Part shown: positions 1 through 64,000 of the stretch, piece after piece | How positions within the stretch are numbered: position 1 is the stretch's first letter | Layout: each line of letters begins with the position of its first letter | Assembly: GCA_959347315.1 (NCBI GenBank) | Contig: OY365810.1 | Location: 3,482,467-3,546,466, forward strand | Origin: Bimastos eiseni | Lineage: Eukaryota > Annelida > Clitellata > Crassiclitellata > Lumbricidae | Direction: 5' to 3' | Length of the DNA: 64,000 nucleotides | Position numbers and translations under genes: made by a program | The notes under the pieces: generated by a model | Database searches by the model: none | The model's input: only the letters and a program-made list of their open reading frames with translations | What the model was told of the DNA's origin: nothing

Positions 1-329
1 GACGCCTGGAAGAGATTAATTCGTTTATTTTTATAGGGATTCGCGACAGTATGCACTAATGGACACAAAGAACGCTTATCACTCGACAGTGTCTAGCGTT
101 AAGCTACTCACTTCAGACAATTATTAAGATTAGCGGCCACATAATTATATCACTGGCCGGTCTTAGCAAGAGTATAAATAACATTGTCTGGCTCGCATAT
201 CTGATTGTTTAATAACTGTCTCTGTCTTTCTCTCTCTTCATTCGTCTATTTCTCTTGGTCAATCCTGTTAGTGTTATGTCTTTCGATCAAAGCTCTGTGG
301 AAACTGAGTTGCAGTCAGTGTCTTCAGGC
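1..329. other. Left edge; possible next exon of receptor A
   Basis: No complete gene is visible here. On the minus strand a splice-acceptor-like site (tctcttccag) ends at position 6, so an exon could begin at position 5 and run out of the window. A downstream cytoplasmic exon of receptor A would be expected on this strand. This is only a positional guess, because just five bases of the putative exon are present. Confidence 0.2.
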
Positions 330-369
<40 letters not shown>

Positions 370-422
370 TTAATAATAATAAAAATAAAAATAATAATAA
401 AAATAATAATAATAAAAATAAA

Positions 423-457
<35 letters not shown>

Positions 458-482
458 TTTAAAAAAATATTAACAATAATAA

Positions 483-530
<48 letters not shown>
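330..530. repeat. (AAT)n microsatellite, upstream block
   Basis: Nearly pure AAT trinucleotide repeat with some AAAAT interruptions. It abuts the 5' truncation point of the LINE fragment that follows. Long apparent reading frames of asparagine or isoleucine here are repeat artefacts. Confidence 0.95.
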
Positions 531-532
<2 letters not shown>

Positions 533-1117
533 CTAGGAACGACGCTCTGCGAGCCACATTTGTGTCACCAATGTCAAGAGAGCGTCGACGCAAAAGGGCT
601 CCATGGACTAATTTGTAGAAGAGGCAGCGGAAAACATCAACGACATAGCATGTTGAACGATGTCATCTGGAGAGCTCTTGGCAGGGCGAAGATTCCAGCG
701 CAAAAGGAACCTCTCGGCTTGCTAAGAGAAGATGGAAAGCGACCGGACGGCGTCACGCTCATTCCTTGGACACGTGGTCGATGTCTGGCATGGGATGTGA
801 CAGTGCCCGACACCTACGTCAAGTCACATCTTGTCGACACATCTATCAGAGCTGGCGAAGCAGCCGAACGCGCAGCTAAGACGAAGAGGGCCAAGTATTC
901 CACCATAACCAACACCCACGACTTCGTAGCCCTCTCCTTGGAATCCGGCGGCGCTTGGAGCAGGGAAGGACTGGAGTTCATCTCAGAGTTGGGTAGTCGA
1001 ACGAGTGCTGCAACCCACGATCCAATGGAGACGTCATTTCTGTTCCAACGTATCTCAGTTGTTCTTCAGCGTGGGAACGCAGTCTGCCTCTTCGGGACAT
1101 TGCCAACACTCCATTAG
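530..1117 (+). pseudogene. 5'-truncated LINE: zinc knuckle and restriction-like endonuclease
   Basis: About 195 codons of the C-terminal end of a non-LTR retrotransposon polyprotein. A cysteine/histidine cluster (CHQC, then HGLICRR and GKHQRH) is followed by KRPDG and, about a dozen residues later, WDVT. That PD...D spacing fits the restriction-like endonuclease (RLE) at the C terminus of early-branching LINE clades (R2, R4, CRE, NeSL). The frame is open to a stop at 1117, but the reverse transcriptase is missing and the 5' end joins directly to AAT repeats. AAT repeats also begin about 20 bases after the stop. A Dong-like (R4 clade) element, known to insert in TAA repeats, is an attractive assignment but is inference. 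Confidence 0.7.
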
Positions 1118-1138
1118 CTCATCATGGGCGATAACAGC

Positions 1139-1139
<1 letters not shown>

Positions 1140-1195
<56 letters not shown>

Positions 1196-1263
1196 TTAAT
1201 AATAATAAAAATAATAATAAAAATAATAATAATAAAAATAATAATAATAAAAATAATAACAAT

Positions 1264-1303
<40 letters not shown>

Positions 1304-1371
1304 TTAATAATAATAAAAATAATAATAAAAATAATAATAATAAAAATAATAATAATAAAAATAATAACAAT

Positions 1372-1407
<36 letters not shown>
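1140..1407. repeat. (AAT)n microsatellite, downstream block
   Basis: AAT repeat containing an internal higher-order duplication: two near-identical units of about 115 bp with the same AAAAT interruptions. It begins shortly after the LINE stop codon, so part of it may be the element's own 3' tail and part the target microsatellite. Confidence 0.95.
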
Positions 1408-1408
<1 letters not shown>

Positions 1409-1749
1409 GTGAAGTTTAGTCTCTCTCTGCGTCATCCCCTCTATGTGTCTGTGTATCCATATGCATGTGCGTCACTCTGTTTCTGTCGCTTTGTCTCTCT
1501 TTGTCTGTCTCTCTGTCTCTTCTACTCTGTCTCGGATATACACGATTGAATGCATATGTGTGCATGCCATTCACGTGTGCATCTTCGTCTCCCTTTATGA
1601 AATCGGATCAAGCGTCTCATTGTGACCAAAAACTAGATCCAAAACTCGGCAACACAGCCTGGACGCATCTGTCGAACCCAAGCCACAATTACCATCATAT
1701 TATGCAAAACTAATGGCATTAGAAGACTACTGTAATTGCGATCTCCTAC

Positions 1750-4735
1750 CTTTATTTCTCAATCTGTAAACGAGCCAACAAACGAGGAGAATGGTTGCAA
1801 ACGCTCCAGCCGTCATACATTCAGTCAGTATAATAGTTTGGAGCGTGCTTGTATTCGATGCTGAAAACGAAATAATATGAGTACACGAGGATCAAAGTTT
1901 ATATATATACATTTATATATATTTTGATCTGATATCAGAGGTGGAACAAGGTTTTGAAAAGTGGGGAGCATACTTTAAAAAATATTTTTTGCCCTTCCAC
2001 TTTTTGAATTTTGTCCTCCCAGAAATTTGAAAAATGGGGGCACAAATTATCTTGATAAAAGTAATCTTAAAAATCCATTGGATAAACATAAACAGAACCG
2101 ATTTGGGAGGGCACATGGGGGGGGGACTGAGCACTAAAACTGGGGGGGCTTTGCCCGCCCAGTTTTGAAACTGGGCGGGCCGGTGCCCCCCTGCTCCCCG
2201 CTGGTTACACCTCTGTCTGATATATATGTATATATGCACACATACCTAAGTAAATGCAAATTCACACGCACATGCATAGATACCTGTATTCAAACATGCA
2301 TGCACACTTACACACATACACACGTTCATATTATAATATAGGGCCTATATAAAGTCTACTTAACAACCTACTTACATATGTACCTACACACATTCATACC
2401 TACATGGGCTACTGTAATATGCATACCTATATGCATATGTAATATGTATGCAGCTATACATGTGTATGTTGCATATAGAAGCTTATTATTATTATTTCCG
2501 AAATTTGATACCACCCTTCTTCCAACATTTTTTGCTCAGAAGCGCAATTGCAGTTCTACTGCAGAGCAATTGTGCGTGAAGGACTTGCTCACGGTCACTA
2601 CACAGTGACTCCCGGACGAGGGTCGAACCCACTCGCTCAGCGCACACTGAACGTTACGGGCTGACCGCTCTAATCAATCGGCCACTGTGCCACACCAAGA
2701 AGGATCACTTAGAAAATTATGTAGGTAGCATACAGATATATATATATCTATATATAATAGTGTAAACATATAATAATGAACACATGCAAACAGTGCACAA
2801 TAATCGTCTACCAGATTATAATGTCACCCAAAAAATTTAAACATGAACTTCTTCATCTTATTACGACCTTTTCTAAGTGAACCCCCTTTTATATTATTTG
2901 CTCAAATGCCTTAATACGGTAGACAATTTTATTTTATGTCGTTCTACATTGTGTTAAGTTGCAAGTAAGTCGTATCATTGTGTTGTTTTACTGTGTGTTG
3001 CTATGTTAGAGTAAATATATTAAACACTGGATACACTCGATTGAAATTATATTTTATAAAATTACGTGGGGCTGGAGGAGTCACATCTGACTGATTTCCA
3101 GCGATTACATTGAAACTGATTGTTTTGTAGATGGTCAGATCGCTGGTTAACACTCTGTTTGTCGCGGTGCAGTTATAAGTGAATTGTTGAGAACCAATCA
3201 ATGTTTTACTGATCTTCAGTTCTGGTCCTTTGGTGATGGTATTGGGATCAGATAATTCTATCCATTCATAGGTTGGAGAGGGATTTCCGTCCGCTGAACA
3301 CAACAGAACATCTCCAGGACTGTAGTTATTCATCAGTGGTCGAATTGAAATGTTACGTGGTGAATCTAAATAGAATTTACTACAGTCATTATTCACTGAA
3401 GAACTAATTTTTTAATGCACTTTGAAGAAAATTTCTTAAGTTCGTAGCGAATCACTAGTTAGCATGATCTTCGTTTTCTCAATACCTCTTATGAAATTTC
3501 AACAAGACTTGTCTTTCTGTGGGATTCAAAGTGGCATTCCGCCAATGATTATTTATTACATAGTATAAATAGTTCATAGAAATTAAATCAGGTTATGGTC
3601 GATTGGCAACTGAGTGAATATTAGAAAGCGTGTTTTCATAATCGCTTAGACCTACTGCGACGCATTGTAATGAAATTGAAATATGGTTGTTGTAATGTTA
3701 CACTAACATAACACTTTGGAGATGTAGTACCAACTCTCCATATAATCTGGAGCATTCGTCGCTTGTGTAACACCCGGCTGTGACTCTGTCAACGGTGGTT
3801 GGTCAAAACTTATCTTGCATTCATAGCGAACATCATTATCTTCTGATGTCATGAGTTCGGTCATTCTGGAAGTCACACCATTGTACAATTCACCAGTGAT
3901 GTCGATGTATTGAACTGTCACATTTCTTCCATCGGTTCTGGACCATTGAAAGATAGGAACCATTCGACCAATGTAGTTGAGCTGACACCATAAGCTCAGG
4001 AAATCATTTTCAACAACGGATGAGTCTTCGTTGCTGACATTGGTGCCGCATTCAGGAGGCGACACTGCATATTGAAATGTGAAAATAGATATAAAAAGTT
4101 GGACAAGCATGTGTGCAACTTTATCGCTACGATTTATTGTATAGATATCTGTAATTTCAACAATCTAATAAAACAGCATGAAGCAATTATGAACTCAATT
4201 TTAAATAAATTAAATTTATAGATCTCTTGCACAGCGGCACATTTTATTTCGCGTGTGAGTTTGTACTCTATATAATTATATCGTTATTAGGCCTACTTCA
4301 ATCTGTTGCATATGTACCTCGGGGAAATAATCAAAGAACAGTAGGGCCTATAGTCAGATATGGTCTAAATTTTGTGTATTGTGTGTAAAGTATTTAATCT
4401 GAAGCAATGCAGTGACTTACAAAGAACAGCAATCTGGGCAACAGCGATCTGTTTAATTTGTCCAATCTGAAGTCCCAAGCATTGGTAGGAACCAGCGTCG
4501 TGTAGTTGCGTGTTGGCTTTCACAAGACTGAATTGTCCATCTTCCGTGTTGTTAACACTGAAACCTGGTTTATGGATAAATGTTCCGTTCGAAATCAGTT
4601 TCTCTCCTACTCCACCAAATCTTCGAAATGTCCAGAGTATCGATGTTTGGTTGGAAGTAGCCTTGCAAAGGATGACCAATGGATTGTCAACTATGGCAAC
4701 AGTATTACGAGGAGTGCAGCAATACACTGTGCCGC
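1750..4735 (-). CDS. Receptor A: three-Ig transmembrane receptor (partial)
   Basis: Reconstructed exons: Ig1 4735-4421, Ig2 4064-3708, Ig3 3365-3066, transmembrane 1860-1750. All junctions are phase 1 with AG acceptors and GT donors, and the 361 codons contain no stop. Ig1 has the cysteine pair with DAGSYQC, Ig2 has WC...QW...YEC, and Ig3 has LLC...YEW...YNC with GNPSPTYEW. The TM exon encodes a hydrophobic span (TAGAFATILLVCWLVY) followed by a basic stop-transfer RLRNK. The leader exon, a 40-base exon in the other four paralogues, was not found upstream. No cytoplasmic exon is recognised; it may lie beyond the left edge. The protein is a divergent paralogue of receptors B and C and would be a type I surface receptor. 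Its ligand is unknown. It has no inverted partner in the window. Confidence 0.75.
1936..2215. mobile_element. hAT-type MITE with 8-bp target duplication
   Basis: A 280-bp element with imperfect terminal inverted repeats beginning CAGAGGTG at both ends and GGGGAGCA slightly inside. It is flanked by perfect direct copies of TCTGATAT (1928-1935 and 2216-2223). An 8-bp duplication is typical of hAT transposons. There is no transposase, and internal G/C runs form short inverted repeats. It lies in the intron between Ig3 and the TM exon of receptor A. Confidence 0.85.
2480..2697 (-). mobile_element. tRNA-derived SINE
   Basis: On the minus strand the head (GTGGCCGATTGATTAGAGCGG) resembles a pol III A box, and GGTTCGACCCTCG further down matches a B box. 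The body ends in AAT repeats (seen as TTATTATTATT near 2484 on the plus strand), a simple tail typical of SINEs. This is a retroposed tRNA-like sequence, not a functional tRNA: I can fold no complete cloverleaf. Confidence 0.65.
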
Positions 4736-7700
4736 CTGGAATAAGCAATGTGGAACATTACATAGCATGACACGAGTTCTGACAGGTCTAACATGTGGCA
4801 TGAATTCGTTACATTTCCATTTGCGTAAATTCATACTATGCATTTAGTCATGTATTCATGTTTTGGACAGAATACATTTATACATCATTAAATTAACTGT
4901 TTTGTTCATCTTTACGAATAAGCTACATGTAGGCTATTAACCCATTCAACAAACTAATTATCGCCTAGCACTTTTTGGGTGTATTATTAAGTTATGCTAC
5001 CTATGTTCTATTAGCTAAAATCTAATTATCGATATCATTTATATTCCTGTACCTACGTGAACTGGCTCTCGTTCATTTGTATTATTGACCTGCAATATAT
5101 CTTATGCATGCAGCAACATCATAATGCCAATTTCATATCCACCAACACACCGTGATAAAGAACTTAACTCAGCTTTTGGGAGCTAAATTTTCCGTATCGT
5201 GTGCCAAAAAGGCGTTGAATTTATCTAAATACGTTTCTATGTCGTGCATGTTTATTCAAGCAGAGGGAAGCATAATATAATTATGGTTTAGTCCAAAACT
5301 TTTTCCATCTCCTGTAGGCAGTAGGCCTAGATATTAAATTATGTGTTGTAAGTCAGGAGGATCTCTATATAGGCTACTGTCACTATTGATAGCATAAGCT
5401 ACTTTCTGCGTTCAATAAAGATACGATTCAAGAGAAAAATAATTGACATATAAGAGAATAATCCATTTATTAGCTCCTTTTGCTAGCAGGTGAAAAAATT
5501 ATGATTTGTAAATAACTTGTAAGGCCACACAGGCAAGCGTAGACGGCTTTCAATGAGGCAGAAATCTTATTAGAAGCTGATTGACATAACGCGCACCTCC
5601 GATGGCAAGAAAAGCATAAATAAGGAACACTGTCATGACGTCTAAACCTGTAACTGTTAACAAGAATTTGAAGAAAATCTGCCTGATATATTTAAAAATC
5701 TTATTTGCATCAAATAATTGCTGTTCACACTGTAAATATAAATTATTAACGCTTGCAGATATCTCTATATTTTTTTCCGAGGCTCATTGGTTAAGAATCC
5801 GCTTTCTGTTCTATTCATAATTTGTCCTTGGCTGATTTCATGGTGTAGGTATAGGGAGATAATATAGGCCTAATCAGCTAAGCATCCTGGCTTGTATTTG
5901 CTTAGCGTGTTAGTCTAATAACGACCGACACCTAATTGATAACTAATAATATTTAGGCTAGTGTGGATTGATGAATAATTTGAGAAATTAAGATCTAAAT
6001 TGTCAATTCTAGAGTAAAAATTACTCAGCATATTTGCTTTGTTATATATTTTATATTGTAGCAAGTTTTGCAAGAGGCCTCTATAAGTAAGTAAGTAAGT
6101 ATATTCTTCATTGAACCAACTGCACAACATGTGCGGTTTCTCTTAATTAAATTTGTAGCCTTTATGCCTGCCAAGTTCGTCATCATCAACATTACTGATC
6201 CGATAACATAGACATGACCGTCCGTGGTTTTTTCTACCTAATGACACAGTGAGAAGGGTTGTGGTAGAAGCGGAGAAGGAACAAGAAGAGGCGAAGGAGG
6301 ATGTGGAGAAGCAGGTGAAGGAGGAGAAAGACAAGAATTCGAAAAAGGGAAGGGGCAGCGGTAGTGGAAGTGAGAGCCACTGAGAGGTGGAGTGCAATTA
6401 GAATGGGGGGCAGCCGTGATCGAAGGATGGAGTCGAGGTGGTTATTTATTGGGATCTGTGATTTAAGTAGTGACGTTTACACACTTGTAACCGACGCGTT
6501 CGTGTCAGAACTGTAATCTTTTAATTTCAATCACTAGATGGCTCTATGAAATAAAAGTTTTTGTCTGAAAGGATTATTTCAAGGTCATTTGTCGTGATCA
6601 GCATGACAAAATGCACAAATTAAAGTTAAAAGTTTTCATTTCCCTCTGACCTTGAAACCTTTGTTATCCAGTGTTTTGATTAAATGCTAAAAACGTAAAA
6701 ATGTCTATTGATGCGACAATTGAACAGCAATTGTGAAGTTGACCAAACGGTTTGCACTTTAAGAAATTGCCTCTCAGTGTCGTTTTCTCATCTGTCAGCA
6801 GTCAAACGAGAAAGCAAAACTCTAATTGTTTCTGTTTCAGATTGTTTTTATTCAAACGTTGAAACTTCCATCTCTCATCCCTACGAGTTGCCACTCTTTC
6901 GAGGTCTCTTCCCACAGCCGGCTTTTGGGGGTGGCGAGGTCGGGCACCGCTCTAGGGCGTCGGCAAGTTGGGGCGCCGACAAATTGGGGCGCCGATAATT
7001 TAGGGCGCAAAAAGGGTCCACTTTTATATTTTAGTTATATTTTCATTTCATAGTTGTTAATACCATTTTTTTCTATGTCTTATTTTCCTTAATTTTATTA
7101 TTTCTCTTACGTTGTCTCTCTACTTTCAAGCTTTCAGCTAATTTACGTCACTAATAAACGTATCAAATGGCGTTCTTCATTTTTGAAACAAATAACACAA
7201 TTAAGAAATCAAACTTATCAATATAATTTTACTTCTAATATGCCCTATATATTAATTTACATAAAAAAGTTAATGTACGAGGAAAATTAAAATGTTAAAA
7301 AGACGCCTGGCTGCAAATACAGAAACTAATGACAGAGAAAGAGAAGCAGTTTGACTGTAATAAATAGTTTATGAGCACTGACAAATTTGTTACACAGAAA
7401 AGCAAGACAGTCACACACACAGACCTAACCAGGAGAACTATCTGTTGCTTCTGCTTCAGGTTCAACAGTACGACACAACCAACCTCGATGAATTAAGGCG
7501 CTGATGAACTAATCAGTATCAAAACTTTACTTTCTGATACCATTCAAGATAAAATCATTCCGCAAATTGTGCAAAAATTTATGCAACAGCATACTATTCA
7601 AAAGTTATGTCGGAATATATCGGTTGGTATGCAAATTTTACTAGCAATTCCTGCAAATATAGCACGTGGAGAAAGTAGTTTTTCTAAACTGAAATTAATC

Positions 7701-8937
7701 AAGACCTATTTTAGGTCTACAATGGCACTAGACATAGTTTCCAGTTTAGAATTTATACCCATTGAAAATGATATCGTCCAAAATCTAGACTTTTCTGTCA
7801 GGCTATGATTAAAATTATTAATTAAAGTTATTTGTGTTCTTGTTCGTGTTGAATGTGTTCTATGTATTAATCTGTATTTTTTTAAATTCTTGAATCAAAA
7901 CATTCTATGTTTTCTCTCTGGAATCTGAACATAATAAATCGATGTGTTTTTGTGTACTAGCAATCAATTAAATAGTTCAAATTTCTCATTTTGAAAGGGA
8001 CGCCTCAAAAACTCCGACCGAGGGCGCCAAGGAGGCTAAGGCCGGCTCTGATTAGACTCTTCCTGTACCATTTTCCCCCCAAACATTCTTCTACTTTCGG
8101 CGTTTTCGCATTGAAATCTGAATTGAAACTGATTTGAGCGGCACCACATAAATATTTATATGCAATACAATAGTATTTAGTTGGCGTTTAGAGCAAGTCG
8201 CATCAATAAAACAAGGCATTTGTCCCATTCATGAATGACAGACAAAGTAATTTTTACCCAAGTAATCTAATACTCGGATATGATATGCAAATAGCCTAAT
8301 TGGTTACTGGGAATCCGCGTAGTCGTCGTTTTACTTTCACATCAATTTCAGAAAATGGTTTTCCGTTTGAACGACACATTTATTGTTGACTTTGCGATGA
8401 TCATGTGATGCTGTAGCCATCTCAGCTGTAATAATTATACTGCAAAAAATATAAATATTAATGCAACAAACGAAATTTCATATAAAATGTTTGTTGACTT
8501 CTTTTTATAAACATAAAAGATATTTATTAAGTCAGTTTTTATTATTTTATTTAAATTTATTAAACCACTTATAATACCTACATTGTGCTCATAGTCCATA
8601 GTCATTTCCTGCCCAACAACAGTTTAAAATGCTTGTGAAAGGTCCATGCAACGCCACATTAAACATACACACATACTCACACATACATACACACATCTGC
8701 GAAAGAAGTTGGTTCCACATGGTGGAAAAGTCATTGAAATTAATTCCGTTTCCTCTTTGCAGTGCGTGTAAAGTGAGAATTCATCCAGTTCAAATCAAGA
8801 CGCCAAACGAAGATTACAGCGTGGATAACCGAGTGTCATTATAAATTCTTAGTGCCATGGTTAAATAAATAGTCTGAATACTTACATTGTTCTTATTTCT
8901 ACATGAAGCGAATGTTATTAACTCCTTAGCATGATTG
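4736..8937. other. Intergenic stretch between receptors A and C
   Basis: No receptor exon was found on either strand. The stretch holds a short GAAGGAG-rich block near 6250-6370, a GTAAGTAAG run near 6088, and the hAT remnant annotated separately at about 6913-8051. The leader exon and promoter of receptor A should lie in the first few kilobases, but no open 40-base leader with a good donor could be identified. Confidence 0.5.
6913..8051 (+). pseudogene. hAT transposon remnant with transposase C-terminal domain
   Basis: The frame at 7569-7808 encodes the end of a hAT transposase dimerisation (hATC) domain: LLAIPANIARGESSFSKLKL, then KTYFRSTM and SIENDI-like IPIENDIVQNL. The flanks are GC-rich (GGGGCGCCGA blocks near 6970, GAGGGCGCCAAGGAGG near 8020) and the right end reads GGCCGGCTCTG, similar to known hAT termini. 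The upstream transposase is missing or full of stops, so this is a dead copy. The exact ends and the target duplication could not be fixed. Confidence 0.7.
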
Positions 8938-11900
8938 TTAAAATTCGCGCACGTTTGTAACCAGCTTAATAGAGCCAGCATTGACATAAGGTCCGTGATC
9001 CGGATTCTGGTAAATACCAACGTCTATGTCAATCGAGGAGGACTTATGTGATGTGTACTCGTTCGAGTGTGAACTTGCTTCCTGTACCACTGGTTCTTGG
9101 ATATTCATGCGCTCGTATATGGCAGGAAGAGGTCTTGATTGATACCCGAGTGAAGTGTAGTATGTGCGATCTTGTAAGGGGATCATATGCTGATCAAATG
9201 GAGGAGCTTGGTGCTCTGCATTGGGCTGGCTGGTGTTGTTGAAATACTGTGATCTATATTGGATCTCAGACGGAAGTGGTCTGTTTACTTGTAGGCCAAT
9301 GTTTTCGATATCGACTTGGGTTTCAATGATCTCAATACTCTCGTAAGACGATAAATGTTGGTCTGCAAGTAAAAATCGTGCAAATAGTTTAGTGGAATCC
9401 AGACATATAGCTGCTAAAATCTATTTACAGCGTAGAAGTAAAGGGAAGCTGCCAAGCTGTTTCACATTCAAGCAATCCAAATTGGGTCATCGATGTTTAA
9501 TCTTAAGTAAACCTGCAAATACCGCAATTTATCAACTATAAATAGAGGTGTCAGGGTTTATTAATGGTGGACCACTGACAAAATATTCCAGCAAAGGACG
9601 GTCTGAGTGAAAAACCGGAGGATAGTCAGGACGCATTCTTTAGAACCATGCCCATAAATTGCTGACAAAACTAAACGACGTAAACGTCGTGTGGTGCATT
9701 ATGTCAGCACCCAGTCCTAATCTTAATCGTCATTTCCAAAAACAACCCTAGGATAGTGAGGATTTTGAACTGACTCTCATGCTGCTTGCACGGCAATTTT
9801 GATTTCACTATTGCACTTTATTCTCAAAACATGTAGTCTTTTGACAAGTTTTCGCTGGCCGGAAGGACACTGATTCAACTGAAAAAATCTAGAATTAAAA
9901 TTTGGTCACTTATTAAAAGACAACAGATAATAACGGCAATGTAGGCCTACGCGTTGTCTCTAGAGTCCGTAGTAGAAGTGGTGGCAATGGTGGCAATGGT
10001 GGTGGTATTGGTGATAGTGATGTTAGTGGTGTTGGTGGCGGTGGTGGCGGCAGCAGCAGCAATGTCATCAGTGGTACATAAAAAATTATAGTTTCTTGAG
10101 TTAAAATGATTAGGCCCACCTGCATTTTCCTGTTCTGTAGTTACGGCATGCTGTGGCATCGTGGCATCTCGACATAATCGGACTAATGCGACACAAAATA
10201 AATTTCCAATATAAAGAATAATCACTTTTTATTAATGAAGTATGTGTTCTTCTACATATCTTGACACTTGTCTGTTGAATCTAACGATCTTCATTCACTG
10301 AATGGATTAATCTGGGAAGTATTCTATTAAAGTGAGACCAGTAGGAGCAATCACAAATCAAACATGTCGTTTGTAAAGCTCACTTATGACCATAATTACA
10401 ACATTTACAACTAGCATATCCCTCATGTATATCCTTAAAACGTGAACTTGTCACTCAGCTGTACAACTGAAGGTCAAAAGCTATTGAGATTGCTAGTGAA
10501 TAATATAGTGTTGTTAGCAAAACTGGACTTGTTCGACCAAAATAAACAATTTTAATAGAAGTTGTCGGCCAATGAAACCATTTCCAAATCCAAGTGTTCT
10601 TCAAAGTGTTCTTTAGGGATCCTAATATAATAAACACCGGATGAATAGGTGCAAGTTGGACACATGTCCTGTAAGCAAGGTCACACTTGCAATTGATGAA
10701 TAGTTTCATCTGCATGTAGTAAGAACTTTATTCGTTAGCTATTATATGCAATCAAAATCATATTAGACAAGTGATTGATTGATCAAAATAATAACTATTC
10801 TCGCAACTTTATTTATAAATAATAAGAGAGGTTGCGCATCGAACACAATTCATCCTGAATGGCGTGCCATACTTTCGGGTCAGCATATTTTATCGAGAAC
10901 ATTCTAGTGTTAAATGGAGATTGGTGTACAGTTAGTTATATTAGGATTACCAACTATTGTAATTTATTTCAGACGAGAAGTAAGAAATGAGAAGTAGTCG
11001 TCGAGTATTAAAGATAACTGCCTGTAGGTGTATTTATACATGAATTTCCTGTTTTGGTAAATCATTTACTGGTCTTACTTTAGTATACTTGTATGCATCC
11101 TCACTGAGAGGGTGAAAAGGGACAAATGACCCAGGCCAACGCCCCCCAAATAGGGCCCCACCCTTTGATTATTTGTAAAAAATTTGCTGTAATTGTTAAC
11201 AAATTTATTAACAAAGCATATTTGCTTTTAATAACTATATTTCTATTTCTTTAAAATTTCTACTTTAACATTTTCAATTAATTCTTAAAAGGGCTTTTCT
11301 GGAGTTTTTGCTAGCAAAAGAATCAATAATTGAATCAAAATCTAAAGTTTTGGCCTACTCCGCGTCAATGGCAAGTATTGACAATCCATTCAACTCTGTT
11401 TTGACACATTGTTGCCCGCTGATAGTTTTAATACACTGAATGATCTCTCTGCACTTGCAAGCTGGAAGCAAATAAAATCTTCATGGCAACAATTAAATTG
11501 GACAAGAGATTTAGTAGGGAAATAATTTGCAGTTTCTTTAACAACTGAAAAGGTTGAGTAATTTTGGGCCATATTTTTCGGATTTTAATGAGTCAACCTC
11601 GTTTATTAAACACTGCATCAAAACTTTTTAAGTCCGGTTACAACGGAATGAATAATTCCATAAAATATTCCATCTCTGAACTCATCCCTTGCAGACTTTA
11701 CAAGTAAAACTGTTTCAACAACTGCGTCATGTGGGTTCAGTGCGTGGAATTTTGCAACATGTTCTAGTACTAAATATAAGTATTACAGTATACTGTCCAT
11801 CAATCTTTCATACATACTCAAAGATTCAGATTGTACCCGGTCCCCACTTTCCTCTCGACGGGCCTGCGTGTATGTTGTTAGATAAATTATGGTTAGTGGA

Positions 11901-14900
11901 TGCACGGTAACCAATACAGCAGAGCGAATACAACTCTAGCTGCAATCGAACCAGTGGCGTAGCTAAGGGAGGGCGAGGGGGACGGACCGCCCCGGGTGAC
12001 AGCATATGGAGGGTGACACTATGTCACCTCCAACAAAATTTTTCAGCCAGGCTAAGGTGCGAAAATAGTCTGAAAATAGAATTGTGAAAAAAAACCCAAC
12101 CAACACAGGAAATGTGACCGTTATGACGTCACATATTTCGAATTTGAATCTATTAACCGTCGAAAATATTGTCTGAGCGAGTACAGCTCTTTTGGTGAGT
12201 CATTTTTCTTATATTTTTCTTATAATTTATTTCGAACAATGTTCGAAATAAATGACGACCATGGCTTTGTCGAATTATATGAAAGAACGTCGACGACAGC
12301 ATAATATCAATGGAAGCTGTCGAAAGAAGACAGCTTCCATTGATATTATGCTGGGCATGTACAGTCCGCAAGATGCAAGGATGTACAGTTGACAAAGCAG
12401 TTGTTTACCATTTACAAACTACAATGGACATTTATGAAATTTTCGTAAAATTTATAGGACTAAAAAACAGAAAGTAAAATATAAACAAAAGAACTTTTTA
12501 AAAATCTTTGGATTTGAACTATTTGTTTTGTGGTATTGGATTCGGATTTTGTCTTGGATCATACATGTAAGCAGTAACGTACCGGTCAGTAGAGTAAAGT
12601 AGAGCCTAGAGGTAGAGTATGTATGAAAATTTTGCTACACCTAACCATTCAGCATAGGGTCGTGTGGGGTCACTGGGGTGACATTTGAACGGACCGCCCC
12701 GGGTGACGTTTACTCTAGCTACGCCACTGAATCGAACAATTAACTGAAGTGATTAAACCATTATAATTTTTAACGCGCATTCAAACCCACCTTTGAGTTT
12801 CCAAATGGCTCCAGCGAACATCATCGAAATAAAAAGGCCACATATTAAACCAGTGACAATCGTAATTATTTGAGCGGTAGATAAACCTATAAACAGAAAC
12901 ATATCCCAGATAACCACCCACAGCAGGTCGACGTCGGTAACACGTCCACAAACTCATCAGTATCCGACGTCTGACCGACGTCTTGCCGCTCAGCGGGTGC
13001 TCAGATATCCGGCGAGTTTTTCAGACGTCGGCTGACGTACGTTTCCGACGTCTCTAATACACGTCGGTCCAACGTCGGAAAACGCCGTCGGTCGGAAACC
13101 TACGTCGGGCCGACGGCGTTTTCAGACGTCAATCCGACGTCTTTAATTCACGTCGGTTAGACGTCAATATTTCACGTCGGTTCGACATCAGTTCAAATAT
13201 CAAGCCAGTGCTTCAGTCAGTTACCGTGCCCAATGCATGGTACCCGATTGCTTTATCAGTCAAATTGTCCACTGTTACAAATGAAGAGGCCTACAATGAT
13301 TATAGACAATATCATTATAGTGTTTGGGCTCAGATGAAGACTTTTGTGAAAAGGTAGATTTAGCTCTCACTCAGTCTTTATTCAACATCAGTTTAATAAA
13401 TGTATCAGTACATAAAATGCAATTTATGGGGTTCAAGAAAACCAGAAAACCCCAAACAGAAAACTAGAGGTAAAGGACTTCTCCAATGCTTTGCTCTAAG
13501 CAGATTTGGGTCTACTCTAATCACATCTTGGCCACAGCTGTTGGGGCAGGTATGTGTTATTTATAGTAGGCCTAGTCACAATCTAATGTTCATCATCTTT
13601 ATGCACACAATGATAGTTTGTAATGTTGAAGTAGAACATAGAAATCTATAATATGTCATTTTAACTTTATATACAACTCAGTTTCAATTCCATTTTATTG
13701 TTTCAATAGTAGTCTAATCTTCAGATATAACAGGTAATAATCATAATAAACAGGCATCAATAAAATAACACATTGGAAGCAATAAGAACCCAGTTGGGAC
13801 TGTCTCAATTTACCTTGACATTGGAGGAAATTCTTATCATATTGGTACATAAATACACGCGTTTGCACAGATTCAATTTGAATATATTTGTTCTGCAGGA
13901 TAAGCCTAGTGCAGGCATTGAAATAAAGGCTGTGCTTTAACTTACAAAGTATGCATATATCACAGCAATTAACTCACAAGGGCACTCTGGTACAGCTACC
14001 TAGGGCAATGTGGCAGTTTATAATGTTCTTTATATTTATGCAGATATTATGAGTTCAAAGCGTTCTCAATCTTGACTTGTTCGATGAGCATGAACTCTTC
14101 CCTGTAGCAATTCTGAGGAGGGGCACTTTCGTGAGAAGCGTCTCAATTTGACTCCTCACAAGCGACTCCAGTTCTTAATTTACAGGCATGGAGGAGTTGC
14201 TGGAGCTTTTGACCATAGTGTTGAACACTGCTGATGGAAAGGTAGGCCCGTCACACAGCGTTGATTACGGACGCTTGGAGGTCGAAGATGCCATTTTCGT
14301 TCTGGTTCCTATCCTTTCTTTTGGATGCACCAGGTACGTGTGTCGTTTGCAGCCCCGTGTTCTCTCTGTTTGTTGGAGGGAACAGGTCTGTGGGCATTCG
14401 GAACAGTCAGCTTCTTGCTTCTCAGAGACTCTTTGCAAGCCATGCTATGCGAATACTTAGCTATAGGCCTACAGACAAAACAAAAAAAGAAAACAGCATG
14501 TAGAAGGCAGCACAAATTCACGAATCATAAATGCTAATCCATAGCCAGCCCCGTTGTGGGGACCACGGCACGGGACATATTTGTGAGGTCCTGAATCGTG
14601 CGTAGGAGCATGTGACCTGTTACGTAGTCATGTGGCAGCACATGGTTCTGTATTTTTTTCACCAAGAGAATCCAAATGGTAGTATGCCTTTCCTTAACCA
14701 ATTCCTATGCTTGGGCTCCTCAGATAATTTGTAACTAATTCACGGATATGGATAACTATTAAGACTCGTGAATTAGTGACATCATGTCAACTAGCGCTAA
14801 TCAATGAAAATATACCATACAATAGCTAGGTGGTGCTTGGATGATTTTTACCTTAATGATCTGCTGGTCTTAGTGGCTACTAAGAGAACAGGGATTCAAA

Positions 14901-17900
14901 TAAAAATGCTAGCCAGTAACATCAAAAAGCATGATAATTCCACTATGATGCAATATCGGGCTTTTCCAGCGTTGGGCCCGACCTTCTGGAATGGGCTTCA
15001 CCAAGAGCTATGCCTCCTGCCTAGAAATGCCCCGCTTGCATTTTGCTCCACATTTAAATCCGTATTTTCAGCCGTTGTCAGTCCAGGAACGCCTGCGAGT
15101 AGGTATTTTGAAGGGGCGCTTATTAAGTTCACATTGATTGATTGATTTCACATTGATTGATTGAATTCTTTTCGGTATCTTTCAGCCTTTTCTGTGTCTT
15201 TTCGGTGTTTAGTGCTACCCCAGATAATGTTTGCGAAGATTGCCTGATGTGATTGGTAATGAATATTACGCCTAAGAATATTACGCAAAGGATTAAGGAT
15301 ATACGATCAAAATAACGTTTAATCAGGCCCAACGTAACGCTGCTATAGCAGTTGTAACGTTTTAGTGATAAATATAAGACAGCGATGTGCATACCTCATT
15401 CAGCGCTACTTCACAAAAGAACGATCACGCATGGCATCAATTTAGAATGACCGGCCATTAGCCCGCAGATGATTCGCTATCGCTCGGCCACGTGATCTAA
15501 CTCAAGCAGGCCGCTGCCTCCCGCACTGCCAACGGAGCAGGAATTTTCAGGCAGAGTCCCTCTCGTCGGGTTGAAAGCTAAACCTACGAGCACCCTACGA
15601 AATGCCGCGCAACGATGAGTTGCCGATGAAGAAGACGCCAATTTGACGTCGGTCCGCCGAGCACTGGTTTACTCGGATGTAATACAGATTTTACTCAGAA
15701 CTATCCACGGAAAGAAAACAGGCTTCATTATAAATTATGCAGATTTCAATCAATGAAATTGTCTAAGCCAATTCTCTACTTAAAATAATAAGAATGTCGT
15801 GAATCAGTTCAAAATTCAAGTCGCTTAAGGAAATTCAATTTTTAAACTATAATTATTGTATTGCATTTAGGCATCTATATGCTTTCTACATGTAGTAGGA
15901 TCAATCACTTAGAAGCACTGCCAATCCGCAAGGCCAAGCGACAAGAAATATGGTTTGAGAAAGGATAAATATTCTGTGGTCCAAACTTCGACCAAAAACA
16001 AACGAAAATTTTAATTCTATGGCCGAACCCATACAAAATTTATCGCGTGAAGGTCTCTGCGCCACCAATTTCGCATGCGCACTGTTAAAAATACCTCAAA
16101 TTTGTAATATATGCGTCGCAATGATCGTTTAGGCTCAGATTAGTAGGCATCGTGAGGGTCGGTTAGTGACTGAGTTAAAGTTAGTGTCGTTTCTAAACAC
16201 ATAATAAAATGTATTTTCGCTTTTAAGCAGAACTTTCAGCCGCACAAGTTCCACGCTTTGAAAAAAGCAGATTATATAAGACTGCCAGATAGAATTATAT
16301 GGCTTACAGAAGGAGAAAGTGTAATACAGAGAGAGAGACAGAGACAGACAGAGAGACAGAGACAGAGACAGAGACAGACAGAGAGACAGAGACAGAGACA
16401 GAGACAGACAGAGAGAGAGACAGAAAGACAGAGAGACAGAGACAGAGACAGACAGAGAGAGAGACAGAGACAGAGGCAGACAGAAAGAGAGAGACAGACA
16501 GAGACAGACAGAGACAGAGAGACAGAGAGAGACAGAGAGACAGAGACCGAGAGACAGAGACACAGAGAGAGAGAGAGTAATTGAAGCAAAAGGAATAGCA
16601 AAGGGAATAAGCTAGAACGGAGAACCAATCGATTGAAAGAGCGAAGTGGACGGTGGGTGGAAGCTGGATGAGGTCGAAGTATTGCGTCAATCAGATATTC
16701 TGCGAAACAACCAATTTAACGTGAACTCATTGGATTGCGGAGTCGCCAGTTTAGGTTCGCTCAAAATGGACCTCATGCAAGACAATGCAGAATATATACT
16801 TACGAACTCTAACTACGGCGAAACATAGGCTTAAAACTCCGGTAGAAGCATCACGGGATGCAAAAGAAACAAAATATGTAAAATACAGCAGAATATTTTA
16901 CAAATATTCACGCTTACAATTGTATAATAATAAACAATAAAATAATAGATTTTACAGACCTATCTGAGAACTCGGGATGATAGCAAGAATGGTGACTGAT
17001 GTGGAAATGCTTTTTTCTTTCCCGATTGCGTAGTTTGTAGCCGTGCATTTGTAAGCGTGGTTTTCCATCGCATGGCTGTCCAAGGGCAGAGTTGACTCTT
17101 TCGATATAACACGATTTGATCTAAGGTCCGTCCATTCATACGTTGGAGGTGGGTTTCCCTTTGCATTGCAGAGCAGAACGTCACCAAGGGTGTAAATGTC
17201 TTTCCTTGGTGTGATGTCAGCAGCTTCTGGTTCAACTTCGTAAAGTTTACAAACAAGTTATTCACACTATAGCTCAACCGGACAACTCAAACAAAACATT
17301 ATCCAATTTTTCTACAAAGTATATCTGAGACTTGCTGTGAGTACTGTTTAAAACCAGCTCAGAGCTCATTATCTCAATATTATATTGCAATTTGCAGCAA
17401 AAGCAAAGACGTAACAAAACAGACTCCAGCAGGTGTTTAAGAATATTATTATGCACTTCTGGCCGCAGATGACTTCGTTGATCTGAGCTTTGTAGAACAT
17501 TGGAGCCAATGTTCCAATGCTTATACCATGTGTTGTCCTACACACAATAGTCTTTTGTATGTCTAATTACCGTAATAATTCAATGGCAGCAAGCCATTAC
17601 ATGGTGCACAATTGCTGTAAGTTATGATTCAAGACGATAAATAACTAATTGAGACAATCTCTAGACTTACTTACATAATACGTTGATTCGATGTCTGCAT
17701 TGGTCTTCATAAGTTGGAGCATTGATGGCCTTCCTTACATCTGTCTGATTTTCATGGAACATAATAGTCTGATTAAAGTATATCGTGCATATGTAGGTAG
17801 CGTTATTTTCGCTTCTCGTCGCATTCATTTTGAGGACCGAAATTACGTGCGAACTGTTAGAAATAGGACTGATATTAGGAACGAAGTGAGAATCTATTCC

Positions 17901-19343
17901 ATCGTCCATATCATACTTTATAGTCGGAGCTATGCTGCCAACATATTCAACACTGCAATTTAACTCCAGATATCGTCCCTCAACGACATTTGTTTCGACT
18001 GGACTGCACAAAGGATCGGCAGCTGTAAGCAATAAAACCGTTTTCAGTGTTTAAACGTCAGAATGACTATTATTTTACAATAAATGTCCTGAAAATTAAT
18101 CTGAATTGAAATAATGTTAACTAAATAGTATATCTAGTAAGCCCTATTGATTATCTTTAGCGCCGTAACAATGAAGCCAATTCTCGAATAAAATGAATGC
18201 GTTGAAAGGATTAGTATTAGTTGGAGAAGTAGTCCTAAAGCCAATAGCTCGAAAGGTTATTGTTCAAAAATTTCTCATCAATCATGGTTTATGTAGCCAA
18301 AAAGAAGGTCATGCGAAGGTGAGTGGCGATACATGGCTTAGGTTATACATAACGCCGATGAACCTGAAGACATCAATGGAAATAATTGAATGTTTATGAT
18401 TATAAATCTTTAAGAAACTTACCAAGTACAATCACCTGAGCAGAACTAACGAAATAGTCACTTCCATGTTTTTGAATGCATTTGTAAGTTCCCGCGTCAG
18501 CCTTTCCCGAATAGGGTTTACTCAGAATTGATAGTCCATCTGCTGTGCTATGGATTTGAAAGTCTCTGAATTGAGCAGGAAAATGTGTTCCGTTGTATAT
18601 TTCCTGATCTGAATATTCACGCAGTCTCAGAAACCTCCATGAAGGTATAATTTTGACTGAATGATCACACGTTAGATTGAACTGTTTCCCAGCGATGACC
18701 GCTGTGTTTGATGGATAGATTCTTGCATTACTCTGGCCAGCTATGTCAGAAGAAATGGGCACATTACGTTGTATGTAAATTTGAGTAGCGGTATTCAGAA
18801 ATAGTTCTATGGTAATTATGAATAAAAAAGTTTGAAATAACACAGAGTTTAGGCGTGTCCGCGATTTCTGCAGCATTCCGCTTGTTGAATGTCCATTGAA
18901 ACCTTCATTTAATATTATATCTGATTCATTCCAGTGATGTTCATCTTATCATTATCATCTTACATAAACGACTTGGTCAGAAATCATTGTTTAATGTTCA
19001 GAATTATGCTTAAATTACCTTTGTCAGTGAGTGCAGCTGTTCCTAACTGAAGTTTTTTTTGGGAGTTGACTGGATTTACTTTTAGTTACTTGTTAGCTTT
19101 TAAAAGATGTGTTTCAACATGATATCATCAGGAATTACTTGAACAGATTATTTGATTCATCTTTACAATTACAGTTTTTGTACTCATTTGCTTCTAATAT
19201 CTCGTTGCAATTTGCAAGCCACACGGAAGCATCATGAACGCATGTCAATATTGCAAAAATATAATCATCTTTGCTTAACATACATGGAACATAATATACT
19301 TACCAATTATTGAAATTGATAAAAGAAATGTAATTAGAAGCAT
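8938..19343 (-). CDS. Receptor C: three-Ig receptor with ITIM-like/YxN tail
   Basis: Exons: leader 19343-19304 ([13 protein letters not shown]), Ig1 18740-18423, Ig2 18022-17675, Ig3 17235-16960, TM 12886-12791, tail 9362-8938. Every junction is phase 1, giving 500 residues without a stop. Ig1 has LTC...W...DAGTYKC. Ig2 has LNC...YIC but lacks the core tryptophan (IKYDMDDG). Ig3 has LLC...YEW...YKC. The TM exon carries [16 protein letters not shown] and a basic end (WKLK). The 140-residue tail has SSYESI (ITIM-like), QYFNN, IYERM (YxxM), IYQNP and PYVNA (YxN, Grb2-type). It is probably a type I surface receptor that signals through SH2 proteins. The methionine ahead of Ig1 in the same exon frame (18876) is not the start, because the acceptor at 18741 follows it. 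Its divergent partner C' starts 2.2 kb away. The function is inferred from architecture only. Confidence 0.85.
9965..10070. repeat. GGTGGT-type simple repeat
   Basis: Degenerate trinucleotide tract of GGT, GAT and GGC units within the last intron of receptor C. Open frames through it are low-complexity artefacts. Confidence 0.8.
11110..11572 (-). pseudogene. Second hAT transposase fragment
   Basis: On the minus strand a short frame contains [14 protein letters not shown], matching the start of the hAT C-terminal dimerisation domain. The adjacent sequence near 11130-11165 (CCCCCCAAATAGGGCCCCACC) is GC-rich like hAT non-coding ends. No other transposase domain is intact. It lies in the last intron of receptor C. 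Confidence 0.5.
11952..12729. mobile_element. Non-autonomous hAT element with perfect TSD
   Basis: A 778-bp element with terminal inverted repeats starting CAGTGGCGTAGCTA, extending to a shared CCGCCCCGGGTGAC block at both ends. Perfect 8-bp target duplications AATCGAAC lie at 11944-11951 and 12730-12737. No transposase is present; internal palindromes include the hairpin annotated below. It lies in the last intron of receptor C, just downstream of the TM exon. Confidence 0.9.
12298..12352. repeat. Perfect 24-bp hairpin inside the hAT element
   Basis: Two perfect 24-base inverted arms (12298-12321 and 12329-12352) separated by a 7-base loop GAAAGAA. A second palindrome, TTTATTTCGAACAATGTTCGAAATAAA, split around 12237, lies about 60 bp upstream. 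Confidence 0.9.
12920..13200. repeat. CpG-rich ACGTCGG repeat block
   Basis: Dense degenerate copies of GACGTC/ACGTCGG in both orientations, including the near-palindrome CGCCGTCGG...CCGACGGCG near 13082-13125. Base composition differs strongly from the AT-rich surroundings. It is probably a subterminal region of an unidentified mobile element. A single related GACGTCGG copy occurs near 15647, but I cannot define element ends. Confidence 0.6.
14944..15170 (+). pseudogene. LINE 3'-end fragment with TTGA tail
   Basis: Encodes a remnant of the conserved C-terminal region of CR1/L2-like LINEs ([15 protein letters not shown], then a FKSVFS segment) and ends in TTGATTGATTGATT repeats. It is heavily 5'-truncated. 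It lies in the intron between Ig3 and the TM exon of receptor C. Confidence 0.5.
15995..18907 (-). repeat. Inverted repeat 1, left arm (Ig1-Ig3 of C)
   Basis: Almost identical, in reverse complement, to 22307-25055. It contains the three Ig exons of receptor C, their introns, and about 960 bp beyond Ig3 including a CAGAGA microsatellite. Outside the arm the two loci are recognisably homologous but diverged. The two arms differ by scattered single bases, by Ig1 isoleucine to phenylalanine and Ig3 leucine to valine changes, and by microsatellite length. Confidence 0.95.
16329..16577. repeat. (CAGAGA)n microsatellite, long allele
   Basis: About 250 bp of CAGAGA/GACAGA repeats inside the left arm of inverted repeat 1. 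The equivalent tract in the right arm (24636-24732) is only about 100 bp. Arginine/glutamate or serine/leucine frames across it are artefacts. Confidence 0.95.
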
Positions 19344-19504
19344 TGCTCTTCTTAATAAATTATTTGTATTTCCCTTAACGGCAATGCTTCAAATTTTCTT
19401 TATCATTGCAGCCACGAAGGATGTGACCAGCAGAGCCATCTATCTGATCTATACAACATCATATGACACACAAATGTTGTAAGCAGTCGTCGATCTACGT
19501 CATA

Positions 19505-19595
19505 TTTGCCATAATGAAGCCTTCAAACGGATATATGTTGCAGCCAGGCAATTGCGTTAGCTTTTCATTTCCACTTTTGGCTTAATTTACAATTA
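19505..19595 (-). promoter_or_regulatory. Promoter-proximal conserved block of C
   Basis: Read on the minus strand it contains AGCCAAAAGTGGAAATGAAA, then CTGGCTGCAACA and ATCCGTTTGAAGGCTT. The same order and spacing occurs on the plus strand at 21338-21430. The blocks sit 162 and 138 bp upstream of their start codons, so they may be core promoter or 5' UTR elements kept since the inverted duplication. Confidence 0.5.
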
Positions 19596-20514
19596 TATTT
19601 ACATTCGTCATAGACGGTAGTTAGGATGGAAGCAAATGGCTAATCGTGGTTTTCAAAACTCGCTGCAAATTGTGTTTTTATCGTCTACCTGATCACCAGT
19701 GCAATAATTTGCGTTGCTGTTCCATTACATGGGAGACTCAAAAATAGTGTCTTTTGCATCAGAGATAGGGATTAATTGACATAAAGTTATCACAATTCAA
19801 ATGACAATAAGAACAAAATAGCAAATCCGTTTTACAAGCAACGTTGACAAACGAGACTCGGCTTCTAACGCTAGAGACATGAAAACAGAGAAAGTGGTGA
19901 AGATCACAATATTATAACGGCAATTCCTGGTTTTCTGTGCTTCAGCTGTAATAAATTATGTTATTTAAACTGATGCCTGACTCCGCTTTATGACCCAACC
20001 AAGCCTCAGCTACTCTCATAAACTTTGTCTGTTTCAATTTTATCCGAATTAGTCACTTCATGATTCATAAACAACCAATCGATGAACCCTTCAGTGAAGT
20101 CTTAATGAATATCACAATCAATTTTATGAGCTTTGTTGAATTCCGATACGCTAGACAAAATTGAAGTCGCTCTTCTGAAGGCAAGCCAGACGAAGCAGAT
20201 GAGAGTAGGCCTACCGTCTTCACCATGTTTGTCTAAGTCAATAATTTTTCAGGAATCTTGACCAGAATGCTTCGCAATCACCACAACACTGCGCATCATA
20301 CAGTTTGAGGAATTTAAAGTGTGCTATTAACTACAGTAATGCAACATATCACCTGGTCACGCCACACCGAAATATGCTTTTCCAAAATTCAAAATGGACC
20401 ATGTAGCCTAATAGTAATCTCAAACGATACTCTACAACAGAGCGTATGGCACCAATTACTTCGCGAGCGATTCGCCTTTGCAGATCTCAAAGGGTTGTCC
20501 AGAACGGTTTAATT

Positions 20515-20645
20515 TAAAAACAGCGAGGACAAGAACGCGCCCGTTATTAACCGCACGGTATTTGACAGTGCACAGTAATTTACTGCGCGGTTTCAACGGC
20601 GCGGTTCCGGGCGCGCGGTAAATGAATTATATCGTCCAGCGGTAT
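20515..20645. other. CpG-rich patch midway between divergent genes
   Basis: A locally GC-rich stretch (GAACGCGCCCG, GCGCGGTTCCGGGCGCGCGG) in otherwise AT-rich sequence. It lies almost exactly midway between the start codons of C and C'. It could be a regulatory patch or the end of a mobile element; the sequence alone does not decide. Confidence 0.35.
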
Positions 20646-21337
20646 CAAAAACGATCCAAATCGATGACTATGGAACACAAACAGTGGATCCTGAGCATTT
20701 GATCAGATAGTTGACATGGTTATGCTACCTATTGCAAACCAAAGTAATAAATTTTACTATCAACGTTTTCACACCAATACCGCGTTTAAGGCAACACTGC
20801 TGCAAAATATGCAGCATTTTCGATTATTTCATGAATCTGTTGCCATGTCAAATATTTTTATAGGAATAGAATATTGGCAATTATTGGATATGTCGGTCTG
20901 TGAAGGTACTTGATTTGGAATATTTTAAGTATTTGTTGACCAGCACAAATGACCTCACAGCAGTTTGACAGGCTTACACTTCATATTCGTACTGTGTCAT
21001 TTAGTCCATGCTGCAAGCGTATTTAAACTCTTTATATCGAATTTATTTGTATCAATTATACAGCCATTCATTCCGCGCTCAGTAATGTCTTTAGTTAAGT
21101 GTATTGATGATCGAACGATATTGCAGCAAGCTTAACAGTGCAAATGTCGAATGTACATGACAGTGAGTGATCCAATGTTAATCTTATCAAAAACCCAAGT
21201 ATCATACATGTAGTTCACACGAATCTGGGCAGAACGTCACAATGCTCAACTAAATGGCACAATCTACATTGACTTTTGGAGACCACGAGTTATCATTTGC
21301 CTAATGCATAAACGTCGTCTGTGCAAAATGTAAATAT

Positions 21338-21430
21338 GGCTCTAATTTTAGCCAAAAGTGGAAATGAAAAACCATCGTAATTGTCTGGCTGCAACAGAGA
21401 TCCGTTTGAAGGCTTTGTTATAACAGTTTA
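21338..21430 (+). promoter_or_regulatory. Promoter-proximal conserved block of C'
   Basis: Plus-strand counterpart of 19505-19595: AGCCAAAAGTGGAAATGAAA, then CTGGCTGCAACAGAGATCCG and TTTGAAGGCTTTG, with moderate divergence. It lies 138 bp upstream of the C' start codon. Confidence 0.5.
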
Positions 21431-21567
21431 GACGTATTACTGCTTTCACCGTCAATACATACTAATGTACTTTTCTCTATCACATAGAGGAGAACATTTT
21501 GAGTTTTGTTAGTTAAGAAAGCATAAACAAGCATATAGAAAAGAAATGCTATAAAAGATACACCACA

Positions 21568-24500
21568 ATGTTTTTCATTACATTTCTTTCATCATATATA
21601 TTGATTGGTAAGTAACTATGTTTCTACATGAATTAACAATTTTATTGATTTGCCAGTACTGAAGTTTTTTGAGATAATCAATTTGGCTTTTCATTTAATG
21701 AAACAATGAGAAAATAGCAATCAAATTAGTGAAGAGAACATTAATAGGAAAGATTAAGTGATTCATTTGAGAAATTATTTGTGATATCATGTTATAAACC
21801 ATTAAATAGTGATACCTTACAAGCAGATAACAATAGAAGATCAACACCACTGCTAAGGTAAACTTCAGTTAGGAAGAACTTTGTGCGACAGTCCTTGCTT
21901 AATTCGGATGTAGTATTGACAATCAGACATAGAAGTTCAATCACGTGGTCCAAGTACGTATGTATGATATTCTTAATAATGCAGTCTTCATTTGGATGAA
22001 ACACGTTCGATTTAAAAATGATTGGTTTGTCGAAGTTCGCGGGAAATATGGTGAAAATTATTTGAACAGAATTTAATCGTATTTTATGCGAAGTGTTTAA
22101 TAATGTTAGCATTCCTAGTTTAAACTGTCGAGCCTGTTTTAAATGGAGACATCATTCACGACTAAGAACATTAGAGAAATCAATGAATTTCACGAACACC
22201 TCGTTATAAGTAATAAATTCATGATTAGTGATTAAATTAGGACCATTATTTGCTGAATACTGCTACTCACATTTAGATTCAACGTAATGTGACCATTTCT
22301 TCTGGGTGAAGGTTTCAATGGACATTCAACAAGCGGATTGCTGCAGAAATCGCGGACACGCCTAACTCTGTGTTATTTCAAACTTTTTTATTCATAATTA
22401 CCATAGAACTATTTCTGAATACCGCTACTCAAATTTACATACAACGTAATGTGCCCATTTCTTCTGACATAGCTGGCCAGAGTAATGCAAGAATCTATCC
22501 ATCAAACACAGCGGTCATCGCTGGGAAACAGTTCAATCTAACGTGTGATCATTCAGTCAAAATTATACCTTCATGGAGGTTTCTGAGACTGCGTGAATAT
22601 TCAGATCAGGAAATATACAACGGAACACATTTTCCTGCTCAATTCAGAGACTTTCAATTCCATAGCACAGCAGATGGACTATCAATTCTGAGTAAACCCT
22701 ATTCGGGAAAGGCTGACGCGGGAACTTACAAATGCATTCAAAAACATGGAAGTGACTATTTCGTTAGTTCTGCTCAGGTGATTGTACTTGGTAAGTTTCT
22801 TAAAGATTTATAATCATAAACATTCAATTATTTCCATTGATGTCTTCAGGTTCATCGGCGTTATGTATAACCTAAGCCATGTATCGCCACTCACCTTCGC
22901 ATGACCTTCTTTTTGGCTACATAAACCATGATTGATGAGAAATTTTTGAACAATAACCTTTCGAGCTATTGGCTTTAGGACTACTTCTCCAACTAATACT
23001 AATCCTTTCAACGCATTCATTTTATTCGAGAATTGGCTTCATTGTTACGGCGCTAAAGATAATCAATAGGGCTTACTAGATTTACTATTTAGTTAACATT
23101 ATTTCAATTCAGATTAATTTTCAGGACATTTATTGTAAAATAATAGTCATTCTGACGTTTAAACACTGAAAACGGTTTTATTGCTTACAGCTGCCGATCC
23201 TTTGTGCAGTCCAGTCGAAACAAATGTCGTTGAGGGACGATATCTGGAGTTAAATTGCAGTGTTGAATATGTTGGCAGCATAGCTCCGACTATAAAGTAT
23301 GATATGGACGATGGAATAGATTCTCACTTCGTTCCTAATATCAGTCCTATTTCTAACAGTTCGCACGTAATTTCGGTCCTCAAAATGAATGCGACGAGAA
23401 GCGAAAATAACGCTACCTACATATGCACGATATACTTTAATCAGACTATTATGTTCCATGAAAATCAGACAGATGTAAGGAAGGCCATCAATGCTCCAAC
23501 TTATGAAGACCAATGCAGACATCGAATCAACGTATTATGTAAGTAAGTCTAGAGATTGTCTCAATTAGTTATTAATCGTCTTGAATCATAACTTACAGCA
23601 ATTGTGCACCATGTAATGGCTTGCTGCCATTGAATTATTACGGTAATTAGACATACAAAAGGCTATTGTGTGTAGGACAACACATGGTATAAGCATTGGA
23701 ACATTGGCTCTAATGTTCTACAAAGCTCAGATCAACGAAGTCATCTGTGGCCAGAAGTGCATAATAATATTCTTAAACACCTGCTGGAGTCTGTTTTGTT
23801 ACGTCTTTGCTTTTGCTGCAAATTGCAATATAATATTGAGATAATGAGCTCTGAGCTGGTTTTAAACAGTACTCACAGCAAGTCTCAGATATACTTTGTA
23901 GAAAAATTGGATAATGTTTTGTTTGAGTTGTCCGGTTGAGCTATAGTGTGAATAACTTGTTTGTAAACTTTACGAAGTTGAACCAGAAGCTGCTGACATC
24001 ACACCAAGGAAAGACATTTACACCCTTGGTGACGTTCTGCTCTGCAATGCAAAGGGAAACCCACCTCCAACGTATGAATGGACGGACCTTAGATCAAATC
24101 GTGTTATATCGAAAGAGTCAACTCTGCCCGTGGACAGCCATGCGATGGAAAACCACGCTTACAAATGCACGGCTACAAACTACGCAATCGGGAAAGAAAA
24201 AAGCATTTCCACATCAGTCACCATTCTTGCTATCATCCCGAGTTCTCAGATAGGTCTGTAAAATCTATTATTTTATTGTTTATTATTATACAATTGTGAG
24301 CGTGAATATTTGTAAAATATTCTGCTGTATTTTACATATTTTGTTTCTTTTGCATCCCGTGATGCTTCTACCGGAGTTTTAAGCCTATGTTTCGCCGTAG
24401 TTAGAGTTCGTAAGTATATATTTTGCATTGTCTTGCATGAGGTCCATTTTGAATGAACCTAAACTGGCGACTTCGCAATCCAATGAGTTCACGTTAAATT

Positions 24501-27500
24501 GGTGGTTTCGCAGAATATCTGATTGACTCAATACTTCGACCTCATCCAGCTTCCACCCACCGTCCACTTCGCTCTTTCAATCGATTGGTTCTGCGTTCTA
24601 GCTTATTCCCTTTGCTATTCCATTTGCTTCAACTACTCTCTCTCTCTGTTTCTCTCTCTCTGTCTCTGTCTCTGTCTGTCTCTGTCTCTGTCTCTGTCTC
24701 TGTCTGTCTGTCTCTGTCTCTCTCTCTGTATTACACTTTCTCCTTCTGTAAGCCATATAATTCTATCTGGCAGTCTTATATAATCTGCTTTTTTCAAAGC
24801 GTGGAGCTTGTGCGGCTGAAAGTTCTGCTTAAAAGCGAAAATACATTTTATTATGTGTTTAGAAACGACACTAACTTTAACTCAGTCACTAACCGACCCT
24901 CACGATGCCTAATCTGAGCCTAAACGACCATTGCGACGCATATATTACAAACTTGAGGTATTTAACAGTGCGCATGCGAAATTGGTGGCGCAGAGACCTT
25001 CACGCGATAAATTTTGTATGGGTTCGGCCATAGAATTAAAATTTTCGTTTGTTTTGCTATCATCCGGAGTCCTCCGATAGGTCTGTAAAATCCATAAGTT
25101 CATTATTTGTAAGTTGCTTTTTATTTAATTGCATTTTTCTCGTAGAATGCTTCAGAAGTAATTGCTCATTATTTAGCTCCTTGAAACGATTGCATTTCAT
25201 GAAATCCACCAATTTTTCTTCGCTTTTGTTTCATTTTATTTCTCTTCTTCTCAAGATTCGATCCTGATTATTTTATTCAGTTAGATCTACTTTCAAATGC
25301 ATTTGTTTCTATTCATAGATAGTTCTACCGTTCAAAGAGTTACTATTGCCGCTGGGGTAATATGCGGCATTCTTACTTTGATTATATTCACCATAGTCAT
25401 CAAGCGATTCAATGGTAGGTTTCAATACCTTTTAATCCTTTTGATATAGTTTAATAATCACCGTTTTATTTTAGCAGCTTTAATTATAACAGATGACCAT
25501 TGGTTATATCAATATCACACAGCTTTCTATGAGATAGATCTACTTGAATGGCATTGTGTCTTTACCTTTTCGAAATCTTGCATTTTCAACTCTGTCCGCA
25601 TTAAAATTGCTTGCGTTAAACACCTGAAGGTGATCTTTAAAGTTCCTTCTCTTTATGCCTTGCCCAATATTCACAGAGGCTATAAATATTTGCAATTCAT
25701 TGAAAATTATATTATATAAAGTGTCGCGGTACGTTGTATTTTCTAGTTTTAGGATGCCTGAGTTCTTGTATGCTAAGAGAAGGGGATTACGGACCCGACA
25801 TTGTCCAAAATGCGGACGAGAATGCAAATGGTATGTATATAGATTTTTTGTAGGTAAAGGTTACTTTAAAGCCCCAAATGAAATCGTCGGCTCTGACCTT
25901 AGCACTTCACTGAACACTCTAATAATACTATTGATTTTGATATAGATTTTGAATATGATGCTGGGTATTGTACCAAATCGTGGACAACTGTCTGTCCGTC
26001 TGTCTGCCTGCCAGTCTGTCTGTCTGTCTGTCTTTCTTAGATAGTTAGGCCTATACTTTTCTGGCTCTAAATAATGGCGTCGTATCATATAGAGATTTAG
26101 CAATTATTAATTACATCGGCTTCAGTTATTTCTTGATAAGTGCTCAACATATGTAAATATCAGTCACATGGATTCGTGCAATAGTTCGGGCATTGTTTCA
26201 ATCATTGTCTCATAACTACATAGCGTCTATTACACCACTATTGTACATAACTTTTCTATTTCAGAAAGATATGCTTTGGAGGAAAATGGTTACGCTCAGC
26301 CAGAGGATCTAGGACTAGGTGCTTAACTACATTTAACTCGCTATGTTAATATACTTCTGCATATACGAAGCACCTAAGTAATTTCATGCATTAATTGGTT
26401 CGTTAGTTGTTATATAACTGTTAGGCCTAACTATGTTTATTGGATATCTGTACAGTGTACAACAAGGTCCGACTGGTAATTGGTTAATAATGAATATACT
26501 TACTTACCTATTATCAGCAGTTTCAACAAATGGAGGCGTGTTGAAGTATATTTCGAATATAAGAAAATCTTTATTTAAGCTTTTACATTGCAAAAGCAAT
26601 ACAATATAGCCTAATGTATGTTTATTCAATGTCAAGGGACACCACCAGTTTTTCAGCATAGAGGATTTGCTACAGAAGCCAAGGATGAAGGTAAGAATCA
26701 TTACATTGATATATTCTTGCTGTCGCAGCCCTCTTGTTGTTCCGCGTTTGCTATTCATATCACGGCTCAGTCGTAGAGATTTGTCTATGTTGGCCTTTCA
26801 GCTTGGAACTGTCTTCCACAGTCATTGCGCCTGGAATTACTTACTTTCTCACCTTGACAGTTTCGGAGACGCTTTAAAACTGTTCTGTTCTCCTGTCCAC
26901 GCACAGACGCTCTCTGAGAGCGCTGCTGATTAGAGCGGCGCTATATGAATGCTTGATTACATTACATTAATCTTAATCGCTTCAATTGGTCGGACACAAA
27001 ACAGCATGCGACTATTAGTATTTACAAATATCTTGCCAGATATTCTACCATAAGTCATCTGCTTCCTTTGGTTATAGCCTTATAGGCCATAAATAAGACA
27101 CGAGAGTTTTTTGGTTATCTTGCATTCCCTTTAAACTCAGAAGTGAGAGGTTTATATCCCACCATAGTAGTTTGTTTTGTGACATCAGCTATATTTGGGG
27201 CTCTAGCAAAATGAGCCATAGGGGTCTACTGAATGGGAAAGGATTAGGTTGCGTGATGTGTCCAGCCAGCGTTTTCAGCTGCCTAGGCTAAGAAATATGA
27301 AGTTGCAAACACTGCATATATCTACGACTGACTCCCAAGACTATCTTAAGAGGTTTTTCTCCCTGCTCTTCATGTATACGATGCAGATAATACTGTGCCG
27401 ACTAATAAAACTCCGCACCCTACAGGTTCATAAACTACTAATGAGTTTGTGTTTGCGACAGTAGAATTTTCATTTTACTGTTTGATTTCTCATTTATCCA

Positions 27501-30500
27501 CTGATAGCCAGGCGCATTATTTATTCAGTTGACTCTCAATCAACCATTTATTCATGTTTTGTTACGGGGTTTTGCGTGCAATGGAAACCTTCCTTTCGTC
27601 TAAGTAAACTGGTTTTGAGACAGCCCAGGAGCGCTGACTCTAACTGTCGGAGGACCTTGCTCTGTTTCACTTCTCAGCAACCTCTCATTACAAAGGTTTA
27701 CTTTCGTTTCGTGCCTGCCATCATTACTTATCAGAGGAAAGTAAAACATTGCAATTTCGAATTATTAGTATGGAACACCTGCAATAATTAAACTAATGGA
27801 TTCAGTTTATGCAAATATAAATATAAGTGACATGTGTGCTTCTGTATATGTTTAGCCTATCCTATGTACCACATGTAATAAAAAATGGTAGATTCAGTAC
27901 ATGCAAATAATTATATTAAAATTATTGTTCTAAATATTGATACATTTATTCTATATGTAACTTGAATTATATATATTTATATTATATATATATACATATA
28001 GGCATAACTCGTGTTTATACATTACTCAAAATAACTTTAGAAGCCACTTTGTGCTATCATTATGCATGTATGGTCCCAAACATAATCTTTACACTGTACT
28101 TTAACGCTGGGTATAGAGCCGCAACTTCTTCACCAGTGCTGCAATGCTCGAAATAGTTGTCCTGAGATTACAAGTCCATGGATATCCAAGTCAGATTGCA
28201 TGGATAGCAGGAAACTTAATATGCATATGGACTTCAAAGATGATAAAGATTGACAGTTGGAAAACAGGAGGAGTCAGGGCAGGAATCCTTGAAAAGTTTA
28301 GGGTATTTTGGAGCGAAAAGCCTTAGGAGTTACAGAACATCATGAAGTTAATGATCATATGATCGTGTATGTAGATAAGACATAATTATGTCTACAAATT
28401 ATTCCAATGATGACTGCAAACTAGATGCCGGTATACTCACTCACCATAGCAAAGGTCTCTTGAAAAGTTCGTTCCAACTGTCAAATAATGAAATATATGA
28501 AGCAATCACCACAATTCTTCGGAATCCAAATCCTACATTGACCATCCTTTGCATTTTAAGTCTAACGTCAACAATCTTCCTTCCGAACCTAACTGGCCAA
28601 CAACCTTGCGTCCCCGTTCCTTTCTACGGCTTCTCTCAAAAGGAGTGTATAGTTATTGATACCACCCCTCTATCATTCCGGTGTTACTCTTATTTCTACC
28701 TAAATCATCCATTTCCTTCCATCTGTGTTATCGCAATAACTAATTAATATAATGCATAGAATATCCATATTTATCTACATTCACACATATTATTATTATA
28801 TATATGTCTAAATATATATTGATTAAATGTAAGGTCATGGGTCAAAACCAGCCATTTGTCGGCTCCTAGTTATTGAGATAAACGCTGAAATAGGTGAGAG
28901 GGGTCAAAAACACGGAAAATCATTTTGTGGCATATTGTTACAAATATATATGTCTGCCTTGAATATCTAAAATTATAAATGTTGAAGTCAAATATTTAGT
29001 TGGAGAAAAATGACTTTTAATGCATTTGGTGTCAAGATTGTATTGCTAAATATGCATGTTCTCAGAGGTGAATGACCTAGATTTCTGCCACATACCTGCC
29101 ATAATTTGCAAAGTAGTAACCAAATTTTTTCATGCCGTGTGCTTTATTTCAAACAGAATATAGCCCTCTGTTGTCCAGCAAAATTGTGGAGCAATCGAGT
29201 ACTGGTTGCCAGGAACTTTGATGACACGAATATTCTGAAACTTTGACTTCGATTTTCTCAGGTGTCATGGTTGTACTAATGAACGAGTCAAAAGAGCATA
29301 AACTTAAATTAGAAAAAAGCTATTTTGATTCTGAAAAAAGTATTTGTAAGCACATGCATTGTAGAATATGATTCAATGAGAAAGTCAAAAACGACAAGTG
29401 GTGGGTTTTGAAGCCTGGCCTCACAAATACATTATTGGTCAATGCAATGCACATGTAGGCCTACATATCTTCAACCTATAATAGCTCACCAATGTCAAGC
29501 CGCAGTCAGGTCAAAAGCCAAAGAGTTAGTCAGATGAAATAGAGAAGCCAACATAAGACGCAAGTCTTATGCTGAGAAAGCCATGCACCATGAGCCTGGA
29601 AGAAACGTTTAGCTTAAATAAATAGTCTGTCATGTCATGTCACATCGTCATCGTCGCTTCGCGACGGTTGACTACGTGAATGGGAAAGTGATGTCCAATG
29701 CTTTCTGTCTCTTACGATGTTCATTAAGCTTGTGCCTCTTAAACCAGTCCACGCCATGACATTGTCAAATCAGCAGATTCTTGGTCTTCCACGACTTCGG
29801 CTTCCTTCCGCTATACCCAACATCACACTGTTCTCAATACTGTCTTTAGGCTGTCTCACGATGTGCCCGAAATACCGCAGTTTTTTGGATTTTATGTGGC
29901 CCAACAGTTTTGATTTATTCTTTCAGAGGCTTACCAACTTAAACATGACTGACATTTCCATAGCTAATCTTGATTTTACCTCATTCGCGCAGTCCCCCCG
30001 CTCCCGTCCTTCGCTACTCTATCAAGATCTGATAATCAGATGATGTACTTTGTGTGTTGCATGTTCGTATATTTCAAAGGATTCTTTCTCAATCACAATG
30101 GGGGAGAGGTCGTTCCTGTCTACGCAGAAGTACAGAAGAAGTCACAAGGTCAGAGAAAAGAACACTAATTAAATAAAACCACTAATCTTTTACGTATTAA
30201 TTTTACGCGAAAGATAGGCTGTTCATATATTCTTAGAAATTAGCTGTGGACTAGTTGTATCATTGAAAATCTTGGTTACAAATTGAGTATCGCCTACTGA
30301 CTGTTGGGTACTCCTACATTAGAAAAAGGCGATAAATGAGTAACTAAATAATAAATTATTAATTCCTCTGTATTCATGCAAATCTTACAATGGCTTATTT
30401 TATGAATAGCATAAGAAAGAATTAGAATTATATAAATGAATTGTAGAAAGGAAGGCGCTATGAACATTTCAATTATACATTATAATAAATCATTCTCCAG

Positions 30501-33500
30501 CCACCTAAATATGTCAAGCAACACTCCGACTCATGTATGAAGGTCTGGTTTCAGTTTCTTTTGGTAATAGAATGCTCATAGTGCAATGGAATTAATTGTA
30601 CGCAGGAGCCCATTCATTGCACGTTTTCCCGGAAAGGTGGACAATTTTTCTAACAGTTGAATGCTATCTATAAAAACCTTGCACTTTGGTCTAACCAAAA
30701 TTTCCAGCGGTTAAAGACGCCTATTGACGATAATATTGCCCCACATTGCCCCTCCCTACCACAGTCTTGGGAGGCTACTTGGCACTAGTACCACGGATGG
30801 GTAGTGGACGACCACCCAAAATCTATTCATTTTTATTTACTTCGTCCCTTGAAGCGTATTTTTGTTGGTTTGTGTTGCAAATTAAGTTACAGTGATTTTC
30901 TAGGTAACATGAACATTTTCTCTGTATTTAGCTGTTGCTGCTGGATTGGAAATCCCGGTCTACGGAAAGGTTCAAAAGAAGGACGAGGGTGAGAATTTCG
31001 TCAATTATTTCAAAAATATTATTAAATGTTCTTCCTCAATTTTTGTAATAAGAACACTTATATATAAGACGCAAATAATAATAATGGTAATTTTAATCAT
31101 AAAGCGGATGTGCTCAGGATCACATTCCTCAGCTATGATATAGACGAACATTCCGAACATTATAAGTTTCACCCGTATTAAGACGACGATTTATGATAGA
31201 AGCCAAGCAAAGCCAAGGCCGAAGGATAGGACGTGGCACATTGTATGGCATTGTGCTAAAAAGAATTTAACTTTGTCTTGCTGCTATAAGTAATTTAATA
31301 GCAAGATCTCGTACGCGCATACATACAGGACACCTAAGAAGTTTAACGAAAGTGAGGTTTGGATTAAATGTTCACATGATATCACTAAACACATGAATCT
31401 TCTTTCACATGGCGAATTGCACAGACAAAAACTTTAGAAAAAGAACAACAGCAATAGCATTCGAAATAAACATTATTGTATCTTCTATCGCGGCTGTGTC
31501 TACAGCATCAGGGTATTTCGCACCAATCCCAATCACAGGTCTAATCATGTGAATATCCAGAATATAAGTCCGCAAGAAGCATCACTGTGGCTTATCGAAC
31601 AAACGAGGATTTACATTACCATTCAGTATCTAGGTTAAGACAACTGTGCACTTATAAATCACCCACAGATGATCTGTACCGATGCATTGTATAGCATCTG
31701 TAGTTTTATTTTATGCAGTAAAAACGGTATATCGTGAGCATACATCTTCGGCGTCTAAACCTGATGACAGAGAAGTCTGCCTTGAATTGGACATGGGATC
31801 AAATTATCCTTCTACGTCTAAGAAACAGGCAAGCAACTGAAAGCAGTTCGACCATTAAAATGATTGTAGATTGTGATTTTATATAGCACAAATAAAGGTG
31901 AATTATATCTGGTGTACTTTACAGTGTCACTAGACAAGCGTAGGCATACATGATGGATATTGAATTATATAAATGGTTAAGTCTAAACTGCTTCAGGCGT
32001 TAGGCCCTAACACAGTGATTCTCAACCGGTGTGCCGTGGCACACTGATGTGCTGGAAGGCACCGCCAAGTGTGCCGCGACGCTAATATAAAACATAAAAT
32101 TCAAAATTATTTAAACCATCATAGAAGTCTATTAATATTTCTTCTAATGATCTAGCGTTCTAAAAAGGATGGTAATCAAACCTATCGCTTAGTTAAGGAC
32201 TTTAGCTGTAGCCGCTGCTAACAAAATGCAGGCTTACATTTTATGTCTACCTGGTCGTAAAAGAAAAGTTAAAAAATTAATTTGCGAAATCTTTTTTAAT
32301 TTCAAGATCCATTGGCAACGTACATGTATAGCTCAATAGGCTTATTATTTAATGATCAAATTATCAAAGATTTTTTAAAAATTCTATTATTTTGTGCATC
32401 TTTTCTTAAAGCCTTGCATTTTTTTAATTATTTATTGCTGGACTTATTTCCGGCAATGACAGGTACGTCACAGGTTTCCCAATCTATCGTGCGTGAAAAT
32501 ATCCGCCATTTATCGGGTTAGGCTATCGCTTCTGCGCTATAGGCCTACTCTGGCTGTCTGCCCTTATGACTATCGTGGGTGTTATAATCAATTTAATTTG
32601 TTGGTAAATGAATAGTTTCATCAGTAATGTAAATTAGTTTTAGTAAAATAAATAAAAAAACATTGAAACGTTCAAATATCACAATGACAGTGATTAAAGT
32701 TTAAACATGTCTTCCACATAAAAAATCTTCTCAACACCGATTATTCGCACAGCTTAGGCCATAACCAGTCTATGCATTTTTATTTAACATGGTAAATGCA
32801 ATTTTGTAAAATTGCGAGTTCAAGTTAAACTGTTAAAATAAGACTCTTATGTATTTTGAAAATTGTGTACAACTTTAAATTCTTTGTCAGATGGAAAATA
32901 CATAAAGGCACGTTTCATAAACAGCAGCCATAAAATTGATCAAAATTGAACCGAATTTTTTTTTTCAACGTTGTGCCGTCCGAATTTCCAAAGATCACAA
33001 ATGTGCTGTAAAACCAAAAATGTTGGGAACCACTGCCCTAACACTTTTACTTGTGCAATTGATGTTGAAAGTAAAACAATCAGTTTAACGACAACGTGTG
33101 ATAAAAAAAAATCATTGGCGTCTCCCTCCTTCTTCATCCAAGCTTGGAACTGGCGCTGTCAGAGTGGAAGTAGCGCAGTAGTCTGATGCAGAAAGGCTCT
33201 GTTATCTTAGTAAAAGAAGTCACAGCAATGCATATTCACTAGTACTAGGAATTCACACGACGGGCGATTGCTTTATGGTTATATGACAAGATTTTGCGAC
33301 TAATTTAATACGTGTATCTGTCCTAAATGACAAACTCGTTTACGCACACATGATCGAGGAACGTGCATTTTAAGAGGGGCTATATCAATTAATATTTGGC
33401 AAATACAATAACACATTCATATGCGTTTGTGTAAGCTTATTCAATTGTGTTGTTAATCCTTAGTTCATTGGAGCCGATGGAACTCAGTACATGGAAATGA

Positions 33501-33583
33501 GTGAAGTGATGAATCCTTCATCACCGACTCTTCCACCGTTATTCGAAAGATCGCAGTATGCAGAAATCGACCACACACAATAA
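21568..33583 (+). CDS. Receptor C': three-Ig receptor with multi-exon YxxM/YAEI tail
   Basis: Exons: leader 21568-21607 (MFFITFLSSYILI), Ig1 22473-22790, Ig2 23191-23538, Ig3 23978-24253, TM 25319-25414, then tail exons 25753-25830, 26265-26318, 30080-30148, 30932-30988, 31719-31828 and 33464-33583. The frame is unbroken over 521 residues. The Ig domains are near-copies of receptor C. The TM exon (TIAAGVICGILTLIIFTIVI) and leader are diverged paralogues. The tail carries DYGPDIV, GYAQPEDLG, PVYAEVQKK, PVYGKVQKK, VYREH, QYMEM (YxxM, PI3-kinase type) and QYAEIDH at the end (Src-family SH2 type). Exon 31719-31828 ends in a GC donor (CAG|GCAAGC), and 30080 and 23978 use AAG acceptors. Extra tail exons could hide in the 3.8-kb gap before 30080. 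It is a probable signalling partner isoform of C with a different output. Confidence 0.82.
22254..22305 (+). pseudogene. Relic of an older Ig1 acceptor region
   Basis: About 50 bp resembling 22416-22467 of the neighbouring arm (GCTACTCACATTTAGATTCA against GCTACTCAAATTTACATACA, then AACGTAATGTG). It ends exactly where the near-identical arm begins. It is most simply a remnant of the previous C' Ig1 acceptor region, left when the Ig cassette was replaced. Confidence 0.7.
22307..25055 (+). repeat. Inverted repeat 1, right arm (Ig1-Ig3 of C')
   Basis: Reverse complement of 15995-18907. It contains the three Ig exons of C' and about 800 bp of the downstream flank of Ig3 from the C copy. It is bounded on both sides by sequence homologous to the interior of the arm (22254-22305 and 25056-25091). 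Confidence 0.95.
24636..24732. repeat. (TCTCTG)n microsatellite, short allele
   Basis: Counterpart of 16329-16577 in the opposite arm, about 150 bp shorter. Confidence 0.95.
25056..25091 (+). pseudogene. Relic of an older Ig3 exon end and donor
   Basis: GCTATCATCCGGAGTCCTCC followed by GATAGGTCTGTAAAATC closely matches the real Ig3 exon end and donor at 24229-24265, with several substitutions. It begins at the base where the right arm stops. It appears to be the last bases of the previous C' Ig3 exon plus its donor, now stranded in the intron. Confidence 0.75.
25987..26036. repeat. (CTGT)n microsatellite
   Basis: Short CTGT/CTGC tetranucleotide tract in the intron between the first and second tail exons of C'. 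Confidence 0.85.
26715..26975 (+). pseudogene. LINE 3'-end fragment with CATTA tail
   Basis: Stretches AWN(C/Y)LxS and DSFGDALKLF, followed by a stop and then GATTACATTACATTA repeats, resemble the C-terminal end and simple tail of a CR1/L2-type LINE. The frame is interrupted. It lies in an intron of C'. Confidence 0.45.
29640..29965 (-). pseudogene. LINE C-terminal fragment
   Basis: On the minus strand the frame reads YFGHIVRQPKDSIENSVMLG, then GSRSRGRPRIC, a stop, NVMAWTGL and a SRSDDDD end, followed by TGTCATGACATGAC repeats. This is a common C-terminal signature of animal LINE reverse transcriptases. It is 5'-truncated with internal stops, and antisense within the large tail intron of C'. 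Confidence 0.65.
32013..33035. mobile_element. Non-autonomous hAT element with perfect TSD
   Basis: A 1023-bp element with termini CAGTGATTCTCAACCGGTGT and, reverse-complemented at the right, CAGTGGTTCCCAAC. Perfect 8-bp target duplications CCCTAACA lie at 32005-32012 and 33036-33043. The termini match the general hAT (Charlie/Tip100-like) form. No transposase frame was found. It sits in the last intron of C'. Confidence 0.9.
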
Positions 33584-35293
33584 TTTTTCAAAATGACCAG
33601 ACACTACAATTTATTCTACAGCTATTACTCAATGTACATTGTAAACAAAGAATGTAATCTACTTAAAGACAAAATGAATGAACTTTTTAAAGGCTAATGC
33701 AATCAAGCTCAATCGTTCTATAGGCCTATACTATTTAGTGCTTATTATTAAACGTGGCTAATTCTCACATCAGAATTTGCATGACAAGTTGCATTATTTC
33801 ATGCTGGAGTTGCAATGAGTTTTATTTGTATTTTATCTTAATGACTAGAAACGTTTGTTTAAGACATGCGTTAAAAATCTTTAAAATTATTGTTTCATTA
33901 TTTTAAGCATTTATTTTTTAAGAAATGTCCTTAGAGATGAGCGAATTGCTTTTATATTTGCAGTACGATTTGCGTTGTTCCATGAAGCCTGTATTTAATG
34001 AGCAATTTATATTTGTGTTTCTTTCCTGCTTTTAGAAGATGGTGCTGATTTTAACTACTTTTGGTCAATATACCTTTATCTATTTATATTACCAGTCATA
34101 ATTGGACTTCTACTTCTACCTTCACATATCGCTCTTCGGTCTTTTGACTTTCGACACTTTTCCACTCATAAAGGATATATCGAAAAAACACGTGATCATA
34201 CGTGTAGGGGTGACTTATATGGCACTAGGCCATTAGCACATCCGGACTGAGACTCAGGCATTCCAGTTGTAGTTTACACAGTGTGAAATTTAAAACCGTT
34301 TCACGTAGAACGACTGACCGAGTGCCAAAAGACAGGTGGAAACAGACATATATGTAGACCTACAAAGGTTGATAGAGAATGACAGAGAGACGGATTAGAC
34401 CAGGTAACAATTTCTGAACACTCGACGGTTCTTTCTAACTGCTTGTCGGATTCTTTCCATTGTATACAGACATCAAGTCTTATAACGTGTTTCGATTCAG
34501 GCAGGAACACCGAGTTTGGTGAGGTATTCAAGAATGTCGACTTACCCACATCTTTATGTGGATACTTTTTATGCAGTGCATCTCTATGTAATATGACTCG
34601 ATGACGTCTTTCTGCATACTAAGGTTGGAATCCGACAAGCAAGTGAAAAAGAACTGTAGAGTGTCCTAAGCTTGCTATCACATTAAAAATTTTGATGTAA
34701 ACCTAGATATTGTCGTCTGATGGGTGTCTTCAATCGTCAACGGTCTCTGAGACCGTAGCCCGGTCACTTTCGTGCCACGAGCAGTCTTCATGCCACTCGT
34801 GTTTTGGTCAGCGCGAATGGCGCAAGGTTTGCTAGAAATGTAACAAGCTAATAAATTATTTATCAGCACTTTATACGCTGCATGATTTTGAGTAAGCATA
34901 CACATTATGTGTATTTATATACGGGTCTGCTTGATCGATGTGAAGTAGCTAAAACTCTGCAATTGTTTAAGGTGTTGACAAAATGTCACTTGAATAGCAG
35001 AATTCACATACAATTCACTTCGTGCATCAGGAAAACACGATCTTCTTTTGCCATATTGCAGGTTGTTCATTTCGCCGGTTCATTTGGTTCATGAAGTATA
35101 TTTGAAATTCCCAGAGCAAGCACTATGTCTAATATGTTAATTATAGTTTTCACTTTCTATCGATAAAGCTAGCCAAATGTTAGCATTAAAACAGCAGCTG
35201 AATAAATAGTACGGTCATCGTTGACAGTAACACGCATATTAGTCTTGTTCACATCAAACTTGATCATTTCAAGAATCCACAAGTTTGCTTGGC
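33584..35293. other. Convergent intergenic region between C' and B
   Basis: Stop codons of C' (+) and B (-) face each other across 1.7 kb. No additional gene is seen. The 3' UTRs of both genes should lie here. I found no canonical AATAAA in the first few hundred bases after either stop. Confidence 0.5.
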
Positions 35294-38200
35294 TCATTCG
35301 TCTTCTGTACAGATTTGACCAGCATTTATATAGTCACCTGACTCTCGAATATGGTCCACATTCTCGTAAAGCTTCTTATGAATATATTGCTTATCACTGG
35401 CCACATTCTGAACTGCAGCCACCCGGTGTTCTTCAGTGCTGCTTATCTGAATGCTGGACATTTCAGGAACAAGCTCATAGTCTTCTAGGCTTTCGTAGAC
35501 GGGTGGGATCAGTATTGTTGAACGGTTTCCGAGTTGAGCATAGGCGCTAGATGTTTCTGGACTAGCCAATGGGTTGCATAGTGAATCGTGCGCTGCCTTG
35601 TCATCTTCTTCCTGATTTTCATCGATGTCGTCTTCAAGGATCGTATCATCGTGTTGATCGACGTCGTTGCTGTCACGCTCAATAGCTACCTTGACTGCTG
35701 AATATTCATCTACTGGGACGTTTACGCGATGCACACCTATGAAGAATATTGCAAAATTAATTTATGGGACAGCGTGATTCCGATCCAGTCACTCATGTGT
35801 TCTAGAGAGTTTAGAATCTGTTATATTTAACTTCTTTAACTAAATCTAATTCATTGACATTTTTATGATGGCAGTGTGCAATATATAACGATTAAGCACT
35901 TAATTTAGTATTGGTATACTATGGAAAAGTACCCAAAGGTGAACGCCCAAATGTGAGCTCCTTTTAATATTTCGCTTAATTAGCATAGGCCTAGACGGTA
36001 GCGCCACTCAGTGAATATCTGTAGTAGTAACAACAATCATGTCCGAGAACGTTAAAAGAATTTCTAAATTCCGTTTTACGCAGAATGCTAGTGCTTTAGA
36101 ATAAAACCCTTAAAAAATTTCCCTTTTCGTAGATAATCGATAGCTTGGTTAAATTTATGGCCACGGTACAACTACAGTTATTATTAGAATGTGTATCCTG
36201 TCCACTTTATGAGTGAGCTGTGGTAAGATATTTATCTTGTGCCGTTTAATCGTAAGGATTTTTTTCTTACGCCGACTGCATGTTCCGAAATGTGAGCACC
36301 ATATATGCATAAGGAGCGGAGTGTGAGCATGGTGCTCAATCATTTCTTTTACATTTGAAGTGACAATTGATTTATCGATGATTCTGAGGCCTGTAATTGG
36401 CGCTATTATTAGACTAAGCCCTACACCGTTTATGAAACCTGCCTGCAATATGCTCACATTAGGAACCGTGGTGAGCTCACATTTAATTCTGGAGCCCAAA
36501 TGTGAGCACTTTTTAAAAACTAGTCTTCTTTTATTTGAAAATATCATGTCAATGATTTACAAGTAAGTGCATATATGTTGTATAGACGTTCATTTGATAT
36601 TTCCCTTGCACGTATCACAAACTTGTGGCATTAAATTATTTTTTCCATGATTTCAAATCTTCGTAAAGGTGCTCACATTTGGGTATTTTACCCTAATCGC
36701 CTTTTTATTGTTATTGTCAAGATGTCCCATTTTATACTGCGTGAAACAAAAAGTATAACCAAATTGATTAACAGTGCCTTAAAAAACATTGCATGCTCTG
36801 ATCACCAGCGGAAACGCAGCAAATAAGCCAAATGTAAGCTTATTGCAAAATTCCATAATGTTCAGCCATCGTCATTATAGTCGAATTCATGCAGCTGTGC
36901 TGACAATCAACAAGAAATTTTTACTTAAGGCAACCAAAACAGATTGGTATTGGTATTAGAGCAGTTCATTCTTATGAATACCATACTTCTTTCTTTTTAC
37001 TTTTCTCACTTTCTTTTTCACACACTCAAATGTATTGTTCCGTTGTATTTCATAAAATGTTAGAAATGTACTTTCTATGTCTGATATATGTATACATGAA
37101 AGCAATAGTATAAAGTTTGTCAGAGTATGACCCAAATCGTATCAGGTTCCCGTGTGTAAAATTGAGAATTTGTAGTCATTTAAATAATATTTTAGCGACA
37201 AATAAAATGATGATGAAAATCATAAATGGAAAATCAACTTGTGAATTCATCTTTTAACGTCCTCAATGCATCGCCTTTATACGAATTAAATAAGTCTTGA
37301 TTTGTGCTCAGTAGAACATCCTTCTTATGCGATTAATATTAAAATGTATGTATTTTCCAATATAGATCACCATTTGGTTCAGAAACTCCATTTTACCATT
37401 ACCTTTCTGTAACCGGACAATTCGTCGCTGGGCAATTCGTCGCGGACAATAATACGTCGCGGACAATTTTTCGCAGGACAATTCAGCGCGGACAATTCGA
37501 CGGAGGAAAATGGACAATTCAGCGCGGACAATTCGTCGCGGTAGATTTCCATTTATCTATAATGTCAATGTGGAGTAGTCGGCTCTCGTCGATTTAATGA
37601 ATTAAGCAGTGTACCCATTGTAAATATTTGCTAACAACCGAACAATTTTGGAGAGTATTTTTCCCAAAAAAATTAAAATTTAGATGACAGCGTGTAAGAT
37701 TAGAGTACCTTCAGCATTTCACAGGCCCTATTTGAGTGTATAACCTATGTAGACCAACCATTAAAGCTTGATATTAGGTGTAAATATTTTGAAAAACTTT
37801 ACAGTATAGTCTCATATTTCTGTTTTAGAATTGCTGTTTATTTGTTTGGTGCTAACTGACGCATTTACCATTATTTTCATATACCTATTGTCCTGCGACG
37901 AATTGTCCTAGAACCTACCTTCCTTCTTTAGGACATCCATTATTCCAGTCAGTAGTTATCTGCCTGGAGAGGACAGCCTTGACACTGAAGTATTTTTATC
38001 ATTCATAAGAAGGTCACGCCAATTTTGATAAACGAATTTGATAGGTTAGAAACGCCGTTACTATAATTCACGAGGCATCAATCGATCTAATCTTCAAGAG
38101 ATTGCATAGACTAAGTCTGATTTCCTCGAGAAGCCAAGTCGAATACGCTAAGAAGTGAGGCAAGAAAATGAGCTACCGAAAAACATAATAAAACACTGAA

Positions 38201-41200
38201 GAGTTGGTTGATTAATACTTGGAATTTCCTACCTGATACGTGCCTAATTGTAATTGTGATTACAACGACAAGTAGAATTGCGCATAGCACTCCAGCGACA
38301 ATGGTAACACCATTATACATCATTGTTGAACCTAAACATGTAAATGGTCACATCAGCAAGAATCTTAATTACATGTATGTTATCGTACTGTAATCTAATG
38401 ATTGGAGACTTTCGAAATGAGGATTTTGCGGAATCAACTCAACATCTGCACCGGATGATTAACCCTTAACAAATAGGCTTATACTTAGATTTAAAGCATT
38501 GCAGCTGGAACATACACGATTATTGAAAGCGCGTTAATCATTCGTCGTACAGTACGCTCTAAGTTTCTAACCAATTATTGTGGAGATATTTTCTGAGACA
38601 CGAATTGTGATCGATGTCGACTGGCTTCCTTTCGTGTTTTTGGCTGTACACTCGTATGTACGGTTGTGCATTTTGATATCGTTCACTGTCAACGTAGAGC
38701 TCAATAAAGTAACGTCGTTTGAAACACTTTCCTTCCATGCATATTGAGGACGTGGGTTTCCATCGGCGTTGCAACGAATTACGTCACCAATCATGTAAGT
38801 GTCCTTTCGTGGATTGATGTCTACATATTTCGGCGGAACTACACAACATTTTAATAGCATTTCAAACAACTTTTACTATGAGAATACACGTGAACAGATT
38901 TCTGGTATGAAATGTATAGGCCACTAAGTTTGTTCGGCTAAATTTAAAGAAACCTATGATTATTTGATCCAATTTATATATTGACCTAGATTTCAGATAT
39001 GATCTGATGATTCATTTGCTGCAGATTGTTTTACAGGATCAATCACCTTGGTATCAGAAATTCTCAAAAAGATTTGAATTTCGTTCTTCATCTGCGGCTG
39101 ATCAACATAAGTCGCAAAATGCATTGCTTTCGATTCAATATATTGTATTTCGGTCATAGTTTTGGTTTCCAGCAGTCGGTTTAGACTTCACAAATGGAAT
39201 TACAGAGTCTGTGTAATTTCTACATCTATGCTTCTTTGAAATTTTAATGTGAAACCTGATTCATAAATTTTTAGGACTAACCAATTTTAATATGGATGAC
39301 AATTGTATGTAAAATTTGATCCAAACAACAAGTTTGATAGAAATGGTTTACCTTGACCGCATGACAATCTTCTTCACGAAATAAGAATTTATATAAGCCA
39401 AAAACGATATCAAGGTTTGAGATAGGTTTTTACATGCAGTATGGCCCGTATAAAATCTTTTAAAGGCACTTATTTAAACTCACATTGGACGTTCATGCGA
39501 TTAATCCACGTGTGTCCAAATTCAGGTGCGTTGGTAGCTTTTTGTTGGTTCGTTCGATTGTCGATGAACGCCAGAGGTTCAAAGTAAGTCGTACAAGATA
39601 CATTTCTACCATTGTCGCTCGATGAAATGAATTTGTTATAAACGGTTACATTGCTGGGGCCAGTGAAGTGTGTAAGAACTGTTGAGTTACTTCCATCAGT
39701 CGACGAACATTTAATCACTGGGTTAAGACTTCCATTGTAACGAACCCTGCAGCATACTTGCAGAAAATCTCCATCTTGCATAACATCCGCACTTGCGGAG
39801 CACTCTGGTTTGGACCCTGCAAGCAAACATAATAAAATATTATTTTTTATCCAACATCAATTGCTTTGTTTTGACGCTTCTGCTTGACAAATCTTGCCCT
39901 GCTGATGTCTGTTTCGTAAAATGTTAGGAACCATGGTGTGCTCACATTTATTTCCTCATACCTGAGGCGCTTATGCGATACCAGGATGATCAAGCAACGT
40001 TCGGTTCAAGTAAAATTTGGCATACAATACATGTGGACAGTGTTTGATATAATAGATGGAGGGGTAAGGGTTAAGGTATCAAGCGCCTTAGTTTACAATG
40101 TCTTACTCCCGTAACAACGTAGCGACCAGTCATTCTACCGTGAGTTTCAAAGTTTAGTTTCAATAATATTTGTTGAGGAGGATTCTCGAATTGTTTCTCG
40201 TTAAGATTTCCACTCAGCTGGATCTGTTGGTAACACATTTTGGTTCTGAATTGTGAATATGGTCTTTTGATTATAAAGTCTCTTTTTGAAACTAATCGCA
40301 TTCTACGTCTTGATTCATGAGCAACCCCTTGTATAACTGTAAAAGATTAGGAAGGAGGAGCAGAACTTCACAATGCTTTCTTTGGGCACCATGGTACAAA
40401 TTTTGAAAGATATGAGAGGGTTACCAGCGTATCAATCAAGGCACTCTGTGCTTCATAATTTGCCTATCGGGGTTAGTTAACACCTATGAATTCAAGGAAA
40501 TCACCAATGAAATTAGGAGTCTCTATTTTGACAGTAAATTTCGAGCACGTTGCCCACATGCTGTAGAATCTGCGCTGTGTTGACGACAATGTGGACCAAG
40601 CTGACACTAACACAAACCTTTGATACTTTTACGATGATAGCTCGTTAAAAGTGATTGGAGAACCAAAGCAACTCGTCATTTAAGTATAAAAGAACTCTTA
40701 GAATATATTTCGGATTTTAGTCAATTTTTCACCGAAACATATTATTCAGTTAAAAACTCATTTATTACTTTGTGCAATTTAAGCCTAATTGAGTTTGTTC
40801 AAAAATAAGCATTATTGTTAGAAATGTGTCGAATGAGTTCCTTGGCTTAATCAATAAGACGTACCAAATACAATGAGCTGAGCTGTTCCAATGCCAATCA
40901 CAGATTCCTTTGGACCCGTTCGAATGCATTTATATGTTCCACCATCTTCTAACTCTGCACGATCCTTTCTGAGCACTGAGTTTCCAGTTGTTGACTGACT
41001 AACACTGACATTAATAAAACTATTGGCTTTCGTAACGTAGGATCCGTTTGATATGAGCTCCTCTGTAACTTGACCAATCTTCTTAACTTTCCAAATTATA
41101 CTTTCTTCGTGTGAGGGAATTCCACAGGTAAAACAAATCCGTTCTCCAACTATGATTGCAAGGTTCCTTGGATAAATGTCCTCTGATCTTCCGGTGTCTG

Positions 41201-42190
41201 AGCAAAAATACATTTGCCAAATGGCAGTCGAAAGTTTGTTATTTAAATTGAAAACTTAATTGTTTGTAATGTTGGTGTCACATTACAATGGTGAAATCTA
41301 AAGACAGGGAAAATTGTTATAACTTTCCTGGCGACTTAGTTTCGTTTTTATATTCACCGTTGTTAGGAATAGACAACCAAATGTCGCGATAGTTTTTACG
41401 ATTTATTTCCACCCTGTACAGGGCGTTGCCTTTCATTAATTGTCAATTTAAGACCCCATTGGTGAGATATGGAGCTTTATGTGCGCTCCTCACTGTTTCC
41501 TTTGATTCATTGAATCGTGCCATATTCATCAAATTGAAAGAATGTAGTATTGAACTATTAATTGAAGATGTTTACGGCTTCATCAACGGTCAATGATTCT
41601 TTGTCCTTCAGAGCTCACACAGAAAATCTATCTAAGCCTAGCTATAGCAAGTATTTCTGTTAAATTTCTACCGTTGACTTTATTGTTGGCCATAATTGGT
41701 ATTGATTTCATTCTGAGTTTTACTCCGCTCCTAATTGATGACATGCTTTGAGTCACTCTCCGTTTGAAGTGACATACTTCAAAGTCTGTTGAAGTCTCAT
41801 ATTCACACATTCGTAATCATTTGTGTATGATATTAGATTATTGTTTCTCATGTTGTAAATCAATTTAATGAACATGTACCATATAATGCATGTGTGCTAA
41901 TGTCTTGCTTAGACTTAGTTCCTCCCGTCTCCTCTTGGGACATTGGTCCACAAGGGCTCTCCATCCCTTTCGATCAAACCTTGGTGTAGCGGAATTGCGT
42001 CCTCTTATTGCTTCTGTAGCGGTCTAAATAAATTGACTGGTGTAAAAAATGTATTCCTTGCTGATCTACCTATTCACTTCGTTTGGACGTTAGAAGGTTA
42101 ACATCAACAATTACCATCAAAAACTTCAATCAAAATATTAGCTTACTTACAAACACTTGCGGTCAGTATAAGAAATTGTATAATCCACAT
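35294..42190 (-). CDS. Receptor B: three-Ig receptor with ITIM-like/YxN tail
   Basis: Exons: leader 42190-42151 ([13 protein letters not shown]), Ig1 41197-40865, Ig2 39816-39484, Ig3 38838-38572, TM 38331-38233, tail 35736-35294. All junctions are phase 1, giving 504 residues with no stop. Ig1 has FTC...W...DGGTYKC. Ig2 lacks the core tryptophan (VIKCSSTDG). Ig3 has IRC...YAW...YEC with PRPQYAW. The TM exon encodes [20 protein letters not shown]. The acidic tail has DEYSAV, SAYAQL (fits ITIM S-x-Y-x-x-L), PVYESLEDYELV, KLYENV and DYINAGQ (YxN type). The end of the tail aligns with receptor C (IYQNPDH...PYVNAGSI against LYENVDH...DYINAGQI), so the two minus-strand tails share an origin. It faces B' head-to-head, and leader through most of the TM exon lies in inverted repeat 2. 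Confidence 0.87.
35930..36690. repeat. Repeat with inverted CCCAAATGTGAGC ends
   Basis: The left end (AAGTACCCAAAGG, then CCCAAATGTGAGCTCCTTTT) and the right end (GGTGCTCACATTTGGGTATT) form inverted repeats, with further copies of GAGCCCAAATGTGAGCAC inside near 36491. A related fragment (ATGGTGTGCTCACATTT) occurs in an intron of B/B' at about 39940 and 47690. It is likely a non-autonomous DNA element; no target duplication was resolved. Confidence 0.5.
37410..37912. repeat. Repeat with GGACAATTCGTCGCG units
   Basis: Left side (37410-37545) holds at least six variants of GGACAATTCGTCGCGG or GGACAATTCAGCGCGG. The right side (about 37888-37910) has the reverse complement CCTGCGACGAATTGTCCT. Multiple subterminal repeats with inverted ends suggest a DNA transposon remnant in the tail intron of receptor B. 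Confidence 0.55.
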
Positions 42191-42800
42191 GGTATTTCGT
42201 GTATTCCATCAGTTTTGCAACCTCATTGCATTGAATACATATCCTTCAACAAGCCAGCCTTTACTGGGAATAAAATTGCTTTTACTGTATTAGTCTGAAG
42301 TATGGGGCCTGTAAAATAACACAGTAAGGCTAGCGGATCTTTTTCAGCTAGACAATTAGTCCCGCTGAGAGTTTTCTCTTTCGGAATAAGCGTTTATGCA
42401 TTTATGCCCTTGCAAACGAAATTACATAGGCCTATGCATGAAATGTATGAATGTGTCACTGTGATATATGGGATATATACACGGGATATATTTAGCTAAT
42501 GAGTGAGCTGACTAAATTCTGTTTTATGTATTCGCACCAGGAATTTTATTGCAGAATCAATTAAATAAGATCTGACAGGGAGATTGTAAGTGGATCTACA
42601 ATAGGAGCACTATACTTCGATAATTAGGCGTAACAATCGCGTCGTTAAACTGATCGAAACCTTTTTAGAATATGTAACCCGCTGTGTAAACAATAACCAC
42701 TAAAATGGTGCCATATTATTGCAGCAGTAGGCCTAGGGTTTATAGGCATTAAATCTCTGGCTTCAAGAGTCAATTAGGCTATCTTGATCTATGCACCATA
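38245..42800 (-). repeat. Inverted repeat 2, left arm (leader to TM of B)
   Basis: Reverse complement of about 44815-49378. All four ectodomain exons and the introns between them match, and the encoded Ig domains are identical in protein. Divergence starts within the TM exon, at codons for TIRHVS in B against TIRRVT in B', and increases in the tail intron. The central 240 bp (42560-42800) is a little more diverged than the rest. Confidence 0.95.
41926..42025 (-). pseudogene. Possible LINE fragment in arm of inverted repeat 2
   Basis: Minus-strand frame with [20 protein letters not shown], resembling the end of a LINE reverse transcriptase (D-R-x-x-W-R-x-L-V). The mirror copy lies at about 45600-45715 on the plus strand. 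The fragment is short and the match is by motif only. Confidence 0.35.
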
Positions 42801-43544
42801 AAATGTTAGACCGGAAGTTCACAAGAATCAAATGTTCCGCAAAGTCCACATTTCGAAAGTCTCCAATCGGTTGATGCTCTCCTCTGTTATGGCCCTCGTT
42901 TTAGATCCACGCTCTATATCAAAAATTTCATGGATCGTTTCTTTATGGGTCTGGTCATTTTTCTCGGCGACTCTCGTAAATTGAACAGGTGTTTCTCATC
43001 TTCCAATTGTGTTTTTGATTTCTTCGTTGCATCTTGCATCCATCTGTGCAATTTTTTTCGCCGACCAATTTAGTCTCATAACTGTCTCTTCTCCTATGCT
43101 TTTCTTCGTTTTGGCCCCAATGTATGTTTGATGTTTATAATATTAGAATGTCATTAGAAGTATGAAGACTGGTATTATGTCGTGCATTCTAAAGGTTAAG
43201 CAATTCACTTCTAATTCCTCCATGGTCCTTTGTTACTGGAAAATAATTTGCCAAAAAGCGGCATCATTAAAAGTGTTGAGCTCATTGTCTTTAATTACAA
43301 CTTCCGCAGCAAAGATCAAAGTATTTCTGCGCTTCATATAGCTCGACATATCGCCCGAGCATCATGATTCTGACTGTAAATAACCAAATGGAATCTGTAT
43401 TTAACTTTCTTTCCTAAATATTGGCGCTATTCAGTTTGAAGCTGAAATGCGAAAATTTTTGTGAAGTGCATGCCGTGAAAATTAGAAATACTATACACAC
43501 ACATTGGGTCAAAAGTACAAGAACCTATATCTGATTCTTATGAT
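42801..43544. other. Spacer of palindrome 2 (divergent promoter region B/B')
   Basis: The non-palindromic centre between the arms. No confident gene is seen. The leader exons of B and B' lie outward on both sides, so both promoters should be in or near this spacer. The same 744 bp occurs again at about 44070-44814, differing by single-base homopolymer indels. Confidence 0.6.
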
Positions 43545-43800
43545 GTACTGGTCGAACTTTTTATGGTGCATAGATCAGGATAGCCTAATTGACTCTTGAA
43601 GCCAGAGATTTAATGCCTATAAACCCTAGGCCTACTGCTGCAATAATATGGCACCATTTTAGTGGTTATTGTTTACTCAGCGGGTTACATATTCTAAAAA
43701 TGTTTCGATCAGTTTAACGACGCGATTGTTACACCTAATTATCGAAGTATAGTGCTCCTATTGTAAATCCACTGTACAATCTCCCTGTCAGATCTTATTT

Positions 43801-44000
43801 NNNNNNNNNNNNNNNNNNNNNNNNNNNNNNNNNNNNNNNNNNNNNNNNNNNNNNNNNNNNNNNNNNNNNNNNNNNNNNNNNNNNNNNNNNNNNNNNNNNN
43901 NNNNNNNNNNNNNNNNNNNNNNNNNNNNNNNNNNNNNNNNNNNNNNNNNNNNNNNNNNNNNNNNNNNNNNNNNNNNNNNNNNNNNNNNNNNNNNNNNNNN
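43801..44000. other. Assembly gap (200 N)
   Basis: Exactly 200 unknown bases at the centre of the second palindrome. A frame that runs through the Ns is meaningless. Confidence 1.
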
Positions 44001-45070
44001 CCTAGGGTTTATAGGCATTAAATCTCTGGCTTCAAGAGTCAATTAGGCTATCTTGATCTATGCACCATAAAATGTTAGACCGGAAGTTCACAAGAATCAA
44101 ATGTTCCGCAAAGTCCACATTTCGAAAGTCTCCAATCGGTTGATGCTCTCCTCTGTTATGGCCCTCGTTTTAGATCCACGCTCTATATCAAAAATTTCAT
44201 GGATCGTTTCTTTATGGGTCTGGTCATTTTTCTCGGCGACTCTCGTAAATTGAACAGGTGTTTCTCATCTTCCAATTGTGTTTTTGATTTCTTCGTTGCA
44301 TCTTGCATCCATCTGTGCAATTTTTTTCGCCGACCAATTTAGTCTCATAACTGTCTCTTCTCCTATGCTTTTCTTCGTTTTGGCCCCAATGTATGTTTGA
44401 TGTTTATAATATTAGAATGTCATTAGAAGTATGAAGACTGGTATTATGTCGTGCATTCTAAAGGTTAAGCAATTCACTTCTAATTCCTCCATGGTCCTTT
44501 GTTACTGGAAAATAATTTGCCAAAAAGCGGCATCATTAAAAGTGTTGAGCTCATTGTCTTTAATTACAACTTCCGCAGCAAAGATCAAAGTATTTCTGCG
44601 CTTCATATAGCTCGACATATCGCCCGAGCATCATGATTCTGACTGTAAATAACCAAATGGAATCTGTATTTTAACTTTCTTTCCTAAATATTGGCGCTAT
44701 TCAGTTTGAAGCTGAAATGCGAAAATTTTTGTGAAGTGCATGCCGTGAAAATTAGAAATACTATACACACACATTGGGGTCAAAAGTACAAGAACCTATA
44801 TCTGATTCTTATGATGTACTGGTCGAACTTTTTATGGTGCATAGATCAGGATAGCCTAATTGACTCTTGAAGCCAGAGATTTAATGCCTATAAACCCTAG
44901 GCCTACTGCTGCAATAATATGGCACCATTTTAGTGGTTATTGTTTACTCAGCGGGTTACATATTCTAAAAATGTTTCGATCAGTTTAACGACGCGATTGT
45001 TACACCTAATTATCGAAGTATAGTGCTCCTATTGTAAATCCACTTACAATCTCCCTGTCAGATCTTATTT
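44001..45070. repeat. Direct copy of 42732-43800, probable false duplication
   Basis: This 1.07-kb segment repeats the sequence immediately left of the gap in the same orientation (offset 1269-1270 bp). The differences seen are mostly single-base length changes (TATTTAAC against TATTTTAAC, TTGGGTC against TTGGGGTC), plus a two-base difference near the end (CCACTGTACAATC against CCACTTACAATC). Two overlapping contig ends that were not merged would give this pattern. Confidence 0.8.
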
Positions 45071-48000
45071 AATTGATTCTTCAATAAAATTCCTGGCGCG
45101 AATACATAAAACAGAATTTAGTCAGCTCACTAATTAGTTAAATATATCCCGTGGCAACTGCACAGTGACACATTCATACATTTCATGCATAGGTCTATGT
45201 AATTTCGTTTGCAAGGGCATAAATGCATAAACGCTTATTCCGAAAGAGAAAACTCTCAGCGGGACTAATTGTCTAGCTGAAAAAGATCCGCTAGCCTTAC
45301 TGTGTTATTTTACAGGCCCCATACTTCAGACTAATACAGTAAAAGCAATTTTATTCCCAGTAAAGGCTGGCTTGTTGAAGGATATGTATTCAATGCAATG
45401 AGGTTGCAAAACTGATGGAATACACGAAATACCATGTGGATTATACAATTTCTTATACTGACCGCAAGTGTTTGTAAGTAAGCTAATATTTTGATTGAAG
45501 TTTTTGATGGTAATTGTTGATGTTAACCTTCTAACGTCCAAACGAAGTGAATAGGTAGATCAGCAAGGAATACATTTTTTACACCAGTCAATTTATTTAG
45601 ACCGCTACAGAAGCAATAAGAGGACGCAATTCCGCTACACCAAGGTTTGATCGAAAGGGATGGAGAGCCCTTGTGGACCAATGTCCCAAGAGGAGACGGG
45701 AGGAACTAAGTCTAAGCAAGACATTAGCACACATGCATTATATGGTACATGTTCATTAAATTGATTTACAACATGAGAAACAATAATCTAATATCATACA
45801 CAAATGATTACGAATGTGTGAATATGAGACTTCAACAGACTTTGAAGTATGTCACTTCAAACGGAGAGTGACTCAAAGCATGTCATCAATTAGGAGCGGA
45901 GTAAAACTCAGAATGAAATCAATACCAATTATGGCCAACAATAAAGTCAACGGTAGAAATTTAACAGAAATACTTGCTATAGCTAGGCTTAGATAGATTT
46001 TCTGTGTGAGCTCTGAAGGACAAAGAATCATTGACCGTTGATGAAGCCGTAAACATCTTCAATTAATAGTTCAATACTACATTCTTTCAATTTGATGAAT
46101 ATGGCACGATTCAATGAATCAAAGGAAACAGTGAGGAGCGCACATAAAGCTCCATATCTCACCAATGGGGTCTTAAATTGACAATTAATGAAAGGCAACG
46201 CCCTGTACAGGGTGGAAATAAATCGTAAAAACTATCGCGACATTTGGTTGTCTATTCCTAACAACGGTGAATATAAAAACGAAACTAAGTCGCCAGGAAA
46301 GTTATAACAATTTTCCCTGTCTTTAGATTTCACCATTGTAATGTGACACCAACATTACAAACAATTAAGTTTTCAATTTAAATAACAAACTTTCGACTGC
46401 CATTTGGCAAATGTATTTTTGCTCAGACACCGGAAGATCAGAGGACATTTATCCAAGGAACCTTGCAATCATAGTTGGAGAACGGATTTGTTTTACCTGT
46501 GGAATTCCCTCACACGAAGAAAGTATAATTTGGAAAGTTAAGAAGATTGGTCAAGTTACAGAGGAGCTCATATCAAACGGATCCTACGTTACGAAAGCCA
46601 ATAGTTTTATTAATGTCAGTGTTAGTCAGTCAACAACTGGAAACTCAGTGCTCAGAAAGGATCGTGCAGAGTTAGAAGATGGTGGAACATATAAATGCAT
46701 TCGAACGGGTCCAAAGGAATCTGTGATTGGCATTGGAACAGCTCAGCTCATTGTATTTGGTACGTCTTATTGATTAAGCCAAGGAACTCATTCGACACAT
46801 TTCTAACAATAATGCTTATTTTTGAACAAACTCAATTAGGCTTAAATTGCACAAAGTAATAAATGAGTTTTTAACTGAATAATATGTTTCGGTGAAAAAT
46901 TGACTAAAATCCGAAATATATTCTAAGAGTTCTTTTATACTTAAATGACGAGTTGCTTTGGTTCTCCAATCACTTTTAACGAGCTATCATCGTAAAAGTA
47001 TCAAAGGTTTGTGTTAGTGTCAGCTTGGTCCACATTGTCGTCAACACAGCGCAGATTCTACAGCATGTGGGCAACGTGCTCGAAATTTACTGTCAAAATA
47101 GAGACTCCTAATTTCATTGGTGATTTCCTTGAATTCATAGGTGTTAACTAACCCCGATAGGCAAATTATGAAGCACAGAGTGCCTTGATTGATACGCTGG
47201 TAACCCTCTCATATCTTTCAAAATTTGTACCATGGTGCCCAAAGAAAGCATTGTGAAGTTCTGCTCCTCCTTCCTAATCTTTTACAGTTATACAAGGGGT
47301 TGCTCATGAATCAAGACGTAGAATGCGATTAGTTTCAAAAAGAGACTTTATAATCAAAAGACCATATTCACAATTCAGAACCAAAATGTGTTACCAACAG
47401 ATCCAGCTGAGTGGAAATCTTAACGAGAAACAATTCGAGAATCCTCCTCAACAAATATTATTGAAACTAAACTTTGAAACTCACGGTAGAATGACTGGTC
47501 GCTACGTTGTTACGGGAGTAAGACATTGTAAACTAAGGCGCTTGATACCTTAACCCTTACCCCTCCATCTATTATATCAAACACTGTCCACATGTATTGT
47601 ATGCCAAATTTTACTTGAACCGAACGTTGCTTGATCATCCTGGTATCGCATAAGCGCCTCAGGTATGAGGAAATAAATGTGAGCACACCATGGTTCCTAA
47701 CATTTTACGAAACAGACATCAGCAGGGCAAGATTTGTCAAGCAGAAGCGTCAAAACAAAGCAATTGATGTTGGATAAAAAATAATATTTTATTATGTTTG
47801 CTTGCAGGGTCCAAACCAGAGTGCTCCGCAAGTGCGGATGTTATGCAAGATGGAGATTTTCTGCAAGTATGCTGCAGGGTTCGTTACAATGGAAGTCTTA
47901 ACCCAGTGATTAAATGTTCGTCGACTGATGGAAGTAACTCAACAGTTCTTACACACTTCACTGGCCCCAGCAATGTAACCGTTTATAACAAATTCATTTC

Positions 48001-49378
48001 ATCGAGCGACAATGGTAGAAATGTATCTTGTACGACTTACTTTGAACCTCTGGCGTTCATCGACAATCGAACGAACCAACAAAAAGCTACCAACGCACCT
48101 GAATTTGGACACACGTGGATTAATCGCATGAACGTCCAATGTGAGTTTAAATAAGTGCCTTTAAAAGATTTTATACGGGCCATACTGCATGTAAAAACCT
48201 ATCTCAAACCTTGATATCGTTTTTGGCTTATATAAATTCTTATTTCGTGAAGAAGATTGTCATGCGGTCAAGGTAAACCATTTCTATCAAACTTGTTGTT
48301 TGGATCAAATTTTACATACAATTGTCATCCATATTAAAATTGGTTAGTCCTAAAAATTTATGAATCAGGTTTCACATTAAAATTTCAAAGAAGCATAGAT
48401 GTAGAAATTACACAGACTCTGTAATTCCATTTGTGAAGTCTAAACCGACTGCTGGAAACCAAAACTATGACCGAAATACAATATATTGAATCGAAAGCAA
48501 TGCATTTTGCGACTTATGTTGATCAGCCGCAGATGAAGAACGAAATTCAAATCTTTTTGAGAATTTCTGATACCAAGGTGATTGATCCTGTAAAACAATC
48601 TGCAGCAAATGAATCATCAGATCATATCTGAAATCTAGGTCAATATATAAATTGGATCAAATAATCATAGGTTTCTTTAAATTTAGCCGAACAAACTTAG
48701 TGGCCTATACATTTCATACCAGAAATCTGTTCACGTGTATTCTCATAGTAAAAGTTGTTTGAAATGCTATTAAAATGTTGTGTAGTTCCGCCGAAATATG
48801 TAGACATCAATCCACGAAAGGACACTTACATGATTGGTGACGTAATTCGTTGCAACGCCGATGGAAACCCACGTCCTCAATATGCATGGAAGGAAAGTGT
48901 TTCAAACGACGTTACTTTATTGAGCTCTACGTTGACAGTGAACGATATCAAAATGCACAACCGTACATACGAGTGTACAGCCAAAAACACGAAAGGAAGC
49001 CAGTCGACATCGATCACAATTCGTGTCTCAGAAAATATCTCCACAATAATTGGTTAGAAACTTAGAGCGTACTGTACGACGAATGATTAACGCGCTTTCA
49101 ATAATCGTGTATGTTCCAGCTGCAATGCTTTAAATCTAAGTATAAGCCTATTTGTTAAGGGTTAATCATCCGGTGCAGATGTTGAGTTGATTCCGCAAAA
49201 TCCTCATTTCGAAAGTCTCCAATCATTAGATTACAGTACGATAACATACATGTAATTAAGATTCTTGCTGATGTGACCATTTACATGTTTAGGTTCAACA
49301 ATGATGTATAATGGTGTTACCATTGTCGCTGGAGTGCTATGCGCAATTCTACTTGTCGTTGTAATCACCATTACAATT
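44815..49378 (+). repeat. Inverted repeat 2, right arm (leader to TM of B')
   Basis: Mirror of 38245-42800. It carries the leader, Ig1-Ig3 and most of the TM exon of B'. The match ends inside the TM exon. Confidence 0.95.
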
Positions 49379-52300
49379 AGGCGTGTAACAGGTGGGACAA
49401 TTCAAGCATTAATCAACCAACTTTTTAGCTTTTAAATTATGCTTTATGTATAATTTTTTTTCTGGAAATAGATTGATCGTTTTCTGGTGTATCTGGCTTA
49501 ACGTATTTGACTTGACGATTTAGTAATTTAAACTTAGAGTAACCAAAAGATTGATCTATTCAATGTAGTAAAGGCGTTTTACAGTTGATTAAATGTTTAC
49601 AAATTTGTATTCCGAAATATCCGAATATATGGATGACTTGATTTCTATTCAGGAGATTACTTTTATTTCAGATTCTTGTAGGTCTTCCACAGACGGAGAA
49701 TTTGGTACTGGTCCAGACATAGTCCGGAATGCGGAAGGCAAGCAACCTGGTCCATTTTTATTCTTGCAATTAGCATTGCTGGTTTATGAAGTTCTTTCTG
49801 ACTGTCCAACTAACTTCAAGTATAAACTAAAATAAAGCTTTTCTTCATTAAAATTTTAAGCGTGGCCTATGAGTTGGAATTAAATTCCAATTTATTATAG
49901 CAAATAAATTAGTAAAACTCATTCGATTTTATGTGATTTGATAAAAGATAAATTTAATTTCAGAGTTCGGTCCGATGCAGCCGGAACAACCGTTTGATGG
50001 CTATGCTCGAGCGGAAGACCTTGGCATTGGTAACCAGCCAATTTCAAATGATTAAATGAATCAGGCCGAAATTACATTTCTGCTTATGTTGCACTTTAAT
50101 ACGCCTCATTATGGCGTTACATGTGACTATATGAACAGATGGCCAATTGGCCATGCTTAACCATTACTCTGAGATGCACTACTTAAGCTCAAATAAACAG
50201 GTTTTTATGTGATCTTGGCCACACTGAAGCTTATCCGTGCGTATTGTTGTATACTATCTTTTATTCTAAAGAATGACTCAATTCATGTGAAGGTTCGATG
50301 TTTAGGCCTACTCGGTGTACTGATTCTGTGGTTCCGGCAGAAAAATGTATTATTTTGTCCACGTAACAGACTAAGCGCTGTAACAAATCGGAAGTTTGAC
50401 TTTTAGACCCTTATATAGACTTTTGCTCTCTGACAAATACTCGGGGCAAATTGACCCCTTGCGATTATAAATACGTCGGTCGAATAAAAAGAGGTAGCAA
50501 CGCAGAGTGTGAAAAGGGCTACATATTTGCCACGCTTATGAGGAATTTCTTTGTGGATGTTTTGCCTAATCATTTGAGTTACCCATTTCCTTGTTCTTGT
50601 CATCTAGAACTCCAGGTTACGCGTTACGCAGGAAATGGGAATGGGCCAGAAACACGAAGAGAAGGTGAGAGTGAAAAACACAAAATAACAGATAAATATA
50701 ATTATGCAACTAATGTACACTTTTCCTATCGTATCAGTCTCATGTAGGCATACACATCAGCGATATTGAAAGGGAAAATGTGATGACTATTGATTCAAGA
50801 TAAATATGTTTAATATGCTGAATAAACAATTATTCATTGTTAACATAAACTCCACTTAAATGCGCGCATTTGCCTGTATAAGCGATGTAATTTATTTCAA
50901 TGATATGCGTACAAAGAACTTCATCGGCCGCTAAGACATTTTTGTGACGCTATACATGTAGTTATCCTCGAAATTGCCAATCACAAACATTCTGTTTTAA
51001 TCAGTTAACAATTTATTTGCTAACTTTGATGCTTTGTGTCAAATAAACATAACTTAATCACAAGACAAAGTTCAATATTCATGTCGCAATAGCAAGTAGC
51101 CTAGTTAAATAAGGATAGACTGTCATTCTAAAATGAAAGGTGCCGATTTTGACTTGTGTGAACATCTGATAGAATACTTATAGATTTCCATGTTCTTGGA
51201 ATGTCGTTATTGACATTACATCTGTCCAATAGAAGAGCTAGGTAGCTTACGCTGGCCAGCTATACCTTTGAACATCTCAAAATAATTATCAGTCGTGATC
51301 TTTGTGTATTTAGTTTCTGCTCAAAACTGTACAATGGTGGTATTGCAAGGAGCGATTCCAATCTATGATGAAATCAACTCTGAGGAAAAAGGTTGGTATT
51401 TGAAACAAATGATTAGACTTACTATGGTTCGTTTTTCGGCTGTATAGCGTATGTGTGCTTAAGTACGAAAGTTTAAACACATGCTAAGAACCTCTCATTA
51501 GAAAGAAACTTTTGTTTGCATGTGATCGCCACAATTACATGTATGTAGGTGAGTGGGTAATTCTTTGTCACTACATGCATTGAGATTATAATGTATTGTT
51601 ACACGATATCCCTGGTACTAGACATATGGCTGAATGAAAACTACCTTAATCTGCATTTCTGAAAAGTTGGTCTATTCAATGGCAAAATGAACTTGAAGAA
51701 TTTACCATGTTATTTTTGGGCTTTTATTAATGGGAATTCTTGATAAATTTCTCAACTAATTCCTGTTGATATTTATATGGTCCTATACTTTATTAGACAG
51801 CATGCCAATTTATAATTTCAATGTGATATCCTGTTATTCCCAATAGTGTTTAATCGTGTTTAACTATTGTTTATTGGATGTTCAGCTGCGTCTGCTGAAA
51901 AGTGTGGACGAGAGTTTCCTGTATATGGCAAAGTCAACAAATCTTCTAAAGGTGAATCCAGAGCCTTAATTATAATGTATCAATGATATTTAGAGTCAGG
52001 ATTTGATTGGCATACGTATTATATAGGCCTAATCTTTCTCCTACATTCCTATGACCACTTCTTGCTAATAAGGTACTGCATCAGACTCTTTTCAGCGTAT
52101 ACTCTGATCATTTATTTATTATATAAAACCGAGGCAATTCAAATTTAACAATGATTGAAAACAAGAATTTTAAGCGTGAGTGAAAATAAACGTTGACAGC
52201 TCACCATAGTATGCTCTAACCAGCAGACCTGTGCTTCCCTGCACGAATTAGTAGGCCTACACTAACAGACAGGATGATTTCTGTCGCTGCATTACATTAT

Positions 52301-54841
52301 AAGCATTCCGAAAATCATATTGAATTACAGAGGAAATCGTCGCTGCAAATAATACTTCCGAAGAGTTTCCTGCGTATGGAAAAGTGCAAAAGAAAGATAC
52401 TGGTTGGTAATCTGTCAAAACATTGAACTAAATTATTAGTTAAGTATATATTTCATAGAGTAATAGAAGACTACATGTGCAGCTTTGCAAACTGCTTAAT
52501 GCATACTAAAACCTTCTTAGATTTTCAATCATCGCGATCTTTCAAATGATCAACTGCTGGGTTTTCGTATTCTTTCTACCGTGGCTATAGACCTACCAGA
52601 AATTATATCCGTTCTTACCTCTTGAATAATCACACGGACATTATGGTGTGCTAACAAATGCAGTGTTGACTCGATAATACGAATGAGAATATGCTTAGCC
52701 GGCGAATTTCTGATTACAGTTCTTCTCTTACCTCTTTGCAAACGACCTCCTTCCGCCTCTTCAGTCAGGATTCCAGCAATTTCATTCCATGGAAAACAGC
52801 TGTCCTGAAAGTCTACAATGACATGGTCGTTGCTGCAGACAATGGATATGCAGACAAGGGCTCTAATACTTCTAGACTTCTCTGCTGCTTTTGACTGCGT
52901 AGATCACTGCATCCTACTCAGAGTCCTGCAACATTCCTTCGGCATCTCTGGCACTATCCTCAATTGGTTTATGTCTTATCTCTCTAATCGCACTCAGTAG
53001 GTTTGCATCAACATGCTTGTATCTTCCATCGCTTCTGTGCTCTTTGGTATCTAGCAAGATTCTGTCCTAGGGCCTCTGCTGTTCATCTTCTACACTTCTG
53101 CACTCTCAGCCATTGCTTCTCGCCACGGCGTGGAAATCCACCTCTATGCTGATGACACTCAACTCTATGTACATTTGCGACTAAACGAAATGCCACAGAG
53201 CGACTTCGTGCCTGCATTGTCGACATCATGCGATGGAGTCTGTCTATGCGTCTCAAACTTAACCCGGGCAAATCCGAACTCATCTGCTTGGACCGCTCCT
53301 CTAAGCTTCTTCAGAGCGCTGAACTCTCGCTCTCTACCTCCTCTTCTGTACTCTCTCTCTCCATCACTCGCTGTCCGGGATCTTGGAGTCATCCTCGACT
53401 CAAAACTTTCCATCAAACCTCAAATTGCCGCAATCTCCAGGGCATGCCTGTTTCATCTCAGGAGAATCCGACAGCTTCGCTCTATTCTTGACTCTGCATC
53501 ACTGAAAACACTGATACATTGCCTTATTCTGACGCGACTGGACTACTGCAACTCAGTACTCTATGGCCTCCCTGAATGCACACTGCTTCCGCTAACTAGA
53601 ATACTGCATCAGGCTGCACGACTGTGCCTTGGACTCTCCTACCGAGACCATGTCACACCTGCTCTTCGTTCTCTACACTGGCTTCCTGTCTGTGAGCGTA
53701 TCTGCTACAAGCTGGCACTCCTCATGTACAGAGCGCGCACAGGTCATCTGCCGTCTGATCTGCCCTCCATGGTCACACCTTGCAGCTCTGTTAAAAGCCG
53801 CTCCTCTCTTAGATCAGCCTTTGCTGGAAAGTAAGTTGTCCCTAGTACACGTCTTGTCTTCGGCCGGCGGTCATTCACTGTTGGCGGTCCCTCCATCTGG
53901 AATTCTCTTCCTCCTCATGTTCGCTACTTTCTCAGTGAGACTGACTTTCGCTCAAACCTGAAAAACTACCTCTTCCAGTCTGCCTATGGCTCTTAATGGT
54001 TGCCCGGCTTCAAGGTGTACTTCTGAATTTTCTGTAAGTAGGGCATTATCAAATTGCAGTTGTATTGTATTGTATTATAGTGTAGGCCTATGTCATCAGA
54101 TCTTGACTCAAAAGTCTCTTCTAAAACTTTTTCTATAACAGATCTCCTGTTTCGTCTCTCTTGCAATTTTCCTCTTTGATATTAACCTGCCAACATTTAA
54201 ATCTGGCTTACATTCGGTATTGCTTATCGGTGACCATTGACTGGTGCTATATAAATCCTAAAAACTATTATATTGTTATTGACACATACATTCAAGGTCG
54301 TTAAAGTCCTGTCGAATTTCAATACGTTGGTCTAACCAGGTTGTAACTATTGAATCGACTTGGTAATGCTATGAGGTATTAATTTTCAGACAAGCTGCAA
54401 GATTTCGTGGAATCCTCCAGCACTCTTTCACCCGTGTCCTATCCAGAGGAATTTGAAGAAAGCAAAGAACCCAAACTTTTCGAAGAAAATGCACCTAGCA
54501 GAGGAGTGGTAAGCCACTAATCACGTAAATACACTTGCAAAATCAGGGTACAGTGTAGTTGATCGGCATAGATTACTGTCAAGTTTTGAACATGATGTTG
54601 TGCTCTGCTAGATAGACAAACATTGCTTAGACCTATCATGATAGGTAACGCAGTGCCATAGTAGCTAATTGCTTAGTTGCTTTTCTATCTTCAGATAGTT
54701 GGAGCTGATGGAACAGAGTATCTGGATATGAGATCAGTACTACGTCTAATGCAACCGGAGAATCAAGCGGAAACCTCTGCGCAATCTACAATGTTCACCA
54801 AATCACAATATGCAGAAATTGACCATTTGCACAAATCCTAA
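45434..54841 (+). CDS. Receptor B': three-Ig receptor with multi-exon YLDM/YAEI tail
   Basis: Exons: leader 45434-45473, Ig1 46427-46759, Ig2 47808-48140, Ig3 48786-49052, TM 49293-49391, tail exons 49672-49749, 49964-50029, 51314-51391, 51886-51951, 52331-52402, 54390-54508 and 54695-54841. The sum is 565 residues, open throughout. The ectodomain is identical in protein to receptor B. The tail matches C' exon by exon: the first tail exon is 78 bases in both and shares GPDIV(R/Q)NA; then GYARAEDLG; then repeated IPIYDEI, PVYGKV and PAYGKVQKK; and the end EYLDM plus QYAEIDH. YLDM is a YxxM motif (PI3-kinase SH2 type), and YAEI fits Src-family SH2 binding. The donor at 49750 (GTCCAT) is weak. 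AATAAA occurs 98 bp after the stop. A LINE lies in the intron before 54390. It is a type I surface receptor, ligand unknown. Confidence 0.87.
52790..54085 (+). pseudogene. Truncated, frameshifted CR1/L2-like LINE
   Basis: Reverse transcriptase pieces are spread over frames: [20 protein letters not shown], then [15 protein letters not shown], then [11 protein letters not shown] with the catalytic YADD. The C-terminal segment has [32 protein letters not shown] and, in another frame, a WNSLP-like end, followed by TTGTATTGTATTGTATT repeats near 54060. Stops and frameshifts make it inactive, and the endonuclease is missing. It sits in sense orientation in the B' intron between tail exons five and six. 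Confidence 0.85.
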
Positions 54842-54938
54842 TGACAGCATAGTCCAGACTTGTATTTTGTAGACGGCTTCAATTCAGTTTAGCTATAGTC
54901 ACATCATTGATGACGTTCAATCAAGGAAATACGTATGC

Positions 54939-54944
54939 AATAAA
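54939..54944 (+). terminator. Polyadenylation signal of B'
   Basis: Canonical AATAAA 98 bp downstream of the B' stop codon, in the expected position for a short 3' UTR. Cleavage-site evidence is not available. Confidence 0.5.
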
Positions 54945-57394
54945 TCTATGTTTCGAGGCGTGAAAAAGTAAAGTCAGAAGATATCTGAAGATACCCGCTA
55001 TCAATTATTTAAAGATTATACGGATGTGTGACTAGTGCACGTCAGTTGCCACTTCTTTAGACAAACGCTATTTGACTTGACATAAACTGAAGAGTGTAAG
55101 CGTGTCATGCAAGAATGTTCTTTAGGTTTTTTGACTTTGTTAAGAACTATGTGGCTAAGTAAGATGAGTATTCAGCGAAGCAACCAGCTCTAGTTACAAT
55201 ATCAATCATTGTCTGTAGTTTAAAGGTGGTTCATTGGCGTGCAAAACAATACCATGGTTAATCCAGCCATTTAGCTGTTGAGGTTGCGTGGTTGGATAAG
55301 AAATCCACATACTTTCTCTATCACAACAGAAACTATACATGGACGCACAAATGTATGCTTTGTGAAATCTGTAGCTTCTTGGTAAATTTTCTGACATGGG
55401 GTGCGTACATGTTGGTGTAACTACTTTGAATGTATGTCATGATAAAATCAGTAAGGTGAATGAACGACTTGCTTATACCGCATATTGGCCCATTGGTAAC
55501 GCTTCCTGTAATTATGGAAATTCGTATTTTTATTTGGGCTAGAATAGAGCTGACCACGAAAATGGAAATTCGCGTACGTTTCTTTCTAGCACAACGCAGC
55601 CAGAATTGCACTTAACTTCGCATCAATATTTTCACTTTTAGCAATGCAAACACAGTAGGCCTATTAATTGTCGTATTACAGATCACCTGTTTTTTTAATT
55701 TACCGGCTCTTATAGCCTACTTCTGTATACATCACCTTAATACTGCACTTACCAGGATATCTGCCGATGGCATGGGTCATCTTGTATTTCCAATATCAAT
55801 CGAATACAATGCTTCATGCGATGTCAACCGGATCGTGTGCTTCATAGGATATAAACCAGATCGTGAGCTATCTTTCGGCTTCAAAGCGAATGTGCCTTGT
55901 CTGCTTGCAGTCATCTGAGTTTAGGCTTTATTCGTCTCATATTCAACAATGTCAGTGTTAGTGTATCGTAGTAAATTACGCTGATTTGTCCACACTTTAT
56001 AGCCTCACCAGTGACATCCAAAATTCAGCTTTGCACCCAAATTACCCACATAACAAGCTTGTCTGATATTTGTGAAAACTAACCAATTTTAAGGAAAAGA
56101 AATGTTGGCTTATTTAACCGATTGAATCAGGTTAGAACACTTTTTATAGTGACTCAAACAGTGTGACAAAATATTAAATTGTTGGCAAAGTTTTAATGCA
56201 ATTACCAAGTTCAAGAATAAATTTAAAACTACAGTCAGCGGCAAATTTGAATGACTATCCAAAACTTAAGCCGTACAGGCACTCGTAAGACAACCTACAG
56301 AATGAGAGAACATTGTCTGATCTGTTTCTTGCATGACTCACAATTCTTTATTTCTATAAATTGACTATACTATTGTTGGATCGATGGATTAGAGCAATGA
56401 GCCTTATAATACAGCAAACATGGTTTCGTCCTTTCAGCGGTGAGTAACTGCATGCGAACCGTAGGCAAGTATTTAGCGCACAACTCTCCAGCCCTATCTA
56501 TTGCTACGTCGTATTTTCGTGTAACATACGCAACGTGTTGTAGCAATTGCTTGAAGAAATAAGAACCCGGGAAATTGATGTCAGGAGAAATTGTGTGTTC
56601 GTAATTGGTCAATTGTGCGCATTAAGTATTTAGTGTCTTACATTTTTAAGTCCTGTAATAATGTCTTGAGGGTATAAGCAATTAAAGTGAGTGTAAGACG
56701 TATAGCTGTGTTCCATCGACGAATGTAACCGCTCTTGAAAGAGAACAGCATTACAGGTATTTTGTGAATACCATTCGATGCAATACTTGGACTGTTTGCA
56801 AAATGGTATTGGGGAGTTTCTCGCTTCCACTTAGTCAATGGAAATCATGAAATGGAAAATCAATGTATCATGAAAAATCACCGAATGGGCTCGTAGGCTA
56901 CGACTAGTCACGTGTGACGCTATGACCAAATCCAGTATGGCCACCGTCGGCCATATCGAAAAATTCAACATTTTCTTACAGTGTATGCAGTTGTGATACC
57001 TCAAATGTACTAATTTCAACATTCTCATAATATTGTCCGTGTTATTGAAAGTCATCTCAATATTGAAAGGTCATGGTCAAGGACATTTCTCCCTCAATAA
57101 TATATCGATTATGACTAGGCCCAACGAAAATTTCATTTTGTAATTATCGCATGGAGAATTGTGCAAGTGGCATCTTCCTCGTGTTAGACATGAAATTAAC
57201 CATATCATGACTTGCAAGCGAGAGTACATATAGACAAACGTACAATATTTATCGTAAGAACCTCACCAATGAACAGTGACCTTGCCGGGTGTTGCACGTG
57301 AAACGATCATCGATTGATTTATCGTAATGTATTGTAGTGCTTCGAGTGCTTCGTTCTGTGACGAGCTGTGAACATTTAGTTCTCCGGATCGCTT

Positions 57395-57590
57395 GCCTAC
57401 TAATCAACTCCGAGTATTCTCAGTTGTAGGTCCCTCCGTCTGGAACGATCTCTATCGAGACCCACGTATATTATTCTTGATCATCCTAGCTAGATTATAA
57501 TTATAATTACAAGTCACAGCAATCTCTTTTATTTAGTCGTGGCTGGGATAACTCCTGAGAAGGGTCCCAGAAAATGTGCTACATAAATTC
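57395..57590 (+). pseudogene. LINE 3'-end remnant
   Basis: Contains the frame LRVFSVVGPSVWNDLYRDPR, a match to the conserved end of CR1/L2-type LINEs (FSVxGPxxWNxLP). It is followed by a GAGAAGGGTCCCAGAAAATG non-coding end. Very short and 5'-truncated. Confidence 0.5.
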
Positions 57591-60075
57591 TCAGAATGGA
57601 TCAATGATGTCTTGTACTCAAAGCGCATTGGAGTTGTTATCTTTAAGAGGAGCAATATACACTGTAAGTAATCTGAATGAAAAATTATCTGAAAAAGATT
57701 AAGGTCCATTCGCGAATTCGCAACAATGCTTTTTAATTCGGCCTTTTTTCATGTGATAGTGAGTGTAAAATCATCCGTGTAGCAGCTTAGAACTTTTGGT
57801 ACTTCACACTTTGCAGGATTATAATACACATTATGCATAATAATATCAAAGATAGCTTGACCGCATTGTCATCATTTGTTGCTGCAGTATACAGTTTACA
57901 TAATTTACATAAACAACTTACGAACACTTTAGAATAAAATACTGAGAGGATCTTAAGGAGGTCTACATTGTATTGCTTATGTCTTCTGAGAGCGTTTAAC
58001 AAACGATATATTTGTATACAGCTTTCGATCTCTCACTTCGGATATCGATGGCTACAAGACAGTTCCAAAAAGTAATAGTTAGCTAAATCGGTTTACTTAT
58101 TTATCAAGACCTGCATTAAATGCCTACCGGGAATTGGTGAAATCGTATACCGTTGAAATAAAATATTTACAAATGGAGTTCATTTGTGACTTGTGAGACC
58201 ACATTTGTTAACATAATTCTTGAAAGAAGACGAGCTATAAATTCAAATCGCTCAGTTTATATAATACTATCATAAGTTGATTGCTGGATTGGCCCTGGCC
58301 TTTAAAATTTCCGGGTTACTGGGCATTTCTCTTCTCCCACCCCTCTTGATGGGCCTGGTCAAAGGGTGATAGCTCTCCCATCATCCATGTCCATGTAGTT
58401 GAGCCTAGATGATTCGGGGCGGAAATCCCGGGGGTTCGAGGAGGACAAGTCCCCACCTTTCACAAACATGGGACACGTTAAACGTGTGTCCCCACATTTT
58501 CTACTTCTCTCATTGGGTGCCCCCCACCTGTCAATGAGATCGCCGCCTTTGCAGATGATACACAATTTTCAGCTCTTCTGTCATTGAACTGATAATGGAA
58601 GAATGCTAATATTCTAGATGGCTGTTTCCATGCATCCTTATTATTAATGCAAGTGATTATAATTATGAAATGTTCTTTTTTCCAAGACTGACATAAGCAG
58701 AAGAATCAAAATTTTAAGGCAATTCTAGAGATCTACGAAAAACGTCGAAGCCATTTCGGATCTAAACAGTTGCATTCCAATTCATATCTTTAGCCTCATC
58801 ACCTGCACGTGACTGTCATTCCACATTCGCGGTGGCTACTGCCTAAGTTTATTAAATCTCAGTACAATAATATCATGTTATTTTATCTTTATTTCCAATA
58901 GCTGCACGATTCATCGAAGTCCTCGATTGCAAAGAGTTTGTCTAAAATAACGAAGCAGTCTGCGTTATTTCTAAATACAGAAAGTAAAACTGCTCGAGTC
59001 AGAAAACATCGCTTTCAAACACGATTTTAGTGCATGTCAATTACGAATTACGATAGATGGTCGTTGATAGTGTAAACAAAAAGGAAAGAGAAATTCTGTG
59101 TCAAAAGTTGACCCAATAATCGTGAAGTTTTGGAAGGATAATTTGCGCGCAGACCACATAAGTCAAACAATAAAGCACCCACATCACGCTCATCAATATT
59201 GAATAAGCATAACTAAAATTAACGAACTTTTTGACTGGTGACAAAATGTAGTCTACTCAATCAATACTAAGCATTGCATTTAAGACATAAACCATGAGAG
59301 GTCTTTAAAAATTGCCAAATGCAAGCAAAATAACTTACGATTAGAAAATGAAATTATCATTCACGTAAGAAAACAAGTTCTCCTTGTCCGATGCACAACG
59401 GTGCTCAGAGTACAATTCGATTCGCTTTCCGTCATATCTGACCTGAAGACATTTTCAACAGAATTACATTTGACACGGTAGCAAGAATAGAGTAAGTGGC
59501 TGCACAATTTAGTTATTTCCTGCAAATTTCAATTCGATCTTCTCCAGGAAATTTAGGTGCATTGGTTTAAAAAGTGCACGGTCTATTTTGAAGACGAGTT
59601 CTTTTACTGAATAGTAAATACGTTCAGTCCTGATAACACATCACAGTGCAACATAACACAGAAGCCCATTGAAAACACAGGTCTTGTATAAAGATCTTGG
59701 TATTGAAGACACAGGACACTGCAATAGAACTGCAATGCTATGCAGTGCTTGTGGAGAACATTGAAGACAAACAACTTGAAGCATTTTGAACCAAAAGAGA
59801 CTCTAAGAGGCAAGTTATCAACTTAGAACGACAGCAGTTAGGCCTACTGTAGTCCCGTCAAGGTAAATGCTGACATGAAGTAAAGCAACGTTAGAAGATA
59901 ATCAGCAGCAACTGGCATCCAATTTAAGAGCATGTCAACACATTTTAAGTCCGCTTAGAAATTACACACGCTCTGTAATAGTAGATAAACTTATATTGAC
60001 CTAGCTGTGCCGTCTCACGATTAATTAATATTGTTTTATTGACTACAACCACAGTAGTCCAGGAAAAGTGCTAAC

Positions 60076-63000
60076 TCAACTTACCCCCACGTCTGTCAGA
60101 GATCCGTTTTCACGCACAGCCAGGAAGTTCTTTCCTATGTTTTCTGTGATGATGCCTCTGTATCTCTGAAGTACACTCTTCCGAAGAAGAGCAAAAATTC
60201 TGCTGTTAACTTCTTCAAAGGATTCATGCGGGTGCAAGAGAAGGGCGTACGCTAGCATGAGCATTCTAGCGATTTCGACAGCCGATCTATCCAAGTTCAT
60301 GAGACAGTTTATCGATAAATAAACAGCGAGACACCTTGTATTGATGGTTGTTATTTCGCTGCTGCTTCTGCATTCGTTTACTATCATTTTCAGTTCATGG
60401 GTTAGTAGATGATTAAACGGTGAAGAACAAATCACATTAAAACAAATAGCATCAGAAGAACGGACCCTTCCTGGTTTAAGTATGTCGTTGCATAATAGAA
60501 GAGCTGCTTGGAAATGGCCAGAGTTGAAGTGATGTAGAGCCATGTAAGGGTGGTCACAGTCTCCATGTTCAGATATATCTGGATCGTTCTGCATCGCTTT
60601 GTTGAACGCCGTCATCTGACAAACACTAGCTTTCACTAATGCACTTACAACGTCTTGTCGTATGGAGGTTTCGACTGAGTCATTTAAATATTGACAATTG
60701 AAATTGATTTCTCGTGATGAACAATTGTTCGAAATTGTTTCAGTATTAACAAAATCTGAGTATGTATTTCGTGAGTTCTGCTCAAGAAATGTTTCATAAT
60801 AATAATTGTCAGAGACATTCTTTACTGTCAGTTTTGAAACAACTGGTACTGTTTCATCTTCTGGGGGTGGGTATACATCAGGGTCCTTTCTTGAATATAG
60901 TACAGATTTTAGCCAGCAACTGTTGGAATAGGCCACTAGTTTATGATCAACATTGTTTTGCATAGCAAATGGAATGTTCATGATCAAGTTTGATTGTTCG
61001 CAGCAATACACCATTTCTTTTCCAACCTTCTTAGGATTTACCACTGTCGGCTCATTTTCAACAGTTTCTTTGAGACCAGTATCTGATTTGAGAATCATTT
61101 CATAGTGCTCTCGATATTGAGATTCAACAATTTCAAACTTTTGACAATAATTATCGTAGCATTCTGTGCGCACGTATATTCTTGTCTTTGTTGAAATGTT
61201 ACCGCCTGTGATCTGACTTTCATTTTTGAGTAGACTTTTCTTTGAAGCAATGTAAGAGCTACTTAAAAATGAAATTTTTGCTTCCTCATTTGAAACCTCA
61301 TTATAACTAATGTTTTTGTCTGACTCTCCTCGTGATTTCATCCTCGAACATGATGAGCCCGTGTCTTCATCCTCGTAAAAGCGATGCAATTCACCTTCTA
61401 TGTGAATCTTTGAAAACAAACTACTCGCAAATGCTTCTGGCGTGAGAGTGTCTATTGATGCTTGTTTACCTGCAGTTTTGTGCGAAACGTTTTTCGATTC
61501 CTTTTCAGTCTCAAAATCATATAAAATGGTGTTTATAATTGGCAACAGCTTTGGTTGAATCGTGTACTTAGAGCATGACAAATGTTCGTCTTTAGATGCA
61601 ATCAATGTACAACAATGTAACGCTAACTTTGTCTCTTTTCCTTGATAAAACATTGCAGCTAAATAAGCATTCGCGGCACAGTATACGTTCCATGAGTCTG
61701 TACATAAGAGAGATTTCCAGAAGTATGCTTTAGATAAAGCTAGTAACAGTTTATCATCCACTCCTGTCGGATATCTCACTGAAGAAAGCAACGATGTAGC
61801 TATTTTGAAATAAGACAGTGAACTGTGAGCTTCATAATGATCAAACTTAGAAAGGTTGATTTTTTTAGATCTGATCAGGACCGCGATGACCATACCAATT
61901 GAGTCTCCTCCGAGACTGAACCCGAATTGATGGGTTTGATTAGCAGCTTCCATGAGTATAAGGGATTGGAAAAAGTCGAGACTTCTAATGTCGAATCGAG
62001 GCAAATAATCAAACATGTGTGTGCATGAGTTTGGATCTAATTTACCTCTAGCACAAAATTCAACTAATCTACCAATGCAACTATTAACATCCATGCAAGC
62101 TCCCATTGACTTTTGCTTGCAGTAATCAGCCAAAAACGTGTCGACAAATACAGTCAACAAAGACATTAATTCCGCTATGTCCAAATGCTCAATCAAAACC
62201 AAGTCTTCGGCCATGTTTTCAGATTTGGTTCCAATATACTGTTTGGCAGCAACCCCTATGTAGTTGACCAGAAACCATTTCGCAAAAATATCTGCTCGCG
62301 TGAGAGGCGTCAGTGTCGCGACAACAGCTGCATACCTGCTCCCAAATGAATCACCTTCATCGGTTCGAGCCTCAAATTGATTGGACTGTGGAATGAAATA
62401 ATTAGGAAGATATTTGCCATTAATGTGCTTAATTAGACAGTTCAAGAGGTCACAGCTTATAGTGATAACGTTAGCCTTCCAATAACTAATCGGTTGTTTT
62501 TCACAATTCCACAACATCACAGTTTTAAGGTCATAACTTGATATCAAGCAGTTGACTGGCAAACAATTCTTCCGTAAATATCTTAGCAGATGGTAGACAA
62601 TCTTTTGTTCCGGAGTCCAAGTCTCCATCAAAAGAGTCTCTGCTCGAGGAAATGATAGTCGCCACTGTGGTGTATCTGTTGTACCTCTAACTCTTACATC
62701 CGAGGCAAGGAATAGGTCACAACCATTCCTTGCAATTTCAGTGACTATGTCTTTCGTTGGCCAGTCGTGTGGCCTAGGACGTTCGCAAAAGTCGTTCGAA
62801 GCCCAGTTTGGGCAAGGGATGCTTTTAACTGAGTCGCTTGAGATAATAAGTTGCAACTTATGCACTTTCAAAGAGTCCGTTTTAAATGCGCTGCAATACT
62901 GGAACGTTCTTCTAGTTGCTGATTCTACAGATATGAAATCTTTCAATTTCGAAACGCCTTTATCTGAAAACAATGTCGAAAGATGGTTATAATTTTAAAG

Positions 63001-64000
63001 GACACAGTGCAGACACAATTAATCTGATAGCAGGTTTTAGAAGCTTACTTGGGCGATAAACGTGCTGGCAAACTATAATTTGTCATATTATTCCTAATAA
63101 CAAGTGAACTTGTTTGCTTAATACCATTTGTATAACGTTTTCATGTTGGTCTAAACCAGCACGTGGAGTATGATGGTCGTTAGCTACAAATCGAGTATCA
63201 AGATAGGCCCCCATAATATGGACTCAATGCTTCATTATATTATGAGTACAACAAAAATGTTGAACGTAATAAGTCATAGGCTGCATTTCAGATGAATTTC
63301 TGAACTACATGGCATATCGACAAGACAGTATGCCACAGTTGATGCATCACGATCTCCGTATATATAGTCCTACACCTCGTACGTGCAATCCATTTATATG
63401 GTCAAATATTCTTCCTTGTTCTTGTTAGTAAGATGGCCTCAAAGCTCTTTTATTAAGTGTCTTAATCGATTATAATTTGCAATGCTATTATTGACAGTTG
63501 TTGAAAGAGTTATTCATACAACGATAACGTGCACTTCAATTAAAAGGCCAGTGTAGGCCTACGTGTCATTAAAACAGGCCAGAGGAAAAGTTGTTAATTT
63601 TGTCCATAACATAATTTGTAAGTCTACGTACGCCTATAGCTGAAGATTTCAGGGCGTTCATTTTGCAAGTCTTAACTCCAATGGCAATGGCCACTTGAAC
63701 GATACACATAGACTATGAGATGGTCATGGAATTGAGAGATGCTAATAGCCTAAGAGATACTCATACTTACGCCTTTGTACGTAGATGCCGCTGTTTGGGT
63801 CTTGCTTATAAACGTATCTCGCTGAATTGATATGAGGAACACGCTCGAGAGAACCAGCAGTCAACAAACAAACATATCTTGGATCCTGAGTTGGTTGCAT
63901 ACGATAAAGAGAAACGTTTGCTCTATTCAGCCGGCTAAGGTACTCATCGTCAGGTATTTTACAACCAATTGGTATTGCAATTTCTCCAGTCGACCGTGAC
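60076..64000 (-). CDS. Mab-21 domain protein with long helical C-terminal region (partial)
   Basis: Two exons are visible: 64000-63771 (76 codons, open at the window edge) and 62963-60076 (962 codons with stop), joined in phase 1 across a GTAAGT donor and a TTTTCAG acceptor. The first carries YRMQPTQDPRYVCLL, like the strand after the nucleotidyltransferase core in Mab-21 proteins. The second begins with the helical half of the fold: HDWPTKDIV, GCDLFLAS, WRLSFPRAETLL, LISSYDLKTVMLWNCE and LPNYFIPQSNQF. About 700 further residues look alpha-helical, with TPR-like pieces (GHFQAALLLCNDILKPG; YQGKETKLALHCC). Mab-21 proteins include cGAS and animal cGAS-like receptors. The catalytic GS motif lies outside the window, so activity cannot be judged. 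The stop follows a good donor (GGG|GTAAGT at 60085) by only nine bases, so another 3' exon is possible. Confidence 0.85.

Follow-up and report, generated by a model that had tools for sequence, protein, structure and literature searches.

The 64,000 nucleotides of the Bimastos eiseni genome analysed here (the window; contig OY365810.1, positions 3,482,467 to 3,546,466) contain two head-to-head pairs of three-Ig receptor genes, B/B' and C/C', lying where the first-pass annotation had placed them. As it had also noted, the ectodomains are matched within each pair and the tails are of two unrelated kinds that recur in both pairs: tail 1, in a single long exon, and tail 2, in several short ones. 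Reading the tails from their motifs, we give about even chances to the view that these genes represent an annelid-type family of divergent receptor pairs, in which a matched ectodomain maintained by gene conversion is joined to an ITAM-like tail 1 in one member and to an ITIM-bearing tail 2 in the other.

Results

Organization of the B/B' and C/C' genes

Each of the genes B, B', C and C' codes for a signal peptide, three Ig-like domains, a transmembrane (TM) helix and a tyrosine-rich tail. In B, on the minus strand, the signal-peptide exon (42151..42190) lies upstream of the Ig1 (40865..41197), Ig2 (39484..39816) and Ig3 (38572..38838) exons, followed by the TM exon (38233..38331) and the long tail-1 exon (35294..35736), which contains YAQL-x11-YESL and a terminal YINAG. 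B' shows the same order on the plus strand, with signal-peptide (45434..45473), Ig1 (46427..46759, identical in sequence to that of B), Ig2 (47808..48140, related to the Ig2 of C and A), Ig3 (48786..49052) and TM (49293..49391) exons, then the short exons of tail 2 (49672-49749, 49964-50029, 51886-51951 and 52331-52402) and its last exon, encoding TEYLDM...SQYAEIDH (54699..54841, a start at 54695 being also possible). Gene C (minus strand) runs from a signal-peptide exon upstream of the Ig exons (19304..19343) through Ig1 (18423..18740), Ig2 (17675..18022), Ig3 (16960..17235) and TM (12791..12886) to a single long tail-1 exon (8938..9362; YTSL-x10-YERM, terminal YVNAG). C' (plus strand) runs likewise from its signal-peptide exon (21568..21607) through Ig1 (22473..22790), Ig2 (23191..23538), Ig3 (23978..24253) and TM (25319..25414) to the short tail-2 exons (25753-25830, 26265-26318, 30080-30148 and 30932-30988) and a last exon with TQYMEM...SQYAEIDH (33464..33582).

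The spliced models are open, with GT-AG sites, for B (504 amino acids), C (500) and, given one choice of the last junction, B' (498), and the C' frame is open as far as the last tail junction. This junction is provisional in both B' and C', since comparison with the rest of the family points to a phase-0 start of the last exon, and no linking micro-exon was found in either gene. Tail 2 had been described beforehand as six to seven short exons ending in YxxM and QYAEIDH; these endings hold, but five exons were located after the TM exon in B' and C'. The window also contains gene A (1748..4757, minus strand), a related three-Ig receptor with a TM exon, for which neither a partner nor a tail was found.

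By profile, the window genes belong to the immunoglobulin superfamily. Only the Ig3 domains of C' and B' exceeded the curated Pfam cut-off; C' Ig1, C' Ig2 and B' Ig1 matched below it, all matches being to generic Ig models, and the Pfam search gave no match for B' Ig2. The structure model of Ig1 is V-set-like (mean pLDDT of 69.5), and its profile and fold matches include contactin, Robo, pIgR, MPZ/MPZL1, ZIG-8 and antibody V domains. No Siglec, CEACAM or KIR was among the best 60 of the 1,874 matches obtained with Ig1 in a PDB profile search.

The facing arms of the two pairs

The B arm of the inverted repeat spans 38180..42833 (mirror 44803-49445) and contains 4,174 bp, introns included, without a mismatch, a match that cannot be due to chance. 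Exact identity is limited to 45195-49368 (mirror 38256-42429) and stops within the TM exon, so that the last TM residues differ between B and B' (RHVS and RRVT, respectively). The C arm (15995..18907, mirror 22307-25055) shows 8 differences, scattered between 22364 and 24298, over the 1.9 kb that hold the Ig exons; two of them change an amino acid in the Ig parts compared. The earlier claim of identical or near-identical ectodomains was thus borne out. Outside this tract, the signal and TM exons of C and C' are alike but diverged, and over 26-31 residues the C' TM is nearer to the TM of B/B' (50-54%) than to that of C (39%). Between C and C', an inner inverted segment (19496..19674, mirror 21258-21436) is only 74% alike and appears to be older divergence adjoining the homogenised 99.6% tract.

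A scaffold gap of 200 N (43801..44000) separates B from B', and its flanks (42732-43800 and 44001-45070) are directly repeated at 99.7%. This repeat is an unmerged contig overlap, so that the real B/B' spacer measures about 0.7 kb (695 nt). A short upstream region common to divergent genes only suggests co-regulation.

Six pairs on one chromosome

Four divergent pairs outside the window, D (43.43 Mb), E (43.56 Mb), F (36.27 Mb) and G (43.33 Mb), bring the number on this chromosome to six. When tails were assigned to pair members by their downstream position on the same strand, one tail 1 and one tail 2 were obtained for each of the five pairs with both tails located (B-F), and a search for the tails of pair G found none. 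Ectodomain DNA is 96-100% identical within pairs (in D-G, over the parts compared), whereas identity between pairs is about 25-50% (31-49% for the B and C proteins; 23-41% for the D protein against A, B or C). As for the tails, the tail-1 cores align across pairs and the last tail-2 exons are 40-49% identical to that of B'; the long tails of B and C as a whole gave no significant alignment to each other. Ectodomains alike within pairs and tails alike across pairs form a pattern that we read as concerted evolution.

We then looked at where near-identity ends. In D, F and G it stops, by eye, at the Ig3 splice donor or a few bases from it, in C and E it extends about 0.7-0.8 kb past this donor, and in B it reaches the TM exon. 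These sharp tract ends, together with diverged flanks, the patchy identity of D/D' and the discordance between tails and ectodomains, may be signs of conversion, all of them read in one species; our search for relatives in other species found none. Near copies also exist on the same strand. Direct repeats (43515237/43540771), like A, fall outside the matched pairs. Forty-two of 64 Ig3-like hits lie on the one chromosome, the weak ones possibly being other Ig proteins. Near copies of the tails bear no sign of purifying selection, with 2 nonsynonymous and 0 synonymous changes for tail 1 and 2 and 1, respectively, for tail 2.

Motifs of the two tails

An ITAM-like core, YxxL-x(10-12)-Yxx[LIM], is present in tail 1 at 8/8 distinct loci, and most of these also end in Y[IV]N (in the form YxNAG in B and C). 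Canonical ITAMs have a spacing of 6-8 residues and an acidic residue at -3. The tail-1 spacing of 10-12 falls outside that narrow range at all 8 loci, its tyrosines being 14-16 residues apart, wider than in most ITAMs, and the acidic residue was seen, by eye, at one locus of the 8 (F'). The looser pattern YxxL/I-x(6-12)-YxxL/I is matched by 7 of the 8 tail-1 sequences of the set scored for motifs, the exception being C with its YERM; F' also matches. The ITIM consensus occurs in tail 1 too (8/8 of that scored set), and by eye is absent from F'.

Tail 2 ends, in all 14 cases read, with TxYxx[LVM] and an ITIM-consensus site, [SV]xYAxIDH, located 23-32 residues further on. The consensus is found at the same place in 13/13 last exons, and also in F. 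A tail-2-like single-exon relative at 35.159 Mb lacks it and was excluded from this 13-member count. An ITSM reads TxYxxV/I. Of the 14 sequences, 4 have such a motif (TxYxxV) as their first tail-2 site, 6 have TxYxxL and 4 have TxYxxM, a PI3K-type YxxM (B', C', F and the locus at 34.75 Mb). ITAM-like spacing was observed in 0/13 last exons; the D' tail 2 fits the ITAM pattern when joined from its located exons, a join that may skip exons. The mean across shuffled sequences was 0.035 of 8 for the tail-1 core, a count of 8 being absent from all 5,000 shuffles, and 1.4 for the tail-2 consensus, with none of 3,000 reaching the observed count. These figures overstate independence, since the sequences share ancestry and the patterns were picked with the data in view.

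The first-pass annotation had seen in these genes the logic of paired activating and inhibitory receptors. That layout is well supported by the six pairs: as expected of paired receptors, highly similar ectodomains were found in all of them, and cytoplasmic parts of two signalling kinds in the five with both tails located. Its signalling labels, in contrast, look reversed: YxxM is indeed present in B' and C', but the long-exon tail, taken as the ITIM-like side, shows ITAM-like spacing across paralogues. Given this spacing and the strictly conserved ITIM of the multi-exon tail, tail 1 is more likely to be activating than inhibitory, and tail 2 the reverse.

Discussion

In the scheme that we propose, one ancestral pair, its two tails already unlike, would have given rise to copies at several sites, and the ectodomain module would since have been re-copied again and again by gene conversion between facing arms, so that both members may bind the same ligand. 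Binding would lead to phosphorylation of the tails. Tail 1, by its core and in most members its YxN, would then recruit a tandem-SH2 Syk-type kinase and Grb2 and activate the cell, while tail 2 would exert restraint through an SHP-2-type phosphatase, joined by PI3K in members with YxxM as their first site; the response would be set by the ratio of the two products. From the family pattern, a role in immunity or self-recognition may be envisaged.

The same paired layout with the signs as first labelled, that is an inhibitory, ITIM-like tail 1 and a tail 2 whose YxxM (via PI3K) and YAEI (via Src-family binding) would activate, seems unlikely to us, though it accommodates the ITIM matches of all 8 scored tail-1 sequences, the YxxM of 3/13 tail-2 last exons (B' and C' among them) and of F, and the joined D' tail. 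It accounts poorly for an ITIM consensus kept more strictly in tail 2, and for an ITAM-like spacing found at every tail-1 locus vs none of the tail-2 last exons. Somewhat less probable still are paired adhesion or guidance receptors serving two adaptor programmes, being neither an on/off switch nor immune. Generic Ig folds, and Ig1 matches such as contactin, Robo and MPZ/MPZL1, would suit them, whereas tail motifs are of the immune-receptor kind, and many related exons on one chromosome together with concerted evolution are commoner in recognition receptors.

Near-identity alone cannot tell conversion from recent duplication, and same-strand near copies are present as well; one could thus imagine recent independent inverted duplications joined to nearby tails, without conversion or selection for pairing. 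We hold this to be very improbable, since tail 1 and tail 2 come together in 5/5 pairs, C and C' have alike but diverged signal and TM exons beyond the tract, and D/D' identity is patchy. That a single locus was written twice around assembly gaps is hardly credible. Gaps of 200 N with repeated contig ends do occur inside pairs B, D and E, and the B arms match without a mismatch; on the other side, C is gap-free with scattered differences, and the arms are unlike in their tails and outer flanks. Moreover, both contigs at the B/B' gap hold the spacer and, in the same orientation, portions of each arm. The worry, raised beforehand, that two arms are one locus is therefore answered for C and largely for B. 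Returning to converted pairs with an activating tail 1 and an inhibitory tail 2, it is possible, at slightly less than even chances, that a chromosome-scale ITAM-like/ITIM paired complex, whose palindromes keep on and off members matched via conversion, arose in a protostome without common origin with that of vertebrates.

Paired on/off receptors are mostly known from vertebrate immunity, where the matching of partners has been studied case by case; the six worm pairs offer replicate natural experiments on how partners stay matched. In Hydractinia, the Alr genes encode clustered Ig-like receptors with ITAM/ITIM-like tails involved in self-binding allorecognition, and we know of no homogenised divergent pairs among them. 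Hydractinia allorecognition candidates with ITAM/ITIM are also mentioned in a report describing the adjacent, co-expressed fester/FcoR gene pairs of Botryllus, whose Ig-containing receptors carry ITIM, hemITAM or core tyrosine motifs, ITIM and hemITAM being exchangeable through splicing at oligomorphic FcoR loci (PMC12065747). These invertebrate pairs are related in spirit to those of the worm, but as described there (PMC12065747) they combine a receptor and a co-receptor, whereas the two worm genes have one common ectodomain. The oyster CgIgIT2 has five Ig domains, a TM and an ITAM in its tail; unlike for the worm genes, its account in a review mentions no inhibitory partner with a common ectodomain (PMC11999971).

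The closest layouts appear to be those of primate SIGLEC11/16 and Xenopus CEACAMs, so that homogenised inverted repeats, noted at first as a difference from vertebrate paired receptors, are not unique; as had been said, no invertebrate example of this paired-receptor and conversion logic was found among the literature matches listed (in several searches the best 10-12 of hundreds). SIGLEC11, which is inhibitory in the pair or activating as its partner SIGLEC16 may be, lies head to head with it at a distance of about 9 kb, each gene having one of the two roles; about 3 kb over the ectodomain exons are highly similar through repeated gene conversion (PMC5701461), much as is proposed for the worm. 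They differ in being a single pair of vertebrate sialic-acid lectins, against six divergent pairs, and in that their activating member uses a separate ITAM adaptor (PMC5701461), whereas in the worm each gene of a pair brings its own long tail. CEACAM1/CEACAM3-type pairs are similar to the worm in having ITIM/ITSM and ITAM-like tails built into the receptors (PMC5112662). This is a likeness of layout rather than a demonstrated sequence kinship, and it suggests a separate origin in the worm of the vertebrate on/off receptor layout. Convergence of the ITAM/ITIM logic is directly testable in coelomocytes, and should the pairs turn out to function in allorecognition, or in defence where pathogens exploit inhibitory receptors, the field gains an animal phylum. 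In the oppositely oriented Xenopus ceacam301/303, conversion concerns one N-domain exon and is reported to stop exactly at the splice consensus (PMC5112662); in the worm it would cover an entire three-Ig module with introns, and the tracts of D, F and G likewise end at or near splice sites.

Two head-to-head pairs in the window

The first-pass annotation had described B/B' and C/C' as head-to-head gene pairs, and a blast of the window (C5:3482467-3546466, within a 660-Mb genome of 118 contigs) against itself agreed with this layout. The source is probably an annelid, since the genome gave eleven matches to the erythrocruorin linker family PF16915 (best E 1.1e-33) and 14 control genomes gave none; the hemocyanin family had no match in any of the genomes searched. 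One inverted repeat pairs 38180-42833 with 44803-49445 (B/B'), the other 16486-18907 with 22307-24725, extended by 15995-16420 / 24637-25055 (C/C'), and in both each arm carries one outward-reading gene. The arms of B/B' match without mismatch from 45195 to 49368 (4,174 bp), and the first differences past this tract fall within the transmembrane (TM) exon; the identity claimed for the Ig domains of B and B' holds over this tract. C and C', said to be near-identical, are so, with 8 differences over 22364 to 24298, of which two alter an amino acid. The inner flank of B/B' is ~95% alike. In C/C' the inner segment (19496-19674 / 21258-21436) matches at just 74%, and the signal peptides, though similar, have diverged, so that the pair seems to predate its Ig tract.

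We considered whether two arms might be one locus assembled twice. At B/B' a 1.07-kb sequence stands on either side of a gap (43801-44000), in the same direction both times (42732-43800 = 44001-45070, 99.7%); it runs from the last part of arm B through the spacer into the first part of arm B'. As this sequence spans the spacer on both sides of the gap, each contig crosses it, and its true length is 695 nt. Gaps of 200 N with repeated contig ends also occur in D and E, two of the further pairs on contig C5 (see below), and none occurs in C. The single-locus artefact, which the first-pass annotation had named as fatal to its reading, was therefore rejected, C being gap-free and both contigs at B crossing the spacer. 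At the D/D' gap (C5 43435708-43437379) the right contig repeats 1,216 bases of the left one exactly and then runs leftward into sequence with no counterpart there, which may be a haplotype difference, an insertion or a misjoin. The Ig1 exons of E are absent from the assembly stretch read.

All four window genes begin with a signal exon of 40 nt ending in phase 1, followed by three Ig exons (Ig1 to Ig3) and a TM exon, also in phase 1. The Ig1 open frame of C' has no in-frame ATG; a separate signal exon is present, and the idea that C' lacks a start codon was rejected. With GT-AG junctions and no internal stops, the predicted proteins are of 504 (B), 500 (C) and 498 (B') residues, and the C' frame is open as far as the penultimate located tail exon. 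The last exon of the multi-exon tail is clear in both B' and C'; in C' and the relatives retrieved it appears to begin in phase 0. One small connecting exon may therefore be missing ahead of it, which makes the B' total provisional. Candidates for such a micro-exon were sought and were unconvincing. Pfam returned generic Ig models, the curated cut-off being passed only by Ig3 of C' and B', and gave no match for B' Ig2. The predicted structure of B' Ig1 was V-set-like (mean pLDDT 69.5, against 30-45 for the other four models), with MPZL1, ZIG-8, MPZ and antibody V domains as best fold matches. The intron preceding the last B' tail exon holds an open frame (53055-53834, +) that looks like a reverse transcriptase of LINE type. 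Gene A (1748-4757, -) is a related three-Ig receptor that has a TM exon and no matched partner; a search of the window and of 20 kb beyond it did not reveal its tail.

Further pairs and the assignment of tails

Searched against its own genome, the C Ig3 exon gave at least 64 matches at E <= 0.01, at least 42 of them on C5; hits with weak scores may be unrelated Ig proteins. At six places a minus-strand match was followed by a plus-strand match of equal or near-equal score: B, C, D (43.43 Mb), E (43.56 Mb), F (36.27 Mb) and G (43.33 Mb). Partner DNA was 98.2% (1,806 columns) and 95.8% (1,787 columns) identical in D/D', 99.57% (2,095 columns) in E/E', 98.6% over 1,690 in G/G' and 100% over 2,433 bp in F/F', a tract limited by how far the retrieved pieces reach. 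Other couples comprised an equal-score divergent one on C13 (162 kb apart), similar-score divergent ones at 11.70/11.72 Mb and 42.57/42.61 Mb, and a facing one on C11 (33.4 and 35.0 bits, 45 kb apart). Equal-score copies on the same strand lie at 43515237/43540771 and at C2 23505591/23656106.

Tails were assigned to genes by same-strand downstream position. Both were located in five of the six pairs, and in all five we found one of each kind: the single long-exon tail (tail 1) and the multi-exon tail (tail 2). Tail 1 is at 8938 (-) and tail 2 at 33464 (+) in C/C', at 35294 (-) and 54699 (+) in B/B', and at 43427790 (-) and 43463072 (+) in D/D'. The strands are exchanged in E/E', with tail 2 at 43553750 (-) and tail 1 at 43571481 (+), and in F/F', with tail 2 at 36265074 (-; a match of E 0.69 backed by its position and sequence) and a tail 1 open frame from 36283359 (+). 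The recurrence of the same two tail kinds noted at first in B/B' and C/C' thus extends to all five pairs; for G the search found neither tail. Another probable pair is H, in which tail 1 (43373428, -) adjoins an Ig3 (43374418, -) and tail 2 lies at 43388986 (+), but a plus-strand Ig3 could not be located.

Other tyrosine-rich frames lie on C5. The segment 35158968-35174272 (-) holds long single-exon ones, one (35158968-35159408, -) containing PPKPPR stretches and ending in VYASIDH, another with several YxxL-like motifs; they make up a broader receptor cluster in which additional types of tail occur. At 34736607-34737404 (-), near Ig1/Ig2-like matches, a long open frame carries repeated YLLP/YLVP and YLDL motifs.

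Tail motifs and proposed signalling

A plain search gave no significant direct kinship between the long tails of B and C; their kinship rests on a core motif common to other loci. Cores were aligned alone because MAFFT misaligned them in whole tail-1 sequences. The core, YxxL-x(10-12)-Yxx[LIM], was present in 8/8 distinct loci (B, C, D, the 34.75-Mb locus, H, E', the 43.498-Mb locus and F'), near copies at 35.15 and 43.525 Mb being left out; the tails at 35.15 Mb closely duplicate those at 34.75 Mb and were dropped from all motif counts. Shuffled sequences averaged 0.035/8 and 8 was never reached in 5,000 shuffles, figures that measure motif conservation and not independent events, the patterns having been set post hoc and the loci being homologous. 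When the 43.525-Mb copy was included and F' was not, a stricter [LI] ending left the core in 7/8 tails; YxN was found in 7/8 of this set (absent from the 43.525-Mb copy, and also from F') and an ITIM-consensus match in 8/8.

We read 12 of 24 tail-2 matches as protein, and two more (34.75 and 43.487 Mb) outside those 24. The ITIM consensus was present in 13/13 last exons, always as SxYAxI and preceded by TxYxx[LVM], and the ITAM core in none; a tail-2-like single exon at 35.159 Mb, without ITIM consensus, was left out of this count. Tail 2 of F (TEYMEM...VLYARIDH) brings the ITIM total to 14/14 read. The first site was TxYxxL in six, TxYxxV in four and TxYxxM in four, including B' and C', where YxxM had indeed been reported at the first reading. 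The two tyrosines were 23-32 apart in the 11 examined. The D' tail, joined from located exons, matches the ITAM pattern; together with the ITIM matches in tail 1 and the 35.159-Mb exon without one, this blurs the division between the two tails. FcgammaRIIA has an ITAM with wide spacing, the ITAM-like motif of CEACAM3 ends in M, and the ITIMs of LAIR-1, SIRPalpha and PZR resemble YAxIDH.

We are close to certain that the divergent two-tailed architecture is real and systematic, and consider a paired function likely. That they are paired receptors with tail 1 switching on and tail 2 switching off is an evenly balanced proposition, graded lower on checking, as only 4/14 tail-2 sequences have a true ITSM as their first site and both window genes have YxxM there.

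Probable concerted evolution and known systems

Ectodomain exons of B and C are 31-49% identical as protein, and that of D is 23-41% identical to A, B or C, whereas partners within a pair are almost identical. Tails follow the opposite pattern, alike across pairs and not within them. Although short, the TM of C' is 50-54% identical to those of B/B' against 39% to that of C. As read by eye, near-identity ends no more than a few bases from the Ig3 splice donor in D and F, and at the exon end in G, where the minus copy (~43329311, -) continues from AAAG into GC, not GT; this copy may be defective or may splice from a GC donor. Identity along D/D' is patchy, stretches that have 0-4 mismatches per 200 being interspersed with others that have 7-16. 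An ancestral two-tailed pair would thus have been duplicated several times, its ectodomains probably being re-copied between facing arms afterwards. For purifying selection, substitution counts in near-copy tails showed too few changes.

SIGLEC11 and SIGLEC16 are arranged head-to-head at a distance of about 9 kb, and conversion maintains high similarity over about 3 kb (PMC5701461). Among the matches listed in open-licence literature no invertebrate pair of this layout appeared, the closest cases there being Botryllus FF/FcoR (PMC12065747) and oyster CgIgIT2 (PMC11999971). A protein-collection search for relatives returned none among 6,392 candidates at E <= 0.001.

Two neighbouring frames were also seen. 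A RING/B-box open frame, TRIM-like by eye (C5 43408220-43409389, -), adjoins the 43.4-Mb receptor cluster, and near the window pairs a 972-residue open frame (60076-62994, -) has Mab-21 and Mab-21_C domains, which we take to belong to the cGAS-like receptor superfamily, and a long remainder.
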